From positions 1,736,001 through 1,800,000 of the forward strand of contig NZ_CP018151.1 in NCBI RefSeq assembly GCF_001889265.1: a DNA stretch of 64,000 nt, given 5' to 3'. Both the position numbers and the translations under genes were made by a program. The notes below the pieces were generated by a model. That model had not been told where the DNA came from, ran no database searches, and saw only the letters and a program-made list of their open reading frames with translations. This DNA comes from Microbacterium sp. 1.5R (GTDB lineage Bacteria; Actinomycetota; Actinomycetes; Actinomycetales; Microbacteriaceae). Positions within the stretch are counted from its first letter, which is position 1, and each line of letters begins with the position of its first letter. Of the stretch, positions 1 through 64,000 are shown in pieces.

Positions 1-743
1 GCGGCACGGACTCGCACATCCGGACTGACGAGCAGCCAATCGATGCGTCGACCGCCGACCTTCGGACGCCGATATCCGCTGAGGGTGCTCCACAGGGGCG
101 TCAGCCGATCGTCTGCCGCGTCCCAGGAGTCGCTCAGATCGGCGCGCGAGACGAGTGTGCGCAGGGCCTGGGAGCCGGGGCCCGCATTCAGGTCTCCCAT
201 CACGACCGTCGGAAGGGCGCGCGCGCGAACCAGTGCGGCGATGATTTCGGCAGAACGTCGCCGAGACCGACGCGAGAGATGATCGAGATGGGTGTTGACG
301 ACCAGGAACCCGACCCCTGTCGACCTGTCCCTGAACTCCGCGGAGACGAGGATGCGAGGAAAGAGCGCTCCCCATGACAGGCTGCCCGGCTCGTCGATCC
401 GTGTCGAGAGAGCGTGCTGGTCCCACCCGCGCAGCTCCAGCCGCGACGCGTCGTAGAGGATGGGTGTTCCCTCACCCGTGCCATCGCGGTTCCTCCCTCT
501 GCCGATGAACCGATGGTCCCGCCCGAGGGCGTCGGTGACGGCCTTCAGCGATCGGGGGAGCACTTCCTGCAGCCCGAGGACGGTCGGCCGCTCCGAGCGG
601 ATCATCTCGGCGACCGCAGGCTCGCGATGGCTCCAGCGGTCACGCTTCCGACGCAGGGCGCCTTCCATCGCGCGACGGATGTTGAACGACATCACGTGCA
701 GGTCCGGTGCAGCAACGGGACCGATCAGCGGCACGACCGTCAC
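1..743 (-). CDS. Endonuclease/exonuclease/phosphatase (EEP) family hydrolase, 3' end beyond window
   Basis: EEP-fold metal-dependent phosphodiesterase or phosphatase; the substrate cannot be told from the sequence. The reading frame shows the family landmarks in order: an MSFNIRR strand near the N-terminus, a PTVLGLQEVL segment with the metal-binding Glu, VNTHLDHLS, VVMGDLNA with the Asp-Asn pair, and RRIDWLLVS near the cut C-terminus. The GTG start at 743 is chosen because its GTGA overlaps the stop of the upstream glycosyltransferase, indicating translational coupling; an internal ATG at 692 is the alternative. About 247 residues are visible, and only the last residues should be missing. 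Family assignment is firm and the role is open. Confidence 0.85.
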   Translation of the reverse strand, partial: MTVVPLIGPVAAPDLHVMSFNIRRAMEGALRRKRDRWSHREPAVAEMIRSERPTVLGLQEVLPRSLKAVTDALGRDHRFIGRGRNRDGTGEGTPILYDASRLELRGWDQHALSTRIDEPGSLSWGALFPRILVSAEFRDRSTGVGFLVVNTHLDHLSRRSRRRSAEIIAALVRARALPTVVMGDLNAGPGSQALRTLVSRADLSDSWDAADDRLTPLWSTLSGYRRPKVGGRRIDWLLVSPDVRVRA

Positions 744-1543
744 CGGGCGCTCCGTCCCGCGGTGCTGAACAGGCGGCGGCGGACGATGAGCCGTCCCCAA
801 CGCAGGGGTGGGAAGTCGCGGGGCCAGTGCACGAGCACGCTACGGACGCCTCGGTGCACGCGTCGACCGAACTGTCCTGCGGTGAGCGGCCTCATCGACA
901 TCCCCATCGTGGTGTGCGGGAGCCGGGCGATGCGGTGGTTCTCGCCGAGGTGGAAGGCGAGGTCGAGGTCGTCGTGGATGTCGGGGTCTCCTCGGTGCAC
1001 GTCGGACCGCACGGCCTGCCAGGCCTCCCTGCGGAACGCGAGATTGGATCCGAAGAGGGGCAGATGTCCGAGAGTGACGCTCAAGAGGGTCATATAGGCG
1101 CCGAGATAGAGCCGCGAGAGTGGCGTGCGCAGGGCTGCCGGCCCGTCCGTGAAGCGCGCGGGCCCAGTGATCGCCCCGAGGTGCTCGTCGTCGTCGAAGG
1201 CCGAGACGATGGCCGTGATCCACTGAGCATCCGGTTCGCAGTCCGCGTCGAGGCGCAGGATCAGTTCGCCGAGAGCCGCGTCATACCCGGTCGACGCTGC
1301 AGCGGGAATGCCGGGATCGAGACACGTCAGCACGCGCGCACCCCAGGCGAGGGCGACGGAGGCCGACGAGTCGGATGAGCCGTTGTCGACGACGATGATC
1401 TCGTCGGCCGGCTGGTCCTGGGCGTGCAGAGCGCTCAGGCAGCGCGCCAGCAGCTCGGCATCGTCCTTCACCGGGATGACCACTGACGTGGTGAGCCGTG
1501 TGCCCTGATTCGCCGTCGACGGAATGCCATCGACCGTCTCCAT
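740..1543 (-). CDS. Family 2 glycosyltransferase
   Basis: Predicted 267-residue GT-A fold glycosyltransferase. The N-terminal TTSVVIPVKDD strand and IIVVDNGSSD begin the nucleotide-sugar site, and RLDADCE supplies the DxD-type metal motif. The middle contains a hydrophobic LYLGAYMTLLSVTLG stretch and a conserved-looking DDLDLAFHLG. The C-terminus is basic (RWGRLIVRRRLF), which could allow membrane contact. ATG at 1543 is preferred over ATG at 1570 because GAGGGG lies just upstream of it. It is coupled to the EEP gene by a 4-base overlap. A lipid or cell-wall sugar acceptor is plausible, but sugar and acceptor are unknown. Confidence 0.85.
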   Translation of the reverse strand: METVDGIPSTANQGTRLTTSVVIPVKDDAELLARCLSALHAQDQPADEIIVVDNGSSDSSASVALAWGARVLTCLDPGIPAAASTGYDAALGELILRLDADCEPDAQWITAIVSAFDDDEHLGAITGPARFTDGPAALRTPLSRLYLGAYMTLLSVTLGHLPLFGSNLAFRREAWQAVRSDVHRGDPDIHDDLDLAFHLGENHRIARLPHTTMGMSMRPLTAGQFGRRVHRGVRSVLVHWPRDFPPLRWGRLIVRRRLFSTAGRSAR

Positions 1544-1647
1544 CGTGTGCCCCTCGGTGCGTGCCGTCATCGGTTCGATCGTGGCATCACTCGACGTCGG
1601 GCGCGAGGGACTTGACACCGGCAGGTGCGTGCCGATGCCTGTGGACG

Positions 1648-1980
1648 TCAGTGAGTGCCCGCGGCGTCGAGGTCGGGCGAGGGGTCGATGACCTCGTCGA
1701 CGAGCGTGATGCCCCCGCTCGAGTTGGCCGAATGAGCGAGATCCTCGATCCATCGGCGGCTGAGCTCGGGCGTCTCGCTCTCGTCGAAGACGAACCGCAG
1801 CGGGATCGACGGATGCAGCCAGACCGTCGAACGGCCTTCCGTGTCACCGTCGGGATGCTTCCACGTGAGTGTGAAGCTCTCGTTGCGACGCAACTTCGTC
1901 GCGACGACGACCTTGAGGTGCGCGAGCGCCCGATCTTCGATATGGATCGGCTCCGAGCCGCCGTAATAGAGAGAACCCAT
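1648..1980 (-). CDS. DUF7882 family small protein
   Basis: A 110-residue soluble protein opening MGSLYYGG, followed by a DRALAHLKVVVATKLRR block, SFTLTWKHPDGD, STVWLHPSIPLRF and an SRRWIEDLAHSANSSGG segment. This pattern matches the small DUF7882 proteins common in Microbacteriaceae, sometimes annotated as ATP-dependent DNA ligase-like. No catalytic motif of a ligase is visible and the function is unknown. The start at 1980 begins at the conserved MG; a longer frame reads back to 2160 but carries no family sequence. It has its own roughly 85-base upstream gap. The Asp/Gly/His tail after SGG looks disordered. Confidence 0.75.
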   Translation of the reverse strand: MGSLYYGGSEPIHIEDRALAHLKVVVATKLRRNESFTLTWKHPDGDTEGRSTVWLHPSIPLRFVFDESETPELSRRWIEDLAHSANSSGGITLVDEVIDPSPDLDAAGTH

Positions 1981-2066
1981 ATCTCGGAATATATGTCTCA
2001 GTCGGCGCCGCTCTCGGCGTGCTGGTCGCGGCGCGCGACACGTGCGAACAATCTGTTCGCATAGTG

Positions 2067-3005
2067 TCATCGACGGTGCTTCGCCGCCGTCACAGAAGGA
2101 AGCACGCCGAAGCTCTCGCGATACGCCGCGGCGAAGCGAGACGGATGCGAGAAACCCCACCGTCGGGCCACCGCGGCGACCGTCGTCAGTGAGCCCGAAC
2201 GCAGATCGCGGTGCGCTCCATCGAGGCGCGCCTGCCTCAGCGACTCCGCCGGCGTCGTGTCGAGCGCGCGCCGAAAGGCGTATTGAAGGCCTCGCGTCGA
2301 GATGTGGACAGCAGCGGCGACGTCGTCGACCGTGATCGGCCGGTGCGAATTCTCGGCGATGAAGGCGAGGGCGCGACGCACCGTCGCCGGCGCCGGCATG
2401 CTCTGCGCCGGCCGATGCCGTTGCAGGCGACTCGTCGTCGCGAAGGCCGCGAGCGTCGTCGCCGCGGCATGGCGAGCCAGTTCGCTGCGCACGAGATCGT
2501 CATCGTCCGTATCGTCGACGAGATCCGCGGCGCTCATCTCGAGATACGCGAACATGCGATCCCAGGCAGCCCCGGCGTGCGCGGAGCGCGGAGCGAGATC
2601 GCCCACGCGGACGGATACGCCGTCGTCGCCACTGATCCTCTTCGCGAGGCGGGTCAGGGTGTCCCGCTCGAAGACGAGTGCCGTGACCCTCGCTCCCGCA
2701 TCCCAGCGGGCGCGCACTCTCGGACCATCGGAGATCCAGGGGAGACTCGCATCGAGATCTCCTCGATCGGAGTACACCCGGGCATCGGGCCCATCGACAC
2801 GGCAGACCAGCACCTGGTCCTGTGGTTCGGCTGTCGAGCGCACCTCGGCGGCGAGGTCGTAGCGCACGAGACTCACGGCACCGAGATCGGCAGAGTGCCA
2901 GTCGAAGCGGAAGCGTTGCGGGTCGACGTCGTGCAGTACGGCGGACGGGACGAACTGCTTCCAGGTGCTCTCGACACGCGAGACGTCACTGGTACGGAAT
3001 CGCAT
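2067..3005 (-). CDS. AraC family transcriptional regulator
   Basis: 312-residue regulator. The N-terminal two thirds resemble an AraC_binding_2-type sensing domain and contain no recognisable ligand motif. The C-terminal roughly 100 residues carry two helix-turn-helix units: RPITVDDVAAAVHIS, then a second HTH around AAVARRWGFSHPSRFAAAYR, the typical AraC signature. ATG at 3005 has a strong AGGAGGTG eight bases upstream, although it lies 20 bases inside the preceding exonuclease gene, so the two are co-transcribed. The target is unknown; the flanking DUF7882 gene is one candidate. Confidence 0.88.
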   Translation of the reverse strand: MRFRTSDVSRVESTWKQFVPSAVLHDVDPQRFRFDWHSADLGAVSLVRYDLAAEVRSTAEPQDQVLVCRVDGPDARVYSDRGDLDASLPWISDGPRVRARWDAGARVTALVFERDTLTRLAKRISGDDGVSVRVGDLAPRSAHAGAAWDRMFAYLEMSAADLVDDTDDDDLVRSELARHAAATTLAAFATTSRLQRHRPAQSMPAPATVRRALAFIAENSHRPITVDDVAAAVHISTRGLQYAFRRALDTTPAESLRQARLDGAHRDLRSGSLTTVAAVARRWGFSHPSRFAAAYRESFGVLPSVTAAKHRR

Positions 3006-3738
3006 CGCGGGGCACCTCCTGAACGGTTCGACGTGCACGGACCGGCCAGGTTCCGTCGAGGCGCTCATCAGGTTCGATGCGGCCCATCCGGATGAAGTAC
3101 TCCGTGAGGCTCGCCGCCTGAGAGCGGGCCCACCCGATCTGGCGTGTGTGCAGCTCTTCCAGAGTATCCGGAAGCACGAACTGGCGGGCCAGAGCCTGCG
3201 CGACCCGGCCTGCGGCCACGGCATCCGCCGCCGCTTCGTGGGCGTCCTCGAGGCGCACCGCATAGAGGGCTGCGACCACCTCGAGCGTGCGCTTGCCCGG
3301 ACGATAGCGGTCATAGGCCTTGTCGATCACGAGCGGGTCGATGATCGGTGAAGGGTCTTCCAGTGGCGGGATGCCGTGGCGGTGCGCCTCGTGCGCCAGG
3401 AGGGAGAAATCGTATGCGGCGTTGTAGGCCACGATCGGCACACCTTGAGAGAGCAGGGATCGCAGGGCCGCCGTGACCTCTCGGACCACCTCGGCGCCCT
3501 GCCGTCCGTGGCGGCGCGCGTGCTCGGTCGAGATCCCGTGCACGGCGGTGGCGCCGTCCGGAATCGGCACGCCGGGATCCGCGAGCCAGTCCCGTGCGGC
3601 GATCTCGCGGCCGCCGGCGTCGAGGAGCCCGACGTGTGCGCTGACGATGCGGTCGTGCTCCACGTCCACACCGGTCGTCTCGAGGTTGAACACGCCTACG
3701 CGAGTGATCCAGTGCGGGAGCGAGGGTGCCGGGGGCAT
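2986..3738 (-). CDS. DEDDh (DnaQ-like) 3'-5' exonuclease family protein with Asn at the first catalytic position
   Basis: 250-residue protein with the three Exo motifs of the DnaQ family. Exo I reads FNLETTG at residues 17-23, Exo II is in IVAYNAAYDFSLLAHE, and Exo III is in HEAAADAVAAGRVAQAL. Family members normally have Asp where this protein has Asn18 (codon AAC on the minus strand), so one of the two-metal ligands is altered and activity may be reduced. ATG at 3738 fits the conserved N-terminus; an upstream in-frame start adds only 15 unlike residues. It lacks polymerase or UvrC-like domains, so it is a stand-alone exonuclease-like protein of repair or RNA turnover type. Confidence 0.85.
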   Translation of the reverse strand: MPPAPSLPHWITRVGVFNLETTGVDVEHDRIVSAHVGLLDAGGREIAARDWLADPGVPIPDGATAVHGISTEHARRHGRQGAEVVREVTAALRSLLSQGVPIVAYNAAYDFSLLAHEAHRHGIPPLEDPSPIIDPLVIDKAYDRYRPGKRTLEVVAALYAVRLEDAHEAAADAVAAGRVAQALARQFVLPDTLEELHTRQIGWARSQAASLTEYFIRMGRIEPDERLDGTWPVRARRTVQEVPRDAIPYQ

Positions 3739-3806
3739 GATCTCACCGTAGAACCGGGCTCCGACATCGGGGCGGAGGCACACGGGGATCCCGCATGCGA
3801 CGACCC

Positions 3807-3812
3807 TAGACT
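3807..3812 (+). promoter_or_regulatory. Putative -10 hexamer for leaderless transcription of the hydrolase gene
   Basis: TAGACT ends six bases before the ATG at 3819, and no Shine-Dalgarno is present. The spacing puts the transcription start on or next to the start codon. The same arrangement recurs at many genes in this window. Confidence 0.45.
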
Positions 3813-3818
3813 TGATCC

Positions 3819-4718
3819 ATGCCCGCGCCCTCTCCGTATGCCGACCGTCTGAGCCGACTGCCGGTCGTGCGTCATGAGGTCGAGGTCAGAGGCGGGACGA
3901 CCGTGTACTGGGAGTACGGTCCCTCCGATGCAGATGTGACAGTCGTCGCCGTGCATGGATTCCGAGGCGAGCACCACGGTCTCGAGCCGGTTCTCGCGTT
4001 CCTCCCCGAGGTCCGGGTCATCTCTCCCGACCTTCCCGGCTTCGGAGAGACGGCGCCCGTCGCCGGGCGCTCGTACGATCTCGATGAGTACGTCGCGTGG
4101 CTGACCGAGTTCGCCGCTGCGGTGGCCCCCGCGGCGGTGATCCTCGGGCACTCCTTCGGATCGATCGTCGCCTCCGCGGCCGTGGCGGCAGGGCTCGAGA
4201 CTCCGCGGCTGATCCTCATCAATCCGATCGGCGCACCCGCCCTCGAGGGCCCCAAGGGCATCATGACGCGGCTGGCCGTGCTGTACTACTCGCTCGGGGC
4301 GCGGCTGCCCGAGCGGCTGGGCACTGCTCTGCTGCGGAATCGACTGATCGTCAGAGTCATGAGCATCACGATGGCGAAGACGTCGGACCCGCAGCTGCGA
4401 CGTTTCATCCACGATCAGCACGACACCTACTTCTCGCGCTTCGCCGACCGCGATGTCCTGCGGGACGCGTTCGTGACGAGCGTGTCGCATGATGTGAGCG
4501 AATTCGCCCGCTCGATCCCGACGCCGACTCTGCTCATCGCCGCTCAGCGCGACGACATCACACCGATCGAGGTCGAGCGGGAGCTCGCCACCAGATTCGA
4601 TGACGCGACCCTCGTGGAGATCGCCGAGGTCGGACACCTGATCCATTACGAGACGCCTGCCGAGGCTGCAGGCGCCGTACGACGATTCCTCAGGATTCCC
4701 GTCTCGCGAGCCCGATGA
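3819..4718 (+). CDS. Alpha/beta hydrolase
   Basis: 299-residue alpha/beta hydrolase. VAVHGFRG at residues 44-51 forms the oxyanion-hole strand. The nucleophile elbow is GHSFGS with Ser112. A late TPTLLIAAQRDDITP segment supplies the acidic residue, and VGHLIHYETP supplies the catalytic His. A cap-like region with GIMTRLAVLYYSLG sits between the elbow and the acid. Substrate is unknown; esterase, lipase or C-C hydrolase are all possible. The 3' end overlaps the convergent Lrp gene by 29 bases. It is transcribed alone, divergent from the exonuclease. Confidence 0.88.
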   Translation: MPAPSPYADRLSRLPVVRHEVEVRGGTTVYWEYGPSDADVTVVAVHGFRGEHHGLEPVLAFLPEVRVISPDLPGFGETAPVAGRSYDLDEYVAWLTEFAAAVAPAAVILGHSFGSIVASAAVAAGLETPRLILINPIGAPALEGPKGIMTRLAVLYYSLGARLPERLGTALLRNRLIVRVMSITMAKTSDPQLRRFIHDQHDTYFSRFADRDVLRDAFVTSVSHDVSEFARSIPTPTLLIAAQRDDITPIEVERELATRFDDATLVEIAEVGHLIHYETPAEAAGAVRRFLRIPVSRAR

Positions 4719-5163
4719 GGCCGGCAACCCGGAAGGGGATGACCTCGCCCATGGCCAGGGAGGTCTCAGTCCGCTCGACTCCGTCGATCGACAGGATGCG
4801 CGCATCGGTGTCGAACAGGTGGCGGGCGTCCCTGCACGCGACGCGTGCAAGCAGATCGATCGATCCGCTGAGTCCGTGCGCCTGCACGACCTCGGGAATG
4901 CGCGCCAGTTCGTTGATGATCCGCGGCAATTCGGTCTGACGCACGCCGATGCTCACGAACGCCTGAAGGGGGAACCCCAGCACGTCGGTCGAGAACGACC
5001 GCTCGTACGACTGGAAGATCCCTGTCTGCTCGAGTCGCGCCATGCGCGCCTGGATGGTGTTGCGGGAGAGTCCGAGATTCTCCGCCAGCGCCACGATCGT
5101 CACGCGAGGGTCATCGGCGAGTGCGGCGAGAAGTTCCAGATCAATGCGGTCAAGTCCGGCCAT
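4690..5163 (-). CDS. Lrp/AsnC family regulator, probable regulator of the bkd operon
   Basis: 157-residue feast/famine regulator. It has an N-terminal winged HTH (LDRIDLELLAALADD to NTIQARMARLEQ) and a C-terminal RAM/ligand domain beginning about residue 68. It is divergent from the branched-chain oxoacid dehydrogenase operon across a 168-base gap, the classic position for a BkdR-type local regulator that senses branched-chain amino acids. TATCGT at 5177-5172 on the minus strand ends eight bases before the ATG with no Shine-Dalgarno, suggesting a leaderless and self-regulated mRNA. Family is certain; target and ligand are inferred from context. Confidence 0.9.
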   Translation of the reverse strand: MAGLDRIDLELLAALADDPRVTIVALAENLGLSRNTIQARMARLEQTGIFQSYERSFSTDVLGFPLQAFVSIGVRQTELPRIINELARIPEVVQAHGLSGSIDLLARVACRDARHLFDTDARILSIDGVERTETSLAMGEVIPFRVAGLIGLARRES

Positions 5164-5165
5164 AG

Positions 5166-5236
5166 TGCCAAACGATAGCAGGCACGATGTACCCCAGATT
5201 TGGCAACATGCTCAAGCCGCTCTCGATTGCTTGAGC
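5166..5236. promoter_or_regulatory. Candidate operator region between lrp and bkdA
   Basis: Two perfect inverted repeats lie in the divergent gap. TGCCAAA at 5166-5172 pairs with TTTGGCA at 5199-5205; their centres are 33 bases apart, about three helical turns. GCTCAAGC at 5210-5217 pairs with GCTTGAGC at 5229-5236, and a further CTCAAG occurs at 5258-5263. The first repeat overlaps the regulator's own putative -10 and the second overlaps the bkdA -35. This suits binding by an Lrp octamer. Binding itself is an inference. Confidence 0.55.
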
Positions 5237-5259
5237 GAGGTGATGAGCGGACGTACTCT
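5231..5259 (+). promoter_or_regulatory. Putative sigma70-type promoter of bkdABC
   Basis: TTGAGC (5231-5236), a 17-base spacer and TACTCT (5254-5259) form a reasonable -35/-10 pair. Transcription would start near 5266, leaving a leader of about 65 bases with GGAGGA at 5321-5326 before the bkdA ATG. The -35 sits inside the GCTTGAGC arm of the inverted repeat, so a bound regulator could block or recruit polymerase. Confidence 0.45.
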
Positions 5260-5331
5260 CAAGTGAACCGGCGCTGAGGCCGGGGCCGCGCGTAGAACCC
5301 GTGACGACGGCCACGAACGAGGAGGACGACG

Positions 5332-6447
5332 ATGTCACCCCAGATCACTCCGATCGCCGACATGGCGCAGGATCTCGAACTCGCGGAGCGCATCCTCGCG
5401 CCGGACGGCGAGCGCGTCGCGAACACTCGTCTCGACGGGTTCGTCGCCGACGTCGACGGTGCCGGACTGCGCGCGCTCCACCGCGACATGGTCATCCTCC
5501 GGCGCATCGACGCGGAGGGGGTGGCGCTCCAGCGTCAGGGCCAGCTGGGTCTCTGGGCGCCATGCCAGGGGCAGGAGGCGACCCAGATCGGAACCGCGAG
5601 GGCGCTCGCACCGCAGGATTACGTCTTCCCGAGCTACCGCGAGACGGGGGTCATCTATGCACGGGGCGCGCAGCCGGGCGACTTCGTCCGTATGTGGCGT
5701 GGTGAAGAGGGCGCGGGTCACGACCCCGCAGCACTCCGCGTCGCTCCGTTGCAGATCATCATCGGAGCGCAGACGCTCCACGCGGTGGGGTATGCGCTCG
5801 GCATCCGTCACGAAGATGCGGACGAGGTCGCCGTCACCTACTTCGGCGACGGTGCCACGAGCCAGGGAGATGTGAACGAGGCGATGATCTTCGCGTCCTC
5901 GTATCAGGCTCCGGTGGTGTTCGTCTGCCAGAACAACCACTGGGCCATCTCGGAGCCGGTGTCGGTGCAATCGCAGTATCCGATCGCCGGACGCGCGCCC
6001 GGCTTCGGCATCCCGAGCCTGCGCGTGGACGGCAACGACGTGCTGGCCTGCATGGCCGCGATGCGCTGGGCTCTCGCGCACGCGCGGTCCGGACAGGGCC
6101 CCGCCTACATCGAGGCCGTCACATATCGCATGGGGCCGCACACGACAGCCGACGACCCGACCCGCTACCGCAGCGACGACGAACTCCAGGCATGGCGTGA
6201 GCGTGACCCGATCGCCCGGCTGGAGGCACACCTGCGCTCGATCGGGGAGCTCGACGACGACCAGCTCGCGGACACGCAGAGAGCGGCAGACGCCGCGGCT
6301 CGAGACATGCGCGCCGAGTGCCTGGGCATGGTGACGCGTCCTCCGCTCGCGGTGTTCGACGGCGTCTACGCAGAGCCGCACTCGGGCCTCGAGCGGCAGC
6401 GCGACGAGTACGCCGCGTACCTCGCGTCGTTCGACGGCGAGGCGTGA
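5332..6447 (+). CDS. bkdA: Branched-chain 2-oxoacid dehydrogenase E1 alpha subunit
   Basis: 371-residue thiamine-diphosphate enzyme subunit that decarboxylates the 2-oxoacids of Leu, Ile and Val. The ThDP motif starts at GDGATSQGD (GDG 172-174) and ends with the Asn pair NN (201-202). The phosphorylation-loop region HTTADDPTRYR is present near residue 275. ATG at 5332 has GGAGGA six bases upstream. It is the first gene of bkdABC, with bkdB two bases downstream. No E3 (lipoamide dehydrogenase) gene is in the window. Pyruvate or acetoin dehydrogenase is less likely given the Lrp regulator and the neighbouring leucine operon. Confidence 0.92.
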   Translation: MSPQITPIADMAQDLELAERILAPDGERVANTRLDGFVADVDGAGLRALHRDMVILRRIDAEGVALQRQGQLGLWAPCQGQEATQIGTARALAPQDYVFPSYRETGVIYARGAQPGDFVRMWRGEEGAGHDPAALRVAPLQIIIGAQTLHAVGYALGIRHEDADEVAVTYFGDGATSQGDVNEAMIFASSYQAPVVFVCQNNHWAISEPVSVQSQYPIAGRAPGFGIPSLRVDGNDVLACMAAMRWALAHARSGQGPAYIEAVTYRMGPHTTADDPTRYRSDDELQAWRERDPIARLEAHLRSIGELDDDQLADTQRAADAAARDMRAECLGMVTRPPLAVFDGVYAEPHSGLERQRDEYAAYLASFDGEA

Positions 6448-6449
6448 GC

Positions 6450-7460
6450 ATGACTCAGATCACTCTCGGAAAGGCGCTCGGAGCAGGTCTACGACGGGCG
6501 ATGCGCGACGACGACAAGGTCGTGCTGCTGGGCGAGGACATCGGCAAGCTCGGAGGCGTCTTCCGCATCACGGATGGACTCCTCGACGAGTTCGGGCCCC
6601 AGCGTGTCATCGACACGCCCCTCGCTGAATCCGGCATCGTCGGCATGGCGGTCGGGTTGGCGTTCCGCGGCTATCGCCCTGTGGTCGAGATCCAGTTCGA
6701 CGGTTTCGTCTATCCGGCTTTCGACCAGATCGTCGCGCAGGTGGCGAAGCTGCACTACCGGACGCAGGGCCGGGTGAAGATGCCGATCACGATCCGCATC
6801 CCCTGGGCGGGAGGCATCGGTGCGGCCGAGCATCACTCGGAATCGCCTGAGGCGTACTTCGTGCACACCGCAGGGCTCCGTGTGATCGCGGTCTCCAATC
6901 CGGAAGACGCCTATCGGAGTCTTCGCCAGGCGATCGCGTCGGACGACCCGGTGATCTTCTTCGAGCCGAAGCGGCTCTACCACCACAAGGGCGATGTCGA
7001 TCTCGACGCCCCGCTCGCGGATGCCGCCCCCATGGGACTCGCGCGAGTCGTCCGCACAGGCGATGATGCGACGCTCATCACCTACGGGGCGATGGTGACG
7101 ACCGCGCTGCAGGCCGCCGAGGCCGCCGAAGACGATGGCATCTCGCTCGAGGTCATCGATCTGCGTTCGCTGTCGCCGGTCGACTACGACACCGTGGCGA
7201 CGTCGGTCCGCAAGACCGGCCGTGTCGTCGTCGCGCACGAGGCGTCGCGAGAGGCCGGTATGGCGGCTGAGGTGATCGCGAGCGTCACGGAGCGCTGCTT
7301 CGAGTACCTCGAGTCGGCGCCGTTGCGCGTGACCGGACACGACGTCCCGTACCCGCCGGCGAAGCTCGAGAAATACCATCTGCCGGATCTCGACCGACTG
7401 CTGGACGCCGTCGACCGGGTGCTCGACCGTCCGAACAGCCTGACTGGAGCAGACGCGTGA
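6450..7460 (+). CDS. bkdB: Branched-chain 2-oxoacid dehydrogenase E1 beta subunit
   Basis: 336-residue transketolase-like subunit that pairs with E1 alpha to form the alpha2beta2 decarboxylase. Landmarks are LLGEDIGKLGGVFR near the N-terminus, VVEIQFDGFVYPAFDQ in the pyrimidine-binding part and DLRSLSPVDYDTV at the start of the C-terminal domain. ATG at 6450 lies two bases after the bkdA stop; GTG at 6444, overlapping that stop, is an alternative. A longer upstream frame is only antisense-type noise inside bkdA. The end overlaps the bkdC start by four bases (GTGA), so the subunits are translationally coupled. Confidence 0.92.
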   Translation: MTQITLGKALGAGLRRAMRDDDKVVLLGEDIGKLGGVFRITDGLLDEFGPQRVIDTPLAESGIVGMAVGLAFRGYRPVVEIQFDGFVYPAFDQIVAQVAKLHYRTQGRVKMPITIRIPWAGGIGAAEHHSESPEAYFVHTAGLRVIAVSNPEDAYRSLRQAIASDDPVIFFEPKRLYHHKGDVDLDAPLADAAPMGLARVVRTGDDATLITYGAMVTTALQAAEAAEDDGISLEVIDLRSLSPVDYDTVATSVRKTGRVVVAHEASREAGMAAEVIASVTERCFEYLESAPLRVTGHDVPYPPAKLEKYHLPDLDRLLDAVDRVLDRPNSLTGADA

Positions 7461-8821
7461 ACGCGGAGTTCAGACTGCCCGACCTCGGAGAAGGACTCAC
7501 AGAGGCGGAGGTCGTCCAGTGGCTCGTCGCTCCCGGCGATGTCGTCGCGCTCAATCAGACTCTCGCCGAGGTCGAGACCGCCAAGGCGATCGTCGAGTTG
7601 CCTTCTCCGCACGCAGGCGTCGTCACAGCCCTGCATGCTGCGGCGGGGGAGACCGTCGCAGTGGGCGCGCCGCTGATCGAGTTCGATGTCGAGGGAGCCG
7701 ACGACGCTTCGTCTGCCGCCTCGGATGGCGGCGGTGCTGAGGAGAAGGCGCAACCCAACCTCGTGGGCTACGGAGCTGCGCCATCAGCATCCGGGCGACC
7801 GGCCCGACGTGCCAGACGTGCGGTCGGCGGACGGGCGGCGACCGACACGGCCGTGCTCGAAGCGGCGCCGCACGACGCGTCGCCGACCGTGAGCGTCGAG
7901 GTCGTCGCCGAGCGGCCGCGCTCCACTCCGCCCGTGCGTGCGTATGCCAAGCGTCTCGGGATCGATCTCGTGCTGGTGGCGGCGACGGTGGGGGATCGCG
8001 TGATCACCCGCGGGGATGTCGACGACTACGCGTCTCGCACGGCGACGACCGCAGAACAGGTCGATCCCGCGCCTCCCCGACCGCGGGTTCCGGACGATGC
8101 CGCGAGCCTCCGTGATGGCTCTCGGGAGACGCGGATCCCCATCCGCGGAGTTCGCAAGCACACGGCTGCGGCGATGGTCGAGAGCGCGTTCACCGCACCG
8201 CACGTCACGGTCTTCCATACGGTGGATGTCACGGCGACGATGGACCTCATCGCCTCGCTGCGGGGCGACCGCTCACTCTCGGAGCATCGGATCGGTCCGC
8301 TTGCGGTGGTGGCGAAAGCGGCCTGTCTCGCCTTGAGTCGCACGCCCGGGCTCAATGCCCGATGGGACGAGTCCGCGGGCGAGATCGTGCAGTTCGGATA
8401 CGTGGACCTCGGGATCGCCGCAGCGACCGAGCGGGGACTCATCGTGCCTCACATCCGCGACGCCGAGTCTCTGACACTCACGGAGCTCGCCGATGCGGTG
8501 GCATCTCTCGCCGTCACCGCGCGGGAAGGACGCACATCTCCTGTCGAGCTGGCGGGCGGCACCTTCTCCATCTCGAACATCGGTGTGTTCGGCATCGACT
8601 CGGGCACCCCCATCCTGCCTCCGGGGCAGTCGGGAATCCTCGCCGTCGGCGCCGTCCGGCGCCTTCCGTGGGAGTACCGCGGTGAGATCGCCCTTCGCCA
8701 AGTGATGACTCTCAGCCTGTCGTTCGACCACCGCATCGTCGACGGGGCGGAGGGAGCGAGGTTCCTCAAGGACGTCGCGGACGTGTTGGAGGAACCGGGG
8801 AGGGCGATGCTGCTCAGGTAG
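7457..8821 (+). CDS. bkdC: Branched-chain 2-oxoacid dehydrogenase E2 (dihydrolipoyl acyltransferase)
   Basis: 454-residue E2 core. An N-terminal lipoyl domain carries the lipoylated Lys43 in VETAKAIVELP. A linker rich in Ala, Arg and Pro leads to a peripheral subunit-binding domain at about 155-195 (VRAYAKRLGIDL). The C-terminal acyltransferase domain contains SFDHRIVDGAEG with the catalytic His425 and Asp429. There is one lipoyl domain, as usual for BCKDH E2. The GTG start overlaps the bkdB stop. The last eight bases overlap the convergent tetR gene, so the operon ends here. Confidence 0.93.
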   Translation: MNAEFRLPDLGEGLTEAEVVQWLVAPGDVVALNQTLAEVETAKAIVELPSPHAGVVTALHAAAGETVAVGAPLIEFDVEGADDASSAASDGGGAEEKAQPNLVGYGAAPSASGRPARRARRAVGGRAATDTAVLEAAPHDASPTVSVEVVAERPRSTPPVRAYAKRLGIDLVLVAATVGDRVITRGDVDDYASRTATTAEQVDPAPPRPRVPDDAASLRDGSRETRIPIRGVRKHTAAAMVESAFTAPHVTVFHTVDVTATMDLIASLRGDRSLSEHRIGPLAVVAKAACLALSRTPGLNARWDESAGEIVQFGYVDLGIAAATERGLIVPHIRDAESLTLTELADAVASLAVTAREGRTSPVELAGGTFSISNIGVFGIDSGTPILPPGQSGILAVGAVRRLPWEYRGEIALRQVMTLSLSFDHRIVDGAEGARFLKDVADVLEEPGRAMLLR

Positions 8822-9407
8822 TCGCTCGGAGCGCTGATTCCGCCATCGCGGCGAGCACTGTCGCGGTGGCGGAGCGCTGCCGGGACGCCGCGCGCGTGCT
8901 GTGCGGTGTCGAGTTGATGAGCCCGAAGCACGCTTGCACCCGCAGACGAAGCTCGTCGGCGTCGGCATCGACCAGAGGGCTCAGGGTCTCGATCCAGAGC
9001 TCGATGTATGCGCGCTGCAGCCGGCGGACCTCGGCATGATCCTGAGCGGCGAGATGCGCGACGTCCCGGTCATGCACTCGGATCACATCCGCGTGACCCA
9101 GCGCGAACTCCACGTGGAAGGCGACGAGCGCGCGGATGCGCTCCTCGGGTGTGGACCCGCCAGCCGCGACACTCGTGCCGCCCGAGACCAGGTCATCGCT
9201 CACCTGGACGAGCACGGCGCCGAGCAGCGCCTGCTTGCCGGCGAAGTGGCGGTAGACGGCCGGTCCGGAAACGCCTACGGCAGCGCCGATGTCCTCGAGG
9301 CTCACACCGTTGTATCCGCTCTCGGCGAAGAGCCGTGCGGCTTCTCGGAGGATGGCGTCAGACCGCTCCGCCTTGGCGCGGTCTCGCGCAGTGGGAGGGC
9401 TTGTCAT
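8814..9407 (-). CDS. TetR/AcrR family regulator of the adjacent acyl-CoA carboxylase operon
   Basis: 197-residue TetR regulator. The N-terminal HTH runs from AILREAARLFAESGYNGV to VSGPAVYRHFAGKQAL (about residues 18-65). The C-terminal ligand domain is all-alpha and resembles the SACE_7040-type regulators found beside acyl-CoA carboxylase and dehydrogenase genes in actinobacteria. It diverges from the accD1 operon over a gap of about 110 bases that contains two related palindromes. Repression relieved by an acyl-CoA is the expected mechanism; the ligand is inferred. Its 3' end overlaps bkdC by eight bases. Confidence 0.9.
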   Translation of the reverse strand: MTSPPTARDRAKAERSDAILREAARLFAESGYNGVSLEDIGAAVGVSGPAVYRHFAGKQALLGAVLVQVSDDLVSGGTSVAAGGSTPEERIRALVAFHVEFALGHADVIRVHDRDVAHLAAQDHAEVRRLQRAYIELWIETLSPLVDADADELRLRVQACFGLINSTPHSTRAASRQRSATATVLAAMAESALRATT

Positions 9408-9410
9408 CTC

Positions 9411-9428
9411 AGTTAATCCTCGCTAACC
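9411..9428. promoter_or_regulatory. Second, weaker TetR operator candidate
   Basis: Read on the minus strand, this 18-mer begins GGTTAGCGAGG and matches the core of the main palindrome at 13 of 18 positions. It lies directly upstream of the tetR ATG, with its centre 28 bases from the main site. A two-site arrangement would allow control of both directions. Confidence 0.45.
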
Positions 9429-9436
9429 TGATGCGA

Positions 9437-9458
9437 TCGGTTAGTGAACACTAACCGA
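9437..9458. promoter_or_regulatory. TetR operator candidate (main palindrome)
   Basis: Ten-base perfect arms TCGGTTAGTG (9437-9446) and CACTAACCGA (9449-9458) flank a two-base AA centre. The palindrome sits midway between the divergent tetR and accD1 genes and is the strongest dyad in this gap. Confidence 0.7.
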
Positions 9459-9519
9459 GAAAGCATCGAATGCGCCAGGGCGATGACGCCGGCGCGATGT
9501 GGTCGAGGAGGACGTCACG

Positions 9520-11073
9520 ATGCCCGCAACCCAGCAGTCTCTCGCTGCCGAGCTGCACGAACGACTGGCCGTCGCCGCTCAAGGGGGGCCGCAGGCATCC
9601 CGGGAACGGCACATCGCGCGCGGCAAGCTCCTCCCGCGTGATCGTGTGACCAGACTCCTCGACGAGGGCAGCCCCTTCGTCGAGATCGCCCCGTTGGCGG
9701 CCGACGGACTGTACGGGGGAGAGGCGCCAGCCGCAGGAGTCATCGCGGGGATCGGCCTCGTCCACGGCAGGCACGTGATGGTCGTGTGCAACGACGCGAC
9801 AGTCAAGGGCGGAACCTACTATCCGCTCACGGTCAAGAAGCACCTGCGCGCACAGGAGATAGCGCTCGAGAATCGACTTCCGTGTCTCTACCTCGTCGAC
9901 TCCGGCGGCGCCTTCCTCCCCAAGCAGGACGAGGTGTTCCCGGACCGCGAGCACTTCGGACGCATCTTCTTCAACCAGGCCAGGATGTCCGCGGAGGGGA
10001 TCCCGCAGCTCGCCGCCGTGCTCGGTTCGTGCACGGCGGGCGGAGCCTATGTCCCCGCGATGAGTGACGAGACCGTCATCGTGCGCGGCCAGGGGACGAT
10101 CTTCCTCGGCGGCCCTCCGCTCGTGAAAGCGGCGATCGGTGAGATCGTGTCGGCGGAGGAGCTCGGCGGCGGCGAACTGCACGCCCGGCGCAGCGGGGTG
10201 GTCGACCATCTCGCCGAGGATGACGAGCACGCACTCGAGATCCTGCGCGACATCGTCGCCACCCTGCCGTCGCCCCTCGCTCCGGTCTGGGACGTGGTCG
10301 AGTCGCGTCGGCCGTCCGAACCCGGCTCGCTCTATGACGTCGTCCCGGTCGACGTCAACACCCCGTACGACGTGCACGAGGTGATCGATCGGCTGATCGA
10401 CGGCGGCACGTTCCGCGAGTTCAAGAAGGAGTACGGCACGACTCTCGTCACCGGCTTCGGGCGCCTGCACGGGCACCCGGTCGGGATCGTCGCGAACAAC
10501 GGAGTGCTCTTCAGCGAATCCGCCCTCAAGGGCGCGCACTTCATCGAGCTCTGCGACCAACGCGGCATCCCTCTGGTGTTCCTGCAGAACATCTCCGGCT
10601 TCATGGTCGGATCGGATGCCGAGGCGGCCGGCATCGCGAAGGACGGAGCGAAGATGGTCACCGCTGTCGCCAGCACCCGCGTGCCGAAGCTCACCGTCAT
10701 CATCGGCGGATCCTTCGGGGCCGGCAACTACTCCATGTGCGGACGTGCGTACTCGCCTCGCTTCCTGTGGACGTGGCCGGCGAGCCGTATCTCGGTGATG
10801 GGCGGCGCCCAGGCGGCCTCCGTTCTCGGGACGGTGAAGGACGACCAGCTGACGGCTCGCGGACAGGCGTGGAGTACCGACGAGAGGCTCGCGTTCGAAC
10901 AGCCCATCCGGGAGCAGTACGAGACCCAGGGTGAGCCGTACTACGCCACCGCGCGCCTGTGGGACGACGGCATCATCGACCCCGCCCAGACCCGTGACCT
11001 GCTGGGGCTCGCCCTCGATGTGGTCGCGCGAAGCCCTCTGCCCGAGCCGCGTTTCGGCCTCTTCCGGATGTGA
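9520..11073 (+). CDS. accD1: Acyl-CoA carboxylase carboxyltransferase (beta) subunit, probable methylcrotonyl-CoA carboxylase
   Basis: 517-residue carboxyltransferase with both crotonase-fold halves. The N-half contains [11 protein letters not shown] and [15 protein letters not shown]; the C-half contains [13 protein letters not shown] and [18 protein letters not shown]. It transfers CO2 from carboxybiotin to an acyl-CoA. It resembles MCC beta / AccD1 rather than propionyl-CoA carboxylase, and the operon composition supports 3-methylcrotonyl-CoA as substrate. ATG at 9520 is chosen because GAGGAGGA lies eight bases upstream; an upstream GTG at 9499 has no such site. It overlaps the next gene by four bases. 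Confidence 0.9.
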
Positions 11074-13001
11074 CCGCAATGACGAACAGTGTCCCCACCT
11101 CCCATCGTTTCGACAGCGTCCTCGTCGCCAATCGAGGCGAGATCGCACGCCGGGTCATCCGCACTCTCAGTGCGATGGGCATCCGCAGCGTCGCCGTCTA
11201 CAGCGATGCGGATGCCGACGCCCCCCATGTGCGCGAGGCCGATCAAGCCGTGCGGATCGGCCCGGCGCCGGTCGCCGAGTCGTACCTCGACATCGATGCC
11301 GTCATCGCCGCAGCCCGCGCGACCGGAGCGCAGGCCATCCATCCGGGCTACGGATTCCTCTCGGAGAGCGTCGGGCTGGCCGAGGCATGCGCGGAGAGCG
11401 GCATCGTCTTCATCGGTCCGTCGGTCGACGCACTCCAGATCATGGGAGACAAGGCGAAGGCCCGCGACCATGTCGTGCGATCCGGGGTCCCGGTGGTGCC
11501 GGGTTTCGATGCGAGAGGACTGTCGGACGCGGAGATCGCTGACGAGGCCGACGCTGTCGGCTACCCGCTGCTCGTCAAGCCGAGTGCGGGCGGCGGCGGC
11601 AAGGGTATGGAGGTCGTCGAGGCGGCATCCGGGCTCAGCGCCGCACTGGCGTCCGCTCGACGGGTGGCGCGTTCGGCGTTCGGTGACGACTCCCTGATCC
11701 TGGAGCGGCTCATCCGACGCCCCCGGCACATCGAGGTGCAGGTGTTCGGCGACGCTCACGGAACGGTGATCACCCTCGGCGAGCGCGAGTGCACGCTGCA
11801 GCGACGTCACCAGAAGGTGATCGAGGAGGCTCCCTCTGCGGGGATCCCCGAGTCGACGAGGGACCGACTCCTCGAAGCCGCCACGCAGGCCGCACAGAGC
11901 GTCTCGTACGTCGGCGCCGGAACCGTGGAGTTCCTCATCGACGCCGATGCTCCGGACCAGGTCTTCTTCATCGAGATGAACACCCGTCTGCAGGTCGAGC
12001 ACCCCGTCACCGAGGAGGTCACCGGCCTCGACCTCGTCGCCCTGCAGATCCACGTCGCGGCAGGCGGACTTCTCGACCCTGCGCCGGGTCTGCACGGTCA
12101 CGCCGTCGAGGCGCGCGTGTACGCGGAATCGCCGGAGCGCGGGTTCCTGCCCTCGACCGGACGCGTGCTGCTGTTCGATCCGCCGCGCGGCGTGAGGGTC
12201 GATGCGGCCGTGGAGACGGGCAACGACGTGACCGGATTCTACGACCCGATGATCGCGAAGATCATCGCGTTCGCTGACGACCGGACCACCGCGCTCCGCC
12301 TGCTCGATGAGGCTCTGAGCAGGACCGTCGTGCTGGGTGTGGACACGAACATCGGGTTCTTGCGCACACTCTGCCGCGATGAGCGGGTCACGGCCGGGGA
12401 CCTCGACACGGGACTCATCGAGACGCTTCTGCCGTTCGTCGAGGAGCCGCCATCGCCGACGATGCTGGCCGCCGCACGGCGAACCGTCTCAGGCACGGAT
12501 GACGCGGTCGGCGCGACCAGGGCGAGTCAGCGAGCGGGCGCGGTGTGGCAGGACCTCACGCAGGACGATCGGCGCGAGATTTCCTTCCGGACCGAACGCG
12601 GCGAGGTCATCCCCGCGCCTGCATCCAGCGGCTCGCGGTCGCGCGCCATGGCTGCGGTGGACGACGACGGTGCGGTCTGGGTCAGCGAGGACGGACGCAC
12701 CGTGCGCCTGGAGCCTCTCGATCGCCGAGCCCTGTTGCTGCACCGTCTGCAGCAGAGGGAGCAGAGCGAGTCCGCGAACGGTCCGGATGCGAGAGCTCCG
12801 ATGCCGGGAAGCGTGGTGGCCGTGCATGTCCGCGATGGCGACGTCGTGACCGCCGGCACGCCGCTCGTCTCGATCGAGGCGATGAAGATGGAGCACCCGG
12901 TGCTGGCGCCCCAGGACGGGACGGTGCGCCTCATGGTCGCCGTCGGCGATCAGGTTCGACGCGACCAGCCGGTCGCGCACATGACGACGGAGGAGAAGTG
13001 A
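11070..13001 (+). CDS. accA1: Acyl-CoA carboxylase biotin carboxylase and biotin carrier (alpha) subunit
   Basis: 643-residue alpha subunit. A biotin carboxylase N-domain begins at [15 protein letters not shown]. The ATP-grasp domain includes [11 protein letters not shown] and the [16 protein letters not shown] active-site segment. The biotin carboxylase C-domain includes [17 protein letters not shown]. The C-terminal carrier domain has the biotinyl Lys606 in [10 protein letters not shown] low-complexity linker precedes the carrier domain. The GTG start at 11070 overlaps the accD1 stop (GTGA); ATG at 11079 is an alternative. With AccD1 it forms the carboxylase of leucine degradation. Confidence 0.92.
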
Positions 13002-13003
13002 CG

Positions 13004-14152
13004 ATGCATGAGCTGACCGATGAAGAGCGCGAACTCGCGGCGATGGTGCGCGAGTTCGCCGAGACGGTCGTCGCGCCGCAGTCCTACGAGGCGGACCGCA
13101 CGCACACGCTGTCGATGGACGTGGTCGCCCAGATGGGTGACCTCGGGCTGTTCGGCCTGCCGTTCCCCGAGGAGTACGGGGGTCAGGGCGGCGACTACAT
13201 GGCGCTGGGCATCGCGATCGAGGCGCTCGGACGCGTCGACCAGTCCATCGCCATCACGCTCGAAGCCGGAGTCAGCCTCGGTGCGATGCCCGTCTTCCGC
13301 TTCGGCACCGAAGAGCAGAAGCAGGAGTACCTGCCGGACCTGCTCGCCGGCCGTGCGCTCGCGGGCTTCGGCCTCACCGAGCCGGAGGCCGGGAGCGACG
13401 CGGGAGCGACCCGGACCACCGCCCGGCTCGACGGCGACGAATGGGTCATCGACGGGTCGAAGCAGTTCATCACCAATTCAGGAACGCCCATCACGCGTTT
13501 CGTCACGGTCACCGCGGTCACCGGGAACGAGGGGGGCCGCAAGCAGATCTCGACCATCATCGTGCCCAACGGCACACCCGGTTTCACCGTCGAGGCGCCG
13601 TACGACAAGGTCGGGTGGAACGCGTCCGACACGCATCCGCTCAGCTTCACCGAGGCGCGGGTCCCCGCCGGCAACCTCCTGGGCGAGCAGGGGAGCGGCT
13701 TCCGCAACTTCCTGAGCATCCTCGACGAGGGCCGCATCGCGATCGCCGCACTGTCGACCGGCGCCGCGGAGGGCTGCCTCGAGGCAGCCGTCGACTACGC
13801 GAAGAGTCGCACCATCTTCGGCAGCGCCCTCAGCACGCGACAGAACGCGCAGTTCACCCTCGCGCGCATGCGTGCCCGAGTGCACACGGCACGGCTCGCC
13901 TGGCACCATGCGGCACGGCTCCGTGACGCCGGGCGGCCGTTCGCGGAGCAGGCGGCGATCGCGAAGCTCGTGGCGGGCGAGGCCGCGATGGACAACGCCA
14001 GGGACGCGACGCAGATCTTCGGCGGCAACGGCTTCATGAACGAGTTCCCGGTGGCCCGTCACTATCGCGACTCGAAGATCCTCGAGATCGGCGAGGGCAC
14101 CACCGAGGTGCAGCTCCTCGTGATCGCGCGAGCGCTGGGGCTCGCCGGGTAG
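13004..14152 (+). CDS. Acyl-CoA dehydrogenase (FadE19-like)
   Basis: 382-residue flavoprotein that dehydrogenates a short branched acyl-CoA, expected to be isovaleryl-CoA here. FAD and substrate segments GFGLTEPEAGSDAG and KQFITNSG are present. The C-terminal EIGEGTTEVQ carries Glu364 at the catalytic-base position of SCAD/MCAD enzymes; classical isovaleryl-CoA dehydrogenases have a non-acidic residue there and use another Glu. ATG at 13004 follows GGAGGAG by eight bases and lies two bases after the accA1 stop. It takes the fadE19 position in the mycobacterial locus. Substrate is inferred from the operon. Confidence 0.9.
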   Translation: MHELTDEERELAAMVREFAETVVAPQSYEADRTHTLSMDVVAQMGDLGLFGLPFPEEYGGQGGDYMALGIAIEALGRVDQSIAITLEAGVSLGAMPVFRFGTEEQKQEYLPDLLAGRALAGFGLTEPEAGSDAGATRTTARLDGDEWVIDGSKQFITNSGTPITRFVTVTAVTGNEGGRKQISTIIVPNGTPGFTVEAPYDKVGWNASDTHPLSFTEARVPAGNLLGEQGSGFRNFLSILDEGRIAIAALSTGAAEGCLEAAVDYAKSRTIFGSALSTRQNAQFTLARMRARVHTARLAWHHAARLRDAGRPFAEQAAIAKLVAGEAAMDNARDATQIFGGNGFMNEFPVARHYRDSKILEIGEGTTEVQLLVIARALGLAG

Positions 14153-14199
14153 CGTGGCAGGATGCCATCCGCTCAGCGAACCGAGGAGGTGAGGTGATC

Positions 14200-14679
14200 A
14201 TGCACGACATCGTCCAGCGCGGTCTCTTCTTCGAGGAGTTCGTCACCGATGCCCGATATCTTCATCGCCCTGGGCGCACCGCGACCGAGGCCGACAACGT
14301 CCTCTTCACGACGCTCACGATGAACACCCAGGCGCTGCACCTCGACGACGCCTTCGCCGATGGGCAGCAGCCGTTCGGTGCGCGTCTGATCAACTCGATG
14401 TGGACGCTCTCGACCATGGTCGGGGCATCCGTCGCGCAGCTCACGCAAGGCACCCTGGTGGCGCAGCTCGGGTTGGGCGAGATCGCCTTCCCGCATCCGC
14501 TGTTCGCCGGTGACACGCTGTACACCGAGAGCGTGGTCGTCGACAAGCGGCTCTCGACGTCACGAGCGGGGCAGGGGATCGTGACCATCGCGCATACCGG
14601 ACGCAACCAGGACGGCACAGTCGTCGCCACCGCGACCCGAACGGTGCTCGTGCACTGCCTTCCCGAGGGGGAACGATGA
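14200..14679 (+). CDS. MaoC-like (R)-specific enoyl-CoA hydratase
   Basis: 159-residue single hotdog-fold hydratase. The family signature is seen in ALHLDDAFADG, with the catalytic Asp/His region, and PHPLFAGDTLYTE, typical of MaoC proteins next to citE. ATG at 14200 is chosen because AGGAGGTGA lies seven bases upstream; the GTG at 14194 is too close to that site. In the equivalent M. tuberculosis cluster the homologue (Rv2499c) acts on itaconyl-type CoA esters; here hydration of 3-methylglutaconyl-CoA to 3-hydroxy-3-methylglutaryl-CoA would complete leucine breakdown. It overlaps citE by four bases. Confidence 0.85.
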   Translation: MHDIVQRGLFFEEFVTDARYLHRPGRTATEADNVLFTTLTMNTQALHLDDAFADGQQPFGARLINSMWTLSTMVGASVAQLTQGTLVAQLGLGEIAFPHPLFAGDTLYTESVVVDKRLSTSRAGQGIVTIAHTGRNQDGTVVATATRTVLVHCLPEGER

Positions 14680-15482
14680 GCTTCGATCTCGGACCGGCAC
14701 TGCTCTTCTGCCCTGCCGATCGACCCGAACGGTTCCGCGGCGCCCTCGAGAAGGCGGACGCTGTCATCCTCGACCTCGAAGACGCGGTGCTGGCCGAGGC
14801 GAAGGCCGCAGCTCGCGACAATCTCGTCGATGCCGACCTGGACCCCGATCGAGTGATCGTCCGCGTGAACGCACCGGGTTCCGACGCCTTCGTCTCAGAC
14901 CTCGCCATGCTCTCTCAGACCGCCTTCCGCACCGTGATGGTCGCGAAGACCGAGAGCGCTGAGAGCCTCACCGCTTTCGACGAGAGGTTCTCGTTGATCG
15001 CCCTGTGCGAGACGGCGAAGGGGATCCACGCGGCAGATCGCATCGCAGCACATCCGCAGGTCGTCGCGATGATGTGGGGCGCGGAGGATCTCGTCGCCTC
15101 CCTCGGCGGCACATCGAGCCGCACACCGGAGGGTGGCTATCGAGACATCGCGCGCTATGCCCGCTCCCGCGTTCTCCTCGAAGCGGGGGCACAGGGCAAG
15201 GGCGCCATCGACGCCGTGCACATCGAGATCGGCGATGTCGCAGGTCAGGAGGCCGAGGCTGTCGACGCTGCCGCGTCCGGGTTCGTCGCGACCGCGTGCA
15301 TCCACCCGAGTCAAGTGGCGGTCATCCGCGCGGCGTACGCTCCAGACGACGCGACGCTCGAGTGGGCCCGCCGGGTTCTCGCCGCCTCAGCGAGCGAGCG
15401 AGGCGTGTTCCGCTTCGACGGACGCATGATAGACGAGCCCGTGCTGAGGCATGCTCGGTCGCTGCTCGGTCGCACCCGCTGA
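14676..15482 (+). CDS. CitE-like (HpcH/HpaI) CoA-ester lyase
   Basis: 268-residue TIM-barrel lyase of the CitE-like family. Metal and substrate landmarks are ILDLEDAV (acidic pair), VRVNAPGS (Arg), IALCETAKGI (metal Glu) and MWGAEDLVASLGG (metal Asp). The stand-alone protein is not part of citrate lyase, because no alpha or gamma subunit genes are present. The M. tuberculosis homologue in the same gene order, Rv2498c, is described as an (R)-3-hydroxy-3-methylglutaryl-CoA lyase working in leucine and itaconate breakdown; that is the likely role here. ATGA overlap couples it to maoC. Confidence 0.88.
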   Translation: MSFDLGPALLFCPADRPERFRGALEKADAVILDLEDAVLAEAKAAARDNLVDADLDPDRVIVRVNAPGSDAFVSDLAMLSQTAFRTVMVAKTESAESLTAFDERFSLIALCETAKGIHAADRIAAHPQVVAMMWGAEDLVASLGGTSSRTPEGGYRDIARYARSRVLLEAGAQGKGAIDAVHIEIGDVAGQEAEAVDAAASGFVATACIHPSQVAVIRAAYAPDDATLEWARRVLAASASERGVFRFDGRMIDEPVLRHARSLLGRTR

Positions 15483-15508
15483 TCGAATGACCTGTGGCGG
15501 TCGGTCGT

Positions 15509-16096
15509 TCAGACCAGGATCGCCTGGTCGATGAGACGCAGAGATCCGGGGGAGGCCTCGAAACGGTGGGCGGAACCGTTCGCGAGCACCTCGCCGACGC
15601 GCGGCAGCGTGCCGCCCGAGACGTGGTTGATCAGTGACCGGATCACGCCGCCGTGCGTCACGACGATGACGGACTCCGCCACCGGTGCGGAGCGACGGCG
15701 AGCATCGCGGGCGATCGCGTCGAGGGCGACCAGCGCCCGTTCGGCGACACCTTCCAGGGTCTCCGCGCCGGGAACCGGCGAGAGCCAATCGCCGTACTTC
15801 TCGATGTAGTCGGAGACCAGCATGCCCTCGCCCTCACCGAACTCGCGCTCGCGCATGTCCGGCACCAGCACGGGAGCCCCGAGGCCCAGGCTTTCGGAGA
15901 TGATCTCTGCCGTCTCCCGCGCCCGCTTCAGCGGGCTGGCGTAGATCGAGTGATGTGTCACGCCCTCGAGACGATCCGCGGCGGTCCGTGCGTCCGCACG
16001 GCCCTTCTCGTTCAGGGGGATGTCGGTGGAGCCCTGGATCCGTCGGGCGAGGTTCCAATCCGTCTGGCCGTGGCGGATGAGCGTGAGCAGAGTCAT
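15509..16096 (-). CDS. Histidine phosphatase (phosphoglycerate mutase-like) family protein
   Basis: 195-residue branch-2 histidine phosphatase. The catalytic RHGQTDWN is at residues 8-15, the second Arg is in YASPLKRARETA, the acid is in REFGEGEG, and VVTHGGVIR carries the second His. Such proteins are usually phosphatases of small metabolites rather than glycolytic mutases. Its ATGA start overlaps the sir2 stop, so the two are co-translated. Convergent with citE, with only 26 bases between the stops. Confidence 0.88.
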   Translation of the reverse strand: MTLLTLIRHGQTDWNLARRIQGSTDIPLNEKGRADARTAADRLEGVTHHSIYASPLKRARETAEIISESLGLGAPVLVPDMREREFGEGEGMLVSDYIEKYGDWLSPVPGAETLEGVAERALVALDAIARDARRRSAPVAESVIVVTHGGVIRSLINHVSGGTLPRVGEVLANGSAHRFEASPGSLRLIDQAILV

Positions 16097-16932
16097 TCAA
16101 GGAGCTCCTGGATCGCGGGGAGCACGTCGCTGGTGCCTGCGGCGATGGTGGCATCGGCCCAGACATCCGCGCGCGTCGGCTCGCGGTTGATGATGATGAG
16201 GGGGATGCTGCGGCGTCGTGCGCGCTCGACGAGGCGCACACCGGAGTTGACGACGAGGGATGAGCCGGCGACGATCAGCGCATCGCTCGCCCGGAGCAGC
16301 GACTCCGCGGCCTTGAAGCGCCCCTGCGGCACGTATTCGCCGAAGAACACGACGTCGGGCTTCAGCATCCCTTCGCACACCGTGCACACCGGCACGATGA
16401 ACCCGTCGGTGCTCTCGGGGAGCACGTCGCCGTCGGGAGCGAGCGCCACGTTCTCGGGGACGGAGATCCAGGGATTGCGCTCTTCGATCTGCACTGCGAT
16501 GTCGCGGCGATCGAAGACCTGGCCGCACTTCAGGCAGAGAACCCTGCGCATGGTGCCGTGCACTTCGATGACGTGCGAGCTGCCCGCGCGCAGATGCAGT
16601 CCGTCGACGTTCTGGGTGATGACGCCGGTGACGTGTCCGGAGGACTCCATGGCGGCGAGAGAGAGATGGCCGGGGTTCGGCTCGGCGCGGGCGAACGCCC
16701 GCCAGCCGAGATGCCCGCCGACCCAATAACGACGCCGCGCCGTCTCATCGGCCAGGTACCGCTGGATCGTCATGGGATCAGTCCGGTTGCGCGACCCTTC
16801 GCCGCGGTAAGCGGGGATTCCCGAGTCCGTGGAGATCCCGGCGCCCGTGAGCAAGGCGATCTTCCGACCGCGCAGGAGTTCGGCGGTGCGAGCGATGGTG
16901 GTCGACAGTTCGACCGGACTCGATGCGCTCAC
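16093..16932 (-). CDS. Sir2-family NAD-dependent protein deacylase
   Basis: 279-residue sirtuin. NAD-binding GAGIS (TGAGISTDSGIP), ITQNVDGLH, the catalytic His in EVHGTM, two zinc-binding CxxC pairs (CLKCG and CTVCEG) and the late GSSLVVNSG are all present. It would remove acyl groups from protein lysines using NAD. The GTG start at 16932 is supported by GGGAGG five bases upstream; upstream codons in the same frame lack family sequence. It shares an operon with the downstream histidine phosphatase. Confidence 0.9.
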   Translation of the reverse strand: MSASSPVELSTTIARTAELLRGRKIALLTGAGISTDSGIPAYRGEGSRNRTDPMTIQRYLADETARRRYWVGGHLGWRAFARAEPNPGHLSLAAMESSGHVTGVITQNVDGLHLRAGSSHVIEVHGTMRRVLCLKCGQVFDRRDIAVQIEERNPWISVPENVALAPDGDVLPESTDGFIVPVCTVCEGMLKPDVVFFGEYVPQGRFKAAESLLRASDALIVAGSSLVVNSGVRLVERARRRSIPLIIINREPTRADVWADATIAAGTSDVLPAIQELLE

Positions 16933-17030
16933 AGGACCTCCCTGTGCGAGTCTACGGCGTGCGCAGGCCCGCTCGACGCGTCGCGGCCGACCGCGACGGC
17001 GACTCGGAGAGCGATGGCAGACTGGGGCTC

Positions 17031-17834
17031 GTGGAACTGCTGCGCGTGACGAATCCCGATGATCGACGACTCGACGACTATCGCGCACTGACCGACACCG
17101 CGCTCCGAAGTGTGAGCGACCCGGCCGGCGGGCTGTACATCGCCGAATCGACGAAAGTCATCGCGCGAGCCGTCGCTGCGGGGCATCGTCCGCGATCGGT
17201 CCTCGTTCAGGAGCGGCGGGTGGAGGACATCCGAGCGATCGTCGGCGAACTCGATGTACCTGTGTACGTCGTCCCGGACGAGGTGGCGGAGGCGCTGACC
17301 GGTTTCGCCGTGCACCGGGGCACGATCGCCTCGATGCATCGTCCTGACCTGCCGACGGTGCGTGAGGTCATCGACTCCGCCACGCTCGTGCTGATTCTCG
17401 AGAACGTCGGCGATCACACGAATGTCGGCGCCGCATTCCGTGCGGCCGCCGCGCTCGGAGCGGATGCCGTGCTGGTGTCTCCCGGGGGAGCCGACCCCCT
17501 GTACCGGCGCAGCGTGCGCGTCAGCATGGGAACGGTGTTCCAGGTGCCGTGGACCCGTATCACGGACTGGGCGTCCGCCGTCACCGACCTTCATGCCGCG
17601 GGGTTCGACGTCGCGGCCCTCGCGCTGAGCGACGACGCGGTGACTCTCGACGCCTATGTCGCGTCGCGTCCCGAGCGCGTCGCTCTCGTCATGGGATCCG
17701 AAGGCGACGGACTCTCACGCACCGCCCTCGACGAGGCAGACACCGTGGTGACGATTCCCATGTCGGGAGGCGTCGACTCGCTGAACGTGGCGTCTGCCGC
17801 GGCCGTGGCGCTGTGGGCGCTCGGACGCCGCTGA
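17031..17834 (+). CDS. TrmH/SpoU family RNA 2'-O-methyltransferase
   Basis: 267-residue SPOUT methyltransferase. The three motifs are visible: LILENVGDHTNVGAAFR (motif 1), VALVMGSEGDGLS (motif 2) and IPMSGGVDSLNVASAAA (motif 3). An N-terminal substrate-binding domain of about 90 residues resembles the TrmH/RlmB type and includes YIAESTKVI. The target nucleotide is unknown. GTG at 17031 is chosen at the start of the conserved sequence; CAGACT ends seven bases before it, compatible with a leaderless mRNA. It diverges from sir2. Confidence 0.88.
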   Translation: MELLRVTNPDDRRLDDYRALTDTALRSVSDPAGGLYIAESTKVIARAVAAGHRPRSVLVQERRVEDIRAIVGELDVPVYVVPDEVAEALTGFAVHRGTIASMHRPDLPTVREVIDSATLVLILENVGDHTNVGAAFRAAAALGADAVLVSPGGADPLYRRSVRVSMGTVFQVPWTRITDWASAVTDLHAAGFDVAALALSDDAVTLDAYVASRPERVALVMGSEGDGLSRTALDEADTVVTIPMSGGVDSLNVASAAAVALWALGRR

Positions 17835-17852
17835 CGGGATGAGATGAGATGG

Positions 17853-18680
17853 TCAGTCGGACGACGGGAAGATGATCGGCGAGGGCTCGGGACGCTTCGC
17901 GACGATGTGATCACCGGATGACTCATGGCGAAGACGCCGCAGCACCCACGGAACCAGATGCTCCCGCGCCCAGCCGAGGTCTTCGGAGCGCGCCTCCCGC
18001 CAGGTGCGCAGCGGAAGCGGCTCGGGCTGCATGGACTCGAGGTCGTTGGGCACGTTGAGCGCGCGCAGCGCCATGCGGGCGACCTCATGATGGCCCAGCG
18101 AGTTGTAGTGCAGACGGTCGTCATCGAAGAACCGCATGTCCTGCACGACCTTGAGCGCCCACTGGTCGGCGACGATGCAGTCGTGGCGCTCGGCGATCGC
18201 GCGGACGTTCTCGTTGTAGATCGCGACCTTGCCGCGGAACGCTCGGAAGACAGGAGTGAAGGCGGTGTCGATCCCGGTGAACAGCAGCACGGCGGCACCC
18301 GTCGACGACAGGCGTGCGACGGCGTCCTCCAGCTGGACGGCGATGGCGTCGGGGTCGGTGCCCGGACGGATCACGTCGTTGCCGCCCGCGCAGATCGAGA
18401 TCAGGTCGGGATGCAGCGCCACGGCGGGTTCGATCTGGTCGCGCACGATCTGGGCGATCAGCTTGCCGCGCACGGCGAGGTTGGCGTACGCGAAGTCGTC
18501 GACCTGACGCGAGAGCACCTCGGCGACGCGGTCGGCCCAGCCGCGGTGGCTGCCGGGCTGCGAGGGGTCGGGGTCGCCGATCCCCTCGGTGAACGAGTCG
18601 CCGATCGCGACGAACCTCCGCCAGGGGTGCGGATTCTCGTTGTCGAGTTCCGGGGTTCGGATCGAATCCTGGTCTGTCAT
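17853..18680 (-). CDS. SGNH/GDSL hydrolase
   Basis: 275-residue SGNH hydrolase. Block I is FVAIGDSFTEGIGD with the nucleophile Ser, block II Gly is in NLAVRGKLI, block III is CAGGNDVIRP, and block V DDRLHYNSLGHHEVA carries the catalytic Asp and His. No signal peptide is seen, so it is probably cytoplasmic. ATG at 18680 has AAGGAGAG just upstream. A minus-strand frame continues far beyond this start opposite the helicase gene, but it is only an antisense open frame. A paralogue lies at 48876-49634. Confidence 0.88.
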   Translation of the reverse strand: MTDQDSIRTPELDNENPHPWRRFVAIGDSFTEGIGDPDPSQPGSHRGWADRVAEVLSRQVDDFAYANLAVRGKLIAQIVRDQIEPAVALHPDLISICAGGNDVIRPGTDPDAIAVQLEDAVARLSSTGAAVLLFTGIDTAFTPVFRAFRGKVAIYNENVRAIAERHDCIVADQWALKVVQDMRFFDDDRLHYNSLGHHEVARMALRALNVPNDLESMQPEPLPLRTWREARSEDLGWAREHLVPWVLRRLRHESSGDHIVAKRPEPSPIIFPSSD

Positions 18681-18814
18681 CCAGCTCTCCTTCGCGAACG
18701 AACGCGGCCCATGTGGGGCGGCCACGCAGTGACCGAGCCTACTCGGGTGCGTGGGCTGTGGGGAGGACGCGCGCGGCGGATCGCGTGAGCGTGCCGAGTG
18801 TCGACGGCAGCGAT

Positions 18815-18820
18815 TATCGT
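18815..18820 (+). promoter_or_regulatory. Putative -10 for leaderless helicase mRNA
   Basis: TATCGT ends seven bases before the ATG at 18828, with no Shine-Dalgarno in between. The identical hexamer precedes the lrp gene at 5177-5172 on the other strand. Confidence 0.5.
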
Positions 18821-18827
18821 TGACTCG

Positions 18828-20570
18828 ATGCTTTCTCCGTCCTTCCCCCAGCGCGCCCCCTGGGGTACTGCGAACAAGCTGCGCGCCTGGCAGCAGGAGG
18901 CGCTCGAACAGTACTTCCAGGCGGATCAGCGTGACTTCCTCGTCGCGGCGACACCCGGTGCAGGCAAGACGACCTTCGCGCTCACCCTCGCGGTCGAGCT
19001 CATGCGCATGGGGGAGGTCAACCGGATCATCGTGGTCGCGCCGACCGAGCATCTCAAGACGCAGTGGGCCGATGCAGCAGCGCGGGTGCACATCCGTCTG
19101 GATCCCCGGTTCCGCAACAGTCATTGGGCGCCGGCGCGGCATTACCACGGCGCCGTCGTGACCTACGCGCAGGTCGCGGCGAAGTCGTCGGTCCACCGCC
19201 ATCTGACCGAGGATGCGAAGACCCTCGTCGTCCTCGACGAGGTGCATCACGGCGGCGACGCCCTCAGCTGGGGTGATGCGATCCGAGACGCGTACGGGCC
19301 CGCGAAGCGCCGACTGCTGCTGTCCGGGACGCCCTTCCGCAGCGACACCGCACCGATCCCGTTCGTGGAGTACCACCCTGACGAGTCCGGTGCACGGATC
19401 TCCCGCACCGACTACAACTACGGCTACGGTCGCGCCCTGGCCGACGGCGTCGTCCGCCCCGTGCTGTTCCACATGTACGCCGGCAAGATGCGATGGCGCA
19501 CGAGCACCGGAGACGAACTCGAGACGCATCTCGGGCAGGACAACACCAAGGACGTGACCTCGCAGGCCTGGCGCACGGCGCTCGACCCCGAGGGCGAGTG
19601 GATGCCGGCTGTGCTGTCCGCAGCCGATCGTCGTCTGACCGAGATCAGGCATCACGTTCCGGATGCCGGCGGCCTGGTGCTCGCGACCGATCAGACCGTC
19701 GCGCGTGCCTACGCCAAGATCCTGCACAGCATCACCGGTCAGCAGCCGACGATCGTGCTGTCCGATGACGCGACGGCCTCCGAACGCATCGAGAAGTTCA
19801 GCAACAGCGAGGACCGCTGGATGGTCGCGGTGCGCATGGTGTCCGAGGGGGTGGACGTGCCGCGTCTCGCGGTCGGCGTCTACGCCACGTCGTCGTCGAC
19901 GCCGCTGTTCTTCGCTCAGGCCATCGGCCGATTCGTGCGAGCACGCCGCCGTGGCGAGGCCGCGAGCGTATTCCTCCCTCAGGTGCCGGTCCTGATGGGT
20001 CTCGCGAACGAGATGGACAAGCAGCGCGATCACGCGCTCGACCGTCAATCGAAGGACGACGACGGGCTCGAGGACTCGCTGCTCGATTCCGCGAACCGCG
20101 AGGACGACGCGTCCGACGCGCTGACCCAGGAATTCAGCTATCAGGCGCTCTCGTCGGTGGCCCACTTCGACCGGGTCGTGTTCGAGGGCCAGGAGTTCGG
20201 TCAGCTGGCCGAGCCGGGCACCCCCGAAGAAGAGGAGTTCATCGGCTTTCCCGGTCTTCTCGAGCCCGAGCACGTGCACGAGCTCCTGATGCAGCGACAG
20301 GCGCGGCAGACGCGACTGCGAGAGACGAGAGAAGCCGAGGCGGGTCCCACCGAGACGACGACGCTCCCTGCGCCCCTGCACCGCACGCTGCGCGAGCAAC
20401 GGCAGCTGCTGAACAGCCTCGTTGGGCTGTACGCCCGTCAGAAGGGCGAACCGCATGGTGCGGTCCATGCCGAGCTGCGCCGGATCTGCGGCGGACCAGC
20501 AGTCGCCCAGGCGACCGTGACGCAGCTGCAGTCCCGTATCGACGTACTCCGCAAGCGCGTCCGCTCCTGA
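18828..20570 (+). CDS. DEAD/DEAH box helicase (superfamily 2)
   Basis: 580-residue SF2 ATPase. Walker A ATPGAGKTT is at residues 41-49, the DEVH box at 137-140, SGTPFRSD is motif III-like, and the helicase C domain ends with AQAIGRFVRARRRGE (motif VI). A Glu-rich insertion follows, and the C-terminal roughly 100 residues are helical and Gln/Arg-rich. The architecture resembles actinobacterial helicases related to RadD/XPB types with no assigned substrate. ATG at 18828 is preferred over a start ten codons upstream because it fits the leaderless spacing. It stands alone between the SGNH hydrolase and the VIT1 gene. Confidence 0.88.
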   Translation: MLSPSFPQRAPWGTANKLRAWQQEALEQYFQADQRDFLVAATPGAGKTTFALTLAVELMRMGEVNRIIVVAPTEHLKTQWADAAARVHIRLDPRFRNSHWAPARHYHGAVVTYAQVAAKSSVHRHLTEDAKTLVVLDEVHHGGDALSWGDAIRDAYGPAKRRLLLSGTPFRSDTAPIPFVEYHPDESGARISRTDYNYGYGRALADGVVRPVLFHMYAGKMRWRTSTGDELETHLGQDNTKDVTSQAWRTALDPEGEWMPAVLSAADRRLTEIRHHVPDAGGLVLATDQTVARAYAKILHSITGQQPTIVLSDDATASERIEKFSNSEDRWMVAVRMVSEGVDVPRLAVGVYATSSSTPLFFAQAIGRFVRARRRGEAASVFLPQVPVLMGLANEMDKQRDHALDRQSKDDDGLEDSLLDSANREDDASDALTQEFSYQALSSVAHFDRVVFEGQEFGQLAEPGTPEEEEFIGFPGLLEPEHVHELLMQRQARQTRLRETREAEAGPTETTTLPAPLHRTLREQRQLLNSLVGLYARQKGEPHGAVHAELRRICGGPAVAQATVTQLQSRIDVLRKRVRS

Positions 20571-20655
20571 ATCCTGGCGTCGGTTCGGAGACCCGAAAAG
20601 CTGGCAATACCGTCGCCGGGTGCGATGGAGACGGGCTCCCGAAGCTAGCGTTGAA

Positions 20656-20680
20656 CGGTTGCCCCCGAGAACGGGGACCG
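20656..20680 (+). other. Hairpin in the leader of the ferritin-VIT1 gene
   Basis: CCCCG (20663-20667), loop AGAA and CGGGG (20672-20676) are flanked by CGGT (20656-20659) and ACCG (20677-20680), with a three-base bulge on the 5' side. It lies eight bases before the AGGAG ribosome site. It could affect translation; no known metal-responsive RNA class is recognised. Confidence 0.35.
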
Positions 20681-20696
20681 TCGATCAGGAGACTTC

Positions 20697-21794
20697 ATGA
20701 CAGCCCCCGCTGCCGCCGAGCCCACCGCCGCAGACCGCCGCCGCTGGGCGCGGTACCTCGTCGAGGAACGCGCCGAAGGACACGTGTACCAGAAGCTCGC
20801 GAGCCGACGCACGGGGGAGGAGCGTGAGATCCTTCTCAGCCTCGCCGACGCCGAGCGGCGCCATGAGCAGCACTGGCTCGATCTGCTCGGCGCGGAACCG
20901 GTCCGATTGCCACGCGCCGGCATCCGCTCCCGCCTCCTCGGCTGGATGGCGGGCCGCTTCGGATCCATCTTCGTGCTGGCCCTCGCGCAGAGCGCCGAGG
21001 CACGTTCACCGTACGACTCGGAGCAGTACGCGACGCCGGCGATGCGCGCTGACGAGAAAGTGCACTACGAGGTGGTTCGCGGTCTCGCTGCGCGGGGTCG
21101 GCGTCGCCTGTCGGGCTCGTTCCGCGCAGCGGTCTTCGGGGCCAACGACGGCCTCGTGAGCAACCTCGCGCTCGTGCTCGGCATCGGCGCCACGGGCGTC
21201 AGTTCGGGTTTCGTCCTGTTCAGCGGCATCGCAGGCCTGCTCGCCGGCGCGCTGTCGATGGGAGCGGGGGAGTTCGTGTCCGTGCGGTCTCAACGAGAGT
21301 TGCTCGCGTCGACGGAGGCCAACGAGGATGCCGCGGCATCCGCCGCCGACCTCGACATCGATGAGAACGAGCTCGCTCTGGTATACCGGGCGCGCGGGAT
21401 CGGCCAGCAGGAGGCTCTGGAGCGCGCACGGCGCATCGTCGATGCCGCGCGCGCCGGCGTGGAACGCACCGCCACAGGGCCGGTCCACGTCCACGCCGGA
21501 GACGACCACGAGATCGTCGGCAGCGACTGGACCGCTGCGATCTCGAGCTTCCTGCTCTTCGCATCCGGCGCGATCATCCCCGTGCTCCCGTGGCTCTTCG
21601 GGCTCGAGGGGACCACAGCGGTGGTCGTCGCTCTCGTGCTCGTGGGCATCGCGCTCCTGTCGACGGGAGCGATGGTAGGCATCCTGTCCGGAGGGCCGCC
21701 CCTGCGTCGTGCGCTGCGTCAGCTGGCGATCGGTTTCGGAGCCGCAGCGGTCACGTACGTGCTCGGTCTGGTGTTCGGCGTCGGCGCGGTCTGA
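20697..21794 (+). CDS. Ferritin-like domain fused to VIT1/CCC1 transporter
   Basis: 365-residue fusion. Residues 1 to about 140 form a rubrerythrin/ferritin-like helical domain with EERAEGHVYQKLA and ADAERRHEQHW, offering Glu/His iron ligands. The rest is a VIT1/CCC1 membrane domain with GANDGLVSNLALVLG, the Gly/Ala-rich helix GLLAGALSMGAGEF, and three hydrophobic segments at the C-terminus. Related MbfA-type proteins export iron or manganese across the cytoplasmic membrane. AGGAG lies six bases before the ATG. The gene is monocistronic and followed by a strong hairpin. Substrate is inferred from the family. Confidence 0.9.
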   Translation: MTAPAAAEPTAADRRRWARYLVEERAEGHVYQKLASRRTGEEREILLSLADAERRHEQHWLDLLGAEPVRLPRAGIRSRLLGWMAGRFGSIFVLALAQSAEARSPYDSEQYATPAMRADEKVHYEVVRGLAARGRRRLSGSFRAAVFGANDGLVSNLALVLGIGATGVSSGFVLFSGIAGLLAGALSMGAGEFVSVRSQRELLASTEANEDAAASAADLDIDENELALVYRARGIGQQEALERARRIVDAARAGVERTATGPVHVHAGDDHEIVGSDWTAAISSFLLFASGAIIPVLPWLFGLEGTTAVVVALVLVGIALLSTGAMVGILSGGPPLRRALRQLAIGFGAAAVTYVLGLVFGVGAV

Positions 21795-21813
21795 CAGGCG
21801 CCGGCCCGACCGC

Positions 21814-21853
21814 GTCGGACAGGACTCGACGATCCGCGCGAGTCCTGTCCGAC
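21814..21853 (+). terminator. Hairpin after the VIT1 gene (terminator-like)
   Basis: Fifteen-base perfect arms (21814-21828 and 21839-21853) with a ten-base loop start 19 bases after the stop codon. There is no T-run, which is common for actinobacterial terminators. Confidence 0.55.
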
Positions 21854-21879
21854 GACACGGTGGCACCGAAAACGAAGAA

Positions 21880-21910
21880 GGCCCCGGATATCATGTGGAT
21901 ATCCGGGGCC
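21880..21910 (-). terminator. Intrinsic terminator of tRNA-Leu(GAG)
   Basis: Thirteen-base perfect arms GGCCCCGGATATC (21880-21892) and its complement (21898-21910) enclose ATGTG. On the minus strand the stem is followed by TTCTTCGTTTTC, a T-rich tail, and it lies seven bases after the tRNA 3' end. Confidence 0.8.
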
Positions 21911-21916
21911 TGTCTG

Positions 21917-21999
21917 TGCGCGGAGGGGGACTTGAACCCCCACGCCCTTACGGGCACTACGACCTCAACGTAGCGCGTCTACCATTCCGCCACCCGCGC
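21917..21999 (-). tRNA. tRNA-Leu (anticodon GAG)
   Basis: The 83-base type II cloverleaf is complete. The acceptor stem starts GCGCGGG and pairs with the 3' TCCGCGC before discriminator A. The anticodon stem CTACG/CGTAG holds the loop TTGAGGT, giving GAG. The variable arm TGCCCGTAAGGGCG forms the extra stem of Leu tRNAs. The T-arm is GGGGG, TTCAAGT, CCCCC. CCA is not encoded. It reads CUC and CUU codons. Confidence 0.95.
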
Positions 22000-22112
22000 A
22001 GGTGTTGGATGTTCGTTGCCGAACGAAGATTTACATTAGCACGAGCTTTGGGGCACTCAGAAACCGACGGCGACGCCCGGGCGCGCCACGGCCTTTCGAT
22101 AGCCTGGACTCC

Positions 22113-23408
22113 ATGACTGACGTGTCTCTGCCCGAGGTGGTTCGCATCGCGCGCGACCTGATCCGATTCGACACCTCGAACTTCGGCGGGGGCAACGCGA
22201 AGGGCGAGCGGGAATCGGCCGAGTACGTCGGCGCCTATCTGCAGGATCTCGGCCTGGAAGTCGAGTACTACGAGCCCATCCTGCGGCGCACGAACGTCAT
22301 GGCACGGGTGCCCGGACGCGACCGCAGCAAGCCGGCGCTCGTGGTGCACGGGCACCTCGACGTCGTCCCGGCCATGGCCGAGGACTGGACCGTCGATCCT
22401 TTCGCGGGCGTCGTCAAGGACGGCATGCTCTGGGGGCGGGGCGCCGTCGACATGAAGAACATGAACGCGATGATCCTGACGGCGGTCGGCGACCTGCTGC
22501 GAGCGGGCGAGCAGCCCGAACGCGACCTCGTGCTCGCCTTCTTCGCCGATGAGGAGAACGGCGGAGTCGAGGGATCGGCTCTCGTCGTGCAGAACCGCCC
22601 CGAGTGGTTCGAGGGCGCGACCGAGGCGATCAGCGAGGTGGGCGGCTATTCGATCACGGTCGACGATCGCCGCGCCTACCTGCTCCAGGTGGGGGAGAAG
22701 GCGCTCATCTGGATACGCCTCGTGGCGAAGGGCCGCGCCGGCCACGGAAGCCGTCTCCACGACGACAATGCGGTCACGAAGCTCGCGGAGGCCGTGGCGG
22801 CCCTGGGTCGCACGCGGTGGCCCCTGCGACTCACTCCCACCACCGAGGCGCTGCTGCAGGGCTTGAGCGATCTCACCGGGCGCTCCGTCGACGACCCGGA
22901 CGCCCTCGCGGCGGCCGCCGGGCCCGCCGAGGCCTTCCTCCGTTCGTCGTTCCGCACGACGACGAACCCGACCGCACTGTCCGCCGGATACAAGCACAAC
23001 GTGATCCCCGAGCGTGCCGAGGCGCTGATCGACGTGCGGGTGATCCCCGGAACTGAAGACGACGTGCTCGCCGAGTTGCAGCAGATCGTCGGCGACGAGA
23101 TCGAGATCCAGACGGTGGTGCGGGACATCGGCATGGAGACGCCTTTCGACGGCGAGCTCGTCGAGGCGATGGTCGCGAGTCTCGGCCGGCATGACCCCGG
23201 TGTGCCGGTCATCCCGTACCTGCTGGGTGCAGGAACCGACAACAAGGCGCTCGCGTATCTCGGAATCACCGGGTACGGGTTCGCGCCTCTCCGGCTTCCC
23301 GCAGACCTCGACTTCACCGGGATGTTCCACGGGGTCGATGAGCGGGTGCCCGTAGAATCGCTTGTCTTCGGTCAGCGGGTGCTGGCCGATCTGCTGCGCA
23401 CGTATTGA
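22113..23408 (+). CDS. M20 family metallopeptidase
   Basis: 431-residue zinc amidohydrolase/peptidase. Metal and catalytic residues are seen in VVHGHLDVVPA (His and the following catalytic Asp), GRGAVDMKNMNA (bridging Asp) and FFADEENGGVEGS (catalytic Glu pair). The dimerisation lid follows at about 190-310. The last metal His is near LDFTGMFHGVDERVP. It resembles M20A proteins annotated as carboxypeptidase or succinyl-diaminopimelate desuccinylase-like; the substrate is unknown. ATG at 22113 is chosen because TAGCCT ends seven bases before it and upstream codons are unrelated. It diverges from the tRNA. Confidence 0.9.
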   Translation: MTDVSLPEVVRIARDLIRFDTSNFGGGNAKGERESAEYVGAYLQDLGLEVEYYEPILRRTNVMARVPGRDRSKPALVVHGHLDVVPAMAEDWTVDPFAGVVKDGMLWGRGAVDMKNMNAMILTAVGDLLRAGEQPERDLVLAFFADEENGGVEGSALVVQNRPEWFEGATEAISEVGGYSITVDDRRAYLLQVGEKALIWIRLVAKGRAGHGSRLHDDNAVTKLAEAVAALGRTRWPLRLTPTTEALLQGLSDLTGRSVDDPDALAAAAGPAEAFLRSSFRTTTNPTALSAGYKHNVIPERAEALIDVRVIPGTEDDVLAELQQIVGDEIEIQTVVRDIGMETPFDGELVEAMVASLGRHDPGVPVIPYLLGAGTDNKALAYLGITGYGFAPLRLPADLDFTGMFHGVDERVPVESLVFGQRVLADLLRTY

Positions 23409-23453
23409 GCTCTCGGCTCCACGTCCGCGCACCACGACTCAGAAAGCTCCTCC

Positions 23454-24278
23454 ATGCACTTGTTCGAAGCGCTCATCCTCGGCATCGTCCAGGGACTCAC
23501 CGAGTTCCTCCCGATCTCCTCCAGCGCCCATCTGCGCATCCTCGGCACCTTCCTGCCGTCGGGCGAGGATCCCGGCGCCGCGTTCACCGCGATCACCCAG
23601 ATCGGCACGGAGGCGGCGGTCGTGGTGTTCTTCTGGCGCGACATCGTGCGGATCATCGCGCAGTGGTTCCGGTCGCTGACCGGCAGGGTCCCGCGCAGCG
23701 ATCCGGATGCGCGCATGGGATGGATGATCATCATCGGCAGCATCCCGATCGTGGTCCTGGGGCTGCTCTTCCAGGACCAGATCGAGACCGTCTTCCGCTC
23801 CCTCTGGATCGTCGCGATCATGCTGATCGTCTTCGGCATCCTGCTCGGGATCGCCGACCACGTCGGCGCGAAGCGGCGCAAGCTCGATCAGCTCACCTAC
23901 CCGCACGGCATCGCGTACGGCTTCGCGCAGGCTCTGGCGCTGATCCCCGGAGTCTCGCGCTCCGGTGGAACGATCACGATGGGACTCTTCCTCGGCTACG
24001 AGCGTGCCGCAGCCGCTCGCTACGCGTTCCTGCTCGCGATCCCCGCCGTGTTCGGCAGTGGCTTCTACCAGGTGTTCAAGAGCTGGGACGAGCCGTCGTT
24101 CTTCTCCTTCGGAGACACGCTCGCGGCGACGGGCATCGCATTCGTCGTGGCGCTCGGCGTGATCGCCTTCTTCATGAACTACATCTCGAAGCGGAGCTTC
24201 CTGCCGTTCGTGATCTACCGCATCCTCCTGGGCACCGTTCTCCTGGTGCTGCTGGGGACCGGCGTCATCGCGGCGTGA
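23454..24278 (+). CDS. uppP: Undecaprenyl-diphosphatase
   Basis: 274-residue integral membrane phosphatase (BacA/UppP) that recycles undecaprenyl diphosphate for peptidoglycan and wall polymers. The two signature loops are present: [11 protein letters not shown] with Glu17, and PGVSRSGG at 165-172 with the catalytic Ser/Arg. Seven to eight hydrophobic helices are apparent. The length matches the family. It lies 45 bases after the M20 peptidase and may share its transcript. The stop is followed at once by a hairpin that also covers the convergent PAC2 stop. Confidence 0.95.
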
Positions 24279-24285
24279 TGACGAG

Positions 24286-24320
24286 GGCCCCGGCGACTAC
24301 CGCTTGTGGTCGCCGGGGCC
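24286..24320. terminator. Bidirectional hairpin between uppP and PAC2
   Basis: Perfect 12-base arms at 24286-24297 and 24309-24320 lie eight bases after the uppP stop and include the stop codon of the convergent PAC2 gene. There is no U-tract; it is GC-rich and terminator-like in both directions. Confidence 0.55.
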
Positions 24321-25145
24321 GTCGCCACGGCGCTTGAGATAGCGCTCGAAGGCCTGAGCGATGGCATCGCCCGACGCATCGGGGGAGTCCCACGTGTCGC
24401 GCGTGCGCTCGAGCTGATGGATGTACTCGGTCATGTCCTCGTCGTCCGCGGCGGCGGCATCGATCGATGCCTCCCAGGCGGCGGCCTCGGTGCGCAGGTG
24501 GTCGCGAGGCACGTCCACGCCGGTCAGCTCCTCGAGCCGATCGAGAAGAGCGAGGGTCACCTTGGGCGACGGTGTGGCGGAGGCGACGTAGTGCGGCACG
24601 CTCGCCCACAGACTGGCGGTCGGAATGCCGGCGCTCTCGGCGAAGTGCTCGATGACGCTGAGAATTCCGACGGGGCCTTCGTAGAGCGAGCGCTCGAGGC
24701 CGTGCGCCTCGCGGACCTGCTCGTTCTGGCTCGACGCGAAGATCGAGATGGGGCGGGTGTGGGGCACGTCGGAGAGCATCGCGCCGAGCGTCACGAAGCC
24801 CGTGATGTCGTCGCGGAGAGCGACGTCGATGAATTCCGACGCGAAAGCCTGCCAGGTGCGCGCAGGCTCCACGCCCGTGAGGATCCAGAACTCGGGACCG
24901 GGACCCGGGTCGCGCGGGCGCCAGAGTCCGGCTTCGGGCCAGGTGAGCTGGCGACGCCCTTCGGCGTCCATCTTCGTCGCAGGGCGCGTGTACTGGTAGT
25001 CGAAGTACAGCTCCGGGTCGATCGAGTGCACGAGGTCGTAGTCCGTCGTCTCGCGCAGTGCGGCGACCGCGCCGCTCGCGGCTTCCCCTGCGTCGTTCCA
25101 CCCGTCGAAGGCGACGATGACGATGCGTGAACCGAGGCCATCCAT
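24297..25145 (-). CDS. PAC2 (proteasome assembly chaperone 2) family protein
   Basis: 282-residue PAC2-fold protein. VIVAFDGWNDAGEAAS near the N-terminus is the family hallmark; VTLGAMLSDVPHTRP and PTASLWASVPHYV follow. The C-terminal 80 residues are acidic and helical. PAC2 relatives chaperone archaeal and eukaryotic proteasome assembly, but the actinobacterial role is undefined, and this window lacks proteasome genes. ATG at 25145 has AAGGGAG upstream. It stands divergent from the HAD-trmI operon. Confidence 0.88.
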   Translation of the reverse strand: MDGLGSRIVIVAFDGWNDAGEAASGAVAALRETTDYDLVHSIDPELYFDYQYTRPATKMDAEGRRQLTWPEAGLWRPRDPGPGPEFWILTGVEPARTWQAFASEFIDVALRDDITGFVTLGAMLSDVPHTRPISIFASSQNEQVREAHGLERSLYEGPVGILSVIEHFAESAGIPTASLWASVPHYVASATPSPKVTLALLDRLEELTGVDVPRDHLRTEAAAWEASIDAAAADDEDMTEYIHQLERTRDTWDSPDASGDAIAQAFERYLKRRGDGPGDHKR

Positions 25146-25236
25146 CGTGGGCTCCCTTCGTGGATTCCGGATCGGTATCCCTCCAGGCTAGTCCGACGGC
25201 GCGGGGACGGGGTGGAGCCACGGGTAACATGGTTCG

Positions 25237-25920
25237 GTGAGCAGACAGCCCCGCGCGATCCTCTGGGACATGGACGGAACACTCGTCGACACCGAGCCGT
25301 ACTGGATGGCGGCCGAGACCGCGCTGGTCGAATCCTTCGGCGGCACGTGGACCCATGAGGATGCGCTTCAGCTCGTCGGCAACGGACTCATCGACAGCGC
25401 GATCATCCTTCAGAACGCGGGCGTCGACATGGATGCCGAGGCGATCATCTCGCTCCTCACCGACGGCGTGCAGGATGCACTGCGCACGCAGGGAGTGCCC
25501 TTCCGGCCCGGCGCCCGCGAGCTGCTGCAGGACCTGAGGTCAGCGGGGATCCCCACAGGACTCGTCACGATGTCGCTGCGTCGCATGGCGCTGAGCGTCG
25601 TCGACCTGATCGAGTTCCAGGCCTTCGACATCGTCGTCGCCGGCGATGATGTGACCAACCCGAAGCCCCACCCCGAGCCCTACCTCCACGCGGCATCCCT
25701 GCTCGAGATCGACATCGCCGATGCTGTGGTCATCGAGGACTCGCCGACCGGGCTCCGCGCGGGCATCGCATCCGGCGCCGTCGCCCTCGGCGTGCCGCAT
25801 ATCGTCTCGCTCGATCACGTGGGCGCGCATGAGCTGTGGCCGAGCCTCGAGGGGCGCACCGCCGCCGACCTGATCGAACTCTTCGACCGAAAGACCTCCA
25901 TGACGGGAGCCACCCGATGA
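25237..25920 (+). CDS. HAD family hydrolase
   Basis: 227-residue HAD phosphatase of the beta-phosphoglucomutase-like subfamily. Motif I is WDMDGTLVD, motif II is in GLVTMSL, motif III Lys is in VTNPKPHPEPY and motif IV is VIEDSPTGLRAG. A small helical cap lies between motifs I and II. The substrate is probably a small phosphorylated sugar or nucleotide. The GTG start at 25237 is preceded by TAACAT six bases away, suggesting a leaderless message. The stop overlaps the trmI ATG, making it the first gene of an operon reaching at least to trmI. Confidence 0.88.
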   Translation: MSRQPRAILWDMDGTLVDTEPYWMAAETALVESFGGTWTHEDALQLVGNGLIDSAIILQNAGVDMDAEAIISLLTDGVQDALRTQGVPFRPGARELLQDLRSAGIPTGLVTMSLRRMALSVVDLIEFQAFDIVVAGDDVTNPKPHPEPYLHAASLLEIDIADAVVIEDSPTGLRAGIASGAVALGVPHIVSLDHVGAHELWPSLEGRTAADLIELFDRKTSMTGATR

Positions 25921-26936
25921 CCGACACCACCTCACAGCGGCCGAGCGGGCCGTTCCGCGAGGGCGATCGGGTGCAGCTGACCGGCCCCAAGGGTCGCCTG
26001 CACACCGTGACCCTCCGAGAGGACGGCGAGCTGCACACGCACCAGGGCGTGCTCCGGCACCGCGACCTCATCGGTCTGCCCGACGGCTCAGTGGCCGCGA
26101 ACAGCTCGGGACACGAGTACCTCGCGCTCCGGCCTCTGCTCCGCGACTTCGCGATGTCGATGCCGCGCGGCGCCGCGATCGTCTACCCCAAGGACGCCGC
26201 GCAGATCGTGATGCAGGCCGACATCTTCCCCGGTGCCGTCGTCGTGGAAGCGGGTGTAGGGTCCGGTGCCCTTTCGCTCTCGCTCCTGCGGGCCATCGGT
26301 CCGGTCGGCCGGCTGGTGTCGTTCGAGCGTCGTGAGGACTTCGCCCAGGTCGCACGGGGCAACGTCGAGACCTTCTTCGGCGAGACGCCGGACACCTGGG
26401 ACGTCGTGGTGGGAGATCTCGCGGATGCGCTGCCGGCGGAGTTCCCGGCGGGCACGGTCGACCGTGTCGTACTCGACATGCTCGCGCCGTGGGAATGCAT
26501 GGATGTCGTCGCCGACGCACTCACCCCCGGCGGCGTCGTGCTGTGCTACGTGGCCACCGCCACGCAGCTCTCGCGGGTGGCCGAGTACATCCGGAGCACG
26601 GGTCTGTTCACGGATCCCGAGGCGTCCGAGACGATGGTTCGCGGCTGGCACGTCGAGGGTCTCGCCGTGCGGCCCGATCACCGGATGGTGGCGCACACCG
26701 GCTTCCTCCTCACGGCTCGTCGGCTGGCGCCGGGCGCCGTGGCCCCTCAGGTGAAGCGCAGGGCATCGAAGAGCAGCTACGGCGATGCGGATGTCGAGGC
26801 GTGGACGCCGGGGGCTGTCGGCGATCGCGAGATCAACGACAAGAATCTGCGCAAGCGGGCGAGAGAGGCCGCGAAGGCCGCTGAGGGCGCCCGTCTCGCC
26901 GCCGGTTCGCGCGAATCCGAGCCACCGACGGAATAG
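25917..26936 (+). CDS. trmI: tRNA (adenine-58-N1)-methyltransferase
   Basis: 339-residue SAM-dependent methyltransferase forming m1A58 in the T-loop. The N-terminal small beta domain (GDRVQLTGPKGR) is typical of TrmI. The SAM motif is VVEAGVGSGALSLSLL, with acidic residues in VVGDLADALP, and VLDMLAPWE is the catalytic-region segment. A charged C-terminal tail of about 60 residues (KNLRKRAREAAKAAEG) extends beyond the core. It is coupled to the HAD gene by ATGA. In actinobacteria trmI usually sits just upstream of mpa-dop-pup; here it leads to the lipoprotein and pafB instead. Confidence 0.92.
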   Translation: MTDTTSQRPSGPFREGDRVQLTGPKGRLHTVTLREDGELHTHQGVLRHRDLIGLPDGSVAANSSGHEYLALRPLLRDFAMSMPRGAAIVYPKDAAQIVMQADIFPGAVVVEAGVGSGALSLSLLRAIGPVGRLVSFERREDFAQVARGNVETFFGETPDTWDVVVGDLADALPAEFPAGTVDRVVLDMLAPWECMDVVADALTPGGVVLCYVATATQLSRVAEYIRSTGLFTDPEASETMVRGWHVEGLAVRPDHRMVAHTGFLLTARRLAPGAVAPQVKRRASKSSYGDADVEAWTPGAVGDREINDKNLRKRAREAAKAAEGARLAAGSRESEPPTE

Positions 26937-26946
26937 ACTGGAGCGC

Positions 26947-27864
26947 GTGCGTAAAACGTCCGCCGTTCTGGCAACCATCAGCCTCGCCGTCCTCACTCTG
27001 ACCGGATGCGCCTCGGCGCCCTCGTTCGCCGGTGATGCGTGCGATCGGGCGGCGGCATCGACCGCATCCGTGAAGGATTCGGTCACCGTCGAGGGCGACC
27101 TCGGAGAGGCTCCGGACGTCACCGTGTACAGCCCGGTGAAGGCGGAAGAGACGTCCTTCGCCGACGTGGTGACCGGCGAGGGAAACACCCTCACCACCAC
27201 CTCCCAGCCGATGGTGCTCGACATCGCCTTCTATGGCGGCGAGAGCGGCGAGAAGCTGTACGAGTCCGAGTTCAACGGCGACCCGAGCCGTGTGCACAGC
27301 ATCTCCTACTGGGCAGAGCGGTCCGCCGGTCTCGAGACCGTTTTGGAGTGCGCGACCGGAGGCAGCCGGATCGTCGCGGTGCTGACCCCCGAGGACTTCG
27401 GCGAGGCGAATGTCGAGGCCTTCGGTCTCGAAGAGGATGAGAACGTGGTCGCCATCATCGACCTCCAGGATGTCTACCTCGCTCACGCCGAGGGCTCATC
27501 GCAGTTCAACGACGCCCGGGGCCTACCGACGGTCGTCCGCGCTCCCGATGGCACCCCCGGAGTGATCATCCCCGACAGCGACGCCCCCACCGAGACCGTC
27601 ACTCAGACGCTCATCAAGGGCGACGGGGAGAAGGTCGAGAAGGAATCGACCATCGTGACCAACATCATGGCGCTCGGATGGGACGACAAGACGGTCACCT
27701 CGAGCACGTGGCGTGCCGAGCCCAACATCGGCCCCGCAGCGAAGGAGCTCGTCGGCGCGACGGTCGGCTCCCAGCTCCTGGTCGTCGTGCCCGAGGCAGA
27801 CGGAAACCCGGCGACCGCGATCGTGGTCGACATCCTGGGCGTCGTTCCCGTCCCGGAGCAGTGA
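26947..27864 (+). CDS. FKBP-type peptidyl-prolyl isomerase-like lipoprotein
   Basis: 305-residue exported lipoprotein. Residues 1-21 form a lipoprotein signal (basic VRKTS, hydrophobic core, lipobox LTGC with Cys21). The mature part appears to contain two degenerate FKBP-like repeats; the second (IMALGWDDKTVTSSTW) resembles the FKBP core. Isomerase active-site conservation is weak, so it may be a binding rather than catalytic protein. GTG at 26947 follows TAGACT by seven bases, a leaderless signature. It overlaps pafB by one base. FKBP proteins are common next to pafBC in actinobacteria. Confidence 0.8.
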   Translation: MRKTSAVLATISLAVLTLTGCASAPSFAGDACDRAAASTASVKDSVTVEGDLGEAPDVTVYSPVKAEETSFADVVTGEGNTLTTTSQPMVLDIAFYGGESGEKLYESEFNGDPSRVHSISYWAERSAGLETVLECATGGSRIVAVLTPEDFGEANVEAFGLEEDENVVAIIDLQDVYLAHAEGSSQFNDARGLPTVVRAPDGTPGVIIPDSDAPTETVTQTLIKGDGEKVEKESTIVTNIMALGWDDKTVTSSTWRAEPNIGPAAKELVGATVGSQLLVVVPEADGNPATAIVVDILGVVPVPEQ

Positions 27865-28859
27865 TGGCGGCCCGTATTCCCGCGGAAGAGCGCCTGACGA
27901 ATCTCGTCGTGGCGCTCATGGCCACGGAGATCGGGCTCACCAAGCAGCAGATCCTCGACAACGTGTCGGGTTATCGTCAGCGCGCCGATGCGGGCGTGCG
28001 CTCGGATGCACTCGAGAAGATGTTCGAGCGCGACAAGGATGAGCTGCGCACTCTCGGCGTCCCCGTCGAGACGATCGGGGATCAGGCCGATCCGAATGAC
28101 CTCCGCGAAGCGCGATACCGTATTCCGCAGGCGGAATACGACCTGCCCAGCGATATCGAGTTCACGGCCGCCGAGCTCGCCGTGCTGCAGCTGGCGGGGA
28201 GCGTGTGGAGCGCCGAGTCCGCATCCGGCGACGCCAAGGCCGGCGTGCGCAAGATCCGGGCGCTCGGGATCGACGGCGACGAACCGATCATCGGGTTCGC
28301 GCCGCGGATCACCGCGCGCGATGCCGCTTTCCCTCCACTGCAGGATGCGATCGAGAAGAGCCGCGTGGTCGTCTTCGACTACCTCAAGCCGGGGGAGGGC
28401 GCACCGCGGCGCCGCAGCATCCGCCCGCTCGCACTCGTCGACTATGAAGCGAGATGGCACGTGTTCGGCGTCGATGTGGACATCGAGCAGGACCGCATGT
28501 TCCTGCTCAGCAGGATTGTCGGCGATGTGAAGATCACGGCGAAGGCATTCGACCCTGCGCTGCGCGAGGGCGCGGGGGAGCGTGCCCTGGCCGGTCTCGA
28601 GCGCGTCGCCGCTCAGAACTCTGCGCTGCTCGAGGTCACACCCGGCACCGAGGCGTCGCTGCGGCTCGGCCGCCGGGCGACTCCGGCGGCGACCCAGGGC
28701 ATCCTCGTCCCGTTCGTGGACCTGCACATCTTCGCCGACGAGCTCGCGTCGTACGGTCCCGAGGTGCGGGTTGTCGAGCCTGCGGAGCTCCGCTCGGCCG
28801 TCGTCGATCGACTGACCGCGGTCGTGGCGACGAATTCGGATGCGGGGGAGGTCCGATGA
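27864..28859 (+). CDS. pafB: WYL-domain transcriptional regulator PafB
   Basis: 331-residue regulator with an N-terminal winged HTH (ERLTNLVVALMATEIGLTKQQ) and a WYL domain in the centre (VVFDYLKPGEG, ALVDYEARWHVFGVD). A C-terminal WCX-type extension follows. PafB works as a heterodimer with PafC; in mycobacteria the pair activates the LexA-independent DNA damage response by modifying RNA polymerase promoter choice. The ATG overlaps the lipoprotein stop by one base and the 3' end overlaps pafC by four. The name keeps its history as an accessory gene of the proteasome locus, although no pafA is present. Confidence 0.92.
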   Translation: MAARIPAEERLTNLVVALMATEIGLTKQQILDNVSGYRQRADAGVRSDALEKMFERDKDELRTLGVPVETIGDQADPNDLREARYRIPQAEYDLPSDIEFTAAELAVLQLAGSVWSAESASGDAKAGVRKIRALGIDGDEPIIGFAPRITARDAAFPPLQDAIEKSRVVVFDYLKPGEGAPRRRSIRPLALVDYEARWHVFGVDVDIEQDRMFLLSRIVGDVKITAKAFDPALREGAGERALAGLERVAAQNSALLEVTPGTEASLRLGRRATPAATQGILVPFVDLHIFADELASYGPEVRVVEPAELRSAVVDRLTAVVATNSDAGEVR

Positions 28860-29845
28860 GCGCCCAAGGCAAGCCGCTGCTCGCCGCCGACCGAGTCCGC
28901 GTCTATCTGACTCTGGTGCCCTATCTCCTCGAGCACGGACAGGTCTCGCTCGCCGAGGCGGCTGCCGAGTTCGGTGTGACCTCGACGGAGATGCGGCAGA
29001 TGGTCGAGAAGCTCACGGTCATCGGCCTGCCCGGTGATTCCGGCTTCTGGCAGCAGCCGCAGGAGATGTTCGACATCAACTGGGACCTCCTCGACGAAGA
29101 GGACATCATCGAGATCACCAACGACGTCGCTCTGCGCCGGGTTCCTCGATTCACGGCCCGAGAAGCCGCCGCGCTCCTCGCGGGCCTGCAGATGGTCGCC
29201 GCCGTGCCGGCGGTCTCCGACTCGGGATTGGTCAGCGGCCTCATCTCGAAGCTCTCGCGCGGCGCGGCCGATGCGCCGGCCGAGGTCGTCGTCGCGCCGA
29301 GCGCCGTCGACGAGGTCCGCCAGGTGGTGTCGAGAGCCGTGCAGAACGGCGTCGCCGTGTCGTTCACGTATCAGGCCCCCGATGCCGCGCCCACGACGCG
29401 CACCGTGGATCCCGTGCAGGTGCTCATCACCAACGCGCAGTGGTACCTGCAGGGGTGGTGCCACATGCGACAGGCCATGCGCACCTTCCACCTGGATCGC
29501 GTGAGCGATGCCCGGCTGACCGACATCCCGATCACGCACGCGGGCGAGCACGTCCCTGAGGCCTTCTCGGCCGTCGAGGACGAGGGGGAGGTGCGAGTGC
29601 GGGTGCCCGAGCGGATGGCGCCCCTGCTCGGGGACTTCCTGACGGCCGACAACTCCGACGTCAGCGATGGGATCGTCACCGTTCGGCTGCATCTCGCAGA
29701 CCCTCGGGGAGTGAAGCGACTGGCGGCGAAGTTCGGCGGCGCCCTCGAAGTGGTGGATCCCGGCGTCGCTCGAACTGCGGCGCGGGAATGGGCTGCGGCC
29801 GGACTCGCCCTGTATCGCCACCCCGAAGGCGACAACGCCCGTTAG
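28856..29845 (+). CDS. pafC: WYL-domain transcriptional regulator PafC
   Basis: 329-residue partner of PafB with the same layout: N-terminal HTH (VSLAEAAAEFGVTSTEMRQ), central WYL domain (VAVSFTYQAPD, QWYLQGWCHMR, RTFHLDRVSDA) and C-terminal WCX region. The ATG at 28856 overlaps the pafB stop (ATGA), giving equal translation of a heterodimer. Downstream, tatA follows after 27 bases. The order pafB-pafC-tatA-tatC-helY is the conserved actinobacterial one, which supports the assignment. Confidence 0.92.
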   Translation: MSAQGKPLLAADRVRVYLTLVPYLLEHGQVSLAEAAAEFGVTSTEMRQMVEKLTVIGLPGDSGFWQQPQEMFDINWDLLDEEDIIEITNDVALRRVPRFTAREAAALLAGLQMVAAVPAVSDSGLVSGLISKLSRGAADAPAEVVVAPSAVDEVRQVVSRAVQNGVAVSFTYQAPDAAPTTRTVDPVQVLITNAQWYLQGWCHMRQAMRTFHLDRVSDARLTDIPITHAGEHVPEAFSAVEDEGEVRVRVPERMAPLLGDFLTADNSDVSDGIVTVRLHLADPRGVKRLAAKFGGALEVVDPGVARTAAREWAAAGLALYRHPEGDNAR

Positions 29846-29872
29846 ACTTTCACCAAACGACGAAGGAGAATC

Positions 29873-30130
29873 ATGGGCGCTTTCGGTTGGCCACATCTGC
29901 TGATCATCCTCGCCGTCATCCTGCTGCTCTTCGGTGCGGCGAAGCTGCCGGCACTGGCGAAGAGCCTCGGTCAGTCCGCCCGGGTGTTCAAGGGCGAGAT
30001 GAAGGCGATGAAGAACGAAGACGCGACTGATGCCGCAGATCCGGCATCCCCGACCACCACGACCTCGGTCGCAGACACCACGGTGACGGCTCGCGACACG
30101 GATCCGGGTCAGCCTCCTCGATCCGCCTAG
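29873..30130 (+). CDS. tatA: Sec-independent protein translocase subunit TatA
   Basis: 85-residue TatA. A single transmembrane helix at about residues 7-24 is followed by FGAAKLPALAKSLGQS, the FG-hinge and amphipathic helix of the family. The tail is Thr/Asp-rich and disordered. It oligomerises into the pore-forming part of the Tat system for folded proteins. The ATG is preceded by AAGGAGAA with good spacing, unlike the leaderless genes nearby, and TAGACT lies about 20 bases upstream as a possible internal -10. The stop is three bases from the tatC start. Confidence 0.93.
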   Translation: MGAFGWPHLLIILAVILLLFGAAKLPALAKSLGQSARVFKGEMKAMKNEDATDAADPASPTTTTSVADTTVTARDTDPGQPPRSA

Positions 30131-30133
30131 TTC

Positions 30134-30943
30134 GTGTCCGCTCTCGATTCCGCCGACCAGGAGACGCCGGGCCGTGACAGGCGGATGTCTCTCGGCGCGC
30201 ACCTGATCGAGCTCCGTAAGCGTCTGTTCATCGCGGCTGGTGCCCTGGTGGTCGGCATGATCATCGCCTTCTTCGTGACAGGGCCGATCATCGACCTGCT
30301 CTCGGTGCCGATCGCCACGATCGCGGAGCAGCAGGGGCGCGAGTACACCGGCCTGAATTTCACCACCGTGACGAGCGGGTTCGATCTGCGCATGCGGATT
30401 GCCTTCGCAATCGGACTCCTGATCTCCGCGCCGGTGTGGCTGTGGCAGGTCTGGGCCTTCGTCATGCCGGGGCTCACGAAGAAGGAGACCCAGTACACCT
30501 GGGGATTCCTCGGGGCGGCCATCCCGCTGTTCTTCGGCGGTTGCACGGTCGCGTTCTTCGTGCTTCCGCATGTGATCGAAGTCATGGCATCGTTCGTCCC
30601 CACCGGCATGGCGCAGTTCTTCGACTACTCCACCTACTACGACTTCGTCTTCAAGTTCCTGCTCGTGCTCGGCATCGCCTTCGTGCTGCCTGTCTTCCTG
30701 GTGGCACTCAATCTCGCCGGCATCATGTCGGGCCGCGACATCCTGAAGGGCTGGCGAGTCGCCATCCTGGTGTGCACGATCTTCGCCGCCGTCACGACTC
30801 CGCCTGCTGATGTGTTCTCGATGCTGCTGCTGATGGGATCGATGATCGTGCTGTACTTCGCGGCGACCTTCATCTCGATGCTCTTCGACCGACGCAAGCG
30901 CAAGCGCGACGCCGCTGCAGGCATCGAACCCGTGGCCGTATGA
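30134..30943 (+). CDS. tatC: Sec-independent protein translocase subunit TatC
   Basis: 269-residue polytopic membrane protein with six helices, the receptor for twin-arginine signal peptides. MSLGAHLIELRKRL near the N-terminus carries the conserved Glu and Arg of the signal-binding face; WAFVMPGLTKKE and PPADVFSMLLL are typical later. The GTG start at 30134 follows tatA directly; ATG at 30185 is an alternative that would remove 17 residues. No tatB gene is adjacent. Its ATGA end overlaps helY. Confidence 0.94.
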   Translation: MSALDSADQETPGRDRRMSLGAHLIELRKRLFIAAGALVVGMIIAFFVTGPIIDLLSVPIATIAEQQGREYTGLNFTTVTSGFDLRMRIAFAIGLLISAPVWLWQVWAFVMPGLTKKETQYTWGFLGAAIPLFFGGCTVAFFVLPHVIEVMASFVPTGMAQFFDYSTYYDFVFKFLLVLGIAFVLPVFLVALNLAGIMSGRDILKGWRVAILVCTIFAAVTTPPADVFSMLLLMGSMIVLYFAATFISMLFDRRKRKRDAAAGIEPVAV

Positions 30944-33417
30944 GCTCGCCGGCCGAACGATACGCCGCGGCTCGACAGGCGGCAGGGCACCCGGCGACCG
31001 TCGCCTTCTCTGCGAACCAGAAGTTCGAGCTCGACCCCTTCCAGGTCGAAGGATGCCACGCACTCGAAGACGGCCAGAGCGTGCTCGTCGCCGCGCCGAC
31101 CGGTGCAGGCAAGACGATCGTCGGCGAGTTCGCGATCCATCTCGCGATGCAGACTCCACGGGACAAGGCCTTCTACACGACGCCGATGAAGGCGCTCTCG
31201 AATCAGAAGTTCCGCGAGCTGGTCGATGTGTACGGCCCGGACGACGTCGGTCTGCTCACCGGCGACACGAACATCAACGGCAACGCCCGGATCGTCGTGA
31301 TGACGACCGAGGTGCTGCGCAACATGATCTACGCCGACTCGGCCGCGCTCCGGGACCTCCGCTACGTCATCATGGACGAGGTCCACTACCTCGCGGATCG
31401 TTTCCGCGGGGCAGTGTGGGAAGAGGTGATCATCCACCTGCCGCAGCACGTGCGGCTGGTCTCCTTGAGCGCCACCGTCTCGAACGCCGAGGAGTTCGGG
31501 GACTGGCTCGACACCGTGCGCGGGGACACCGAGGTGATCGTCTCGGAGATCCGTCCGGTTCCGCTCGAGCAGCACGTGCTCGTCCGTGATGATCTGCTGC
31601 CACTCTTCGACGATCGGGCGGGGATCGCGACCGCACAGGTCAATCAGGAGCTGATGCGGATCCGCTCCTTCACCGGCTCCAACTACGACAACAATCGTTC
31701 GGCGCAGGAGTATCGCAGCAATCGTCATGCCGGCCGACAGGCGCAGCGCCCGCCACGAGGCGGACGTCGCCCCGTCCGTTCCGCGAATGTGCGTCGGATC
31801 GAGCGCATGGATCGCCCGGACGTGGTGCGGCTGCTCGAGCAGGCCAATCTCCTGCCTGCCATCTTCTTCATCTTCAGCAGAGTCGGGTGCGATGCGGCGG
31901 TGCAGCAGGTCCGGAGATCGGGCGTGCGGCTGACGTCGACCGAGGAGCGCGCGGAGATCCGAGCGATCGTCGAGGACCGGACCCGTTCGCTGCAGGATGA
32001 GGACCTCGGTGTGCTGGGCTACTGGGAGTGGCTCGAGAACCTCGAGCGCGGTGTGGCTGCGCACCATGCGGGTCTGCTGCCGGCCTTCAAGGAGGTCGTC
32101 GAGGACCTCTTCAAGCGCAAGCTCGTGAAGGTCGTCTTCGCCACCGAGACCCTGGCTCTGGGCATCAACATGCCCGCGAGAACCGTCGTTCTCGAGAAGA
32201 TGGAGAAGTTCAACGGCGAGGCCCGAGTCGCGATCACATCGGGGGAGTACACGCAGCTCACCGGTCGCGCGGGACGACGCGGCATCGACGTCGAAGGTCA
32301 CGCGGTGGTGCAGTGGACCGAGGGCATGGATCCGCAGGCGGTCGCGGCCCTCGCGTCTCGCCGCACCTATCCGCTGAACTCCAGCTTCCGGCCGACGTAC
32401 AACATGGCCGTCAACCTGATCGATCTGTTCGGCAAGCCCCGGGCCCGCGAAGTGCTCGAGTCGTCTTTCGCGCAGTTCCAGGCCGACCGCGCAGTCGTCG
32501 GACTGGCGAGACAGGTCCGCGAAGCAGAGGAGTCGCTGGACGGGTACAAGGCGGCGATGGTCTGCGATCACGGCGACTTCCTCGATTACGCCTCCATCCG
32601 CCGCGAGCTGAGCGATCTCGAGAAGAAGAACCGCCAGGACTCGAACGCGCCGCGCACATCGCGCGACAAGCGCATGAAGCAGATCCACAGCCTCCGCACG
32701 CGCATGCAGCGTCACGGATGCCATCGATGCCCTGATCGCGAAGCCCATGCGCGCTGGGCCGAGCGGTACTGGAAGCTCAAGCGTCAGAACGATCGCATCC
32801 GCCGACAGATCGAGACGAGGACCGGCACGGTGGCTCGCGTCTTCGATCGCGTCGTCGAGGTGCTCGAGACCCTGGACTATCTCCACCGAGACGACGAGGG
32901 GGAGACAACGCTCACCGAGGCCGGGCGGACGATGCGCCGGATCTACGGCGAACGCGATCTGCTGGTGGCCGAATCTCTCAGGCAGGGGCTGTGGAACGGT
33001 CTCGACGCGCCGTCCCTCGCTGCGATGGCCTGCTGCCTCGTCTACGAGCCTCGTCGCGACGAGGCGAACGCGGGGGAGCGGGACCTGCCCCGCGGTGCCT
33101 TCCGCGCAGCGTACGAGAAGACGACGACCCTGTGGGCCGAGCTGGACGACCTCGAGAAGGACCACCATCTGCCGGGATCCGAGCCTCTGTCGGCGGGCCT
33201 CGCCGGTGCGATGCACTCGTGGGCGCGAGGAGGGATGCTGGACCGCGTCCTCGTGGACGCAGACATGGCGGCCGGCGACTTCGTGCGATGGGCCAAACAG
33301 ACGATCGATCTGCTCGATCAGCTCTCGATCGTCGCGGAAGACGGTGCGCTGGCCCGCAACGCCCGCGTGGCTCTGGACGGCGTCCGTCGCGGCATCGTCG
33401 CCTATTCCTCGATGTGA
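30940..33417 (+). CDS. helY: Ski2/Mtr4-like DEVH helicase HelY
   Basis: 825-residue SF2 helicase. Walker A APTGAGKT is at 52-59, TTPMKALSNQK is motif Ia, the DEVH box is at 146-149, SLSATVSNAEEFGDWL is motif III, and TGRAGRRGIDVEGHAV is motif VI. A long helical C-terminal region contains CHRCPD. It is the actinobacterial member of the Ski2/Mtr4 family, expected to unwind structured RNA. It starts in a four-base overlap with tatC and continues the tat transcript. No truncation is seen. Confidence 0.92.
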   Translation: MSSPAERYAAARQAAGHPATVAFSANQKFELDPFQVEGCHALEDGQSVLVAAPTGAGKTIVGEFAIHLAMQTPRDKAFYTTPMKALSNQKFRELVDVYGPDDVGLLTGDTNINGNARIVVMTTEVLRNMIYADSAALRDLRYVIMDEVHYLADRFRGAVWEEVIIHLPQHVRLVSLSATVSNAEEFGDWLDTVRGDTEVIVSEIRPVPLEQHVLVRDDLLPLFDDRAGIATAQVNQELMRIRSFTGSNYDNNRSAQEYRSNRHAGRQAQRPPRGGRRPVRSANVRRIERMDRPDVVRLLEQANLLPAIFFIFSRVGCDAAVQQVRRSGVRLTSTEERAEIRAIVEDRTRSLQDEDLGVLGYWEWLENLERGVAAHHAGLLPAFKEVVEDLFKRKLVKVVFATETLALGINMPARTVVLEKMEKFNGEARVAITSGEYTQLTGRAGRRGIDVEGHAVVQWTEGMDPQAVAALASRRTYPLNSSFRPTYNMAVNLIDLFGKPRAREVLESSFAQFQADRAVVGLARQVREAEESLDGYKAAMVCDHGDFLDYASIRRELSDLEKKNRQDSNAPRTSRDKRMKQIHSLRTRMQRHGCHRCPDREAHARWAERYWKLKRQNDRIRRQIETRTGTVARVFDRVVEVLETLDYLHRDDEGETTLTEAGRTMRRIYGERDLLVAESLRQGLWNGLDAPSLAAMACCLVYEPRRDEANAGERDLPRGAFRAAYEKTTTLWAELDDLEKDHHLPGSEPLSAGLAGAMHSWARGGMLDRVLVDADMAAGDFVRWAKQTIDLLDQLSIVAEDGALARNARVALDGVRRGIVAYSSM

Positions 33418-33428
33418 GAATAGGAAGG

Positions 33429-34952
33429 ATGCCCGAACCCCGCGTGCCGCAGCGCCCCCTCCTGCCGCTCTCGCTCGCCCTCCCCGCTGCGGCGATGGCC
33501 GCGCTCCTGATGAATCTGTCCTATCCGTCCACTGCGGTGTGGGTGCTGGCTTTCCCGGCCACAGCGCTGCTGCTCGTGGCGCTGATCGGTCGACGGGCCG
33601 GCGGAGCTCTGGCGGTCGGACTCGTCTACGGTGTGCTCTTCTTCGGACTGCTCGTGTCCTTCACATCTCGCTACCTGGGCCCGCTGCCCTGGGCGGCGCT
33701 GAGTGTCCTGGAAGGCGTGCTCACGGCGGTGGCCGTGATCCTGATCACCCTCGCCTATCGCTGGATGCCCCGAGCCTTCCCGAGCGTCTGGGCGCGGCTC
33801 CTGCTCCTTCCGGCCGTGGTGGCGGCGCTCTGGGTCGGGCGCGAGGTGTTCGTCGGCTCCTGGCCCTATGGGGGGTTCCCCTGGGCTCGTCTGGGCATGA
33901 GCCAGGCCGAGAGCCCGCTGGCTCACGTCGCGTCCTGGACCGGCGTGAGCGGTCTCAGCTTCCTGATGGTGTTCCTCGTCGCCCTCGTGATCCAGGTGGT
34001 GCGCGAACGACTCTGGCGCCGGCCGGCTGCGCTGATCGCACCGGTCGTCGTGACCGTGGCTCTGCTGCTCACACCGCTCTTCCCCACGACGGCCAGCGGG
34101 TCGCTGCGCGTCGCGGCAGTGCAGGGGAACGGGCCGAGCGGGTATTTCGACGAGCGCGAGCCTTACTCGCTCATCGACGCGCAGACCGACGCGACCGAAC
34201 CGCTCTACGGCGAGGACGTCGACCTGCTGGTCTGGCCCGAGGGGTCGCTCGACTTCGATCCGTTCCAATCGGACTCTCTGGCGAGAAGAATGAGCGCGAT
34301 CGCCTCGCGTGTCGGCGCACCGCTGCTGGCGAATGCCGCCACGGAACGAGACGGTCTCTTCTACAACACGTCGATGCTCTGGACGCAAGAGGGCGCTGAC
34401 GGGCAGGTCCATGACAAGCGGCATCCGGTCCCCTTCGGGGAGTACGTCCCCGACCGCGCCTTCTTCAACGCACTCGCACCCGATCTGATCGGTCTGATCC
34501 AGCGCGAGTACACCCCGGGCTCGAATCCGCCGGTCATCGACGTCGACGGTGTGAAGGTCGGGCTGGCGATCTGCTTCGACGTGATCTACGACGACGTGAT
34601 CAGCGAGGGCATGGCAGACGGTGCCGAAGTGCTCGTCTTCCAGACGAACAACGCGGACTTCCGTGGGACGAATGAGAATCTGCAGCAACTCGCCGTCGCG
34701 CGGATGCGTGCGATCGAGACCGGCCGCAGCGTCGTGAACATCTCGACGGTCGGCACCAGCCAGGTGATCCGCGCGGATGGCACGACGGTCTCGAGCCTGG
34801 ATGCAGGAAAGGCCGGAGCGTTGCTCGAGGATGTCGAGCTGCGCTCCGGCCTGACTGCTGGAGTCGTCCTGGGACCCTGGATCCAAGGTCTTCTGGTCTG
34901 GGGCGGACTGGGCGCGCTGGCCTTCGGGTGGTTGCGCGCCCGCAGGCGCTAG
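33429..34952 (+). CDS. lnt: Apolipoprotein N-acyltransferase
   Basis: 507-residue membrane enzyme that adds the third acyl chain to lipoproteins. The N-terminal half has about seven hydrophobic helices; the C-terminal nitrilase domain carries the complete catalytic triad Glu271 (WPEGS), Lys330 (DKRHPVPFGEYVP) and Cys382 (ICFDVIYDD). The protein is therefore predicted active, consistent with the lipoprotein gene upstream. ATG at 33429 has AGGAAGG directly before it, which is too close, so a GTG at 33414 overlapping the helY stop is a real alternative. The 3' end overlaps the convergent rbpA by four bases. Confidence 0.9.
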   Translation: MPEPRVPQRPLLPLSLALPAAAMAALLMNLSYPSTAVWVLAFPATALLLVALIGRRAGGALAVGLVYGVLFFGLLVSFTSRYLGPLPWAALSVLEGVLTAVAVILITLAYRWMPRAFPSVWARLLLLPAVVAALWVGREVFVGSWPYGGFPWARLGMSQAESPLAHVASWTGVSGLSFLMVFLVALVIQVVRERLWRRPAALIAPVVVTVALLLTPLFPTTASGSLRVAAVQGNGPSGYFDEREPYSLIDAQTDATEPLYGEDVDLLVWPEGSLDFDPFQSDSLARRMSAIASRVGAPLLANAATERDGLFYNTSMLWTQEGADGQVHDKRHPVPFGEYVPDRAFFNALAPDLIGLIQREYTPGSNPPVIDVDGVKVGLAICFDVIYDDVISEGMADGAEVLVFQTNNADFRGTNENLQQLAVARMRAIETGRSVVNISTVGTSQVIRADGTTVSSLDAGKAGALLEDVELRSGLTAGVVLGPWIQGLLVWGGLGALAFGWLRARRR

Positions 34953-35332
34953 GCGCCGATCTTCTCGCGAGTCGGGTCTTCACCTGCGCCGCGGCGGGCA
35001 CGGATGAAGGCGAGTCGCTCCTCGAGGAGCTCCTCGAGCTCTGCGCGGGTACGACGCTCGAGAAGCATGTCCCAGTGTGTGCGGGCGGCCTTCTCGTCCG
35101 TGGCATCGAGCGTGACGGCCTGGCCGTCGACGTTCAGGCGCGCGTCCGCTCCGCAGGAACGGCATTCCCACGTCTGGGGCGGCTCTGCGTCCGCCGAGAA
35201 CATCAGGTTCGTGACATGGCCGCAGGTGTCACAGATGTAGGTGGTTTCACGGCGCTCCATGAAAACGACGCCCTCTTCGCTCTGTAGGCTCTGGGCGCCG
35301 AGTCGGATGCCGCGTAGGCTGCGATCTGCCAT
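34949..35332 (-). CDS. rbpA: RNA polymerase-binding protein RbpA
   Basis: 127-residue actinobacteria-specific factor that binds sigma A-type holoenzyme and stabilises the open complex. RGIRLG at the N-terminus, then a zinc-binding core with Cys34/Cys37 and Cys57/Cys60, then the basic linker and C-terminal sigma-interaction helix (HWDMLLERRTRAELEELL). Length and order fit RbpA. ATG at 35332 has GAGAGGA upstream. In Streptomyces the gene is under SigR control, and a loosely similar promoter is visible here. Confidence 0.95.
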   Translation of the reverse strand: MADRSLRGIRLGAQSLQSEEGVVFMERRETTYICDTCGHVTNLMFSADAEPPQTWECRSCGADARLNVDGQAVTLDATDEKAARTHWDMLLERRTRAELEELLEERLAFIRARRGAGEDPTREKIGA

Positions 35333-35361
35333 TGTGTGGTCCTCTCGTCGCTGTCAGGTAT

Positions 35362-35387
35362 AACGCTCCAGCCTGTGCGCTTCATCC
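35362..35387 (-). promoter_or_regulatory. Candidate promoter of rbpA (SigR/SigH-like or sigma A-like)
   Basis: On the minus strand GGATG (35387-35383), 18 bases and GTT (35364-35362) imitate the GGAAT-N18-GTT form of SigR-type promoters, with two mismatches in the -35. The same region also reads ATGAAG, 17 bases, TATACC as a weak sigma A promoter. The choice cannot be made from sequence. Confidence 0.3.
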
Positions 35388-35457
35388 ATACGAGCGCGTT
35401 CTCGGCGCTATTCACAGCTGAATCCCAGCGCCACAGCGTAATGGCGGCGTGGCGGTC

Positions 35458-36231
35458 TCAGCGGCCGATCGTGACCAGCGCGAGATCGGCGCGGTCGGTG
35501 ACGATGCCGTCGACACCGAGCCGGACGAGTCGTCGCATGGAGTCCGCGTCGTTCACCGTCCACACGTGAACCTCGACGCCGCGCCGGTGCGCCGCTCGGA
35601 GGAGTGCAGGCGTCAGCACCTTCACGCCGCGATGCCGCTCAGGAATCTGCAGCACGTCGATGTCGAGCAGAGCGCGGCCGGGGGAGAGGCGCAGAGCGGA
35701 GAGAGCGCGGACCGCGGCGATGGTGCGGCTGCCGCCCGACGTCGCCGGTCGGAGCGGAGCCCCCGCGCGCAGGACCGCTGCGATCGTCGCACGTCGGTTC
35801 GCATCGGAGAAGCTGGTCACGAGAACTCGATGCGTGTGTTCCGCCAGGAGGGGGCCGAGGGGTGCTGCCGCGTCGACGGTCTTGACGTCGATGTTGAAGC
35901 GCGTGGTCGGGAAGGCGGAGAGTGCGTCAGCGACCGTGAGCAGCCCGCCGTGGTCGGAGAAGATCGCGGCGAGTTCGCGGGTGCGCACCTCACCGACGGG
36001 ACGGGGATCGTCGGCCAGTCTGTGCAGCGTCGCGTCGTGGAAGAGCACGACGTCACCGTCGGCCGTCACCCGGCAGTCGGTCTCGATGTACTCTGCTCCG
36101 GCGGCATGAGCGGCGGCGACGGCGGCGGCCGAGTTCTCCCAGACACCGGAGTCCCCGCCCGCCGCGGTGATCAGACCGCGGTGAGCGAGGACTCGGGGGT
36201 GACGCGCCTTGACGAAATACGGGTGCGTCAC
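35458..36231 (-). CDS. Glycerophosphodiester phosphodiesterase
   Basis: 257-residue GDPD TIM-barrel. Catalytic and metal residues are seen in LAHRGL with the first His, NSAAAVAAAHAAGAEYIETDCR (Glu and Asp metal ligands) and VVLFHDATLHR with the second His. FNIDVKT and VHVWTVND follow. It hydrolyses glycerophosphodiesters to glycerol-3-phosphate and an alcohol. No signal peptide is visible. The GTG start overlaps the SPFH gene stop by four bases (GTGA), so it is the third gene of an NfeD-SPFH-GDPD operon. Confidence 0.9.
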   Translation of the reverse strand: MTHPYFVKARHPRVLAHRGLITAAGGDSGVWENSAAAVAAAHAAGAEYIETDCRVTADGDVVLFHDATLHRLADDPRPVGEVRTRELAAIFSDHGGLLTVADALSAFPTTRFNIDVKTVDAAAPLGPLLAEHTHRVLVTSFSDANRRATIAAVLRAGAPLRPATSGGSRTIAAVRALSALRLSPGRALLDIDVLQIPERHRGVKVLTPALLRAAHRRGVEVHVWTVNDADSMRRLVRLGVDGIVTDRADLALVTIGR

Positions 36232-37154
36232 GCGCCCGGCAGGTTCGTCGGGGGCTGTCCCGGTCGCGGGGTGAACGCGGTGCCGATGCCCTTGAGTGCC
36301 TCGGTCAGCTCGCTCGGGATGATCCAGAGCTTGTTCGACTGGCCTTCGCTGATCTTCGGAAGCATTTGCAGGTACTGGTACGCGAGCAGCTTGTCGTCAG
36401 GCTCGCCCTGGTGGATGGCGGTGAACACGTTCTGGATCGCTTCGGCCTCACCCTGGGCGCGCAGCACGGCGGCCTGCTTGTCGCCCTCTGCGCGGAGGAT
36501 CTCGGCCTGTCGCGCACCTTCGGCCTCGAGGATCGCCGACTGCTTGGTTCCCTCAGCCGTGAGGATCGCCGCTCGACGGTCCCGCTCGGCGCGCATCTGC
36601 TTCTCCATCGAGTCCTGGATGGAGATGGGCGGGTCGATGGCCTTCAGCTCGACGCGGCCGACGCGGATTCCCCACTTGCCCGTCGCCTCGTCGAGCACGA
36701 CGCGAAGCTGTCCGTTGATGTTGTCGCGACTGGTCAGGGCCTCTTCGAGGTTGAGTCCACCGACCACATTTCGCAGTGTCGTCGTCGTCAGCTGCTCGAC
36801 GGCGCCCAGGTAGTTGGCGATCTCGTATGTCGCAGCGCGAGCATCGGTCACCTGGAAGTAGACGACGGTGTCGATCGAGACCACCAGGTTGTCCTCGGTG
36901 ATCACGGGCTGCGGTGGGAAGGACACGACCTGCTCGCGCATGTCGATGAGGGGACGCAGCCGGTCGATGAACGGCACCAGGATGTTCAGACCCGGCGTCA
37001 GTGTCTTGTGATATCGGCCCAGGCGCTCGACCACGCCGGCCGTGGCCTGGGGGATGATGCGGATGGAGCGAGCCAGCGTGACCACCACGAAGATGATGAT
37101 CGCGATGACGAGGATCCACCCGATCGCTGCGGGGATGAACGATGCATCGTCCAA
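36228..37154 (-). CDS. SPFH/band 7 (stomatin-like) membrane protein
   Basis: 308-residue SPFH protein with one N-terminal transmembrane helix (about 10-28), the band-7 domain (RSIRIIPQATAGVVERLGRY to about residue 200), and an Ala/Glu-rich coiled coil built of repeated AEGxxQA units. It forms membrane microdomain scaffolds, usually with the NfeD partner encoded just upstream. Start is TTG at 37154, supported by AGGAGAG four to five bases upstream; no ATG in frame fits the conserved N-terminus. It is translationally coupled to the downstream GDPD gene. Confidence 0.9.
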   Translation of the reverse strand: MDDASFIPAAIGWILVIAIIIFVVVTLARSIRIIPQATAGVVERLGRYHKTLTPGLNILVPFIDRLRPLIDMREQVVSFPPQPVITEDNLVVSIDTVVYFQVTDARAATYEIANYLGAVEQLTTTTLRNVVGGLNLEEALTSRDNINGQLRVVLDEATGKWGIRVGRVELKAIDPPISIQDSMEKQMRAERDRRAAILTAEGTKQSAILEAEGARQAEILRAEGDKQAAVLRAQGEAEAIQNVFTAIHQGEPDDKLLAYQYLQMLPKISEGQSNKLWIIPSELTEALKGIGTAFTPRPGQPPTNLPGA

Positions 37155-37163
37155 GAGACTCTC

Positions 37164-37637
37164 CTAGTCGTTGACGGGACGGACGGTCGCGGTCGCGCCG
37201 TTGATCGTCATGACGGCGATCGGTGATCCTTGCGGGATCGGCACGGCTCCGGCGGTGCGGGCGGTCCAGGTGTCGCCGTTGCTCAGCTTCACCTGGCCGG
37301 AGATCTGGGTGATGTCCTGCAGCGCGATGCCTCGGAGATCGAGAAGCGCGTCGACGTTGGACTTGGTCGGGTCCTCGCCTCGATGCAGGCGTTTGATCAG
37401 CGGCGGACGCAGGAACAGGATGAAGAGCGCGGCCGCCGCGGCGGCGATCAGCACCTGTACCCAGACCGGGATGCCGAGGAAGTCCGTGACGAGCCCGACG
37501 ACGCTGCCGAAGCTCAGCATCAGGAAGGTGAAGTCGAGAGTCAGCATCTCGATCACGAGGAAGATGGCGATCAGGATCAGCCAACCGATCCATGCCCATT
37601 GGTCGATGAACTGAACGAATGTCGCGAAGTTGTCCAT
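37164..37637 (-). CDS. NfeD family protein
   Basis: 157-residue NfeD1b-type protein. Two to three hydrophobic helices fill residues 15-75 (LILIAIFLVIEML, VLIAAAAAALFILFL), followed by a soluble OB-fold domain (LRGIALQDITQISGQVKLSNGD). NfeD proteins pair with SPFH proteins. ATG at 37637 has the strong ribosome site AAAGGAGG. It is the first gene of the three-gene minus-strand operon; its stop is nine bases from the SPFH start. Confidence 0.88.
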   Translation of the reverse strand: MDNFATFVQFIDQWAWIGWLILIAIFLVIEMLTLDFTFLMLSFGSVVGLVTDFLGIPVWVQVLIAAAAAALFILFLRPPLIKRLHRGEDPTKSNVDALLDLRGIALQDITQISGQVKLSNGDTWTARTAGAVPIPQGSPIAVMTINGATATVRPVND

Positions 37638-37757
37638 GCGGCCTCCTTTGCGGTCAACCTATCACGCAGGTCGAGCGCGGTCCCGGCTGGACGGGGCCGG
37701 CTTGATAGTCTGAAAGCGCCGTGTCATCACGGCGAATCACGCATCAGAGGAGTCACT

Positions 37758-38522
37758 GTGACCGACGTTCTTCCCGCAGGTTCTCTCGAGGGCAAGGTCG
37801 CCCTCGTCACCGGCTCGTCTCGAGGCATCGGGGCGGACACCGTGCGCTATCTCGCCGAGGCCGGCGCCGACGTGGTGATCAACTTCCGCAACAAGGCCCC
37901 ACGTGCAGAGAAGCTCGCCGGGCAGCTGCGCGAGCTGGGCCGCCGCGTGCTGGTCGTCGGTGCCGACCTGACCGACCCCGCGTCCGTCGGCGAGATGTTC
38001 GATGCGGTGAAGGCCGAGTTCGGACGCCTCGACGTCCTCGTCCTCAATGCTTCCGGCGGCATGGAATCGGGAATGGCCGAGGACTACGCCCTGACCCTCA
38101 ACCGCGACGCGCAGCTGAACGTCCTCGATGCGGCTGTTCCGCTGCTCGGCGACGGCGCGCGGGTCGTCTTCGTCACGAGCCACCAGGCGCACTTCATCCG
38201 CACCACCCCGACCATGCCGGAGTACGAGCCCGTCGCCCTGTCGAAGCGCGCCGGAGAAGACGCGCTCCGCGAGCGGATCCCCGGGCTCGCGGGTAAGGGC
38301 ATCGGCTTCACCGTGGTGTCCGGAGACATGATCGAAGGCACGATCACCGCGACTCTGCTCGAGCGCGCCAACCCTGGAGCGATCGCGGAGCGGCGCGAAT
38401 CCGCCGGCAAGCTCTACAACGTGTCGGAGTTCGCCGCGGAGGTCGCTCGCGCGGCAATCGACGCTGTCCCCGCCGACAACACGCGTCTCGTCGGCGATGT
38501 GAGCGCATTCGTCGCGGAGTGA
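37758..38522 (+). CDS. Short-chain dehydrogenase/reductase family protein, atypical active site
   Basis: 254-residue Rossmann-fold protein. The cofactor motif TGSSRGIG is at residues 18-25 and NASGG at 97-101 corresponds to NAGG. The catalytic segment is unusual: Lys163 of SK is kept and Ser141 is near the expected Ser, but the Tyr four residues before the Lys is Val159, with the only Tyr seven residues before it. NAD(P) binding is expected while classic reductase chemistry is doubtful. GTG at 37758 has AGAGGAG upstream. A strong terminator follows 18 bases after the stop. Confidence 0.85.
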   Translation: MTDVLPAGSLEGKVALVTGSSRGIGADTVRYLAEAGADVVINFRNKAPRAEKLAGQLRELGRRVLVVGADLTDPASVGEMFDAVKAEFGRLDVLVLNASGGMESGMAEDYALTLNRDAQLNVLDAAVPLLGDGARVVFVTSHQAHFIRTTPTMPEYEPVALSKRAGEDALRERIPGLAGKGIGFTVVSGDMIEGTITATLLERANPGAIAERRESAGKLYNVSEFAAEVARAAIDAVPADNTRLVGDVSAFVAE

Positions 38523-38539
38523 GCGGCTGATAGCACCGA

Positions 38540-38569
38540 AAGAGCCCCGTCCGCGTGGACGGGGCTCTT
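38540..38569. terminator. Terminator between the SDR and HdeD genes
   Basis: Perfect 13-base arms starting AAGAGCCCCGTCC (38540-38552) and its complement (38557-38569) enclose loop GCGT. Followed by CGCGTTG on plus and by CGGTGC on minus. Placed between convergent stops, so it probably serves both genes. Confidence 0.75.
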
Positions 38570-38585
38570 CGCGTTGCGGGGAGGA

Positions 38586-39185
38586 TCAGAGCGCGGAGTC
38601 GGCCTTCGCCGATGCCACGAACTCCTTCGCGTCCTTGCCCAGTGTGATCGCGCGCACGATCTGGACGATCCCGAGGACGACGAGCGAGATGCCGAGCACC
38701 AGCCAGAGCACGGCTGCCGCGTACAGGGGCGAGAAGAGGACGACGATACCGGCGATGATGCTGAGCAGAGCGTAGAGCAGCGTCCAGACTCGCGAGCCGT
38801 CCTTTCCGAGAAGCGACAACGCCACCACTCCGTCGACGATCCAGCTGATGCCGATGAAGATGACGACGACGAGCGCGAGAGTGGCAGCGGCGACGCCGAG
38901 GTTCGCGAACGCGATGACGCCGGCCACGATGTACACGAGGCCCAGCACGATGTGCCCGACTCGAGCCCACCCGCCCTTCACGCGGGAGAAGATGCCGAGC
39001 CCGATGTAGACGAGGCCCGCGATCACGAGGTAGGTGGCGAAGATGCCCGTCACGATGACGGCGGACTTGGCGGGCCAGACGAGCAGGACGATGCCCGCGA
39101 TCAGTGCGATGACACCGGAGACGGCCAGGACGACTCGAATGGACTTGAACAGCGATTTCGCTTCGGAAGCGAGGGAATCAGTCAT
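38586..39185 (-). CDS. HdeD/DUF308 family membrane protein
   Basis: 199-residue protein made almost wholly of six hydrophobic helices arranged as two or three related units (VIALIAGIVLLVWP, LVYIVAGVIAFANLG, LSIIAGIVVLFSP), as in HdeD-type proteins linked to acid or general stress in enterobacteria. Function in actinobacteria is unknown. ATG at 39185 is preceded by AAGGG. It stands alone, divergent from the small AraC gene. Confidence 0.85.
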   Translation of the reverse strand: MTDSLASEAKSLFKSIRVVLAVSGVIALIAGIVLLVWPAKSAVIVTGIFATYLVIAGLVYIGLGIFSRVKGGWARVGHIVLGLVYIVAGVIAFANLGVAAATLALVVVIFIGISWIVDGVVALSLLGKDGSRVWTLLYALLSIIAGIVVLFSPLYAAAVLWLVLGISLVVLGIVQIVRAITLGKDAKEFVASAKADSAL

Positions 39186-39322
39186 GGTGGGGACCCTTTC
39201 TGAGAAAATCCTGTGAGGGATGCTGACAGAGTAGCGCTGTCCGGTGACGGATGGGGGAACCCGATATCGATATGTCGCCGACGTTCACACTCCGTCACGC
39301 GCGGTCATGGCAAAATCAGGGG

Positions 39323-39763
39323 GTGACCTCGGACGATGACGCGCGGCTCCGCGAGCTCGTCGTGATGCGCAAGGTGCGGGATCGGATCGACCGCGAGTAC
39401 GCCACGCCTCTCGATGTGGAGGCGCTCGCCCGCGGAGCACACATGTCGGCCGGCCATCTCAGCAGGCGCTTCAAGGAGACCTACGGCGAGTCGCCTTACT
39501 CCTATCTGATGACGCGGCGGATCGAGCGCGCGATGGCTCTGCTGCGCCGCGGCGACCTCAGCGTCACCGAGGTGTGCTTCGAAGTCGGATGCTCATCGCT
39601 GGGCACGTTCAGCACTCGATTCACGGAACTGGTCGGTGTCCCACCCCGCGTGTATCGTGAGCGCGCCGCTGACGTCGACGGCATTCCGACGTTCCAGGCG
39701 AAGCACGTCATCCGACCGATCAGGAATCAAGAAGCGCCGCGCACGGGCGCGCACCTAACGTGA
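39323..39763 (+). CDS. Small AraC-type regulator (DNA-binding domain only)
   Basis: 146-residue protein consisting essentially of the AraC double HTH: PLDVEALARGAHMSAGHLSRRFKE and SVTEVCFEVGCSSLGTFSTRF, then VGVPPRVYRERA. There is no separate ligand domain, which suggests either constitutive binding or sensing through interaction, as in the MarA/SoxS type. The GTG start at 39323 follows CAAAAT by six bases. Its stop overlaps a possible GTG start of the next gene, and a UvrA-like ABC ATPase follows, forming a cassette that looks like an inducible resistance unit. Confidence 0.88.
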   Translation: MTSDDDARLRELVVMRKVRDRIDREYATPLDVEALARGAHMSAGHLSRRFKETYGESPYSYLMTRRIERAMALLRRGDLSVTEVCFEVGCSSLGTFSTRFTELVGVPPRVYRERAADVDGIPTFQAKHVIRPIRNQEAPRTGAHLT

Positions 39764-39768
39764 GTCTC

Positions 39769-40179
39769 ATGAACATCAGCATCCACTACGCATTCCTTCC
39801 GCACACCGATGCCGAGGCGGCTCTCGGCTTCTACCGTGACGCCCTCGGCTTCGAGGTGCGCAACGACGTCGGCTACGACGGCCTGCGGTGGCTCACGGTC
39901 GGTCCCGCGGGGCAGCCGGAGACGTCGATCGTGCTGCACCCGCCGGCAACCGATCCCGGGATCACGGACGCCGAGCGCCAGACGATCCTCGAACTCATCG
40001 CGAAGGGCAGCTACGGCGCGCTGACTCTCGCGAGCGACGATCTCGACGCGGTGTTCGAGCGACTTGTCGACAACGGCGCCGATGTGGTGCAGGAGCCCAT
40101 GGATCAGCCCTACGGCGTGCGCGACTGCGCCTTCCGAGACCCCGCAGGCAACCTGCTCCGAATCAACCAGGCCGGCTGA
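39769..40179 (+). CDS. VOC (glyoxalase/bleomycin-resistance) family protein
   Basis: 136-residue vicinal-oxygen-chelate protein with two beta-alpha-beta-beta-beta units: HYAFLPHTDAEAALGFYRDALG and YGALTLASDDLDAVFERL, ending DPAGNLLRINQAG. Such small VOC proteins bind or modify small electrophilic or antibiotic molecules. ATG at 39769 is used; a GTG at 39760 overlapping the regulator stop (GTGA) is an equally possible coupled start. The hexamer TAACGT seven bases before this ATG could also give a leaderless transcript. Substrate unknown. Confidence 0.85.
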   Translation: MNISIHYAFLPHTDAEAALGFYRDALGFEVRNDVGYDGLRWLTVGPAGQPETSIVLHPPATDPGITDAERQTILELIAKGSYGALTLASDDLDAVFERLVDNGADVVQEPMDQPYGVRDCAFRDPAGNLLRINQAG

Positions 40180-40204
40180 CCCCGGTCGCTACTCGAGGAT
40201 CACC

Positions 40205-42556
<2,352 letters not shown>

Positions 42557-42622
42557 AGCGGGCGGCTGGCGCCATGTCACGAGCCGTGTCGCCAGATGAG
42601 TACGAACCTTCGCGACGACCGA

Positions 42623-43468
42623 TCAGTCCTTGCGTGCGACCACGGTGAACGTGCAGGGGAGAAGGTTCCGTTCCGATTCAGGCCAGGCATACCCGCCGGG
42701 GACCTCGACCATCCGAGGACTGAACCGCCAGGGGAGTGTTCGCCCCTCGTCGAAGTGCAGAAGACGAAGGCCCGCTTTCAACAGCGACCCCAGGATCTCC
42801 GAGAGCGGGTGCGGCCACTCGTACGTGCGCGGGTGCGCGACCTTGCCGTCCCCGGCGTAGGTCGATTCGTCGTCCCATCGCTGCGCCCGGCCGTCACCGA
42901 AATACGGGTAGCGGGTCACGAGCGTCGGCGCATCTTCGTCGAGCGCGTACAGAGCAGGATGTCCGTCGCGGATGAAGAACGTGCCTCCCGGACGCAGCAG
43001 GCCGACGATCTGAGCGGCCCAGCGGTCGAGGTCGTCCAACCAGGTGATCGTGCCGATGCTCGTGTAGACGACATCGAAGTCACCCGTCACGGCTGCGCGT
43101 GCGTCGAGGACGTCCGTCTCGATCCATGTCGCCGAAACCCCCGTGCGCTCGGCCAGCGCTTCGGCCGCGGCAAGGGCCGGCGCCGAGAAGTCGACGCCGG
43201 TTACGGTCGCTCCCGCACGGGCCAGCGAGACGGAGTCGGTACCGATATGGCATTGCAGATGGCACAGGTCGAGTCCCGTGATTCTGCCGTCGGGCAGGAA
43301 TCGGCGAAGCACCGGGAGATCGGCACTGACGACGTCGCTGAGATGCGAAGGATCGTCGAACTCGTCGAGACCGTAGGCGACCTCATGCAGCGGGACGCGA
43401 TCGTTCCAGTTGTCCTGATTGGCGTCGCGGGCGACCGTCCAATCGATGTCGATGTTGCTACCGTTCAC
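42623..43468 (-). CDS. SAM-dependent methyltransferase
   Basis: 281-residue class I methyltransferase. The SAM motif is GLDLCHLQCHIGTDS, with VTGVDFSAPAL as motif post I and DFDVVYTSIGTI as motif IV. An N-terminal segment DNWNDRVPLHEVAYG and a C-terminal RTYEWPHPLSEIL are typical of a broad uncharacterised family. Start is GTG at 43468: TAGGCT ends six bases upstream and no ribosome site is present. Substrate unknown. It is transcribed away from the small gene at 43569. Confidence 0.85.
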   Translation of the reverse strand: MNGSNIDIDWTVARDANQDNWNDRVPLHEVAYGLDEFDDPSHLSDVVSADLPVLRRFLPDGRITGLDLCHLQCHIGTDSVSLARAGATVTGVDFSAPALAAAEALAERTGVSATWIETDVLDARAAVTGDFDVVYTSIGTITWLDDLDRWAAQIVGLLRPGGTFFIRDGHPALYALDEDAPTLVTRYPYFGDGRAQRWDDESTYAGDGKVAHPRTYEWPHPLSEILGSLLKAGLRLLHFDEGRTLPWRFSPRMVEVPGGYAWPESERNLLPCTFTVVARKD

Positions 43469-43568
43469 GCCTAGAGCCTAGCGATGCGCTCGCATCGTTC
43501 TCGTAGCAAATAACGAGTCGCGGATCAAGGGAGATCTTGTCGACGGCGACATCCCCTAGAAAAGCAGC

Positions 43569-43895
43569 ATGCAGAAGATCATCTACGCCGGAGATGAGTA
43601 CCTCACTGGAGATGCGATCGCCGATGCGCTGCTGGCTTACAGCCGAGCACTGGGAGACGATGAGCGTGCCGAGATCGTCGAGATCCCGGTGCGGGAGAAC
43701 GACGGCGGCACAGCCGTCGCGAAGTTCCTCATCGGTCCAGCGAGCCAGATCGTGTCCAAGGTGGCCGCTGGCGAGGGTCCGGAGATCGAGGATCCCGAAC
43801 TCGTCAAGCGACTGCGACAGCGCACCCGTTCTATCGAGTCTCCGACGAGTCAGCCGCTGGAGATCGAGTATCCACCCGGATACGACCTCGAATGA
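43569..43895 (+). CDS. Conserved hypothetical protein, 108 residues
   Basis: I do not recognise a domain. The protein starts MQKIIYAGDEYLTGDAIADALL, is acidic, has no membrane segment or Cys, and ends in a Pro-rich PPGYDLE tail. GDEYLTGDAI and ENDGGTAVAKFLIGPASQI look like alternating helices and strands of a small alpha/beta fold. Codon use and the absence of competing frames support a real gene. It is the last gene before the dif-like site and points toward it. Confidence 0.65.
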   Translation: MQKIIYAGDEYLTGDAIADALLAYSRALGDDERAEIVEIPVRENDGGTAVAKFLIGPASQIVSKVAAGEGPEIEDPELVKRLRQRTRSIESPTSQPLEIEYPPGYDLE

Positions 43896-43953
43896 CACCG
43901 GCCGTCCCGCGGCGTTCTGGACGACGGCGCAGCGGGAGCCATCGGAACGGCTA

Positions 43954-43981
43954 ATAGCCGATAATGCACATTATGTCAGTT
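43954..43981. other. dif: Putative dif site (XerCD chromosome-dimer resolution site)
   Basis: The 28-bp element has the 11-6-11 architecture of dif: XerC-type arm ATAGCCGATAA (43954-43964), centre TGCACA, XerD-type arm TTATGTCAGTT (43971-43981). The inner arms form the palindrome ATAATG-CA-CATTAT. Against the well-known E. coli dif I count 6/11 matches in the XerC arm, 4/6 in the centre and 8/11 in the XerD arm. It sits in a 121-base gap between two convergent genes, and the polarity of GGGGGAG motifs and the main gene direction reverse here. Recombination has not been shown. Confidence 0.75.
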
Positions 43982-44016
43982 CGAGGAAAAAGCGCCCTCG
44001 CCCGGAGGCCTGAGCG

Positions 44017-45126
44017 TCACCAGGGCGTACCCCTCAGATCGACGTCCCCCGGCGGCCATCGCGAGTCGGATGCGTCGTAGATGAGTATGGGAGCTCCGAA
44101 GGGCTCGGTCGCGTCGGAACCGTCGGCGATCGATATGTGACGTTCTAGCGCGCGGATCCGCCTCCAGCCGGTGCTCTCATAGAAAGGCACGACCGCCTCA
44201 CGGCATCCGAGGTATCCGAAGTCGACCCGCGCGTCGTTCCGCATCGCCTGCTGGGCACGCGCCATCACCCGTCGCCCGACCCCACTGCCGCGCCAGTCGG
44301 AATGCACGAGGACTCCCCCGGTTCCGGCGACGACGATCTCGTGGCCGCCTGCACTGATCGTGCGTCGCTGAAAGCCGACATGCGCGATCACGATCCGGCC
44401 GATCGACAGCATCACATGAACATGCGCCGGCGAATACCCGTACGGGCGGTCAGGATTCCAGGCGCCGTGCGTCACGCGGTACTCGGAGTCGAAGAGTTTG
44501 CCGAGCGCTGACAACTGCGATGTGGAAAGATCCTGATGCTCGACGAGCTCGGTGCGTTCGACTGGGGTGTGCTCGGTCCCGAGGTCGCGGACCGTGATGA
44601 GGGTGCGACCGTGCTCGCTGACGCGGCCCGATCGGCCCGAATCCACGAACCCCAGCTTGTCGAGCACGCGACGCGAACTCACGTTCCACTCCCAGACTCC
44701 CGCCCACGCACGGCGATAGCCCGCTTCGGCAGCCCACCGCAGGACCGCCGTCGCGGCCTCCGTGGCATATCCGCGATTGTGCACGGCCTGGAGGAGCTCG
44801 AACGCTACCTCGGGCTCCTGATCGTTGCCGTTCGCGTCGAAGACGAGCCCGCAGTATCCGTAAACCTCCCCTGACACCGCGTCCTCCACTGTGAGCAGGC
44901 TCGATCGCTCCGAGGCCGGATCGGTGATGTGCGCGGCGATGTCGGACGCCGTCGGGTGTCCGGCTGCGTCCAGCTTCCGGTGCGCCGGCACGCGCTCATC
45001 CCGCTCGGTCCAGAGCGTGTGGAAGACGGTCGCGTCGGTGGCGGTCTGCGGCCGAAGGATCAGGCGCGCCGTCCGCAGGCGACCAGAAAGGGGTCTTGCG
45101 CCCGCTCGGCCGGATGTGTTCGTCAC
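44017..45126 (-). CDS. Tandem GNAT acetyltransferase (two fused domains)
   Basis: 369-residue protein with two GNAT domains. Domain 1 (about 15-185) is RimJ/RimL-like, with LRTARLILRP, QAVHNRGYATEAATAVL and WNVSSRRVLDKLGF. Domain 2 (about 195-345) resembles AAC(2')/NodA-type acetyltransferases, with GVLVHSDWRGSGVGRRVMARA and VPFYESTGW. GTG at 45126 is the likely start; a longer upstream frame overlaps the ArsR gene. Two complete acetyl-CoA sites suggest a broad or bifunctional acetylating enzyme, possibly antibiotic modifying. It points toward the dif-like site. Confidence 0.82.
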   Translation of the reverse strand: MTNTSGRAGARPLSGRLRTARLILRPQTATDATVFHTLWTERDERVPAHRKLDAAGHPTASDIAAHITDPASERSSLLTVEDAVSGEVYGYCGLVFDANGNDQEPEVAFELLQAVHNRGYATEAATAVLRWAAEAGYRRAWAGVWEWNVSSRRVLDKLGFVDSGRSGRVSEHGRTLITVRDLGTEHTPVERTELVEHQDLSTSQLSALGKLFDSEYRVTHGAWNPDRPYGYSPAHVHVMLSIGRIVIAHVGFQRRTISAGGHEIVVAGTGGVLVHSDWRGSGVGRRVMARAQQAMRNDARVDFGYLGCREAVVPFYESTGWRRIRALERHISIADGSDATEPFGAPILIYDASDSRWPPGDVDLRGTPW

Positions 45127-45164
45127 GGGGCCTCGGGGTTCTCGGCCGCTAGCGTGTCGATCAT
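45123..45164 (-). other. 13-codon mini-ORF bridging arsR and the tandem GNAT
   Basis: ATG at 45164 overlaps the arsR stop (ATGA) and reads MIDTLAAENPEAP. Its own stop overlaps the GTG of the GNAT gene (GTGA). It could be a coupling peptide that passes ribosomes on, or the relic start of an SRPBCC/AHSA1 gene that often follows such ArsR genes. Too short to call a gene. Confidence 0.4.
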
Positions 45165-45493
45165 CGGGGCTCCTCCAGTCCTGCAGCGACCACTTCGAGT
45201 CGATCGGTACGGGAATCCCAGATTCGGCGCTGAGCGTCGAGCCAGTCCCCCACTGTGGCGAGTCGATCGCGGTCGAGGCTGCAGGTGCGCACGCGTCCGC
45301 GCTTGGTCGTGCGGATGAGACCATTCCCCTCCAGCGTGCGCACGTGCTTCATGAAAGAGGGCAGCGTGATCGCGAACGACTTCGCCAACTCCCCCACGCT
45401 CGCCGGACCCGATCCGAGAATCCGGATCACCTCCCGCCGCGTCGGGTCTGCGAGCGCGAGGAATACTCCGTTCACGCCGTCATGGTTAGCCAT
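45161..45493 (-). CDS. ArsR-family winged-helix regulator
   Basis: 110-residue ArsR/SmtB-type repressor. The winged HTH covers most of the chain: FLALADPTRREVIRILGSG, SVGELAKSFAITLPSFMKHVRTLEGNGLI and the wing TTKRGRVRTCSLD. The metal-binding Cys pair of ArsR/SmtB is absent, and the sequence fits the metal-independent subgroup usually found next to AHSA1/SRPBCC genes. No such partner remains; a mini-ORF and a GNAT follow instead. TACTTT ends five bases before the ATG. Confidence 0.88.
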   Translation of the reverse strand: MANHDGVNGVFLALADPTRREVIRILGSGPASVGELAKSFAITLPSFMKHVRTLEGNGLIRTTKRGRVRTCSLDRDRLATVGDWLDAQRRIWDSRTDRLEVVAAGLEEPR

Positions 45494-45520
45494 AGATGAA
45501 AGTATTCTGCACCTGGACGG

Positions 45521-46066
45521 TTAGCGCAAGGGCAAAGTGTCGCGGTGTCGCACCATGCACACGAGGGCCTCGCGATCCTCCCAGGATTCGACACGCAGGA
45601 AGTCCCGGGATTCATACAGACGGATCGCCGCATCACGCCAATGCCAGACGGACAGCCGGACAGGGGAACCCGCGACCTCCAGGGCGGCATCGAGCAGAGC
45701 ACCGCCGACGCCTCGTCCCCGCACGCTCGGATCCGTCCAGAACCTCTTGACCTCTGCTTCTCCGGCGACCGGCCGGATGACGACCACTCCCACGGGCTGA
45801 TCGTCCAGCTCCGCGATGAGCACAACGCACCCGGCGTACGCCAGAGCGGGGTCATCAGCCTCCTGCCTGTACCGCGGCGGCAGCGAGCCGGGCGGGGAGG
45901 GCACTGCGATCCCGTGCTCTCGCTTCTCGTCCTCGGTCTGCAGGAGATACGTCCGCACGAGATGGGTCACCGCAACCGCGTCGGAACCGTGCAGGTTCGT
46001 CGGCCGGATGCGGACAGAGGCGCGCTCGGGGCGTATGAGTGTGTCGAGATCAGGCTCTTCGGTCAC
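45521..46066 (-). CDS. GNAT family N-acetyltransferase
   Basis: 181-residue GNAT. VVLIAELDDQPVGVVVIRP forms the central strands, FWTDPSVRGRGVGGALL is the acetyl-CoA motif A, and WHWRDAAIRLYESRDF is motif B. About 60 N-terminal residues precede the core. The substrate is unknown. Start is GTG at 46066; CAGAAT ends six bases upstream. It lies between arsR and a VOC gene, all on the minus strand with short gaps. Confidence 0.85.
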   Translation of the reverse strand: MTEEPDLDTLIRPERASVRIRPTNLHGSDAVAVTHLVRTYLLQTEDEKREHGIAVPSPPGSLPPRYRQEADDPALAYAGCVVLIAELDDQPVGVVVIRPVAGEAEVKRFWTDPSVRGRGVGGALLDAALEVAGSPVRLSVWHWRDAAIRLYESRDFLRVESWEDREALVCMVRHRDTLPLR

Positions 46067-46081
46067 AGGTTCATTCTGCCC

Positions 46082-46450
46082 TCAGCGCGAGGACCAGACG
46101 CCGAGCTCATTGCCGCTGGGGTCGAGGAAGTGCAGACGGCGGCCGCCCGGGAACTCATACGGACCTTGCACGACCGCACCGCCGGCCTCGGTGATCGCCA
46201 CCTGGGTGGCATCCAGATCGTCGGAGTACAACAGCACGAGAGGGCCGCCGGGCGGGCGTCCCTGATCGGAGAGGAGCAGTCCGCCGACTTCGGATCCGTC
46301 GCCTGTGGGTGAGGCAATGCCTGCATAGGCGGGACCGTAGTCGACGAAGACCCAGCCGAAGGCGTCGCGGTAGAACCGCTTCGCCGTCTCGAGATCATTG
46401 ACGACGAGTTCGACGTAGTTGATGGCGTGGTGCACGGGTGCGGGTGTCAT
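46082..46450 (-). CDS. VOC family protein
   Basis: 122-residue glyoxalase-fold protein. HHAINYVELVVNDLETAKRFY and LVLLYSDDLDATQVAITEAGG start its two units, with LHFLDPSGNELGVWS at the end, typical of small VOC proteins. It is not closely similar to the VOC protein at 39769. The ATG at 46450 follows TAGCGT by six bases, so a leaderless message is likely. Function beyond the fold is unknown. Confidence 0.88.
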   Translation of the reverse strand: MTPAPVHHAINYVELVVNDLETAKRFYRDAFGWVFVDYGPAYAGIASPTGDGSEVGGLLLSDQGRPPGGPLVLLYSDDLDATQVAITEAGGAVVQGPYEFPGGRRLHFLDPSGNELGVWSSR

Positions 46451-46546
46451 GCGGCCACGCTAGCGACAGCATCCGACATGCGCCAGACAACCGAGCGGGC
46501 GGGCTGCGCGACAGTCGAGGTCGCGACCAGGAGTACCGTGGGAGGA

Positions 46547-47872
46547 GTGCATCAGGTTCCCCGCTCCCCCGTGACCGCCCCGGGATGGAGAGCCTGGCTC
46601 ATCTGGGGTGTCGGCGTCGCGGCGTACGTCCTGGCGATCACGAACCGCACCTCCCTCGGCGCCGTCGGGGTGGAGGCCGCGGATCGATTCCAGGCCGACG
46701 CGTCGACCCTCGCGCTGTTCGCCGTCGTCCAACTCGCCGTCTACGGCGGGATGCAGATACCGATCGGCATCCTGCTCGACCGCTTCGGCTCGCGCCCGAT
46801 CATGACGATCGGCATGCTGCTCATGGCCGCAGGCCAGCTCACCATGGCCCTCTCCCCCGGCATCGGCATCGCGATCTTCGCGCGCATCCTGCTCGGCGCC
46901 GGTGACGCGGCGATCTTCCCGGCCGTGCTGCGGCTCGTGGCCACGTGGTTCCCTGCCCAGCGCGGGCCGATCATGGTCCAGTTCACCGGCATCATCGGGC
47001 AGGCGGGACAGTTGATCGCACTCGTGCCCCTCGCCGCCCTCCTGCACGCGACGACGTGGACGATCACCTTCGGCAGCATCGCGGGCCTCGGCGTGCTGTT
47101 CACCATTCTCGTCGCGCTCGTCATCCGCAATCACCCGGCGGAGCGTGGGGCCGACGTGACGGTCAACACCGACACGGGTGTCATCCGCGTCGTCACGTCG
47201 GCGATCGGCACCGGTGTCGGCATCCGCGCCGCATGGGCGCACCCCGGCACCCGCCTCGCGTTCTGGTCGCACTTCACGACACCTTTCGCGGGCACGGCGT
47301 TCATCCTCCTCTGGGGAATGCCCTTCCTGACCGCAGCGCAGGGGCTGGACACGGCGCATGCTGCGGGCATCATCTCGGTGTACGTGATCGCCGGAATGGC
47401 ACTGGGCCCCATCATCGGAGACCTCTCGCGTCGGCTGCCGAATCAGCGTTCGCTCGCACTCGTCCTTCCGGCCGTCGGGGTGCAGGTCGTCGCATGGGTC
47501 GCCGTCCTCGCCCTGCCCGAACCGGCTCCGCTCTGGCTGCTCTACGTCCTCGCCGTGGCGCTCGCGACGGGAGGCCCGGCGAGCATGATCGCCTTCGACC
47601 ACGCGCGCACGCACAACCCCTCGCATCGTCTCAGCACGGCCACAGGAGTGACGAATGCCGGTGGCTTCATCGCCGCTCTCATCGCGATCTTCCTCATCGG
47701 TCTCGCACTCGACCTGCAGGGCGCGGGGACGCCGGAGACCTACTCGCTGGAGGCGTTCCGAGTGGCGTTCCTCATGCCCATCCCGCTGTGGATCCTCGGT
47801 GTCACCTTCATCGTGATCGAACGCAAGCGCACCCGCATCCGGATGGGGCTGGATCCTGAGCGGCGACGCTGA
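46547..47872 (+). CDS. MFS transporter
   Basis: 441-residue major facilitator with twelve predicted helices. The loop 2-3 motif reads IGILLDRFGSRPIM (GxLaDrxGrkxxl type), and FARILLGAGDAAIFPAVLRLVATWFP fills helices 4-5. It belongs to the broad nitrate/phthalate-like or drug-type MFS; the substrate is unknown. GTG at 46547 is chosen because TACCGT ends seven bases before it. It is one of few plus-strand genes right of the dif-like site, and its two CTCCCCC sites still follow the right-arm polarity. Confidence 0.88.
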   Translation: MHQVPRSPVTAPGWRAWLIWGVGVAAYVLAITNRTSLGAVGVEAADRFQADASTLALFAVVQLAVYGGMQIPIGILLDRFGSRPIMTIGMLLMAAGQLTMALSPGIGIAIFARILLGAGDAAIFPAVLRLVATWFPAQRGPIMVQFTGIIGQAGQLIALVPLAALLHATTWTITFGSIAGLGVLFTILVALVIRNHPAERGADVTVNTDTGVIRVVTSAIGTGVGIRAAWAHPGTRLAFWSHFTTPFAGTAFILLWGMPFLTAAQGLDTAHAAGIISVYVIAGMALGPIIGDLSRRLPNQRSLALVLPAVGVQVVAWVAVLALPEPAPLWLLYVLAVALATGGPASMIAFDHARTHNPSHRLSTATGVTNAGGFIAALIAIFLIGLALDLQGAGTPETYSLEAFRVAFLMPIPLWILGVTFIVIERKRTRIRMGLDPERRR

Positions 47873-47892
47873 GGAATCCTAGGATGGTGCTC

Positions 47893-48107
47893 ATGCCCCC
47901 GAGCTTCACCTTCTCGAACGAGGACTCGGAATCGGAATCGGAATCGGAAGGATGCTCGTGCAGGGCATCGTCGATGATCTGCAGGGGACCTCGACCGTGA
48001 AGCGCATCATGCTCGCCACCAGCGATGCGGACGGCCTCTACGCGAAGTTCGGCTTCTCCGAGCCGGAGGGACCGAGCCGGTACATGATCAGGCCCATGTC
48101 GCGATGA
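47893..48107 (+). pseudogene. GNAT acetyltransferase remnant with internal deletion
   Basis: One frame from ATG 47893 reads MPPSFTFSNED, like the N-terminus of a GNAT family. A second frame, entered through GGAATC repeats, reads GIGRMLVQGIVDDLQG and ends GLYAKFGFSEPEGPSRYM (stop 48105-48107), which is the acetyl-CoA motif and C-terminus of the same family. The roughly 70 residues expected in between are missing, and the two parts are out of frame. The best reading is a gene destroyed by an internal deletion at or within the repeat. A short ORF starting at ATG 47952 could still be translated but lacks the fold. Confidence 0.7.
47928..47949. repeat. GGAATC hexamer repeat at the GNAT deletion junction
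   Basis: Three full copies of GGAATC (47928-47945) are followed by a partial GGAA. The tract separates the N-terminal and C-terminal remnants of the broken GNAT gene and is the probable deletion or slippage point. Confidence 0.75.
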
Positions 48108-48123
48108 GACGGCCTCGAGCGAT

Positions 48124-48879
48124 TCAGCGCCCTGGGCGCCGCAACGGCGTCCAGCCGAACGGCACCGGGCCGTCGAACGCTGCTCTCTCCTGGTCGGCGC
48201 GCGTCGACCACCCCTGAGCTTCTCCCGGAGTCTCATACGCGCCGCGCGCGACTCGAAGCCCGACGTCCTCATGGTGCATGCGGGGTCCTCCCCCGCGACG
48301 CACCGAGGCGCGGACGCTCCACGAATCGTCTGCGAAGCCGCCCCCGCGGAACACGCGATAGTCGTCGTATCGCGCGGGATCCAGCAGATCCCAGCACCAC
48401 TCCCACACGTTGCCGAGCATGTCGAACAGCCCGTTGAGGTTGGGCAGCTTGCCGCCGACCTCCTGGGGAGCCGACACACCGTCGCCACTCGTCCACGCGG
48501 CCTCGGCGAGAGGTGCATGGTGCGGCCCCGTCGACCCTGCCCGGCACGCGTACTCCCATTCGGCTTCAGTCGGGAGACGATAGCCGTCTGCGGTCACGTC
48601 CCACGTGACGCCCTCGCCGTCGAATCGGTAGACCGGGTCGAATCCCTCCCACTCCGATGCGGCGTTGCAGAAGTGGATCGCGCGCAACCAGCTCAGGTCC
48701 GCGGCCGGTCGACGGGGATGGCGTGAGGAGATCGGAAGGATCTCCGCCAGCTGCTCCTCGGTGATCGGGAAGACGCCGATCTCGAAATCCTCGAGACTGA
48801 CGGTGCGTTCCACCTTTCGGCGCGCATCATGCAGTGTGACCGACCCGCCCCGGATCGGTCGCATCTCGATATCGGTCAC
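48124..48879 (-). CDS. FGE-sulfatase (SUMF1) fold protein lacking the catalytic cysteines
   Basis: 251-residue protein of the formylglycine-generating-enzyme fold: RPIRGGSVTLHD, YRLPTEAEWEYACRAG, GLFDMLGNVWEWCWDLL, RVFRGGGF and a C-terminal VGLRVAR. In true FGE two Cys lie in the segment after RGG(S/G); here that segment reads SVRASVRRGG and has none, so sulfatase activation is unlikely. A binding or regulatory role is possible. The GTG start at 48879 overlaps the stop of the SGNH hydrolase gene by four bases, making a two-gene operon. Confidence 0.85.
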   Translation of the reverse strand: MTDIEMRPIRGGSVTLHDARRKVERTVSLEDFEIGVFPITEEQLAEILPISSRHPRRPAADLSWLRAIHFCNAASEWEGFDPVYRFDGEGVTWDVTADGYRLPTEAEWEYACRAGSTGPHHAPLAEAAWTSGDGVSAPQEVGGKLPNLNGLFDMLGNVWEWCWDLLDPARYDDYRVFRGGGFADDSWSVRASVRRGGGPRMHHEDVGLRVARGAYETPGEAQGWSTRADQERAAFDGPVPFGWTPLRRPGR

Positions 48880-49634
48880 GCCTGCGGCACCCTCTCGACC
48901 CAGTCGGGGTACTTCGCGGCACGTCCGTCACCGGACGAGGTGCGCGTGACGCGTCGCCTGACCCACGGGCCGACGAACTCTCGATAGTAGGCGAGCCCCG
49001 CGGGGCCACCCGCGGTGAGGGCTGTCGGTGACCACCAGGTCGACGGAGGCTCGTAGCCCAGCCCCTGCAGCACCCGTGCGGCGACTCGGTGGTGACCGGC
49101 GGCGTTCATGTGCAGGCGGTCCTCGGACCAGTACTTCGCATCTGCCAACTCGCGGTCGGGCCAGTTCAATGCGCGCACGACATCGTCGCGCCCTTCGACG
49201 CGTCGAAGCACGGCATCCGAGAGCTGGTCGCCTCGCCGCTGCACGAGCGATCCCATCGGGAGCTGGCCGCTCGGATTCGCTCCGGAGAGGAGGATCAGGG
49301 TGACGCCTTCTTCGTCGCAGCGGCGCAGGACCCGGCTGAACGCGTCAGCGATGTGCTCGAGGTCGGTCCGCGGCCGCAGCATGTCGTTGCCTCCGCCGTT
49401 GAACGACAGGTGGGTCGGGCTCAGCGCGAGCGCCGGCTCCAGCTGCTGCTCGACGATCGGCCAAGCCAGCTTGCCGCGGATGGCGAGGTTGGCATAGCTG
49501 ATCGAATGGCCGGCGGCATCGGCCCACCCCTGAGCCACGAGATCGGCCCAGCCTCGCTCGCGGCCGTCGGGCAGCACATCACCCACTCCCTCGGTGAAGG
49601 AATCTCCGATGGCCACATAGCGAACGTCTGTCAC
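48876..49634 (-). CDS. SGNH/GDSL hydrolase (paralogue of 17853-18680)
   Basis: 252-residue SGNH hydrolase. YVAIGDSFTEGVGD has the nucleophile Ser, NLAIRGKLAWP the block II Gly, FNGGGNDMLRP the block III Asn, and EDRLHMNAAGHHRVA the catalytic Asp/His. These blocks are nearly identical to those of the protein at 17853-18680, so the two are paralogues. No signal peptide. GTG at 49634 follows TAGGCT by six bases. It is co-transcribed with the downstream FGE-fold gene. Confidence 0.88.
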   Translation of the reverse strand: MTDVRYVAIGDSFTEGVGDVLPDGRERGWADLVAQGWADAAGHSISYANLAIRGKLAWPIVEQQLEPALALSPTHLSFNGGGNDMLRPRTDLEHIADAFSRVLRRCDEEGVTLILLSGANPSGQLPMGSLVQRRGDQLSDAVLRRVEGRDDVVRALNWPDRELADAKYWSEDRLHMNAAGHHRVAARVLQGLGYEPPSTWWSPTALTAGGPAGLAYYREFVGPWVRRRVTRTSSGDGRAAKYPDWVERVPQA

Positions 49635-49671
49635 CTCGACAGCCTATTCCCGCTCGTCGACACCAGGCGCA

Positions 49672-51024
49672 TCAGCGGTCGTCGAGCGCCATCCCGCCGC
49701 GATCGACCAGGCCCCACGCCGCCGCGGCCGCGACCACGAAGCACGCGCCGAACACCGCGAACAGCACCGGCGCGCCCCCGGCGACGAGCACGACCGGCAC
49801 TGCGAGCGGAGCGATGATGGACGCGATACGCCCCACTCCGGCGGCCCAGCCCGCGCCGGTGCCGCGAAGCGAGGTCGGGTAGATCTCCGGTGTGACCGCG
49901 TACAGCGCACCCCATGCGCCCAGGTTGAAGAACGAGAGAGCCATGCCCGAGGCGATGATCGCGGCTTCGGTCGTCGACGTGCCGAAGAAGACGGCCGAGA
50001 CCGCCGAGCCGATCAGGAAGACCGACAGCGTCGTGCGTCGACCCCACACCTCGATGAGCCACGCGGCGACGGCGTAACCCGGAAGCTGCGCGAGCGTGAT
50101 GATGAGAGTGAAACCGAAAGAGCGGACGAGATCGAAGCCTGCATCGACCAGGATGCTGGGGATCCAGATGAAGGCGCCGTAGTACGCGAAATTCACGCAC
50201 AGCCAGACGACCCATAGACACAGGGTGCGCACGCGGAACTCGCCGTTCCACAGTGTCGTCAGACGAGCTCGCGTCGTCACGGCGATCGCCCGCGACATCG
50301 GCTCGCGTCTGATCGCAGGCCCCGGCTCGACACCGGCGTCGGCCTCGAACGCCGAGACGATGCGATCGGCCTCGGCGATGCGCCCGCGCGACGCGAGCCA
50401 CCGAGGCGATTCCGGCAGTCCCCAGCGCACGATCAGTGCGTAGACCGCGGGGATCGCGCCGAGGGCGAACGCCCAGCGCCAGCCGGCGTCGGACGCGGGG
50501 ATCACGAAGAAGCCGATCAGTGCGGCCGCCGTCCATCCCACCGCCCAGAACGCCTCGAGTATGACGATCAGTCGGCCTCTGATGCGCGCCGGCGCGAACT
50601 CGCTCACGTACGTCGACGCCACGGGAAGCTCGGCGCCGAGCCCCAGCCCCACCAGGAAGCGCAGCACGAGAAGCGCGGCGAGGCCGCTCACGAGCGCACT
50701 CGCTCCGGTGGCGATGCCGTAGATGAGCAACGTCAGAGCGAAGACCTGGCGCCGTCCGAGCCGGTCGGCGAGAAGTCCGCCCAGCGTTGCGCCGATCGCC
50801 ATTCCGATGAAGCCGACGGAGGCGATCCACCCGGCATCCGCCTTCGTCAGGCCCCACTGCTGGGTGAGTGCGGCGAGGATGAACGAGATGAGTCCCACGT
50901 CCATCGCATCCAGAGCCCACCCCACGCCTGATCCTGTGAGCAGACGAAGGTGGCGGCGCGTGAACGGAAGCTCATCGAGACGCCCGGCGATGGACGCCCG
51001 GCTCGGCAGCGCGGTGTTGGCCAT
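49672..51024 (-). CDS. MFS transporter, sugar-porter/AAHS-like
   Basis: 450-residue major facilitator with twelve helices. Family motifs are GGLLADRLGRRQVF (loop 2-3), RFLVGLGLGAELPVASTYVSEF (helix 4-5 with the sugar-porter style Glu), LPESPRWL before the central loop, and PEIYPTSLRGTG in the second half. These features suggest uptake of an organic acid, sugar or aromatic compound; the substrate is not predictable. The ATG at 51024 has TACGAT ending six bases upstream, and GAGGGG directly adjoining. Confidence 0.88.
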   Translation of the reverse strand: MANTALPSRASIAGRLDELPFTRRHLRLLTGSGVGWALDAMDVGLISFILAALTQQWGLTKADAGWIASVGFIGMAIGATLGGLLADRLGRRQVFALTLLIYGIATGASALVSGLAALLVLRFLVGLGLGAELPVASTYVSEFAPARIRGRLIVILEAFWAVGWTAAALIGFFVIPASDAGWRWAFALGAIPAVYALIVRWGLPESPRWLASRGRIAEADRIVSAFEADAGVEPGPAIRREPMSRAIAVTTRARLTTLWNGEFRVRTLCLWVVWLCVNFAYYGAFIWIPSILVDAGFDLVRSFGFTLIITLAQLPGYAVAAWLIEVWGRRTTLSVFLIGSAVSAVFFGTSTTEAAIIASGMALSFFNLGAWGALYAVTPEIYPTSLRGTGAGWAAGVGRIASIIAPLAVPVVLVAGGAPVLFAVFGACFVVAAAAAWGLVDRGGMALDDR

Positions 51025-51066
51025 CCCCTCATCGTAGAGGGGAGCGCCGCGCTGCCGAGTCCCGCG

Positions 51067-52101
51067 TCAGTCCTGGGCGGCCAGCAGCTTGCGCACCCGA
51101 GGGATGACCTCGGACCCGTAGAGCTCGATGCTGCGCATCATCGAGTCGTGCGACAGCGTGCCGGTGGCGTACTTCATGTCGAATCGCCCGAGTCCGAGCG
51201 TCGTGACGGTGTCGGCGATCTTGGCCGCGACCCGGTCGGGAGAACCGACGTAGAGGGCACCCGCGGGACCGACGTCGTTCTGGAACCGCGCCCGGCTGTA
51301 GGGAGGCCACCCGCGCTCGCGACCGATGGTGTTGTTCATCGCCTCGAAACCGGAGTACGCGGCCTCCCACGCTTCCTCGTCGGTGTCGGCGATGTGACCA
51401 GGCGAGTGCACCGCGATCGGATGCGACGTCGTGCCGAAGGATGCGATCGAGCGGTGGTAGAGGTCGACGAACTGACGGAATCGCCCCGCAGGACCTCCGA
51501 TGATCGCGAGCATCAGGCCCAGTCCGTGGCGGGCGACCCGCACGACGGATTCGGGGCTGCCGCCGACACCCACCCAGGTGCGCAGACCGTTCTCCGTCTT
51601 CGGGAAGACATTCGCGTTCTCGAGCGATGCGCGCATCGAGCCGGACCAGGTCACCGGCTCCTCCTTGAGGAGCTCGACGAAGAGGTCGAGCTTCTGCTCG
51701 AAGAGCGCGTCGTAGTCGCGGAGGTCGTATCCGAAGAGCGGGAAGGACTCGATGAACGATCCGCGCCCGAGCACGACCTCGGCGCGTCCGTTGGAGAGCG
51801 CGTCGAGTGTCGAGAACCGTTCGAAGACGCGCACCGGGTCGTCGGAGGAGAGCACGGTGACGGCGGTGCCGAGGCGGATGTTCTCTGTGCGCCCTGCGAT
51901 GGTGGCGAGCACCATCTCCGGGGACGACACCGCGAACTCCTCGCGGTGGTGCTCCCCCACACCGAAGAAGTCGACACCGACGCTGTCGGCTCGCTCCGCC
52001 TGCTCGACGATGTTGCGGATCGTCTGCGCGCCGGTCAGGAGCTCGCCGTCGTCGCCTCTCGTGATGTCTCCGAAGGTGTCCAGTCCGAACTCGATGCTCA
52101 T
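51067..52101 (-). CDS. LLM-class flavin-dependent oxidoreductase
   Basis: 344-residue luciferase-like TIM-barrel protein. IEFGLDTFGD opens the first strand, GVDFFGVGEHHREEFAVSSP is the classic HH-containing loop, TAVTVLSSDDPVRVFERF and EVVLGRGSFIESFPLFG follow, and a late YVGSPDRVAAKI is typical of the family. It would use FMNH2 or F420H2 on an unknown substrate. ATG at 52101 is preceded by AAAGGG. A 12-bp palindrome lies 14 bases upstream. Confidence 0.9.
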   Translation of the reverse strand: MSIEFGLDTFGDITRGDDGELLTGAQTIRNIVEQAERADSVGVDFFGVGEHHREEFAVSSPEMVLATIAGRTENIRLGTAVTVLSSDDPVRVFERFSTLDALSNGRAEVVLGRGSFIESFPLFGYDLRDYDALFEQKLDLFVELLKEEPVTWSGSMRASLENANVFPKTENGLRTWVGVGGSPESVVRVARHGLGLMLAIIGGPAGRFRQFVDLYHRSIASFGTTSHPIAVHSPGHIADTDEEAWEAAYSGFEAMNNTIGRERGWPPYSRARFQNDVGPAGALYVGSPDRVAAKIADTVTTLGLGRFDMKYATGTLSHDSMMRSIELYGSEVIPRVRKLLAAQD

Positions 52102-52114
52102 GTCAGCCCTTTCT

Positions 52115-52126
52115 ATTCAGCTGAAT
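52115..52126. promoter_or_regulatory. 12-bp palindrome upstream of the LLM gene
   Basis: ATTCAGCTGAAT is a perfect dyad in the short gap between the DUF885 stop and the LLM start. It could be an operator; no regulator gene is adjacent. Confidence 0.35.
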
Positions 52127-52154
52127 GAACAGCGCACACCGGCGCGGCATTCCC

Positions 52155-53831
52155 TCAGCGATTCAGAAGTGCCGTGCGGAGCGTGTCGAGTCCGACCCCG
52201 CCCATGTCGAGCGCGCGCTTATGGAACTCCTTCACATCGAAGTCCGCGCCACGCTCCGCCTGATACGCGTCGCGCACCTGCTCCCAGATGCGCTGCCCGA
52301 CCTTGTACGACGGAGCCTGCCCCGGCCAGCCCAGATACCGATTGACCTCGAACTGCACGAACTGATCGGACATGTTGACGTTCTTGCGCATGAAGTCCAG
52401 GGCATAGTCGGCATCCCACGTGCCCTGACCGTCGAGACGAGGCTTGCCGAGGTGCACACCGATGTCCAGCACGACGCGGGCTGCGCGCATCCGCTGACCG
52501 TCGAGCATGCCGAGCCTGTCCGCCGGGTCGTCGAGGTAGCCGAGCTGCTGCATCAGACGTTCGGCGTACAGCGCCCATCCCTCTGCGTGTCCCGACGTCC
52601 CTGCGAGCAGACGGCGCCAGGAGTTGAGCTCCGCGCGGTTGTAGACCGCCTGGGCGATCTGCAGGTGGTGCCCCGGGACGCCCTCGTGGTAGACGGTCGT
52701 CAGTTCCCGCCAGGTGTCGAACTCGGTGACGCCTTCGGGCACCGACCACCACATCCGGCCGGGGCGCGAGAAGTCGTCGGTGGGGCCGGTGTAGTAGATG
52801 CCGCCCTCCTGCGTCGGAGCGATCATGCACTCGAGGGTACGGATCGCCTCCGGGATGTCGAAGTGCGTCGCGCCGAGCTCTGCGACGGCACGGTCGCTCG
52901 TCTCCTGCATCCAGCGCTGTAGAGCATCGGTGCCCACGAGCTTGCGGGACGGGTCGGCCTCGAGATGGGCGACAGCCTCTTCGACGGTGGCTCCGGGCAG
53001 GATCTCGTTCGCGATCGCGGTCTGCTCCGCGACCATGCGGGCGAGTTCTTCGCGGCCCCATTCATAGGTCTCGTCGAGGTCGATCGTCGCTCCGAGGAAA
53101 CGTCGCGAGTTGAGCGCGTAGAGTTCTCGGCCGACGGCGTCCGTCTCAGTCGCTGCCGGTGCCAGCTCGTCAGCGAGGAAGCTGCGGAGCTCGTCGTAGG
53201 CGACCCGAGCGGCGGCCGAGTTGTCGGCCAGAGTACGGGCGAGCGATGCGGGGAGATTGCCGTCCTGAGGCGCTGCCTCGGCGACGAATGCAGCGAAGAA
53301 TCCGTCGTCGGCGGTATAGCGATCGATCTGCGTCGCGACTTCCACGACCTGACGGCGTGCAGGGGTCACTCCGGCGGCGATGCCTGCACGGAGGGTCTCG
53401 GTGTAGCCCCGGAGCGCATCAGGGACCGCGGCGAGGCGGGTGGCGATGACGCTCCAGTCGTCCGCCGTCGCGGTGGGCATCAGGTCGAAGGCCGACCGTA
53501 CGTCCTGCGCCGCCGACGCGATGACGTTCAGGTCGCGCAGGTGCCAGTCGGCATCGTGCAGTTCGAGGTCGAGACTCAGCTCGGCGGCCAGATCGGTTTT
53601 GGTGACCTCATCGATCGCGTCGACGGGTTCGAGCGCTTCGAGCGCGGCGAGGGTCGACCGAGTCGCTCGCACGATCTCCTCGTGCCCCTCGGGGCTCAGG
53701 TCGCCGAAACGGTCGTTGACGTCGTCCCGGCCGATGTAAGTGCCGAGCGTCGGAGCGAGCACCGCGATGGTGTCGACCCACTCATCGGCGACTCTGTCGA
53801 TGGCAGACGGTGTGCGAGAGGAAGAGGTCAT
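52155..53831 (-). CDS. DUF885 family protein (metallopeptidase-like)
   Basis: 558-residue DUF885 protein. The hallmark HEGVPGHHLQIAQ, an HExxxxH zinc-peptidase-like motif, is in the last third, followed by TSGHAEGWALYAERLM. The remainder is predominantly helical. DUF885 proteins are thought to be gluzincin-type carboxypeptidases, but activity is rarely tested. No signal peptide is seen. ATG at 53831 has GGAGGG immediately before it and TACGCT ending six bases upstream. The LLM gene lies 53 bases further on, possibly in the same transcript. Confidence 0.88.
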   Translation of the reverse strand: MTSSSRTPSAIDRVADEWVDTIAVLAPTLGTYIGRDDVNDRFGDLSPEGHEEIVRATRSTLAALEALEPVDAIDEVTKTDLAAELSLDLELHDADWHLRDLNVIASAAQDVRSAFDLMPTATADDWSVIATRLAAVPDALRGYTETLRAGIAAGVTPARRQVVEVATQIDRYTADDGFFAAFVAEAAPQDGNLPASLARTLADNSAAARVAYDELRSFLADELAPAATETDAVGRELYALNSRRFLGATIDLDETYEWGREELARMVAEQTAIANEILPGATVEEAVAHLEADPSRKLVGTDALQRWMQETSDRAVAELGATHFDIPEAIRTLECMIAPTQEGGIYYTGPTDDFSRPGRMWWSVPEGVTEFDTWRELTTVYHEGVPGHHLQIAQAVYNRAELNSWRRLLAGTSGHAEGWALYAERLMQQLGYLDDPADRLGMLDGQRMRAARVVLDIGVHLGKPRLDGQGTWDADYALDFMRKNVNMSDQFVQFEVNRYLGWPGQAPSYKVGQRIWEQVRDAYQAERGADFDVKEFHKRALDMGGVGLDTLRTALLNR

Positions 53832-53933
53832 CCCTCCAGCGTAGCCCTGCGCCCCGGCGCAGGATATTGGTACCCGTCGCCGGGGCTGTCGGCCCTCGCG
53901 GTCGCATCCGTCGTCACGGACGCGCGGTCGGAA

Positions 53934-56567
53934 TCAGTGCGCCGCCTCGTTCCAGTCCTGCCCGCGCCCGACCTGCACGTCGAGCGGCACGGTGAGATCC
54001 GCCGCATCGCCCATGCGAGTCCGAACGATCCGCTCGGCCGCGTCCCACTCCCCCGGTGCGACCTCGACGACGAGTTCGTCGTGGATCTGCAGCAGCGCAC
54101 GCGAGGACAGTCCCTCCGACCTGAGGTCTTCGTGGATGTGCAGCAGCGCGATCTTCATGATGTCGGCCGCGCTGCCCTGGATCGGTGCGTTGAGCGCCGC
54201 GCGCTCGGCGTTCTCGCGCAGCACGCGGTTGGGGCTCGCGAGGTCGGGGAAGGGTCGCCGCCGCCCGAAGATGGTCTCGGTGTAGCCGACCTCTTTGGCC
54301 TCCATGACGGACGCCCGGAGGTAGTCGCGTACCGCTCCGAACCGCGCGAAGTACTCGACCATCAGCTGCTTCGCCTCGGACTGCTCGATGCGGAGCTGCT
54401 TCGACAGGCCGAACGCGGAGAGACCGTAGACGAGGCCGTAGGACATCGCCTTCACCTTCGTGCGCATCGCGGACGTCACCTCGCTCGGTTCGACTCCGAA
54501 CACTCGCGCGCCGACGAAGCGGTGGAGGTCCTCACCGCTGTTGAACGCCTCGATGAGGCCTTCGTCGCCGGACAGATGGGCCATGATGCGCATCTCGATC
54601 TGCGAGTAGTCGGCGGTGAGCAGCGACTTGTACCCCTCTCCCACCTGGAACGCGCTGCGGATGCGACGCGACTCCTCGGTGCGCACCGGGATGTTCTGCA
54701 GGTTCGGGTCTGTGCTCGACAGGCGCCCGGTCTGGCTTCCGGTCTGCACATACGTCGTATGCACGCGGTGATCGGTTCCGATCGCGGTGTCGAGCGACTC
54801 GATGATCTGACGGAGCTTCGTGGCCTCACGGTGCTGCAGCAGCAGACCGAGGAACGGATGCGGATGCGACTCCTGGAGATCGGCGAGCACCGCAGCATCC
54901 GTGGAGTATCCGGTCTTCGTCTTGCGGGTCTTGGGCAGCTGCAGGTCGTCGAACAGCACCTCCTGGAGCTGCTTCGGAGATCCGAGATTGAATTCGCGAC
55001 CGACGATCCCGAATGCCTCCTGTGCGAGGCGGTCGGCGCGCGTCGCCAGCTCGCCCGAGAACGTCGAGAGGACGTCGTGCGACACCGCGACTCCCGCGAC
55101 CTCCATGTCGGCCAGGGTGAGCAGGGTCGGAAGCTCGATGTCGGTGAGCACAGCGGCGACCGACTCGGGGATGTCGTCACGCAGAGCCGTGGCGACGCGG
55201 AGCGCGAACCAGGCCTCCTGCGATGGGGTGGCGCCCTCGGTCTCCGGCACGAGCTGCGAGGGATCCGCCTCGGGGAGCTTCTCTCCGAGATAGCGTTCGA
55301 CGAGGTCGGACAGGGTCTTGTCGGGGAAGCTCGGTCGCAGCAGCCAGCCGGCGAGACTGGTGTCGTAAGCGAGTCCCTGGAGCCGGATGCCGAGGCGCAG
55401 CAGTGCCTTCACCTGGGGCTTCGCATCATGCAGCACCTTGGGGCGCGTCGACTCGAGCCACGGTCTCAGCACCTCGATGTCGTCATCGTTCCAGTCGAGT
55501 TCGCGGAGCTCGCTCGCGGTCGCGGCGCCGAGACGCGTCGGTGCCCCGCCCTGCACGACGATACGCAGTGCGATGTCGTCCGTCTGCGCGTCGGCCCAGC
55601 TGACGAACTCGGCTGCGGTGACCTGAGTCGGTTCGGGCAGCACCACCGTCGCGGCCGGATCGTCGGCGACCTCGCCGGCGCCGACTGCTTCGAAGACACG
55701 GGGCAGCAGCGTGCGGAACTCGAGGCGGGCGAAGATGTCGCGCACGGCCTGAGCGTCGATCGGGGCGACCGCGAGGTCGTCGGGAGCGACGGGAAGCTCG
55801 ACGTCGCGCAGCAGTCGGTTGAGCCGACGGTTACGGCGCACGTCCTCGATGTGATCGCGCAGGTTGCCGCCCACGACCCCCTTGATCTCATCGGCTCGCT
55901 CGAGCAGGTCGTCGAGCGAACCGAACTGCGTCAGCCACTTGACGGCGGTCTTCTCCCCCACCTTGGGCACGCCGGGGAGATTGTCGCTCGTCTCGCCCAC
56001 GAGAGCCGCGATGTCGGGATACTGCTCGGGCCGCACTCCGTAGCGTTCCTGCACGGTCACCGGGTCGTAGCGCTTGAGCTGCGAGACGCCCTGCACGGAC
56101 GGGTACAGCAGCGTGACGTCGTCGGTGACCAGCTGGATCGTGTCACGGTCTCCGGAGACCACCAGGACGTCGTATCCCTGCTCCGCGCCCTGCGTCGAGA
56201 GCGTCGCGAGGATGTCGTCGGCCTCGAAGCCCTCTTTGGTGAGCACGGGGATCGACATCGCCGCGAGGCAGTCCTGCAGCAGCGGGATCTGACCCCGGAA
56301 CTCCTGCGGGGACTCCGACCGCGTCGCCTTGTATTCGGGATACTGATCGGTGCGGAACGAATGACGGGAGGTGTCGAACGCGATCGCCATGTGCGTCGGC
56401 TGCTCGGCCTTGATGAGGTTCACCAGCATCGACAGGAAGCCGTAGATGGCGTTCGTGTGCTGATTGTCCTTCGTCGTGAAGTTCTCGACCGGGAGGGCGA
56501 AGAAGGCACGATAGGCGAGCGAATGGCCGTCGACGACCATGAGGGTAGGCTTTGCGGAGTCCGTCAC
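53934..56567 (-). CDS. polA: DNA polymerase I
   Basis: 877-residue family A polymerase. The N-terminal 5'-3' exonuclease (about 1-300) has VVDGHSLAYRAFFALP, VVSGDRDTIQLV and GVPGVGEKTA-like residues. The middle 3'-5' exonuclease fold lacks the catalytic acidic motif, so it should not proofread, as is usual in actinobacteria. The polymerase domain has motif A DYSQIEMR, the O-helix RTKVKAMSYGLVYG and motif C QIHDELVVE. It acts in gap repair and Okazaki maturation. GTG at 56567 follows TAGGCT by six bases. Confidence 0.95.
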   Translation of the reverse strand: MTDSAKPTLMVVDGHSLAYRAFFALPVENFTTKDNQHTNAIYGFLSMLVNLIKAEQPTHMAIAFDTSRHSFRTDQYPEYKATRSESPQEFRGQIPLLQDCLAAMSIPVLTKEGFEADDILATLSTQGAEQGYDVLVVSGDRDTIQLVTDDVTLLYPSVQGVSQLKRYDPVTVQERYGVRPEQYPDIAALVGETSDNLPGVPKVGEKTAVKWLTQFGSLDDLLERADEIKGVVGGNLRDHIEDVRRNRRLNRLLRDVELPVAPDDLAVAPIDAQAVRDIFARLEFRTLLPRVFEAVGAGEVADDPAATVVLPEPTQVTAAEFVSWADAQTDDIALRIVVQGGAPTRLGAATASELRELDWNDDDIEVLRPWLESTRPKVLHDAKPQVKALLRLGIRLQGLAYDTSLAGWLLRPSFPDKTLSDLVERYLGEKLPEADPSQLVPETEGATPSQEAWFALRVATALRDDIPESVAAVLTDIELPTLLTLADMEVAGVAVSHDVLSTFSGELATRADRLAQEAFGIVGREFNLGSPKQLQEVLFDDLQLPKTRKTKTGYSTDAAVLADLQESHPHPFLGLLLQHREATKLRQIIESLDTAIGTDHRVHTTYVQTGSQTGRLSSTDPNLQNIPVRTEESRRIRSAFQVGEGYKSLLTADYSQIEMRIMAHLSGDEGLIEAFNSGEDLHRFVGARVFGVEPSEVTSAMRTKVKAMSYGLVYGLSAFGLSKQLRIEQSEAKQLMVEYFARFGAVRDYLRASVMEAKEVGYTETIFGRRRPFPDLASPNRVLRENAERAALNAPIQGSAADIMKIALLHIHEDLRSEGLSSRALLQIHDELVVEVAPGEWDAAERIVRTRMGDAADLTVPLDVQVGRGQDWNEAAH

Positions 56568-56612
56568 CCTGTCAGCCTAACGAGGACGACAGACACCCGC
56601 TGAGGAGGAACC

Positions 56613-57041
56613 ATGAGCGACACTGCCACCAGTGCAGGACTCGACTGGGCGACAGCCCGCGGAATGGGTGCTCTCGCTCAGAAGATGGGCATGGAGTTCC
56701 TCGAGTTCACCACCGAGCGATGCGTCGCGACGCTCCCGGTCGAGGGGAACACACAGCCCGTCGGCCTCATGCACGGCGGTGCCTACGTGGTTCTCGGCGA
56801 GTCGCTCGGCTCGATGGCGGCGAACCTGCACGCGGGCCCGGGCCGACTCGCGGTCGGGGTGGACATCAACGCCACCCACACGCGCTCCGCCACGTCGGGT
56901 ATCGTGACGGGCGTCTGCACACCCGTCCATCTCGGCCGCAGCATCACCGTGCACGAGATCGTCGTGACCGACGATCAGGGGCGTCGTTGCTCGACCATCC
57001 GGATCACCAACATGATCAAGGACGCTCCCGCGGCAGGCTGA
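56613..57041 (+). CDS. Hotdog-fold thioesterase (PaaI/MenI type)
   Basis: 142-residue hotdog thioesterase. LMHGGAYVVLGESLGSMAAN carries the central helix with HGG and the catalytic Glu; VGVDINATHTRSA and CTPVHLGRSITVHEI follow. It probably hydrolyses an aromatic or short acyl-CoA, for example 1,4-dihydroxy-2-naphthoyl-CoA in menaquinone synthesis; substrate is open. GAGGAGGAACC precedes the ATG at 56613. Divergent from polA. The last 26 bases overlap the convergent GNAT gene. Confidence 0.88.
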   Translation: MSDTATSAGLDWATARGMGALAQKMGMEFLEFTTERCVATLPVEGNTQPVGLMHGGAYVVLGESLGSMAANLHAGPGRLAVGVDINATHTRSATSGIVTGVCTPVHLGRSITVHEIVVTDDQGRRCSTIRITNMIKDAPAAG

Positions 57042-57579
57042 GCGGCTCGACCAGCAGCAACTGGAACAGCAGGTGATCCTGCCACTCCCCCGCGATGCGC
57101 AGGTACTGCGGCGCGATGCCGATGCGCTCGAAGCCGTTGTCGGCGAGCACACGCTGTGAACCAGAGTTGTGCAGGAGGGTCGCTGCCTGCAGCCTGTGCA
57201 GCTGCACCTCGTCGCGGGCGTACTCGGCGACCCGGTGCACGCCGCGGGAAGCGAGTCCCCGCCGCAGACGCGTCCTGTCGACCCAGTAGCCCAGGTCCGC
57301 ATTCCAGAAAGCCCCGCGGACGATGTTGTTGAGGTTGATCCTTCCGCGGATCTCACCATCGGACGACTCGATCACGAACCGGATGTTGCGACCGGCCGAG
57401 GCTTCGATGACGCACTGCTCCGCATGGAACTCCTGCCACTCCGGAGTGAAGAACTCCGGAGCCCTGAGCGGTTCCCACGGCGCGAGATGGTCGCGATTCG
57501 CGGAGTACGCTCTCGCGAGGGCCGCGCCGTCGCCGATCCGGACCGGACGCAGAACATGCTCTGCGTCGAGTGGAAGCAA
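57016..57579 (-). CDS. RimJ/RimL-type GNAT N-acetyltransferase
   Basis: 187-residue GNAT of the ribosomal-protein-alanine acetyltransferase group. HVLRPVRIGDGAALARAY, FVIESSDGEIRGRINLNNI, DLGYWVDRTRLRRGLASRGV (acetyl-CoA loop) and NSGSQRVLADNGFERIG are typical. Start appears to be TTG at 57579, three bases after the pdtaR stop; no ATG or GTG in this frame fits. It is probably co-transcribed with pdtaR. Substrate may be a protein N-terminus. Confidence 0.85.
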   Translation of the reverse strand: MLPLDAEHVLRPVRIGDGAALARAYSANRDHLAPWEPLRAPEFFTPEWQEFHAEQCVIEASAGRNIRFVIESSDGEIRGRINLNNIVRGAFWNADLGYWVDRTRLRRGLASRGVHRVAEYARDEVQLHRLQAATLLHNSGSQRVLADNGFERIGIAPQYLRIAGEWQDHLLFQLLLVEPLSLPRERP

Positions 57580-57582
57580 AGG

Positions 57583-58203
57583 CTACTTCTTCGGAGCGAG
57601 CTGCTCGATGATCGCCTTCGCCACGTCCTGCATCGTCAGGCGGCGGTCCATCGATGCCTTCTGGATCCAGCGGAACGCCTCGGGCTCGGAAAGGCCCATC
57701 TTCTCGTTGAGCAGTCCCTTGGCGCGGTCGACGAGCTTGCGGGTCTCGAAGCGCTCGACCATGTCGGCGACCTCGGCCTCGAGCGTGATGATCTGCTCGT
57801 GGCGAGCGAGAGCGATCTCGATGGCGGGCAGCAGGTCGTTCGGCGTGAACGGCTTGACCACATAGGCCAGGGCGCCGGCCTCGCTGGCCCGTTCGACGAG
57901 CTCCTTCTGGCTGAATGCCGTGAGGAGGACGACGGGTGCGATGTTGCCCTTGTGCAGCTTCTCGGCGGCGCTGATGCCATCGAGCTGCGGCATCTTGACG
58001 TCCATGATGACGAGATCGGGGCGCAGCTCGGTCGCCAGCGCCACGGCGGTCTCTCCGTCGCCGGCCTCGCCGACGACATCGAAGCCGTTGTCGCGGAGGA
58101 TCTCGACGATGTCGAGACGGATCAGCGACTCGTCCTCGGCGACGACGACGCGTCGGGGTGCGGATGACGTGGGCTGCTCGGCTGCCTGTTCTTGCTCGGT
58201 CAC
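57583..58203 (-). CDS. pdtaR: ANTAR-domain response regulator (PdtaR-like)
   Basis: 206-residue response regulator. A receiver domain (about 18-135) has the acidic pocket AEDES, phosphoacceptor Asp in LVIMDVKMPQLDG and Lys in YVVKPF. The ANTAR RNA-binding domain follows (LVDRAKGLLNEKMGLSEPEAFRWI). On phosphorylation by a PdtaS-type kinase, not in this window, it would bind dual-hexaloop RNAs to antiterminate. GTG at 58203 follows TAGGAT by six bases. Its neighbours polA, pyk and gltBD match the mycobacterial region around Rv1626. Confidence 0.92.
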   Translation of the reverse strand: MTEQEQAAEQPTSSAPRRVVVAEDESLIRLDIVEILRDNGFDVVGEAGDGETAVALATELRPDLVIMDVKMPQLDGISAAEKLHKGNIAPVVLLTAFSQKELVERASEAGALAYVVKPFTPNDLLPAIEIALARHEQIITLEAEVADMVERFETRKLVDRAKGLLNEKMGLSEPEAFRWIQKASMDRRLTMQDVAKAIIEQLAPKK

Positions 58204-58304
58204 AGATCCATCCTAGTGGAGAGCGCCTCTGAGGTCCCCCGATGCCGCGGCGCGTGAGGATCGACACTGATGCGCTGCGCTAAAGTCGAAGACGCGACAC
58301 ACGA

Positions 58305-58387
58305 GCCGGCGTGGCGGAATGGCAGACGCGGAGCACTCAAAATGCTTTGTCCGAAAGGGCGTGTGGGTTCGAGTCCCACCGCCGGCA
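58305..58387 (+). tRNA. tRNA-Leu (anticodon CAA)
   Basis: The 83-base type II tRNA folds completely. Acceptor GCCGGCG pairs with CGCCGGC before discriminator A. Anticodon stem GAGCA/TGCTT (one G-U) holds loop CTCAAAA, giving CAA, which reads UUG. The variable arm TGTCCGAAAGGGCG and the T-arm GTGGG, TTCGAGT, CCCAC are present. CCA is not encoded. TAAAGT at 58281-58286 is a plausible -10. Confidence 0.95.
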
Positions 58388-58403
58388 CATCAGAGAACAG
58401 GCC

Positions 58404-58946
58404 TCAGACGAGTGACCAGATCTCATCGTCGATGAGCAGGTAGCGATCCAGTGCGGGCCGCATGGCCGCGTGCAGTTCGCGCTCCGCGACGGCAGGATGC
58501 TCTGCGAGCACGACCCGGGTCGGCACCGCCGCACGGATGATCGCGTCGAGGTTCTCGTCGGAGGCGTCAACCGGGGCTCCGTCACGCAGCACGGGCATGT
58601 AGGTGCCGCCACCGTAGATGCGGGCTCCGTCGTCCGCCGCAATCGTCTCGGCGATGCGCGTCTGCGCGAGCGGCACCGGCACGCACGCGATCGCGTCGCA
58701 CGTTCGGAATCGACGCTTGAGGCGGTAGCGGACTCCGATGCTGCCGGGCTTCGCCGACGTCATCGGATCAGCCATCACCGCAGCAGGGTCGACCGGGGCC
58801 ACCGAACGACCCGCACCGGGCACGCCGCACGGCGGCCGGGCGCTGTCGAGGCGCGCGTCCGTGGCGGGTTCGATGGTCGCTTCATCCATGGGCACGGCGC
58901 CCGCGTGGTCTGTCACGGCGTGCGCCAGCACCAGAGTATCCGTCAT
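58404..58946 (-). CDS. Hypothetical protein, 180 residues
   Basis: Not recognised. From ATG 58946 it reads MTDTLVLAHAVTDH and continues with a Pro/Ala/Asp-rich, probably disordered stretch to about residue 65. A more ordered part follows, containing YRLKRRFRTCDAIACVPVPLAQTR and GARIYGGGTYMPVLRDG, and it ends in a DRYLLIDDEIWSLV strand. There is no membrane segment. GATTCT ends six bases before this ATG; an in-frame ATG at 58964 is an alternative. It is convergent with tRNA-Leu(CAA), with 16 bases between. Confidence 0.6.
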   Translation of the reverse strand: MTDTLVLAHAVTDHAGAVPMDEATIEPATDARLDSARPPCGVPGAGRSVAPVDPAAVMADPMTSAKPGSIGVRYRLKRRFRTCDAIACVPVPLAQTRIAETIAADDGARIYGGGTYMPVLRDGAPVDASDENLDAIIRAAVPTRVVLAEHPAVAERELHAAMRPALDRYLLIDDEIWSLV

Positions 58947-59019
58947 GCGCTGAGAATCCGTCATGTCGCGGCGCCGACCGGTCCCGAGACGGTGCCCGCG
59001 GGCGCCGAGGCCGAGCGGC

Positions 59020-59679
59020 TCAGGGTTCGGAGAGAGACGCGACCTCGCCGAGGACGCGAGGATCCGCGAGGATCCGGAAGTGCCCGCCTGTGTCGAGCCG
59101 GACGTTCCGGCGCGCACCCGGCAGTTCGCTGCCCTCGGGGATATGCGGATCGAAGGTGGCGTACACCGATACGATCCGTTCGTTCACGTCCTGATGCCGA
59201 GCGAGCTCCACGATCGAGGGGTGCGAGGGGGCGAAGGCCCACAGGGACGGGACAGGGAGTATCCGTGCGTACCGGGAACCGCCGAAGGGAGTCGCGACCG
59301 CCAACATGGCGCGCACTCGAGTCCCCGCCGGGCCGGCCATCGCGAGCTTCCCCGCGAGTCCGCCCTTGCTGTGCGCGACGAGCAGCACGTCGGACAGGTC
59401 CGCGCGCTCGAGGAAGGCCGTCACGACCCGCGCTGCATCCCGCACGGGACGCTGATTGCGTCTCAGGGCATCGACCACGTAGATCGGATGGCCGCGATCA
59501 TGCAGGGCCGTGATCAGCGGTTGCATGAAGCGCCATGTCTCGTAGACCCCGGGAAGGATGACGATCGGAGCAGCATGGCCCCTGGCGAACGAAGACGGAT
59601 CGCGGCGGTCGAAGGCCGAGCGCACCTGCCAGTAGGCGGCATAGGCGTAGTCCGCGATCCACCAGCGGGCCCGTCTCAC
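59020..59679 (-). CDS. Alpha/beta hydrolase (lipase-like)
   Basis: 219-residue alpha/beta hydrolase. IVILPGVYETW is the oxyanion strand, VAHSKGGLAG carries the nucleophile Ser104, ATFDPHIPEG offers the acidic residue, and LDTGGHFRI the catalytic His near the C-terminus. The short length and GVYETW loop resemble bacterial lipases and triacylglycerol esterases of unknown substrate. The start is GTG at 59679; GGAGGGG lies rather far upstream (14 bases), so translation may be weak. Confidence 0.85.
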   Translation of the reverse strand: MRRARWWIADYAYAAYWQVRSAFDRRDPSSFARGHAAPIVILPGVYETWRFMQPLITALHDRGHPIYVVDALRRNQRPVRDAARVVTAFLERADLSDVLLVAHSKGGLAGKLAMAGPAGTRVRAMLAVATPFGGSRYARILPVPSLWAFAPSHPSIVELARHQDVNERIVSVYATFDPHIPEGSELPGARRNVRLDTGGHFRILADPRVLGEVASLSEP

Positions 59680-59770
59680 GAGATCGATGATGTCCCCTCC
59701 CCTGGTGGCCGCGCCGCATCCGTCACGCCAGACGATACCAACCGCCAGGACTCCCCGGCGACGGATACGA

Positions 59771-59802
59771 CGAAGGGGCGGAACCGTGGCTCCGCCCCTT
59801 CG
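59771..59802 (-). terminator. Terminator after pyk
   Basis: Perfect 12-base arms beginning CGAAGGGGCGGA (59771-59782 and 59791-59802) with an eight-base loop lie 13 bases after the pyk stop. It is a GC-rich stem with no clear T-run on the minus strand. Confidence 0.65.
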
Positions 59803-59815
59803 CCTCTTGCCTGGA

Positions 59816-61267
59816 TCAGACCGTGGCTTCCTTGTAGATCGGAGCAGCGCCGTTCACGGCGTCTCCGACCTTGTGCACGCGGATGTCGTTGGTCGAGCCG
59901 ACGATTCCGGGAGGGGAACCGGAGATCACGACGACCTTGTCACCCTCGACGGCGAGTCCGCTGCTGAGCAGATAGTCGTCGACCTGCAGATACATCAGGT
60001 CCGTGTGCTGGACCATGTCGACGAGCTTCGAGCGGATGCCCCAGGTGAGCGCCATGCGACGGCGGATGCTCGGCTCGGGTGTGAACGCGATCATCGGGAT
60101 GCGCGAGCGCAGACGCGAGAGACGACGCGCCGAGTCACCCGACTGGGTGAACACGCAAAGGAACTTCGCGTCGACGAACTCGGCCACCTCGAGAGCGGCG
60201 AGAGTGATCGCACCACCCTGCGTGCGCGGCTTGTTCGTCAGCGGGGCGATGCGCTCGAGTCCGTGCTCTTCGGTGGACTCGATGATGCGAGCCATCGTCT
60301 CGACGACAACGACCGGGTAGTCACCCACGCTGGTCTCGCCCGAGAGCATCACGGCATCCGCGCCGTCGAGCACGGCGTTGGCGACGTCGGAGGTCTCGGC
60401 GCGCGTCGGCACCGGGCTGTTGATCATCGACTCGAGCATCTGAGTGGCGACGATGACGGGCTTCGCGTTGCGGCGTGCCAGTTCGACAGCGCGCTTCTGG
60501 ACGATCGGCACGGCCTCCAGAGGCAGCTCGACCCCGAGGTCGCCACGGGCGACCATGATCGCGTCGAACGCGTCGACGATCTCCTCGAGAGCGTCGACGG
60601 CCTGCGGCTTCTCGACCTTGGCGATGACGGGAACCTTGACGCCCTCTTCTGCCATGATCTCGTGCACGCGGCTGACGTCTTCGGCGTTGCGGACGAACGA
60701 CAGGGCGATGAGGTCGGCGCCGATGCGCAGGCCCCAACGGAGGTCGTCCTCGTCCTTCTCGCTGAGCGCGGGGACGTTGACGGCGACGCCGGGCAGGTTG
60801 ATGCCCTTGTTGTTCGAGACGGCGCCCGCGACGATCACGCGCGTCGTGACGGTGACTCCGTCGGTCTCGACGACCTCGACGCGGACCTTGCCGTCGTCGA
60901 TAAGCAGGAAGTCGCCCGGCTTGACGTCGTTGGGCAGGCCCTTGAACGTCGTGCCCGAGATCTCCTTGTTGCCGATGATGTCTTCGGTCGTGATCTTGAA
61001 GATGTCGCCTTCGGCGAGCTCGTAGGGACCGTTCTCGAACTTGCCGAGACGGATCTTCGGTCCCTGAAGGTCGACGAGGATGGCGACGGCGCGGCCCGCA
61101 TCGTCGGCAGCGCGACGGACGTTGGCGTAGTTGTTCTCGTGCACGGAGTAGTCACCGTGGCTGAGGTTCAGACGGGCGACGTCCACTCCGGCGTCGATGA
61201 GTGCACGCACGGTCTCGTACGTGGAGGTGGCGGGGCCCAGGGTGGCGACGATTTTCGCGCGTCTCAA
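59816..61267 (-). CDS. pyk: Pyruvate kinase
   Basis: 483-residue glycolytic enzyme converting phosphoenolpyruvate and ADP to pyruvate and ATP. KIVATLGPATS starts the A-domain, LNLSHGDYSVH holds phosphate-binding residues, VIAKVEKPQAVDAL carries the catalytic Lys and Glu, ARGDLGVELP is the metal site, and PVIVATQMLESMI is the signature. The B lid lies at about 70-170 and the C-terminal allosteric domain follows. The start is TTG at 61267 with GGAGC six bases upstream. A hairpin terminator follows the stop. Confidence 0.95.
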   Translation of the reverse strand: MRRAKIVATLGPATSTYETVRALIDAGVDVARLNLSHGDYSVHENNYANVRRAADDAGRAVAILVDLQGPKIRLGKFENGPYELAEGDIFKITTEDIIGNKEISGTTFKGLPNDVKPGDFLLIDDGKVRVEVVETDGVTVTTRVIVAGAVSNNKGINLPGVAVNVPALSEKDEDDLRWGLRIGADLIALSFVRNAEDVSRVHEIMAEEGVKVPVIAKVEKPQAVDALEEIVDAFDAIMVARGDLGVELPLEAVPIVQKRAVELARRNAKPVIVATQMLESMINSPVPTRAETSDVANAVLDGADAVMLSGETSVGDYPVVVVETMARIIESTEEHGLERIAPLTNKPRTQGGAITLAALEVAEFVDAKFLCVFTQSGDSARRLSRLRSRIPMIAFTPEPSIRRRMALTWGIRSKLVDMVQHTDLMYLQVDDYLLSSGLAVEGDKVVVISGSPPGIVGSTNDIRVHKVGDAVNGAAPIYKEATV

Positions 61268-61322
61268 AGATTGCTCCAGGGTAGTGGGGGATGGAAATCA
61301 GGCGACGGTGCCGCCGCTCAGC

Positions 61323-62789
61323 CTACGCGGGCTGGAGACCGATAGCGACTTCATGTGGTCGCACCGGCTCGGGCAGCACGGTGGTCCCCATGAGGAATCG
61401 GTCGACGTTCGCCGCAGCCGCGCGGCCCTCGGCGATCGCCCAGACGATCAGCGACTGTCCGCGACCGGCATCGCCGGCGACGAAGACGCCGGGAACCGTG
61501 GACTCGTAGCTGTCATCACGTCGGAAGGCACCGCGGTCGGTCACCTGCGGGAGGGTGTCCTCGGAGTAGCCGTCCTGCTCCGGGCCGGTGAAGCCCATCG
61601 CGATCAGTACGAGATCTGCGGGGATCTCGCGCTCCGTCCCGCTCTTGGGAACCCGGCGGCCGTCGATGAACTCGGTCTCGGCGACGCGGAGCGCGCGCAC
61701 CTCGCCCACATCGTTCGAGAGGAATTCGACGGTCGAGGCGAGGAAGACCCGCTCGCCGCCCTCTTCATGTGCCGACGAGATCTCGAACAGCGTCGGCATC
61801 ATCGGCCAGGGCTGGTGGCCCGGTCGCTCGGTGCCTGGCTGCTTGCCGATCGCGAGGTTCGTGACGCTGATCGCGCCCTGACGGTGTGCGGTGCCGATGC
61901 AGTCCGCACCGGTGTCACCGCCGCCGATCACGATGACGTGCTTGCCCTCGGCGGTGATCTGCTCCGGCACCTTGTCACCGGCGACCGCGTGGTTCGACTC
62001 GACCAGGTACTCCATCGCGAAGTGCACTCCGTCGAGGTCGCGACCAGGGATAGACAGGTCGCGCGGAACCGTGGATCCGGTGGCGATCACGATGGCGTCG
62101 TAGCGGGCGCGCAGGTCGGCCCACGAGATGTCCTTGCCGATCTCTACTCCGGCGCGGAAGCGTGTTCCCTCTTCCTGCATCTGGCGAAGGCGCGACTCGA
62201 GCTGCCCCTTCTCCATCTTGAAGTCGGGGATCCCGTAACGCAGCAGGCCGCCGATGCGGTCGTCGCGCTCGAACACCGCGACCGTGTGACCGGCGCGCGT
62301 GAGCTGCTGAGCAGCGGCGAGACCGGCAGGGCCGGACCCGACGACCGCGACGGTCTTGCCCGTCAGGCGGGCCGGTGGCTGCGGTTCGACCCAGCCCTTG
62401 GCGAACGCCTCGTCGATGATCGAGACCTCGATCTGCTTGATCGTGACAGGAGGCTGGTTGATGCCGAGCACGCAGGAGCTCTCGCACGGTGCCGGGCACA
62501 GGCGACCGGTGAACTCCGGGAAATTGTTGGTCGCGTGCAGGCGATCGATCGCCGCACGGCCCTCGCCGCGCCAGGTCAGGTCGTTCCACTCGGGGATCAG
62601 GTTGCCCAGCGGGCAGCCCTGATGGCAGAACGGCACGCCGCAGTCCATGCAGCGACCTGCCTGCCGCTTCAGGACGGCCTGGTCGCCGGGCTCGTAGACC
62701 TCTTTCCAGTCCATGATGCGCACCGGCACAGGGCGACGCGGGGGAAGCTCACGTTCTGTGACCTTCAGAAAACCTTTGGGATCAGCCAC
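61323..62789 (-). CDS. gltD: Glutamate synthase (NADPH) small subunit
   Basis: 488-residue beta subunit that passes electrons from NADPH to the large subunit. The N-terminal Cys-rich segment [17 protein letters not shown] binds iron-sulfur clusters; [15 protein letters not shown] is the FAD site and [13 protein letters not shown] the NADPH site; [19 protein letters not shown] closes the FAD fold. Start is GTG at 62789, overlapping the gltB stop by eight bases, so the subunits are coupled. It forms the GOGAT arm of ammonium assimilation. Confidence 0.95.
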
Positions 62790-64000
62790 CGGTCACCTCC
62801 AGGATGCGGTTCCAGACGATGTCGCCGTCGGGGTCGATGCCCTCGGCGACTGCTTCTTCGCGCATGCTGCGGACTGCCGCGTAGTCGCGAGGAAGCACCT
62901 TCGTGAACTGGCCTGCGGTCTCATCGAACCGTGCCAGGATGTCGGAGCCGAGCGGCGAGGCCGTGCGCTCCACGTGTGCCACGATCAGGCTCCGCAGCAC
63001 TTCGAGGTCGGCTCGGTCGAGCGGTTCGAGCCGGAGCTCGCCGCTGCCGAGCGACTGGGCGTTGATCTTGCCGCTGTCGAGCGAGTGGATGTAGGCCACT
63101 CCCCCGGACATGCCGGCGCCGAGGTTGCGACCCGTCGAGCCGAGGATCACCGCGACGCCGCCCGTCATGTACTCGAGCGCGTGGTCGCCCACTCCCTCGA
63201 CGACGGCTGTCGCGCCGGAGTTGCGCACGAGGAATCGCTCGCCGACCACCCCGGAGAGATACATGGTCCCGGACGTCGCGCCGTAGCCGATCACGTTGCC
63301 GGCGATCACGTTCTCGTGCGGAGCGATGGCCGCCCCGCGAGCGGGACGGATCGAGATGTCGCCGCCCGAGAGCCCCTTGCCGACGTAGTCGTTCGCGTCG
63401 CCCTCGAGTCGAAGCACGATCCCAGAAGGCAGGAAAGCGCCGAGCGACTGACCGGCGGTGCCGTGCAGCGTGACGTCGATGGTGCCGCTGGGAAGCCCCG
63501 CGGCGCCGTGTCGGGAGGTGACCTGGTGACCCAGCATCGTCCCGACGGCGCGTTCGGTGTTCGCGATCGGCAGCTCGACCACCACCGGTTCGCCGTTGAG
63601 GAGCGCCGGCTTGGCGATGTCGATGAGCTGCACGTCGAAGTGCTTCTCGAGCTCGTGATCCTGCGTGCGGCGGCTGCGACGCGGCTCGCTCGCCGGGAAT
63701 GCCGGCCCCTCGAGCACGGGGCTCAGGTCGAGGCCCTCCGCCTTCCAGTGCTGGAGTGCGGCGTTCGCCTCGATCAGCTCGGTGCGGCCGACGATCTCAT
63801 CGATCGAGCGGTAGCCGAGCTCGGCCAGGATCTCGCGCACCTCTTCGGCGATGAACTCCATGAAGTTCACGACGAACTCCGGCTTGCCGGTGAAACGCTC
63901 GCGGAGCACAGGGTTCTGCGTCGCAACGCCCACCGGGCAGGTGTCGAGGTGGCAGACGCGCATCATGATGCAGCCGCTGACGACGAGCGGAGCCGTCGCG
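62782..64000 (-). CDS. gltB: Glutamate synthase large subunit, C-terminal part (5' end beyond window)
   Basis: About 405 residues of the alpha subunit are visible; the amidotransferase and most of the FMN domain lie beyond the right edge. The visible part opens inside the FMN/3Fe-4S region: CIMMRVCHLDTCPVGVATQ gives Cys with spacings x5 and x4, the 3Fe-4S ligands. The GXGXG beta-helix domain follows, with repeated Gly motifs (GLPSGTIDVTLHG, ANDYVGKGLSGG, MSGGVAYI). Reading continues without a stop to base 64000. The stop overlaps the gltD start. Confidence 0.95.
   Translation of the reverse strand, partial: ATAPLVVSGCIMMRVCHLDTCPVGVATQNPVLRERFTGKPEFVVNFMEFIAEEVREILAELGYRSIDEIVGRTELIEANAALQHWKAEGLDLSPVLEGPAFPASEPRRSRRTQDHELEKHFDVQLIDIAKPALLNGEPVVVELPIANTERAVGTMLGHQVTSRHGAAGLPSGTIDVTLHGTAGQSLGAFLPSGIVLRLEGDANDYVGKGLSGGDISIRPARGAAIAPHENVIAGNVIGYGATSGTMYLSGVVGERFLVRNSGATAVVEGVGDHALEYMTGGVAVILGSTGRNLGAGMSGGVAYIHSLDSGKINAQSLGSGELRLEPLDRADLEVLRSLIVAHVERTASPLGSDILARFDETAGQFTKVLPRDYAAVRSMREEAVAEGIDPDGDIVWNRILEVTGG

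Follow-up and report, generated by a model that had tools for sequence, protein, structure and literature searches.

GGGGGAG, a polar word oriented toward dif in Microbacterium sp. 1.5R and other Actinomycetota, as a candidate FtsK-orienting sequence

The dif region of Microbacterium sp. 1.5R

The analysed window is a stretch of 64,000 bases (positions 1,736,001–1,800,000) in the genome of Microbacterium sp. 1.5R, a single contig of 3,620,317 bases. dnaA starts at base 1 of this contig; nearly opposite it, at 1,779,957, is the dif core. Within the window, the 28-bp dif site occupies positions 43954–43981 on the plus strand, with a 22-base core at 43957–43978. Sequence comparison showed that this core is identical to the core of the 28-bp site proposed as dif in Frankia alni in the available part of PMC3025954. 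Among the matches listed for the surroundings of dif, the top named one was a Microbacterium ihumii contig (79.7% over 6.2 kb, in pieces).

Counting on both strands yielded 31 copies of GGGGGAG in the window, all directed toward dif and none (0/31) away from it. The 21 copies to the left of dif lie on the plus strand, at 554–560, 7645–7651, 9715–9721, 15548–15554, 17484–17490, 19010–19016, 20813–20819, 21266–21272, 22691–22697, 24381–24387, 28391–28397, 28574–28580, 28844–28850, 29584–29590, 32241–32247, 32898–32904, 33072–33078, 35680–35686, 41297–41303, 42130–42136, and 42268–42274, the last two inside a UvrA-like gene. The ten copies to the right lie on the minus strand, at 44313–44319 (the copy closest to dif), 45389–45395, 46564–46570, 46852–46858, 48288–48294, 51952–51958, 54048–54054, 55953–55959, 57085–57091, and 63099–63105. 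The last plus copy starts at 42268 and the first minus copy at 44313; the interval between 42274 and 44313, in which the word changes strand, contains dif. The observed 31 copies compare with 13.4 expected from 100 dinucleotide-preserving shuffles of the window (sd 3.45, maximum 22).

The preliminary description of this DNA had already reported 21 plus copies on the left, ten CTCCCCC on the right, none in the opposite sense, and a strand switch at the dif-like site. Our recount (21, 10, and 0) and the position of dif in the switch interval agree with it, and 30 of its 31 coordinates were exact; the copy placed at 35690 actually starts at 35680. Its claim that the polarity ignores gene strand holds as well. 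The copies at 15548, 24381, and 35680 are inside called minus-strand genes, those at 46564 and 46852 are inside a plus-strand MFS gene, and the copy at 554 falls in a minus frame that stays open up to the window's left edge.

Single sites were followed in 20 congeners, where 20 of the 31 window sites were alignable in at least four genomes. The heptamer was retained in 108 of 250 comparisons (43%). Words matched for codon phase and having six G or C were retained in 16%, and none of 5,000 draws of matched words reached the observed mean. GGGGGAG ranked 1st of 257 words with six G or C and 50th of 806 heptamers of any composition; other GGGGG-holding words had a mean retention of 15% and CCCCC-holding words of 6%. 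Retention was uneven: the copy at 42268 was kept in 9/9 congeners, and those at 28844 and 32898 were each kept in 0/17. Since the congeners are related, the test is a comparison between words and not a tally of independent events. A natural flip test, through genes inverted across dif in the congeners, found only five inverted or side-changed matches, each shorter than 260 bp.

Polarity along the chromosome and in other genomes

The chromosome was sampled with 60 spaced 20-kb stretches, which together with the window cover 1.264 Mb (35%). Counted on both strands of the replichores, 288 of 311 copies pointed toward dif and 23 away from it; the many opposite-strand copies feared as a refutation in the preliminary description were absent. 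No away copy was found within 200 kb of dif, where 184 kb was sampled. The density of toward copies was 1.31 per 10 kb beyond 1.6 Mb from dif, 3.75 at 50–100 kb, and 4.84 within 50 kb, a 3.7-fold climb from ori to dif. GGGGGAG ranked first of 4,672 heptamers in strand bias, and among the 30 strand-biased heptamers present in at least 150 copies it rose most steeply toward dif (slope z = –6.0). The preference for the leading strand held over the entire chromosome; in the ori-nearest bins, 62% of copies on the left and 100% on the right were directed toward dif.

The same polarity was found around dif in other genomes. Within the genus, the dif pattern matched in 38 of 39 genomes, and the 20 of the 37 others that had room on the contig gave a toward:away count of 380:8. 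Within the family it matched in 42 of 60 genomes; 30 loci were listed and 29 were used, our own being excluded, and these loci, which extend only 1.5 kb from dif, yielded 74:0. At least 119 further loci gave 469:4 on dif-anchored arms; the 80 named among them include Mycobacterium, Nocardia, Rhodococcus, Corynebacterium, Arthrobacter, Kribbella, and Amycolatopsis.

Ten more genomes were reached through dif-like sites. The dif pattern matched in 11 of 22 genomes, of which one with six matches (G084) was left out, and in three (G075, G124, and G201) one of several matches was picked before counting. The three genomes of the same class gave 18:0, 6:0, and 4:0, and the seven of other classes gave 14:0, 15:0, 9:0, 7:1, 10:0, 13:2, and 7:0 (75:3 in total). 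The dif candidate lay at 0.40–0.50 of the chromosome from dnaA, measured the shorter way, in 10/10 genomes, the distance in G201 being taken from its largest contig.

Pooling 1.87 Mb around dif from the class gave 881:16 for GGGGGAG. In this pool, for which the consensus table drew on the 80 named loci among the matches listed, the only single changes that kept a toward share above 0.8 were those of position 1 to A (251:18) and of position 7 to C (183:28) or T (145:31). All remaining single changes fell to 0.39–0.77, and we use RGGGGAG as a working consensus. Density in 260 arms, whose bins differ in the genomes that they hold, reached a local peak of 8.5 per 10 kb at 0.5–2 kb from dif, with 3.2 at 12–20 kb and 1.7 within 250 bp. 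In the congeners, 36 of 40 arms were denser at 0.5–3 kb from dif than beyond 8 kb. The peak also appeared separately in the named loci and in the seven outer genomes, and the family loci were dense within their 1.5-kb reach.

One genome, G081, combined polarity with a different layout. It is a contig of 9,170,506 bases with dnaA at 4.50 Mb and appears to be a linear, Streptomyces-type chromosome. With up to two mismatches allowed, the dif pattern found no site in it; this absence is weakly shown because the pattern missed ten other genomes of the 22, although it did detect dif in all three further members of the class that were examined. No XerD was found (best 71.6 bits vs a cut-off of 329.6), and the helix of the FtsK gamma domain is the same as in Microbacterium sp. 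1.5R. In the first 555 kb, 100 copies were directed at the nearer end of the contig and 20 the other way. Samples of 20 kb gave 15:2 in three stretches of the left arm, one of them inside those 555 kb, and 6:4 in three of the right arm, a weak sample. Toward copies in the terminal 555 kb amounted to 1.8 per 10 kb, which is not above the whole-arm estimate of about 2.0 (from totals and spacing). In this one genome, with its weak right-arm sample, polarity is thus seen where no dif was found and a steep rise is not. Polarity may therefore not depend on dif itself and, if that reading holds, dimer resolution cannot be its sole use.

FtsK as the proposed reader and its alternatives

The genome of Microbacterium sp. 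1.5R encodes an FtsK with alpha, motor, and gamma domains, an XerD above its cut-off, and an XerC-like recombinase. In an alignment with FtsK-gamma of P. aeruginosa (entries 2j5o and 2ve8/2ve9, of which we take 2ve9 to be the structure holding KOPS DNA), the helix of this gamma domain reads GFAKAGRLMD as compared with GYNRAARMIE in P. aeruginosa. All but one of 148 genomes (147) yielded a gamma domain; 60 of these domains were read and counted at one hit per locus. E. coli residue numbers were placed on the alignment through the E. coli helix, and we assume this register for the positions that follow. The R1300 position is Arg in 60/60 domains and the E1303 position is Asp in 59/60. Position 1296 is Ala, Ser, or Thr and never Asn (60/60), and position 1297 is Lys in 16/16 Actinomycetes and in 0/44 others. 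Residues R1300, E1303, and E1306 take part in KOPS recognition by the E. coli protein, according to the accessible portion of PMC2680272. As the helix lacks the Asn of P. aeruginosa, recognition must differ in detail. By sequence, the helix changes appear to go with a different word; they prove no cause. The Lys confined to Actinomycetes was rejected as an explanation of the word, because genomes outside the class have Arg at this position and still use GGGGGAG.

We consider it likely that GGGGGAG, or RGGGGAG, is the actinobacterial AIMS and acts as a KOPS bound by FtsK-gamma for directed pumping. The winged-helix gamma domain of this septal DNA translocase would bind GGGGGAG, and the motor would load in one orientation at the word. 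DNA would then be pumped so that FtsK moves from ori to dif, where it would activate XerCD; the pump would clear trapped chromosome arms and allow dimers to be resolved. Under selection for directed pumping, copies that point toward dif would be kept and copies of the opposite sense purged, with the strongest effect close to dif and irrespective of gene strand. The polarity, the gradient, and the switch at dif are observed, as are the independence from gene strand and codon use, the conservation of sites, and the occurrence of FtsK-gamma, XerD, and dif; FtsK-gamma as the reader and the word as the direction-setter are what we infer. The broader proposal, to which we assign roughly even chances, is that an FtsK-gamma helix with no Asn and with Asp for Glu reads RGGGGAG as a distinct KOPS across Actinomycetota. 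The word would be kept for directed pumping and not only for dimer resolution, being polar and flat in the apparently linear chromosome in which neither dif nor XerD was found, with the steep rise and the peak only where dif is present.

No reader at all would be needed if the pattern were a by-product, whether of base composition, of codon use, of the orientation of genes, or of a mutation bias linked to replication. Such biases do exist here, as GGGGG runs in general lie 66% on the leading strand (1297:670 in the genome sample), and this strand carries 58% of the coding bases. The leading-strand GC skew is only 0.012, however, and the reversed word GAGGGGG is far less polar (112:54 in the sample, and 86:51 around dif in the same at least 119 loci). 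Gene calling relied on a codon-score script of ours, which yielded 1,004 genes covering 84% of bases. Of the copies in lagging-strand genes, 107 pointed toward dif (antisense) and 4 away (sense); the counts were 137 and 14 in leading-strand genes and 44 and 5 between genes. Synonymous codons were then shuffled within genes 200 times. Closer than 400 kb to dif, toward copies numbered 60 against 25.4 expected (2.4-fold) and 35 against 17.6 (2.0-fold), and away copies 3 against 19.0 and 0 against 7.8. Beyond 400 kb, the toward counts of 77 and 72 were inside the shuffled range (maxima 80 and 75), whereas away copies numbered 11 against 50.1 and 4 against 34.1. Far from dif, the polarity is thus mainly an avoidance of the wrong direction; near dif, avoidance is combined with enrichment.

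Markov models of orders 0–3 expected from 79.6:67.3 to 20.6:14.2, as compared with the 106:3 observed. A model of order k–2 does reproduce the heptamer bias, and necessarily so, because it is trained on overlapping hexamers. The gene-class counts, the codon shuffles, and the models of orders 0–3 lead us to reject codon, gene-strand, and base-composition bias as the cause, and the skew from codon or mononucleotide bias that the preliminary description had named as a possible refutation is absent. Together with the retention of single sites (43% vs 16%), these results already contradict the by-product explanation, which we regard as very improbable. A polar signal for replication, repair, or segregation that is read by another protein, such as a Chi-like stop or a fork- or SMC-related factor, is less remote but still unlikely. 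It would suit the leading-strand placement along the whole chromosome, up to the ori-nearest bins, and the polarity of G081, where neither dif nor XerD was found. Yet Chi is strand-biased without the terminus rise that defines an AIMS (PMC5993296, in the part available), while the density here climbs 3.7-fold with a further peak less than 3 kb from dif. G081 also retains FtsK-gamma with the same helix, so FtsK could be the reader there too.

Relation to known systems and significance

GGGGGAG is the core of an already published actinobacterial AIMS, and the motif as such is known. Hendrickson and Lawrence (2006), named in the reference list of PMC2830990, appears to be the source that both Corynebacterium papers cite for it. 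The available text of PMC2830990 applies an AIMS with this core to C. aurimucosum, with a leading-strand bias of 856 vs 61, and that of PMC3164646 uses it likewise for C. ulcerans, where it is called actinobacterial; in both, the strand switch served to locate dif. The core word, the leading-strand bias, and the switch at dif are the same here. The genus is different, and the present data add AGGGGAG, the conservation of sites, the density peak close to dif, and genomes from beyond the class. The published forms (T/C)GGGGGAG and G(A/T/C)GGGGGA are also polar in our genome (CGGGGGAG 192:9, TGGGGGAG 47:3, and GCGGGGGA 109:14).

As described in the accessible part of PMC5993296, an AIMS combines strand bias and abundance, both increasing toward the terminus, and is linked to KOPS. 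The word is strand-biased here (288:23 in 1.264 Mb), and its abundance and bias rise toward the terminus (1.31 to 4.84 per 10 kb). The section of PMC4786541 at hand names over-representation, leading-strand bias, and a bias especially strong around dif for finding KOPS. GGGGGAG is over-represented and leading-strand biased, its bias is highest near dif, and its orientation switches at dif, in the window (42274–44313) as in the at least 119 loci (469:4). The partners of a KOPS, namely FtsK with a gamma domain, XerD, and dif, are present. The preliminary description had likened the word to FtsK-orienting or architecture-imparting sequences; the architecture-imparting half stands by definition, and the KOPS half is circumstantial, through the presence of FtsK-gamma, XerD, the XerC-like protein, and dif.

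The E. coli KOPS word GGGNAGGG was rejected as the polar word. Without its GGGGAGGG form, it was at 31:39 in the congeners and at 39:42 in the 80 loci among the matches listed; GGGNAGGG leans only in the seven genomes of other classes (19:10). All four forms gave 108:53 in our own sample, and 43:12 of these came from the GGGGAGGG form, which contains the GGGGGAG core. Like the E. coli KOPS, GGGGGAG is polar, leading-strand, enriched toward dif, and G-rich with one A, and FtsK, XerCD, and dif are present; the word is another one, and its reading by FtsK is proven in E. coli and inferred here. From P. aeruginosa, the system differs in its gamma helix. The SRS of B. subtilis SpoIIIE and the KOPS of L. 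lactis are likewise lineage-specific polar words for an FtsK/SpoIIIE pump, but their words differ from GGGGGAG and are backed by experimental tests. For L. lactis, validation is stated in the available part of PMC4786541.

The literature, covered in part through titles and the starts of abstracts, held no report of an actinobacterial FtsK binding GGGGGAG, and recent FtsK work on C. glutamicum and mycobacteria, in its accessible portions, treats KOPS in general and names no actinobacterial word. Added here are the polarity around dif in at least 119 loci, 20 congeners, and seven genomes outside the class, the consensus RGGGGAG, an FtsK-gamma helix that differs from the P. aeruginosa one, and a polarity kept in a 9.17-Mb chromosome in which neither dif nor XerD was found. 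The density peak at 0.5–3 kb from dif may be a further addition. Specialists may find interest in the exact word, in selection acting at individual sites, in the occurrence outside the class, in the altered gamma helix, and in polarity where no dif was found.

For practical use, GGGGGAG marks the replichores and the terminus in actinobacterial assemblies. The purpose of the polarity becomes approachable through lineages with and without dif and XerD. For the whole phylum, GGGGGAG offers a sharply defined candidate binding word of FtsK.

Sequences and genes next to dif

Across 260 dif-anchored arms, in which the distance bins differ in the genomes they hold, GGGGGAG was scarce right beside dif, at 1.7 per 10 kb over the nearest 250 bp, and AGGGGAG clustered at less than about 5 kb from the site. 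In the Microbacterium congeners, AGGGGAG reached 3.2–4.0 per 10 kb at 0.5–2 kb from dif and 0.2–0.4 beyond 8 kb. The dif site of the window is adjoined by a 108-aa open frame (43569–43895), for which a Pfam search (E cut-off 1e-5) returned zero matches. Its flanking genes encode a UvrA-like ABC protein, a methyltransferase, and a GNAT acetyltransferase with two domains.

CAAG-type words

The 1.264 Mb own-genome sample revealed a weak leading-strand bias for GTCAAGG and CAAGGAC (104:39 and 135:63, copies toward versus away from dif). Both words also became denser toward dif, with slope z values of −2.9 for GTCAAGG and −3.4 for CAAGGAC. CAAGGCG, another word of this type, yielded 157:85 (z −3.6).

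Variant dif-like sites

The candidate dif sites of G124 and G184, genomes of the source's class, carry CGATAAG in place of CGATAAT. GGGGGAG was thinner near these sites (4:0 and 6:0 in 40 kb). In three genomes from other classes (G088, G157, and G075), the candidate dif has the form CCATAATNNNCGTTATGTNA, unlike the GCCGATAAT...CATTATGTCA form. The strand switch of GGGGGAG still occurred at this candidate (14:0, 15:0, and 9:0, respectively); for G075, as for G124, one of several pattern matches was chosen before counting.
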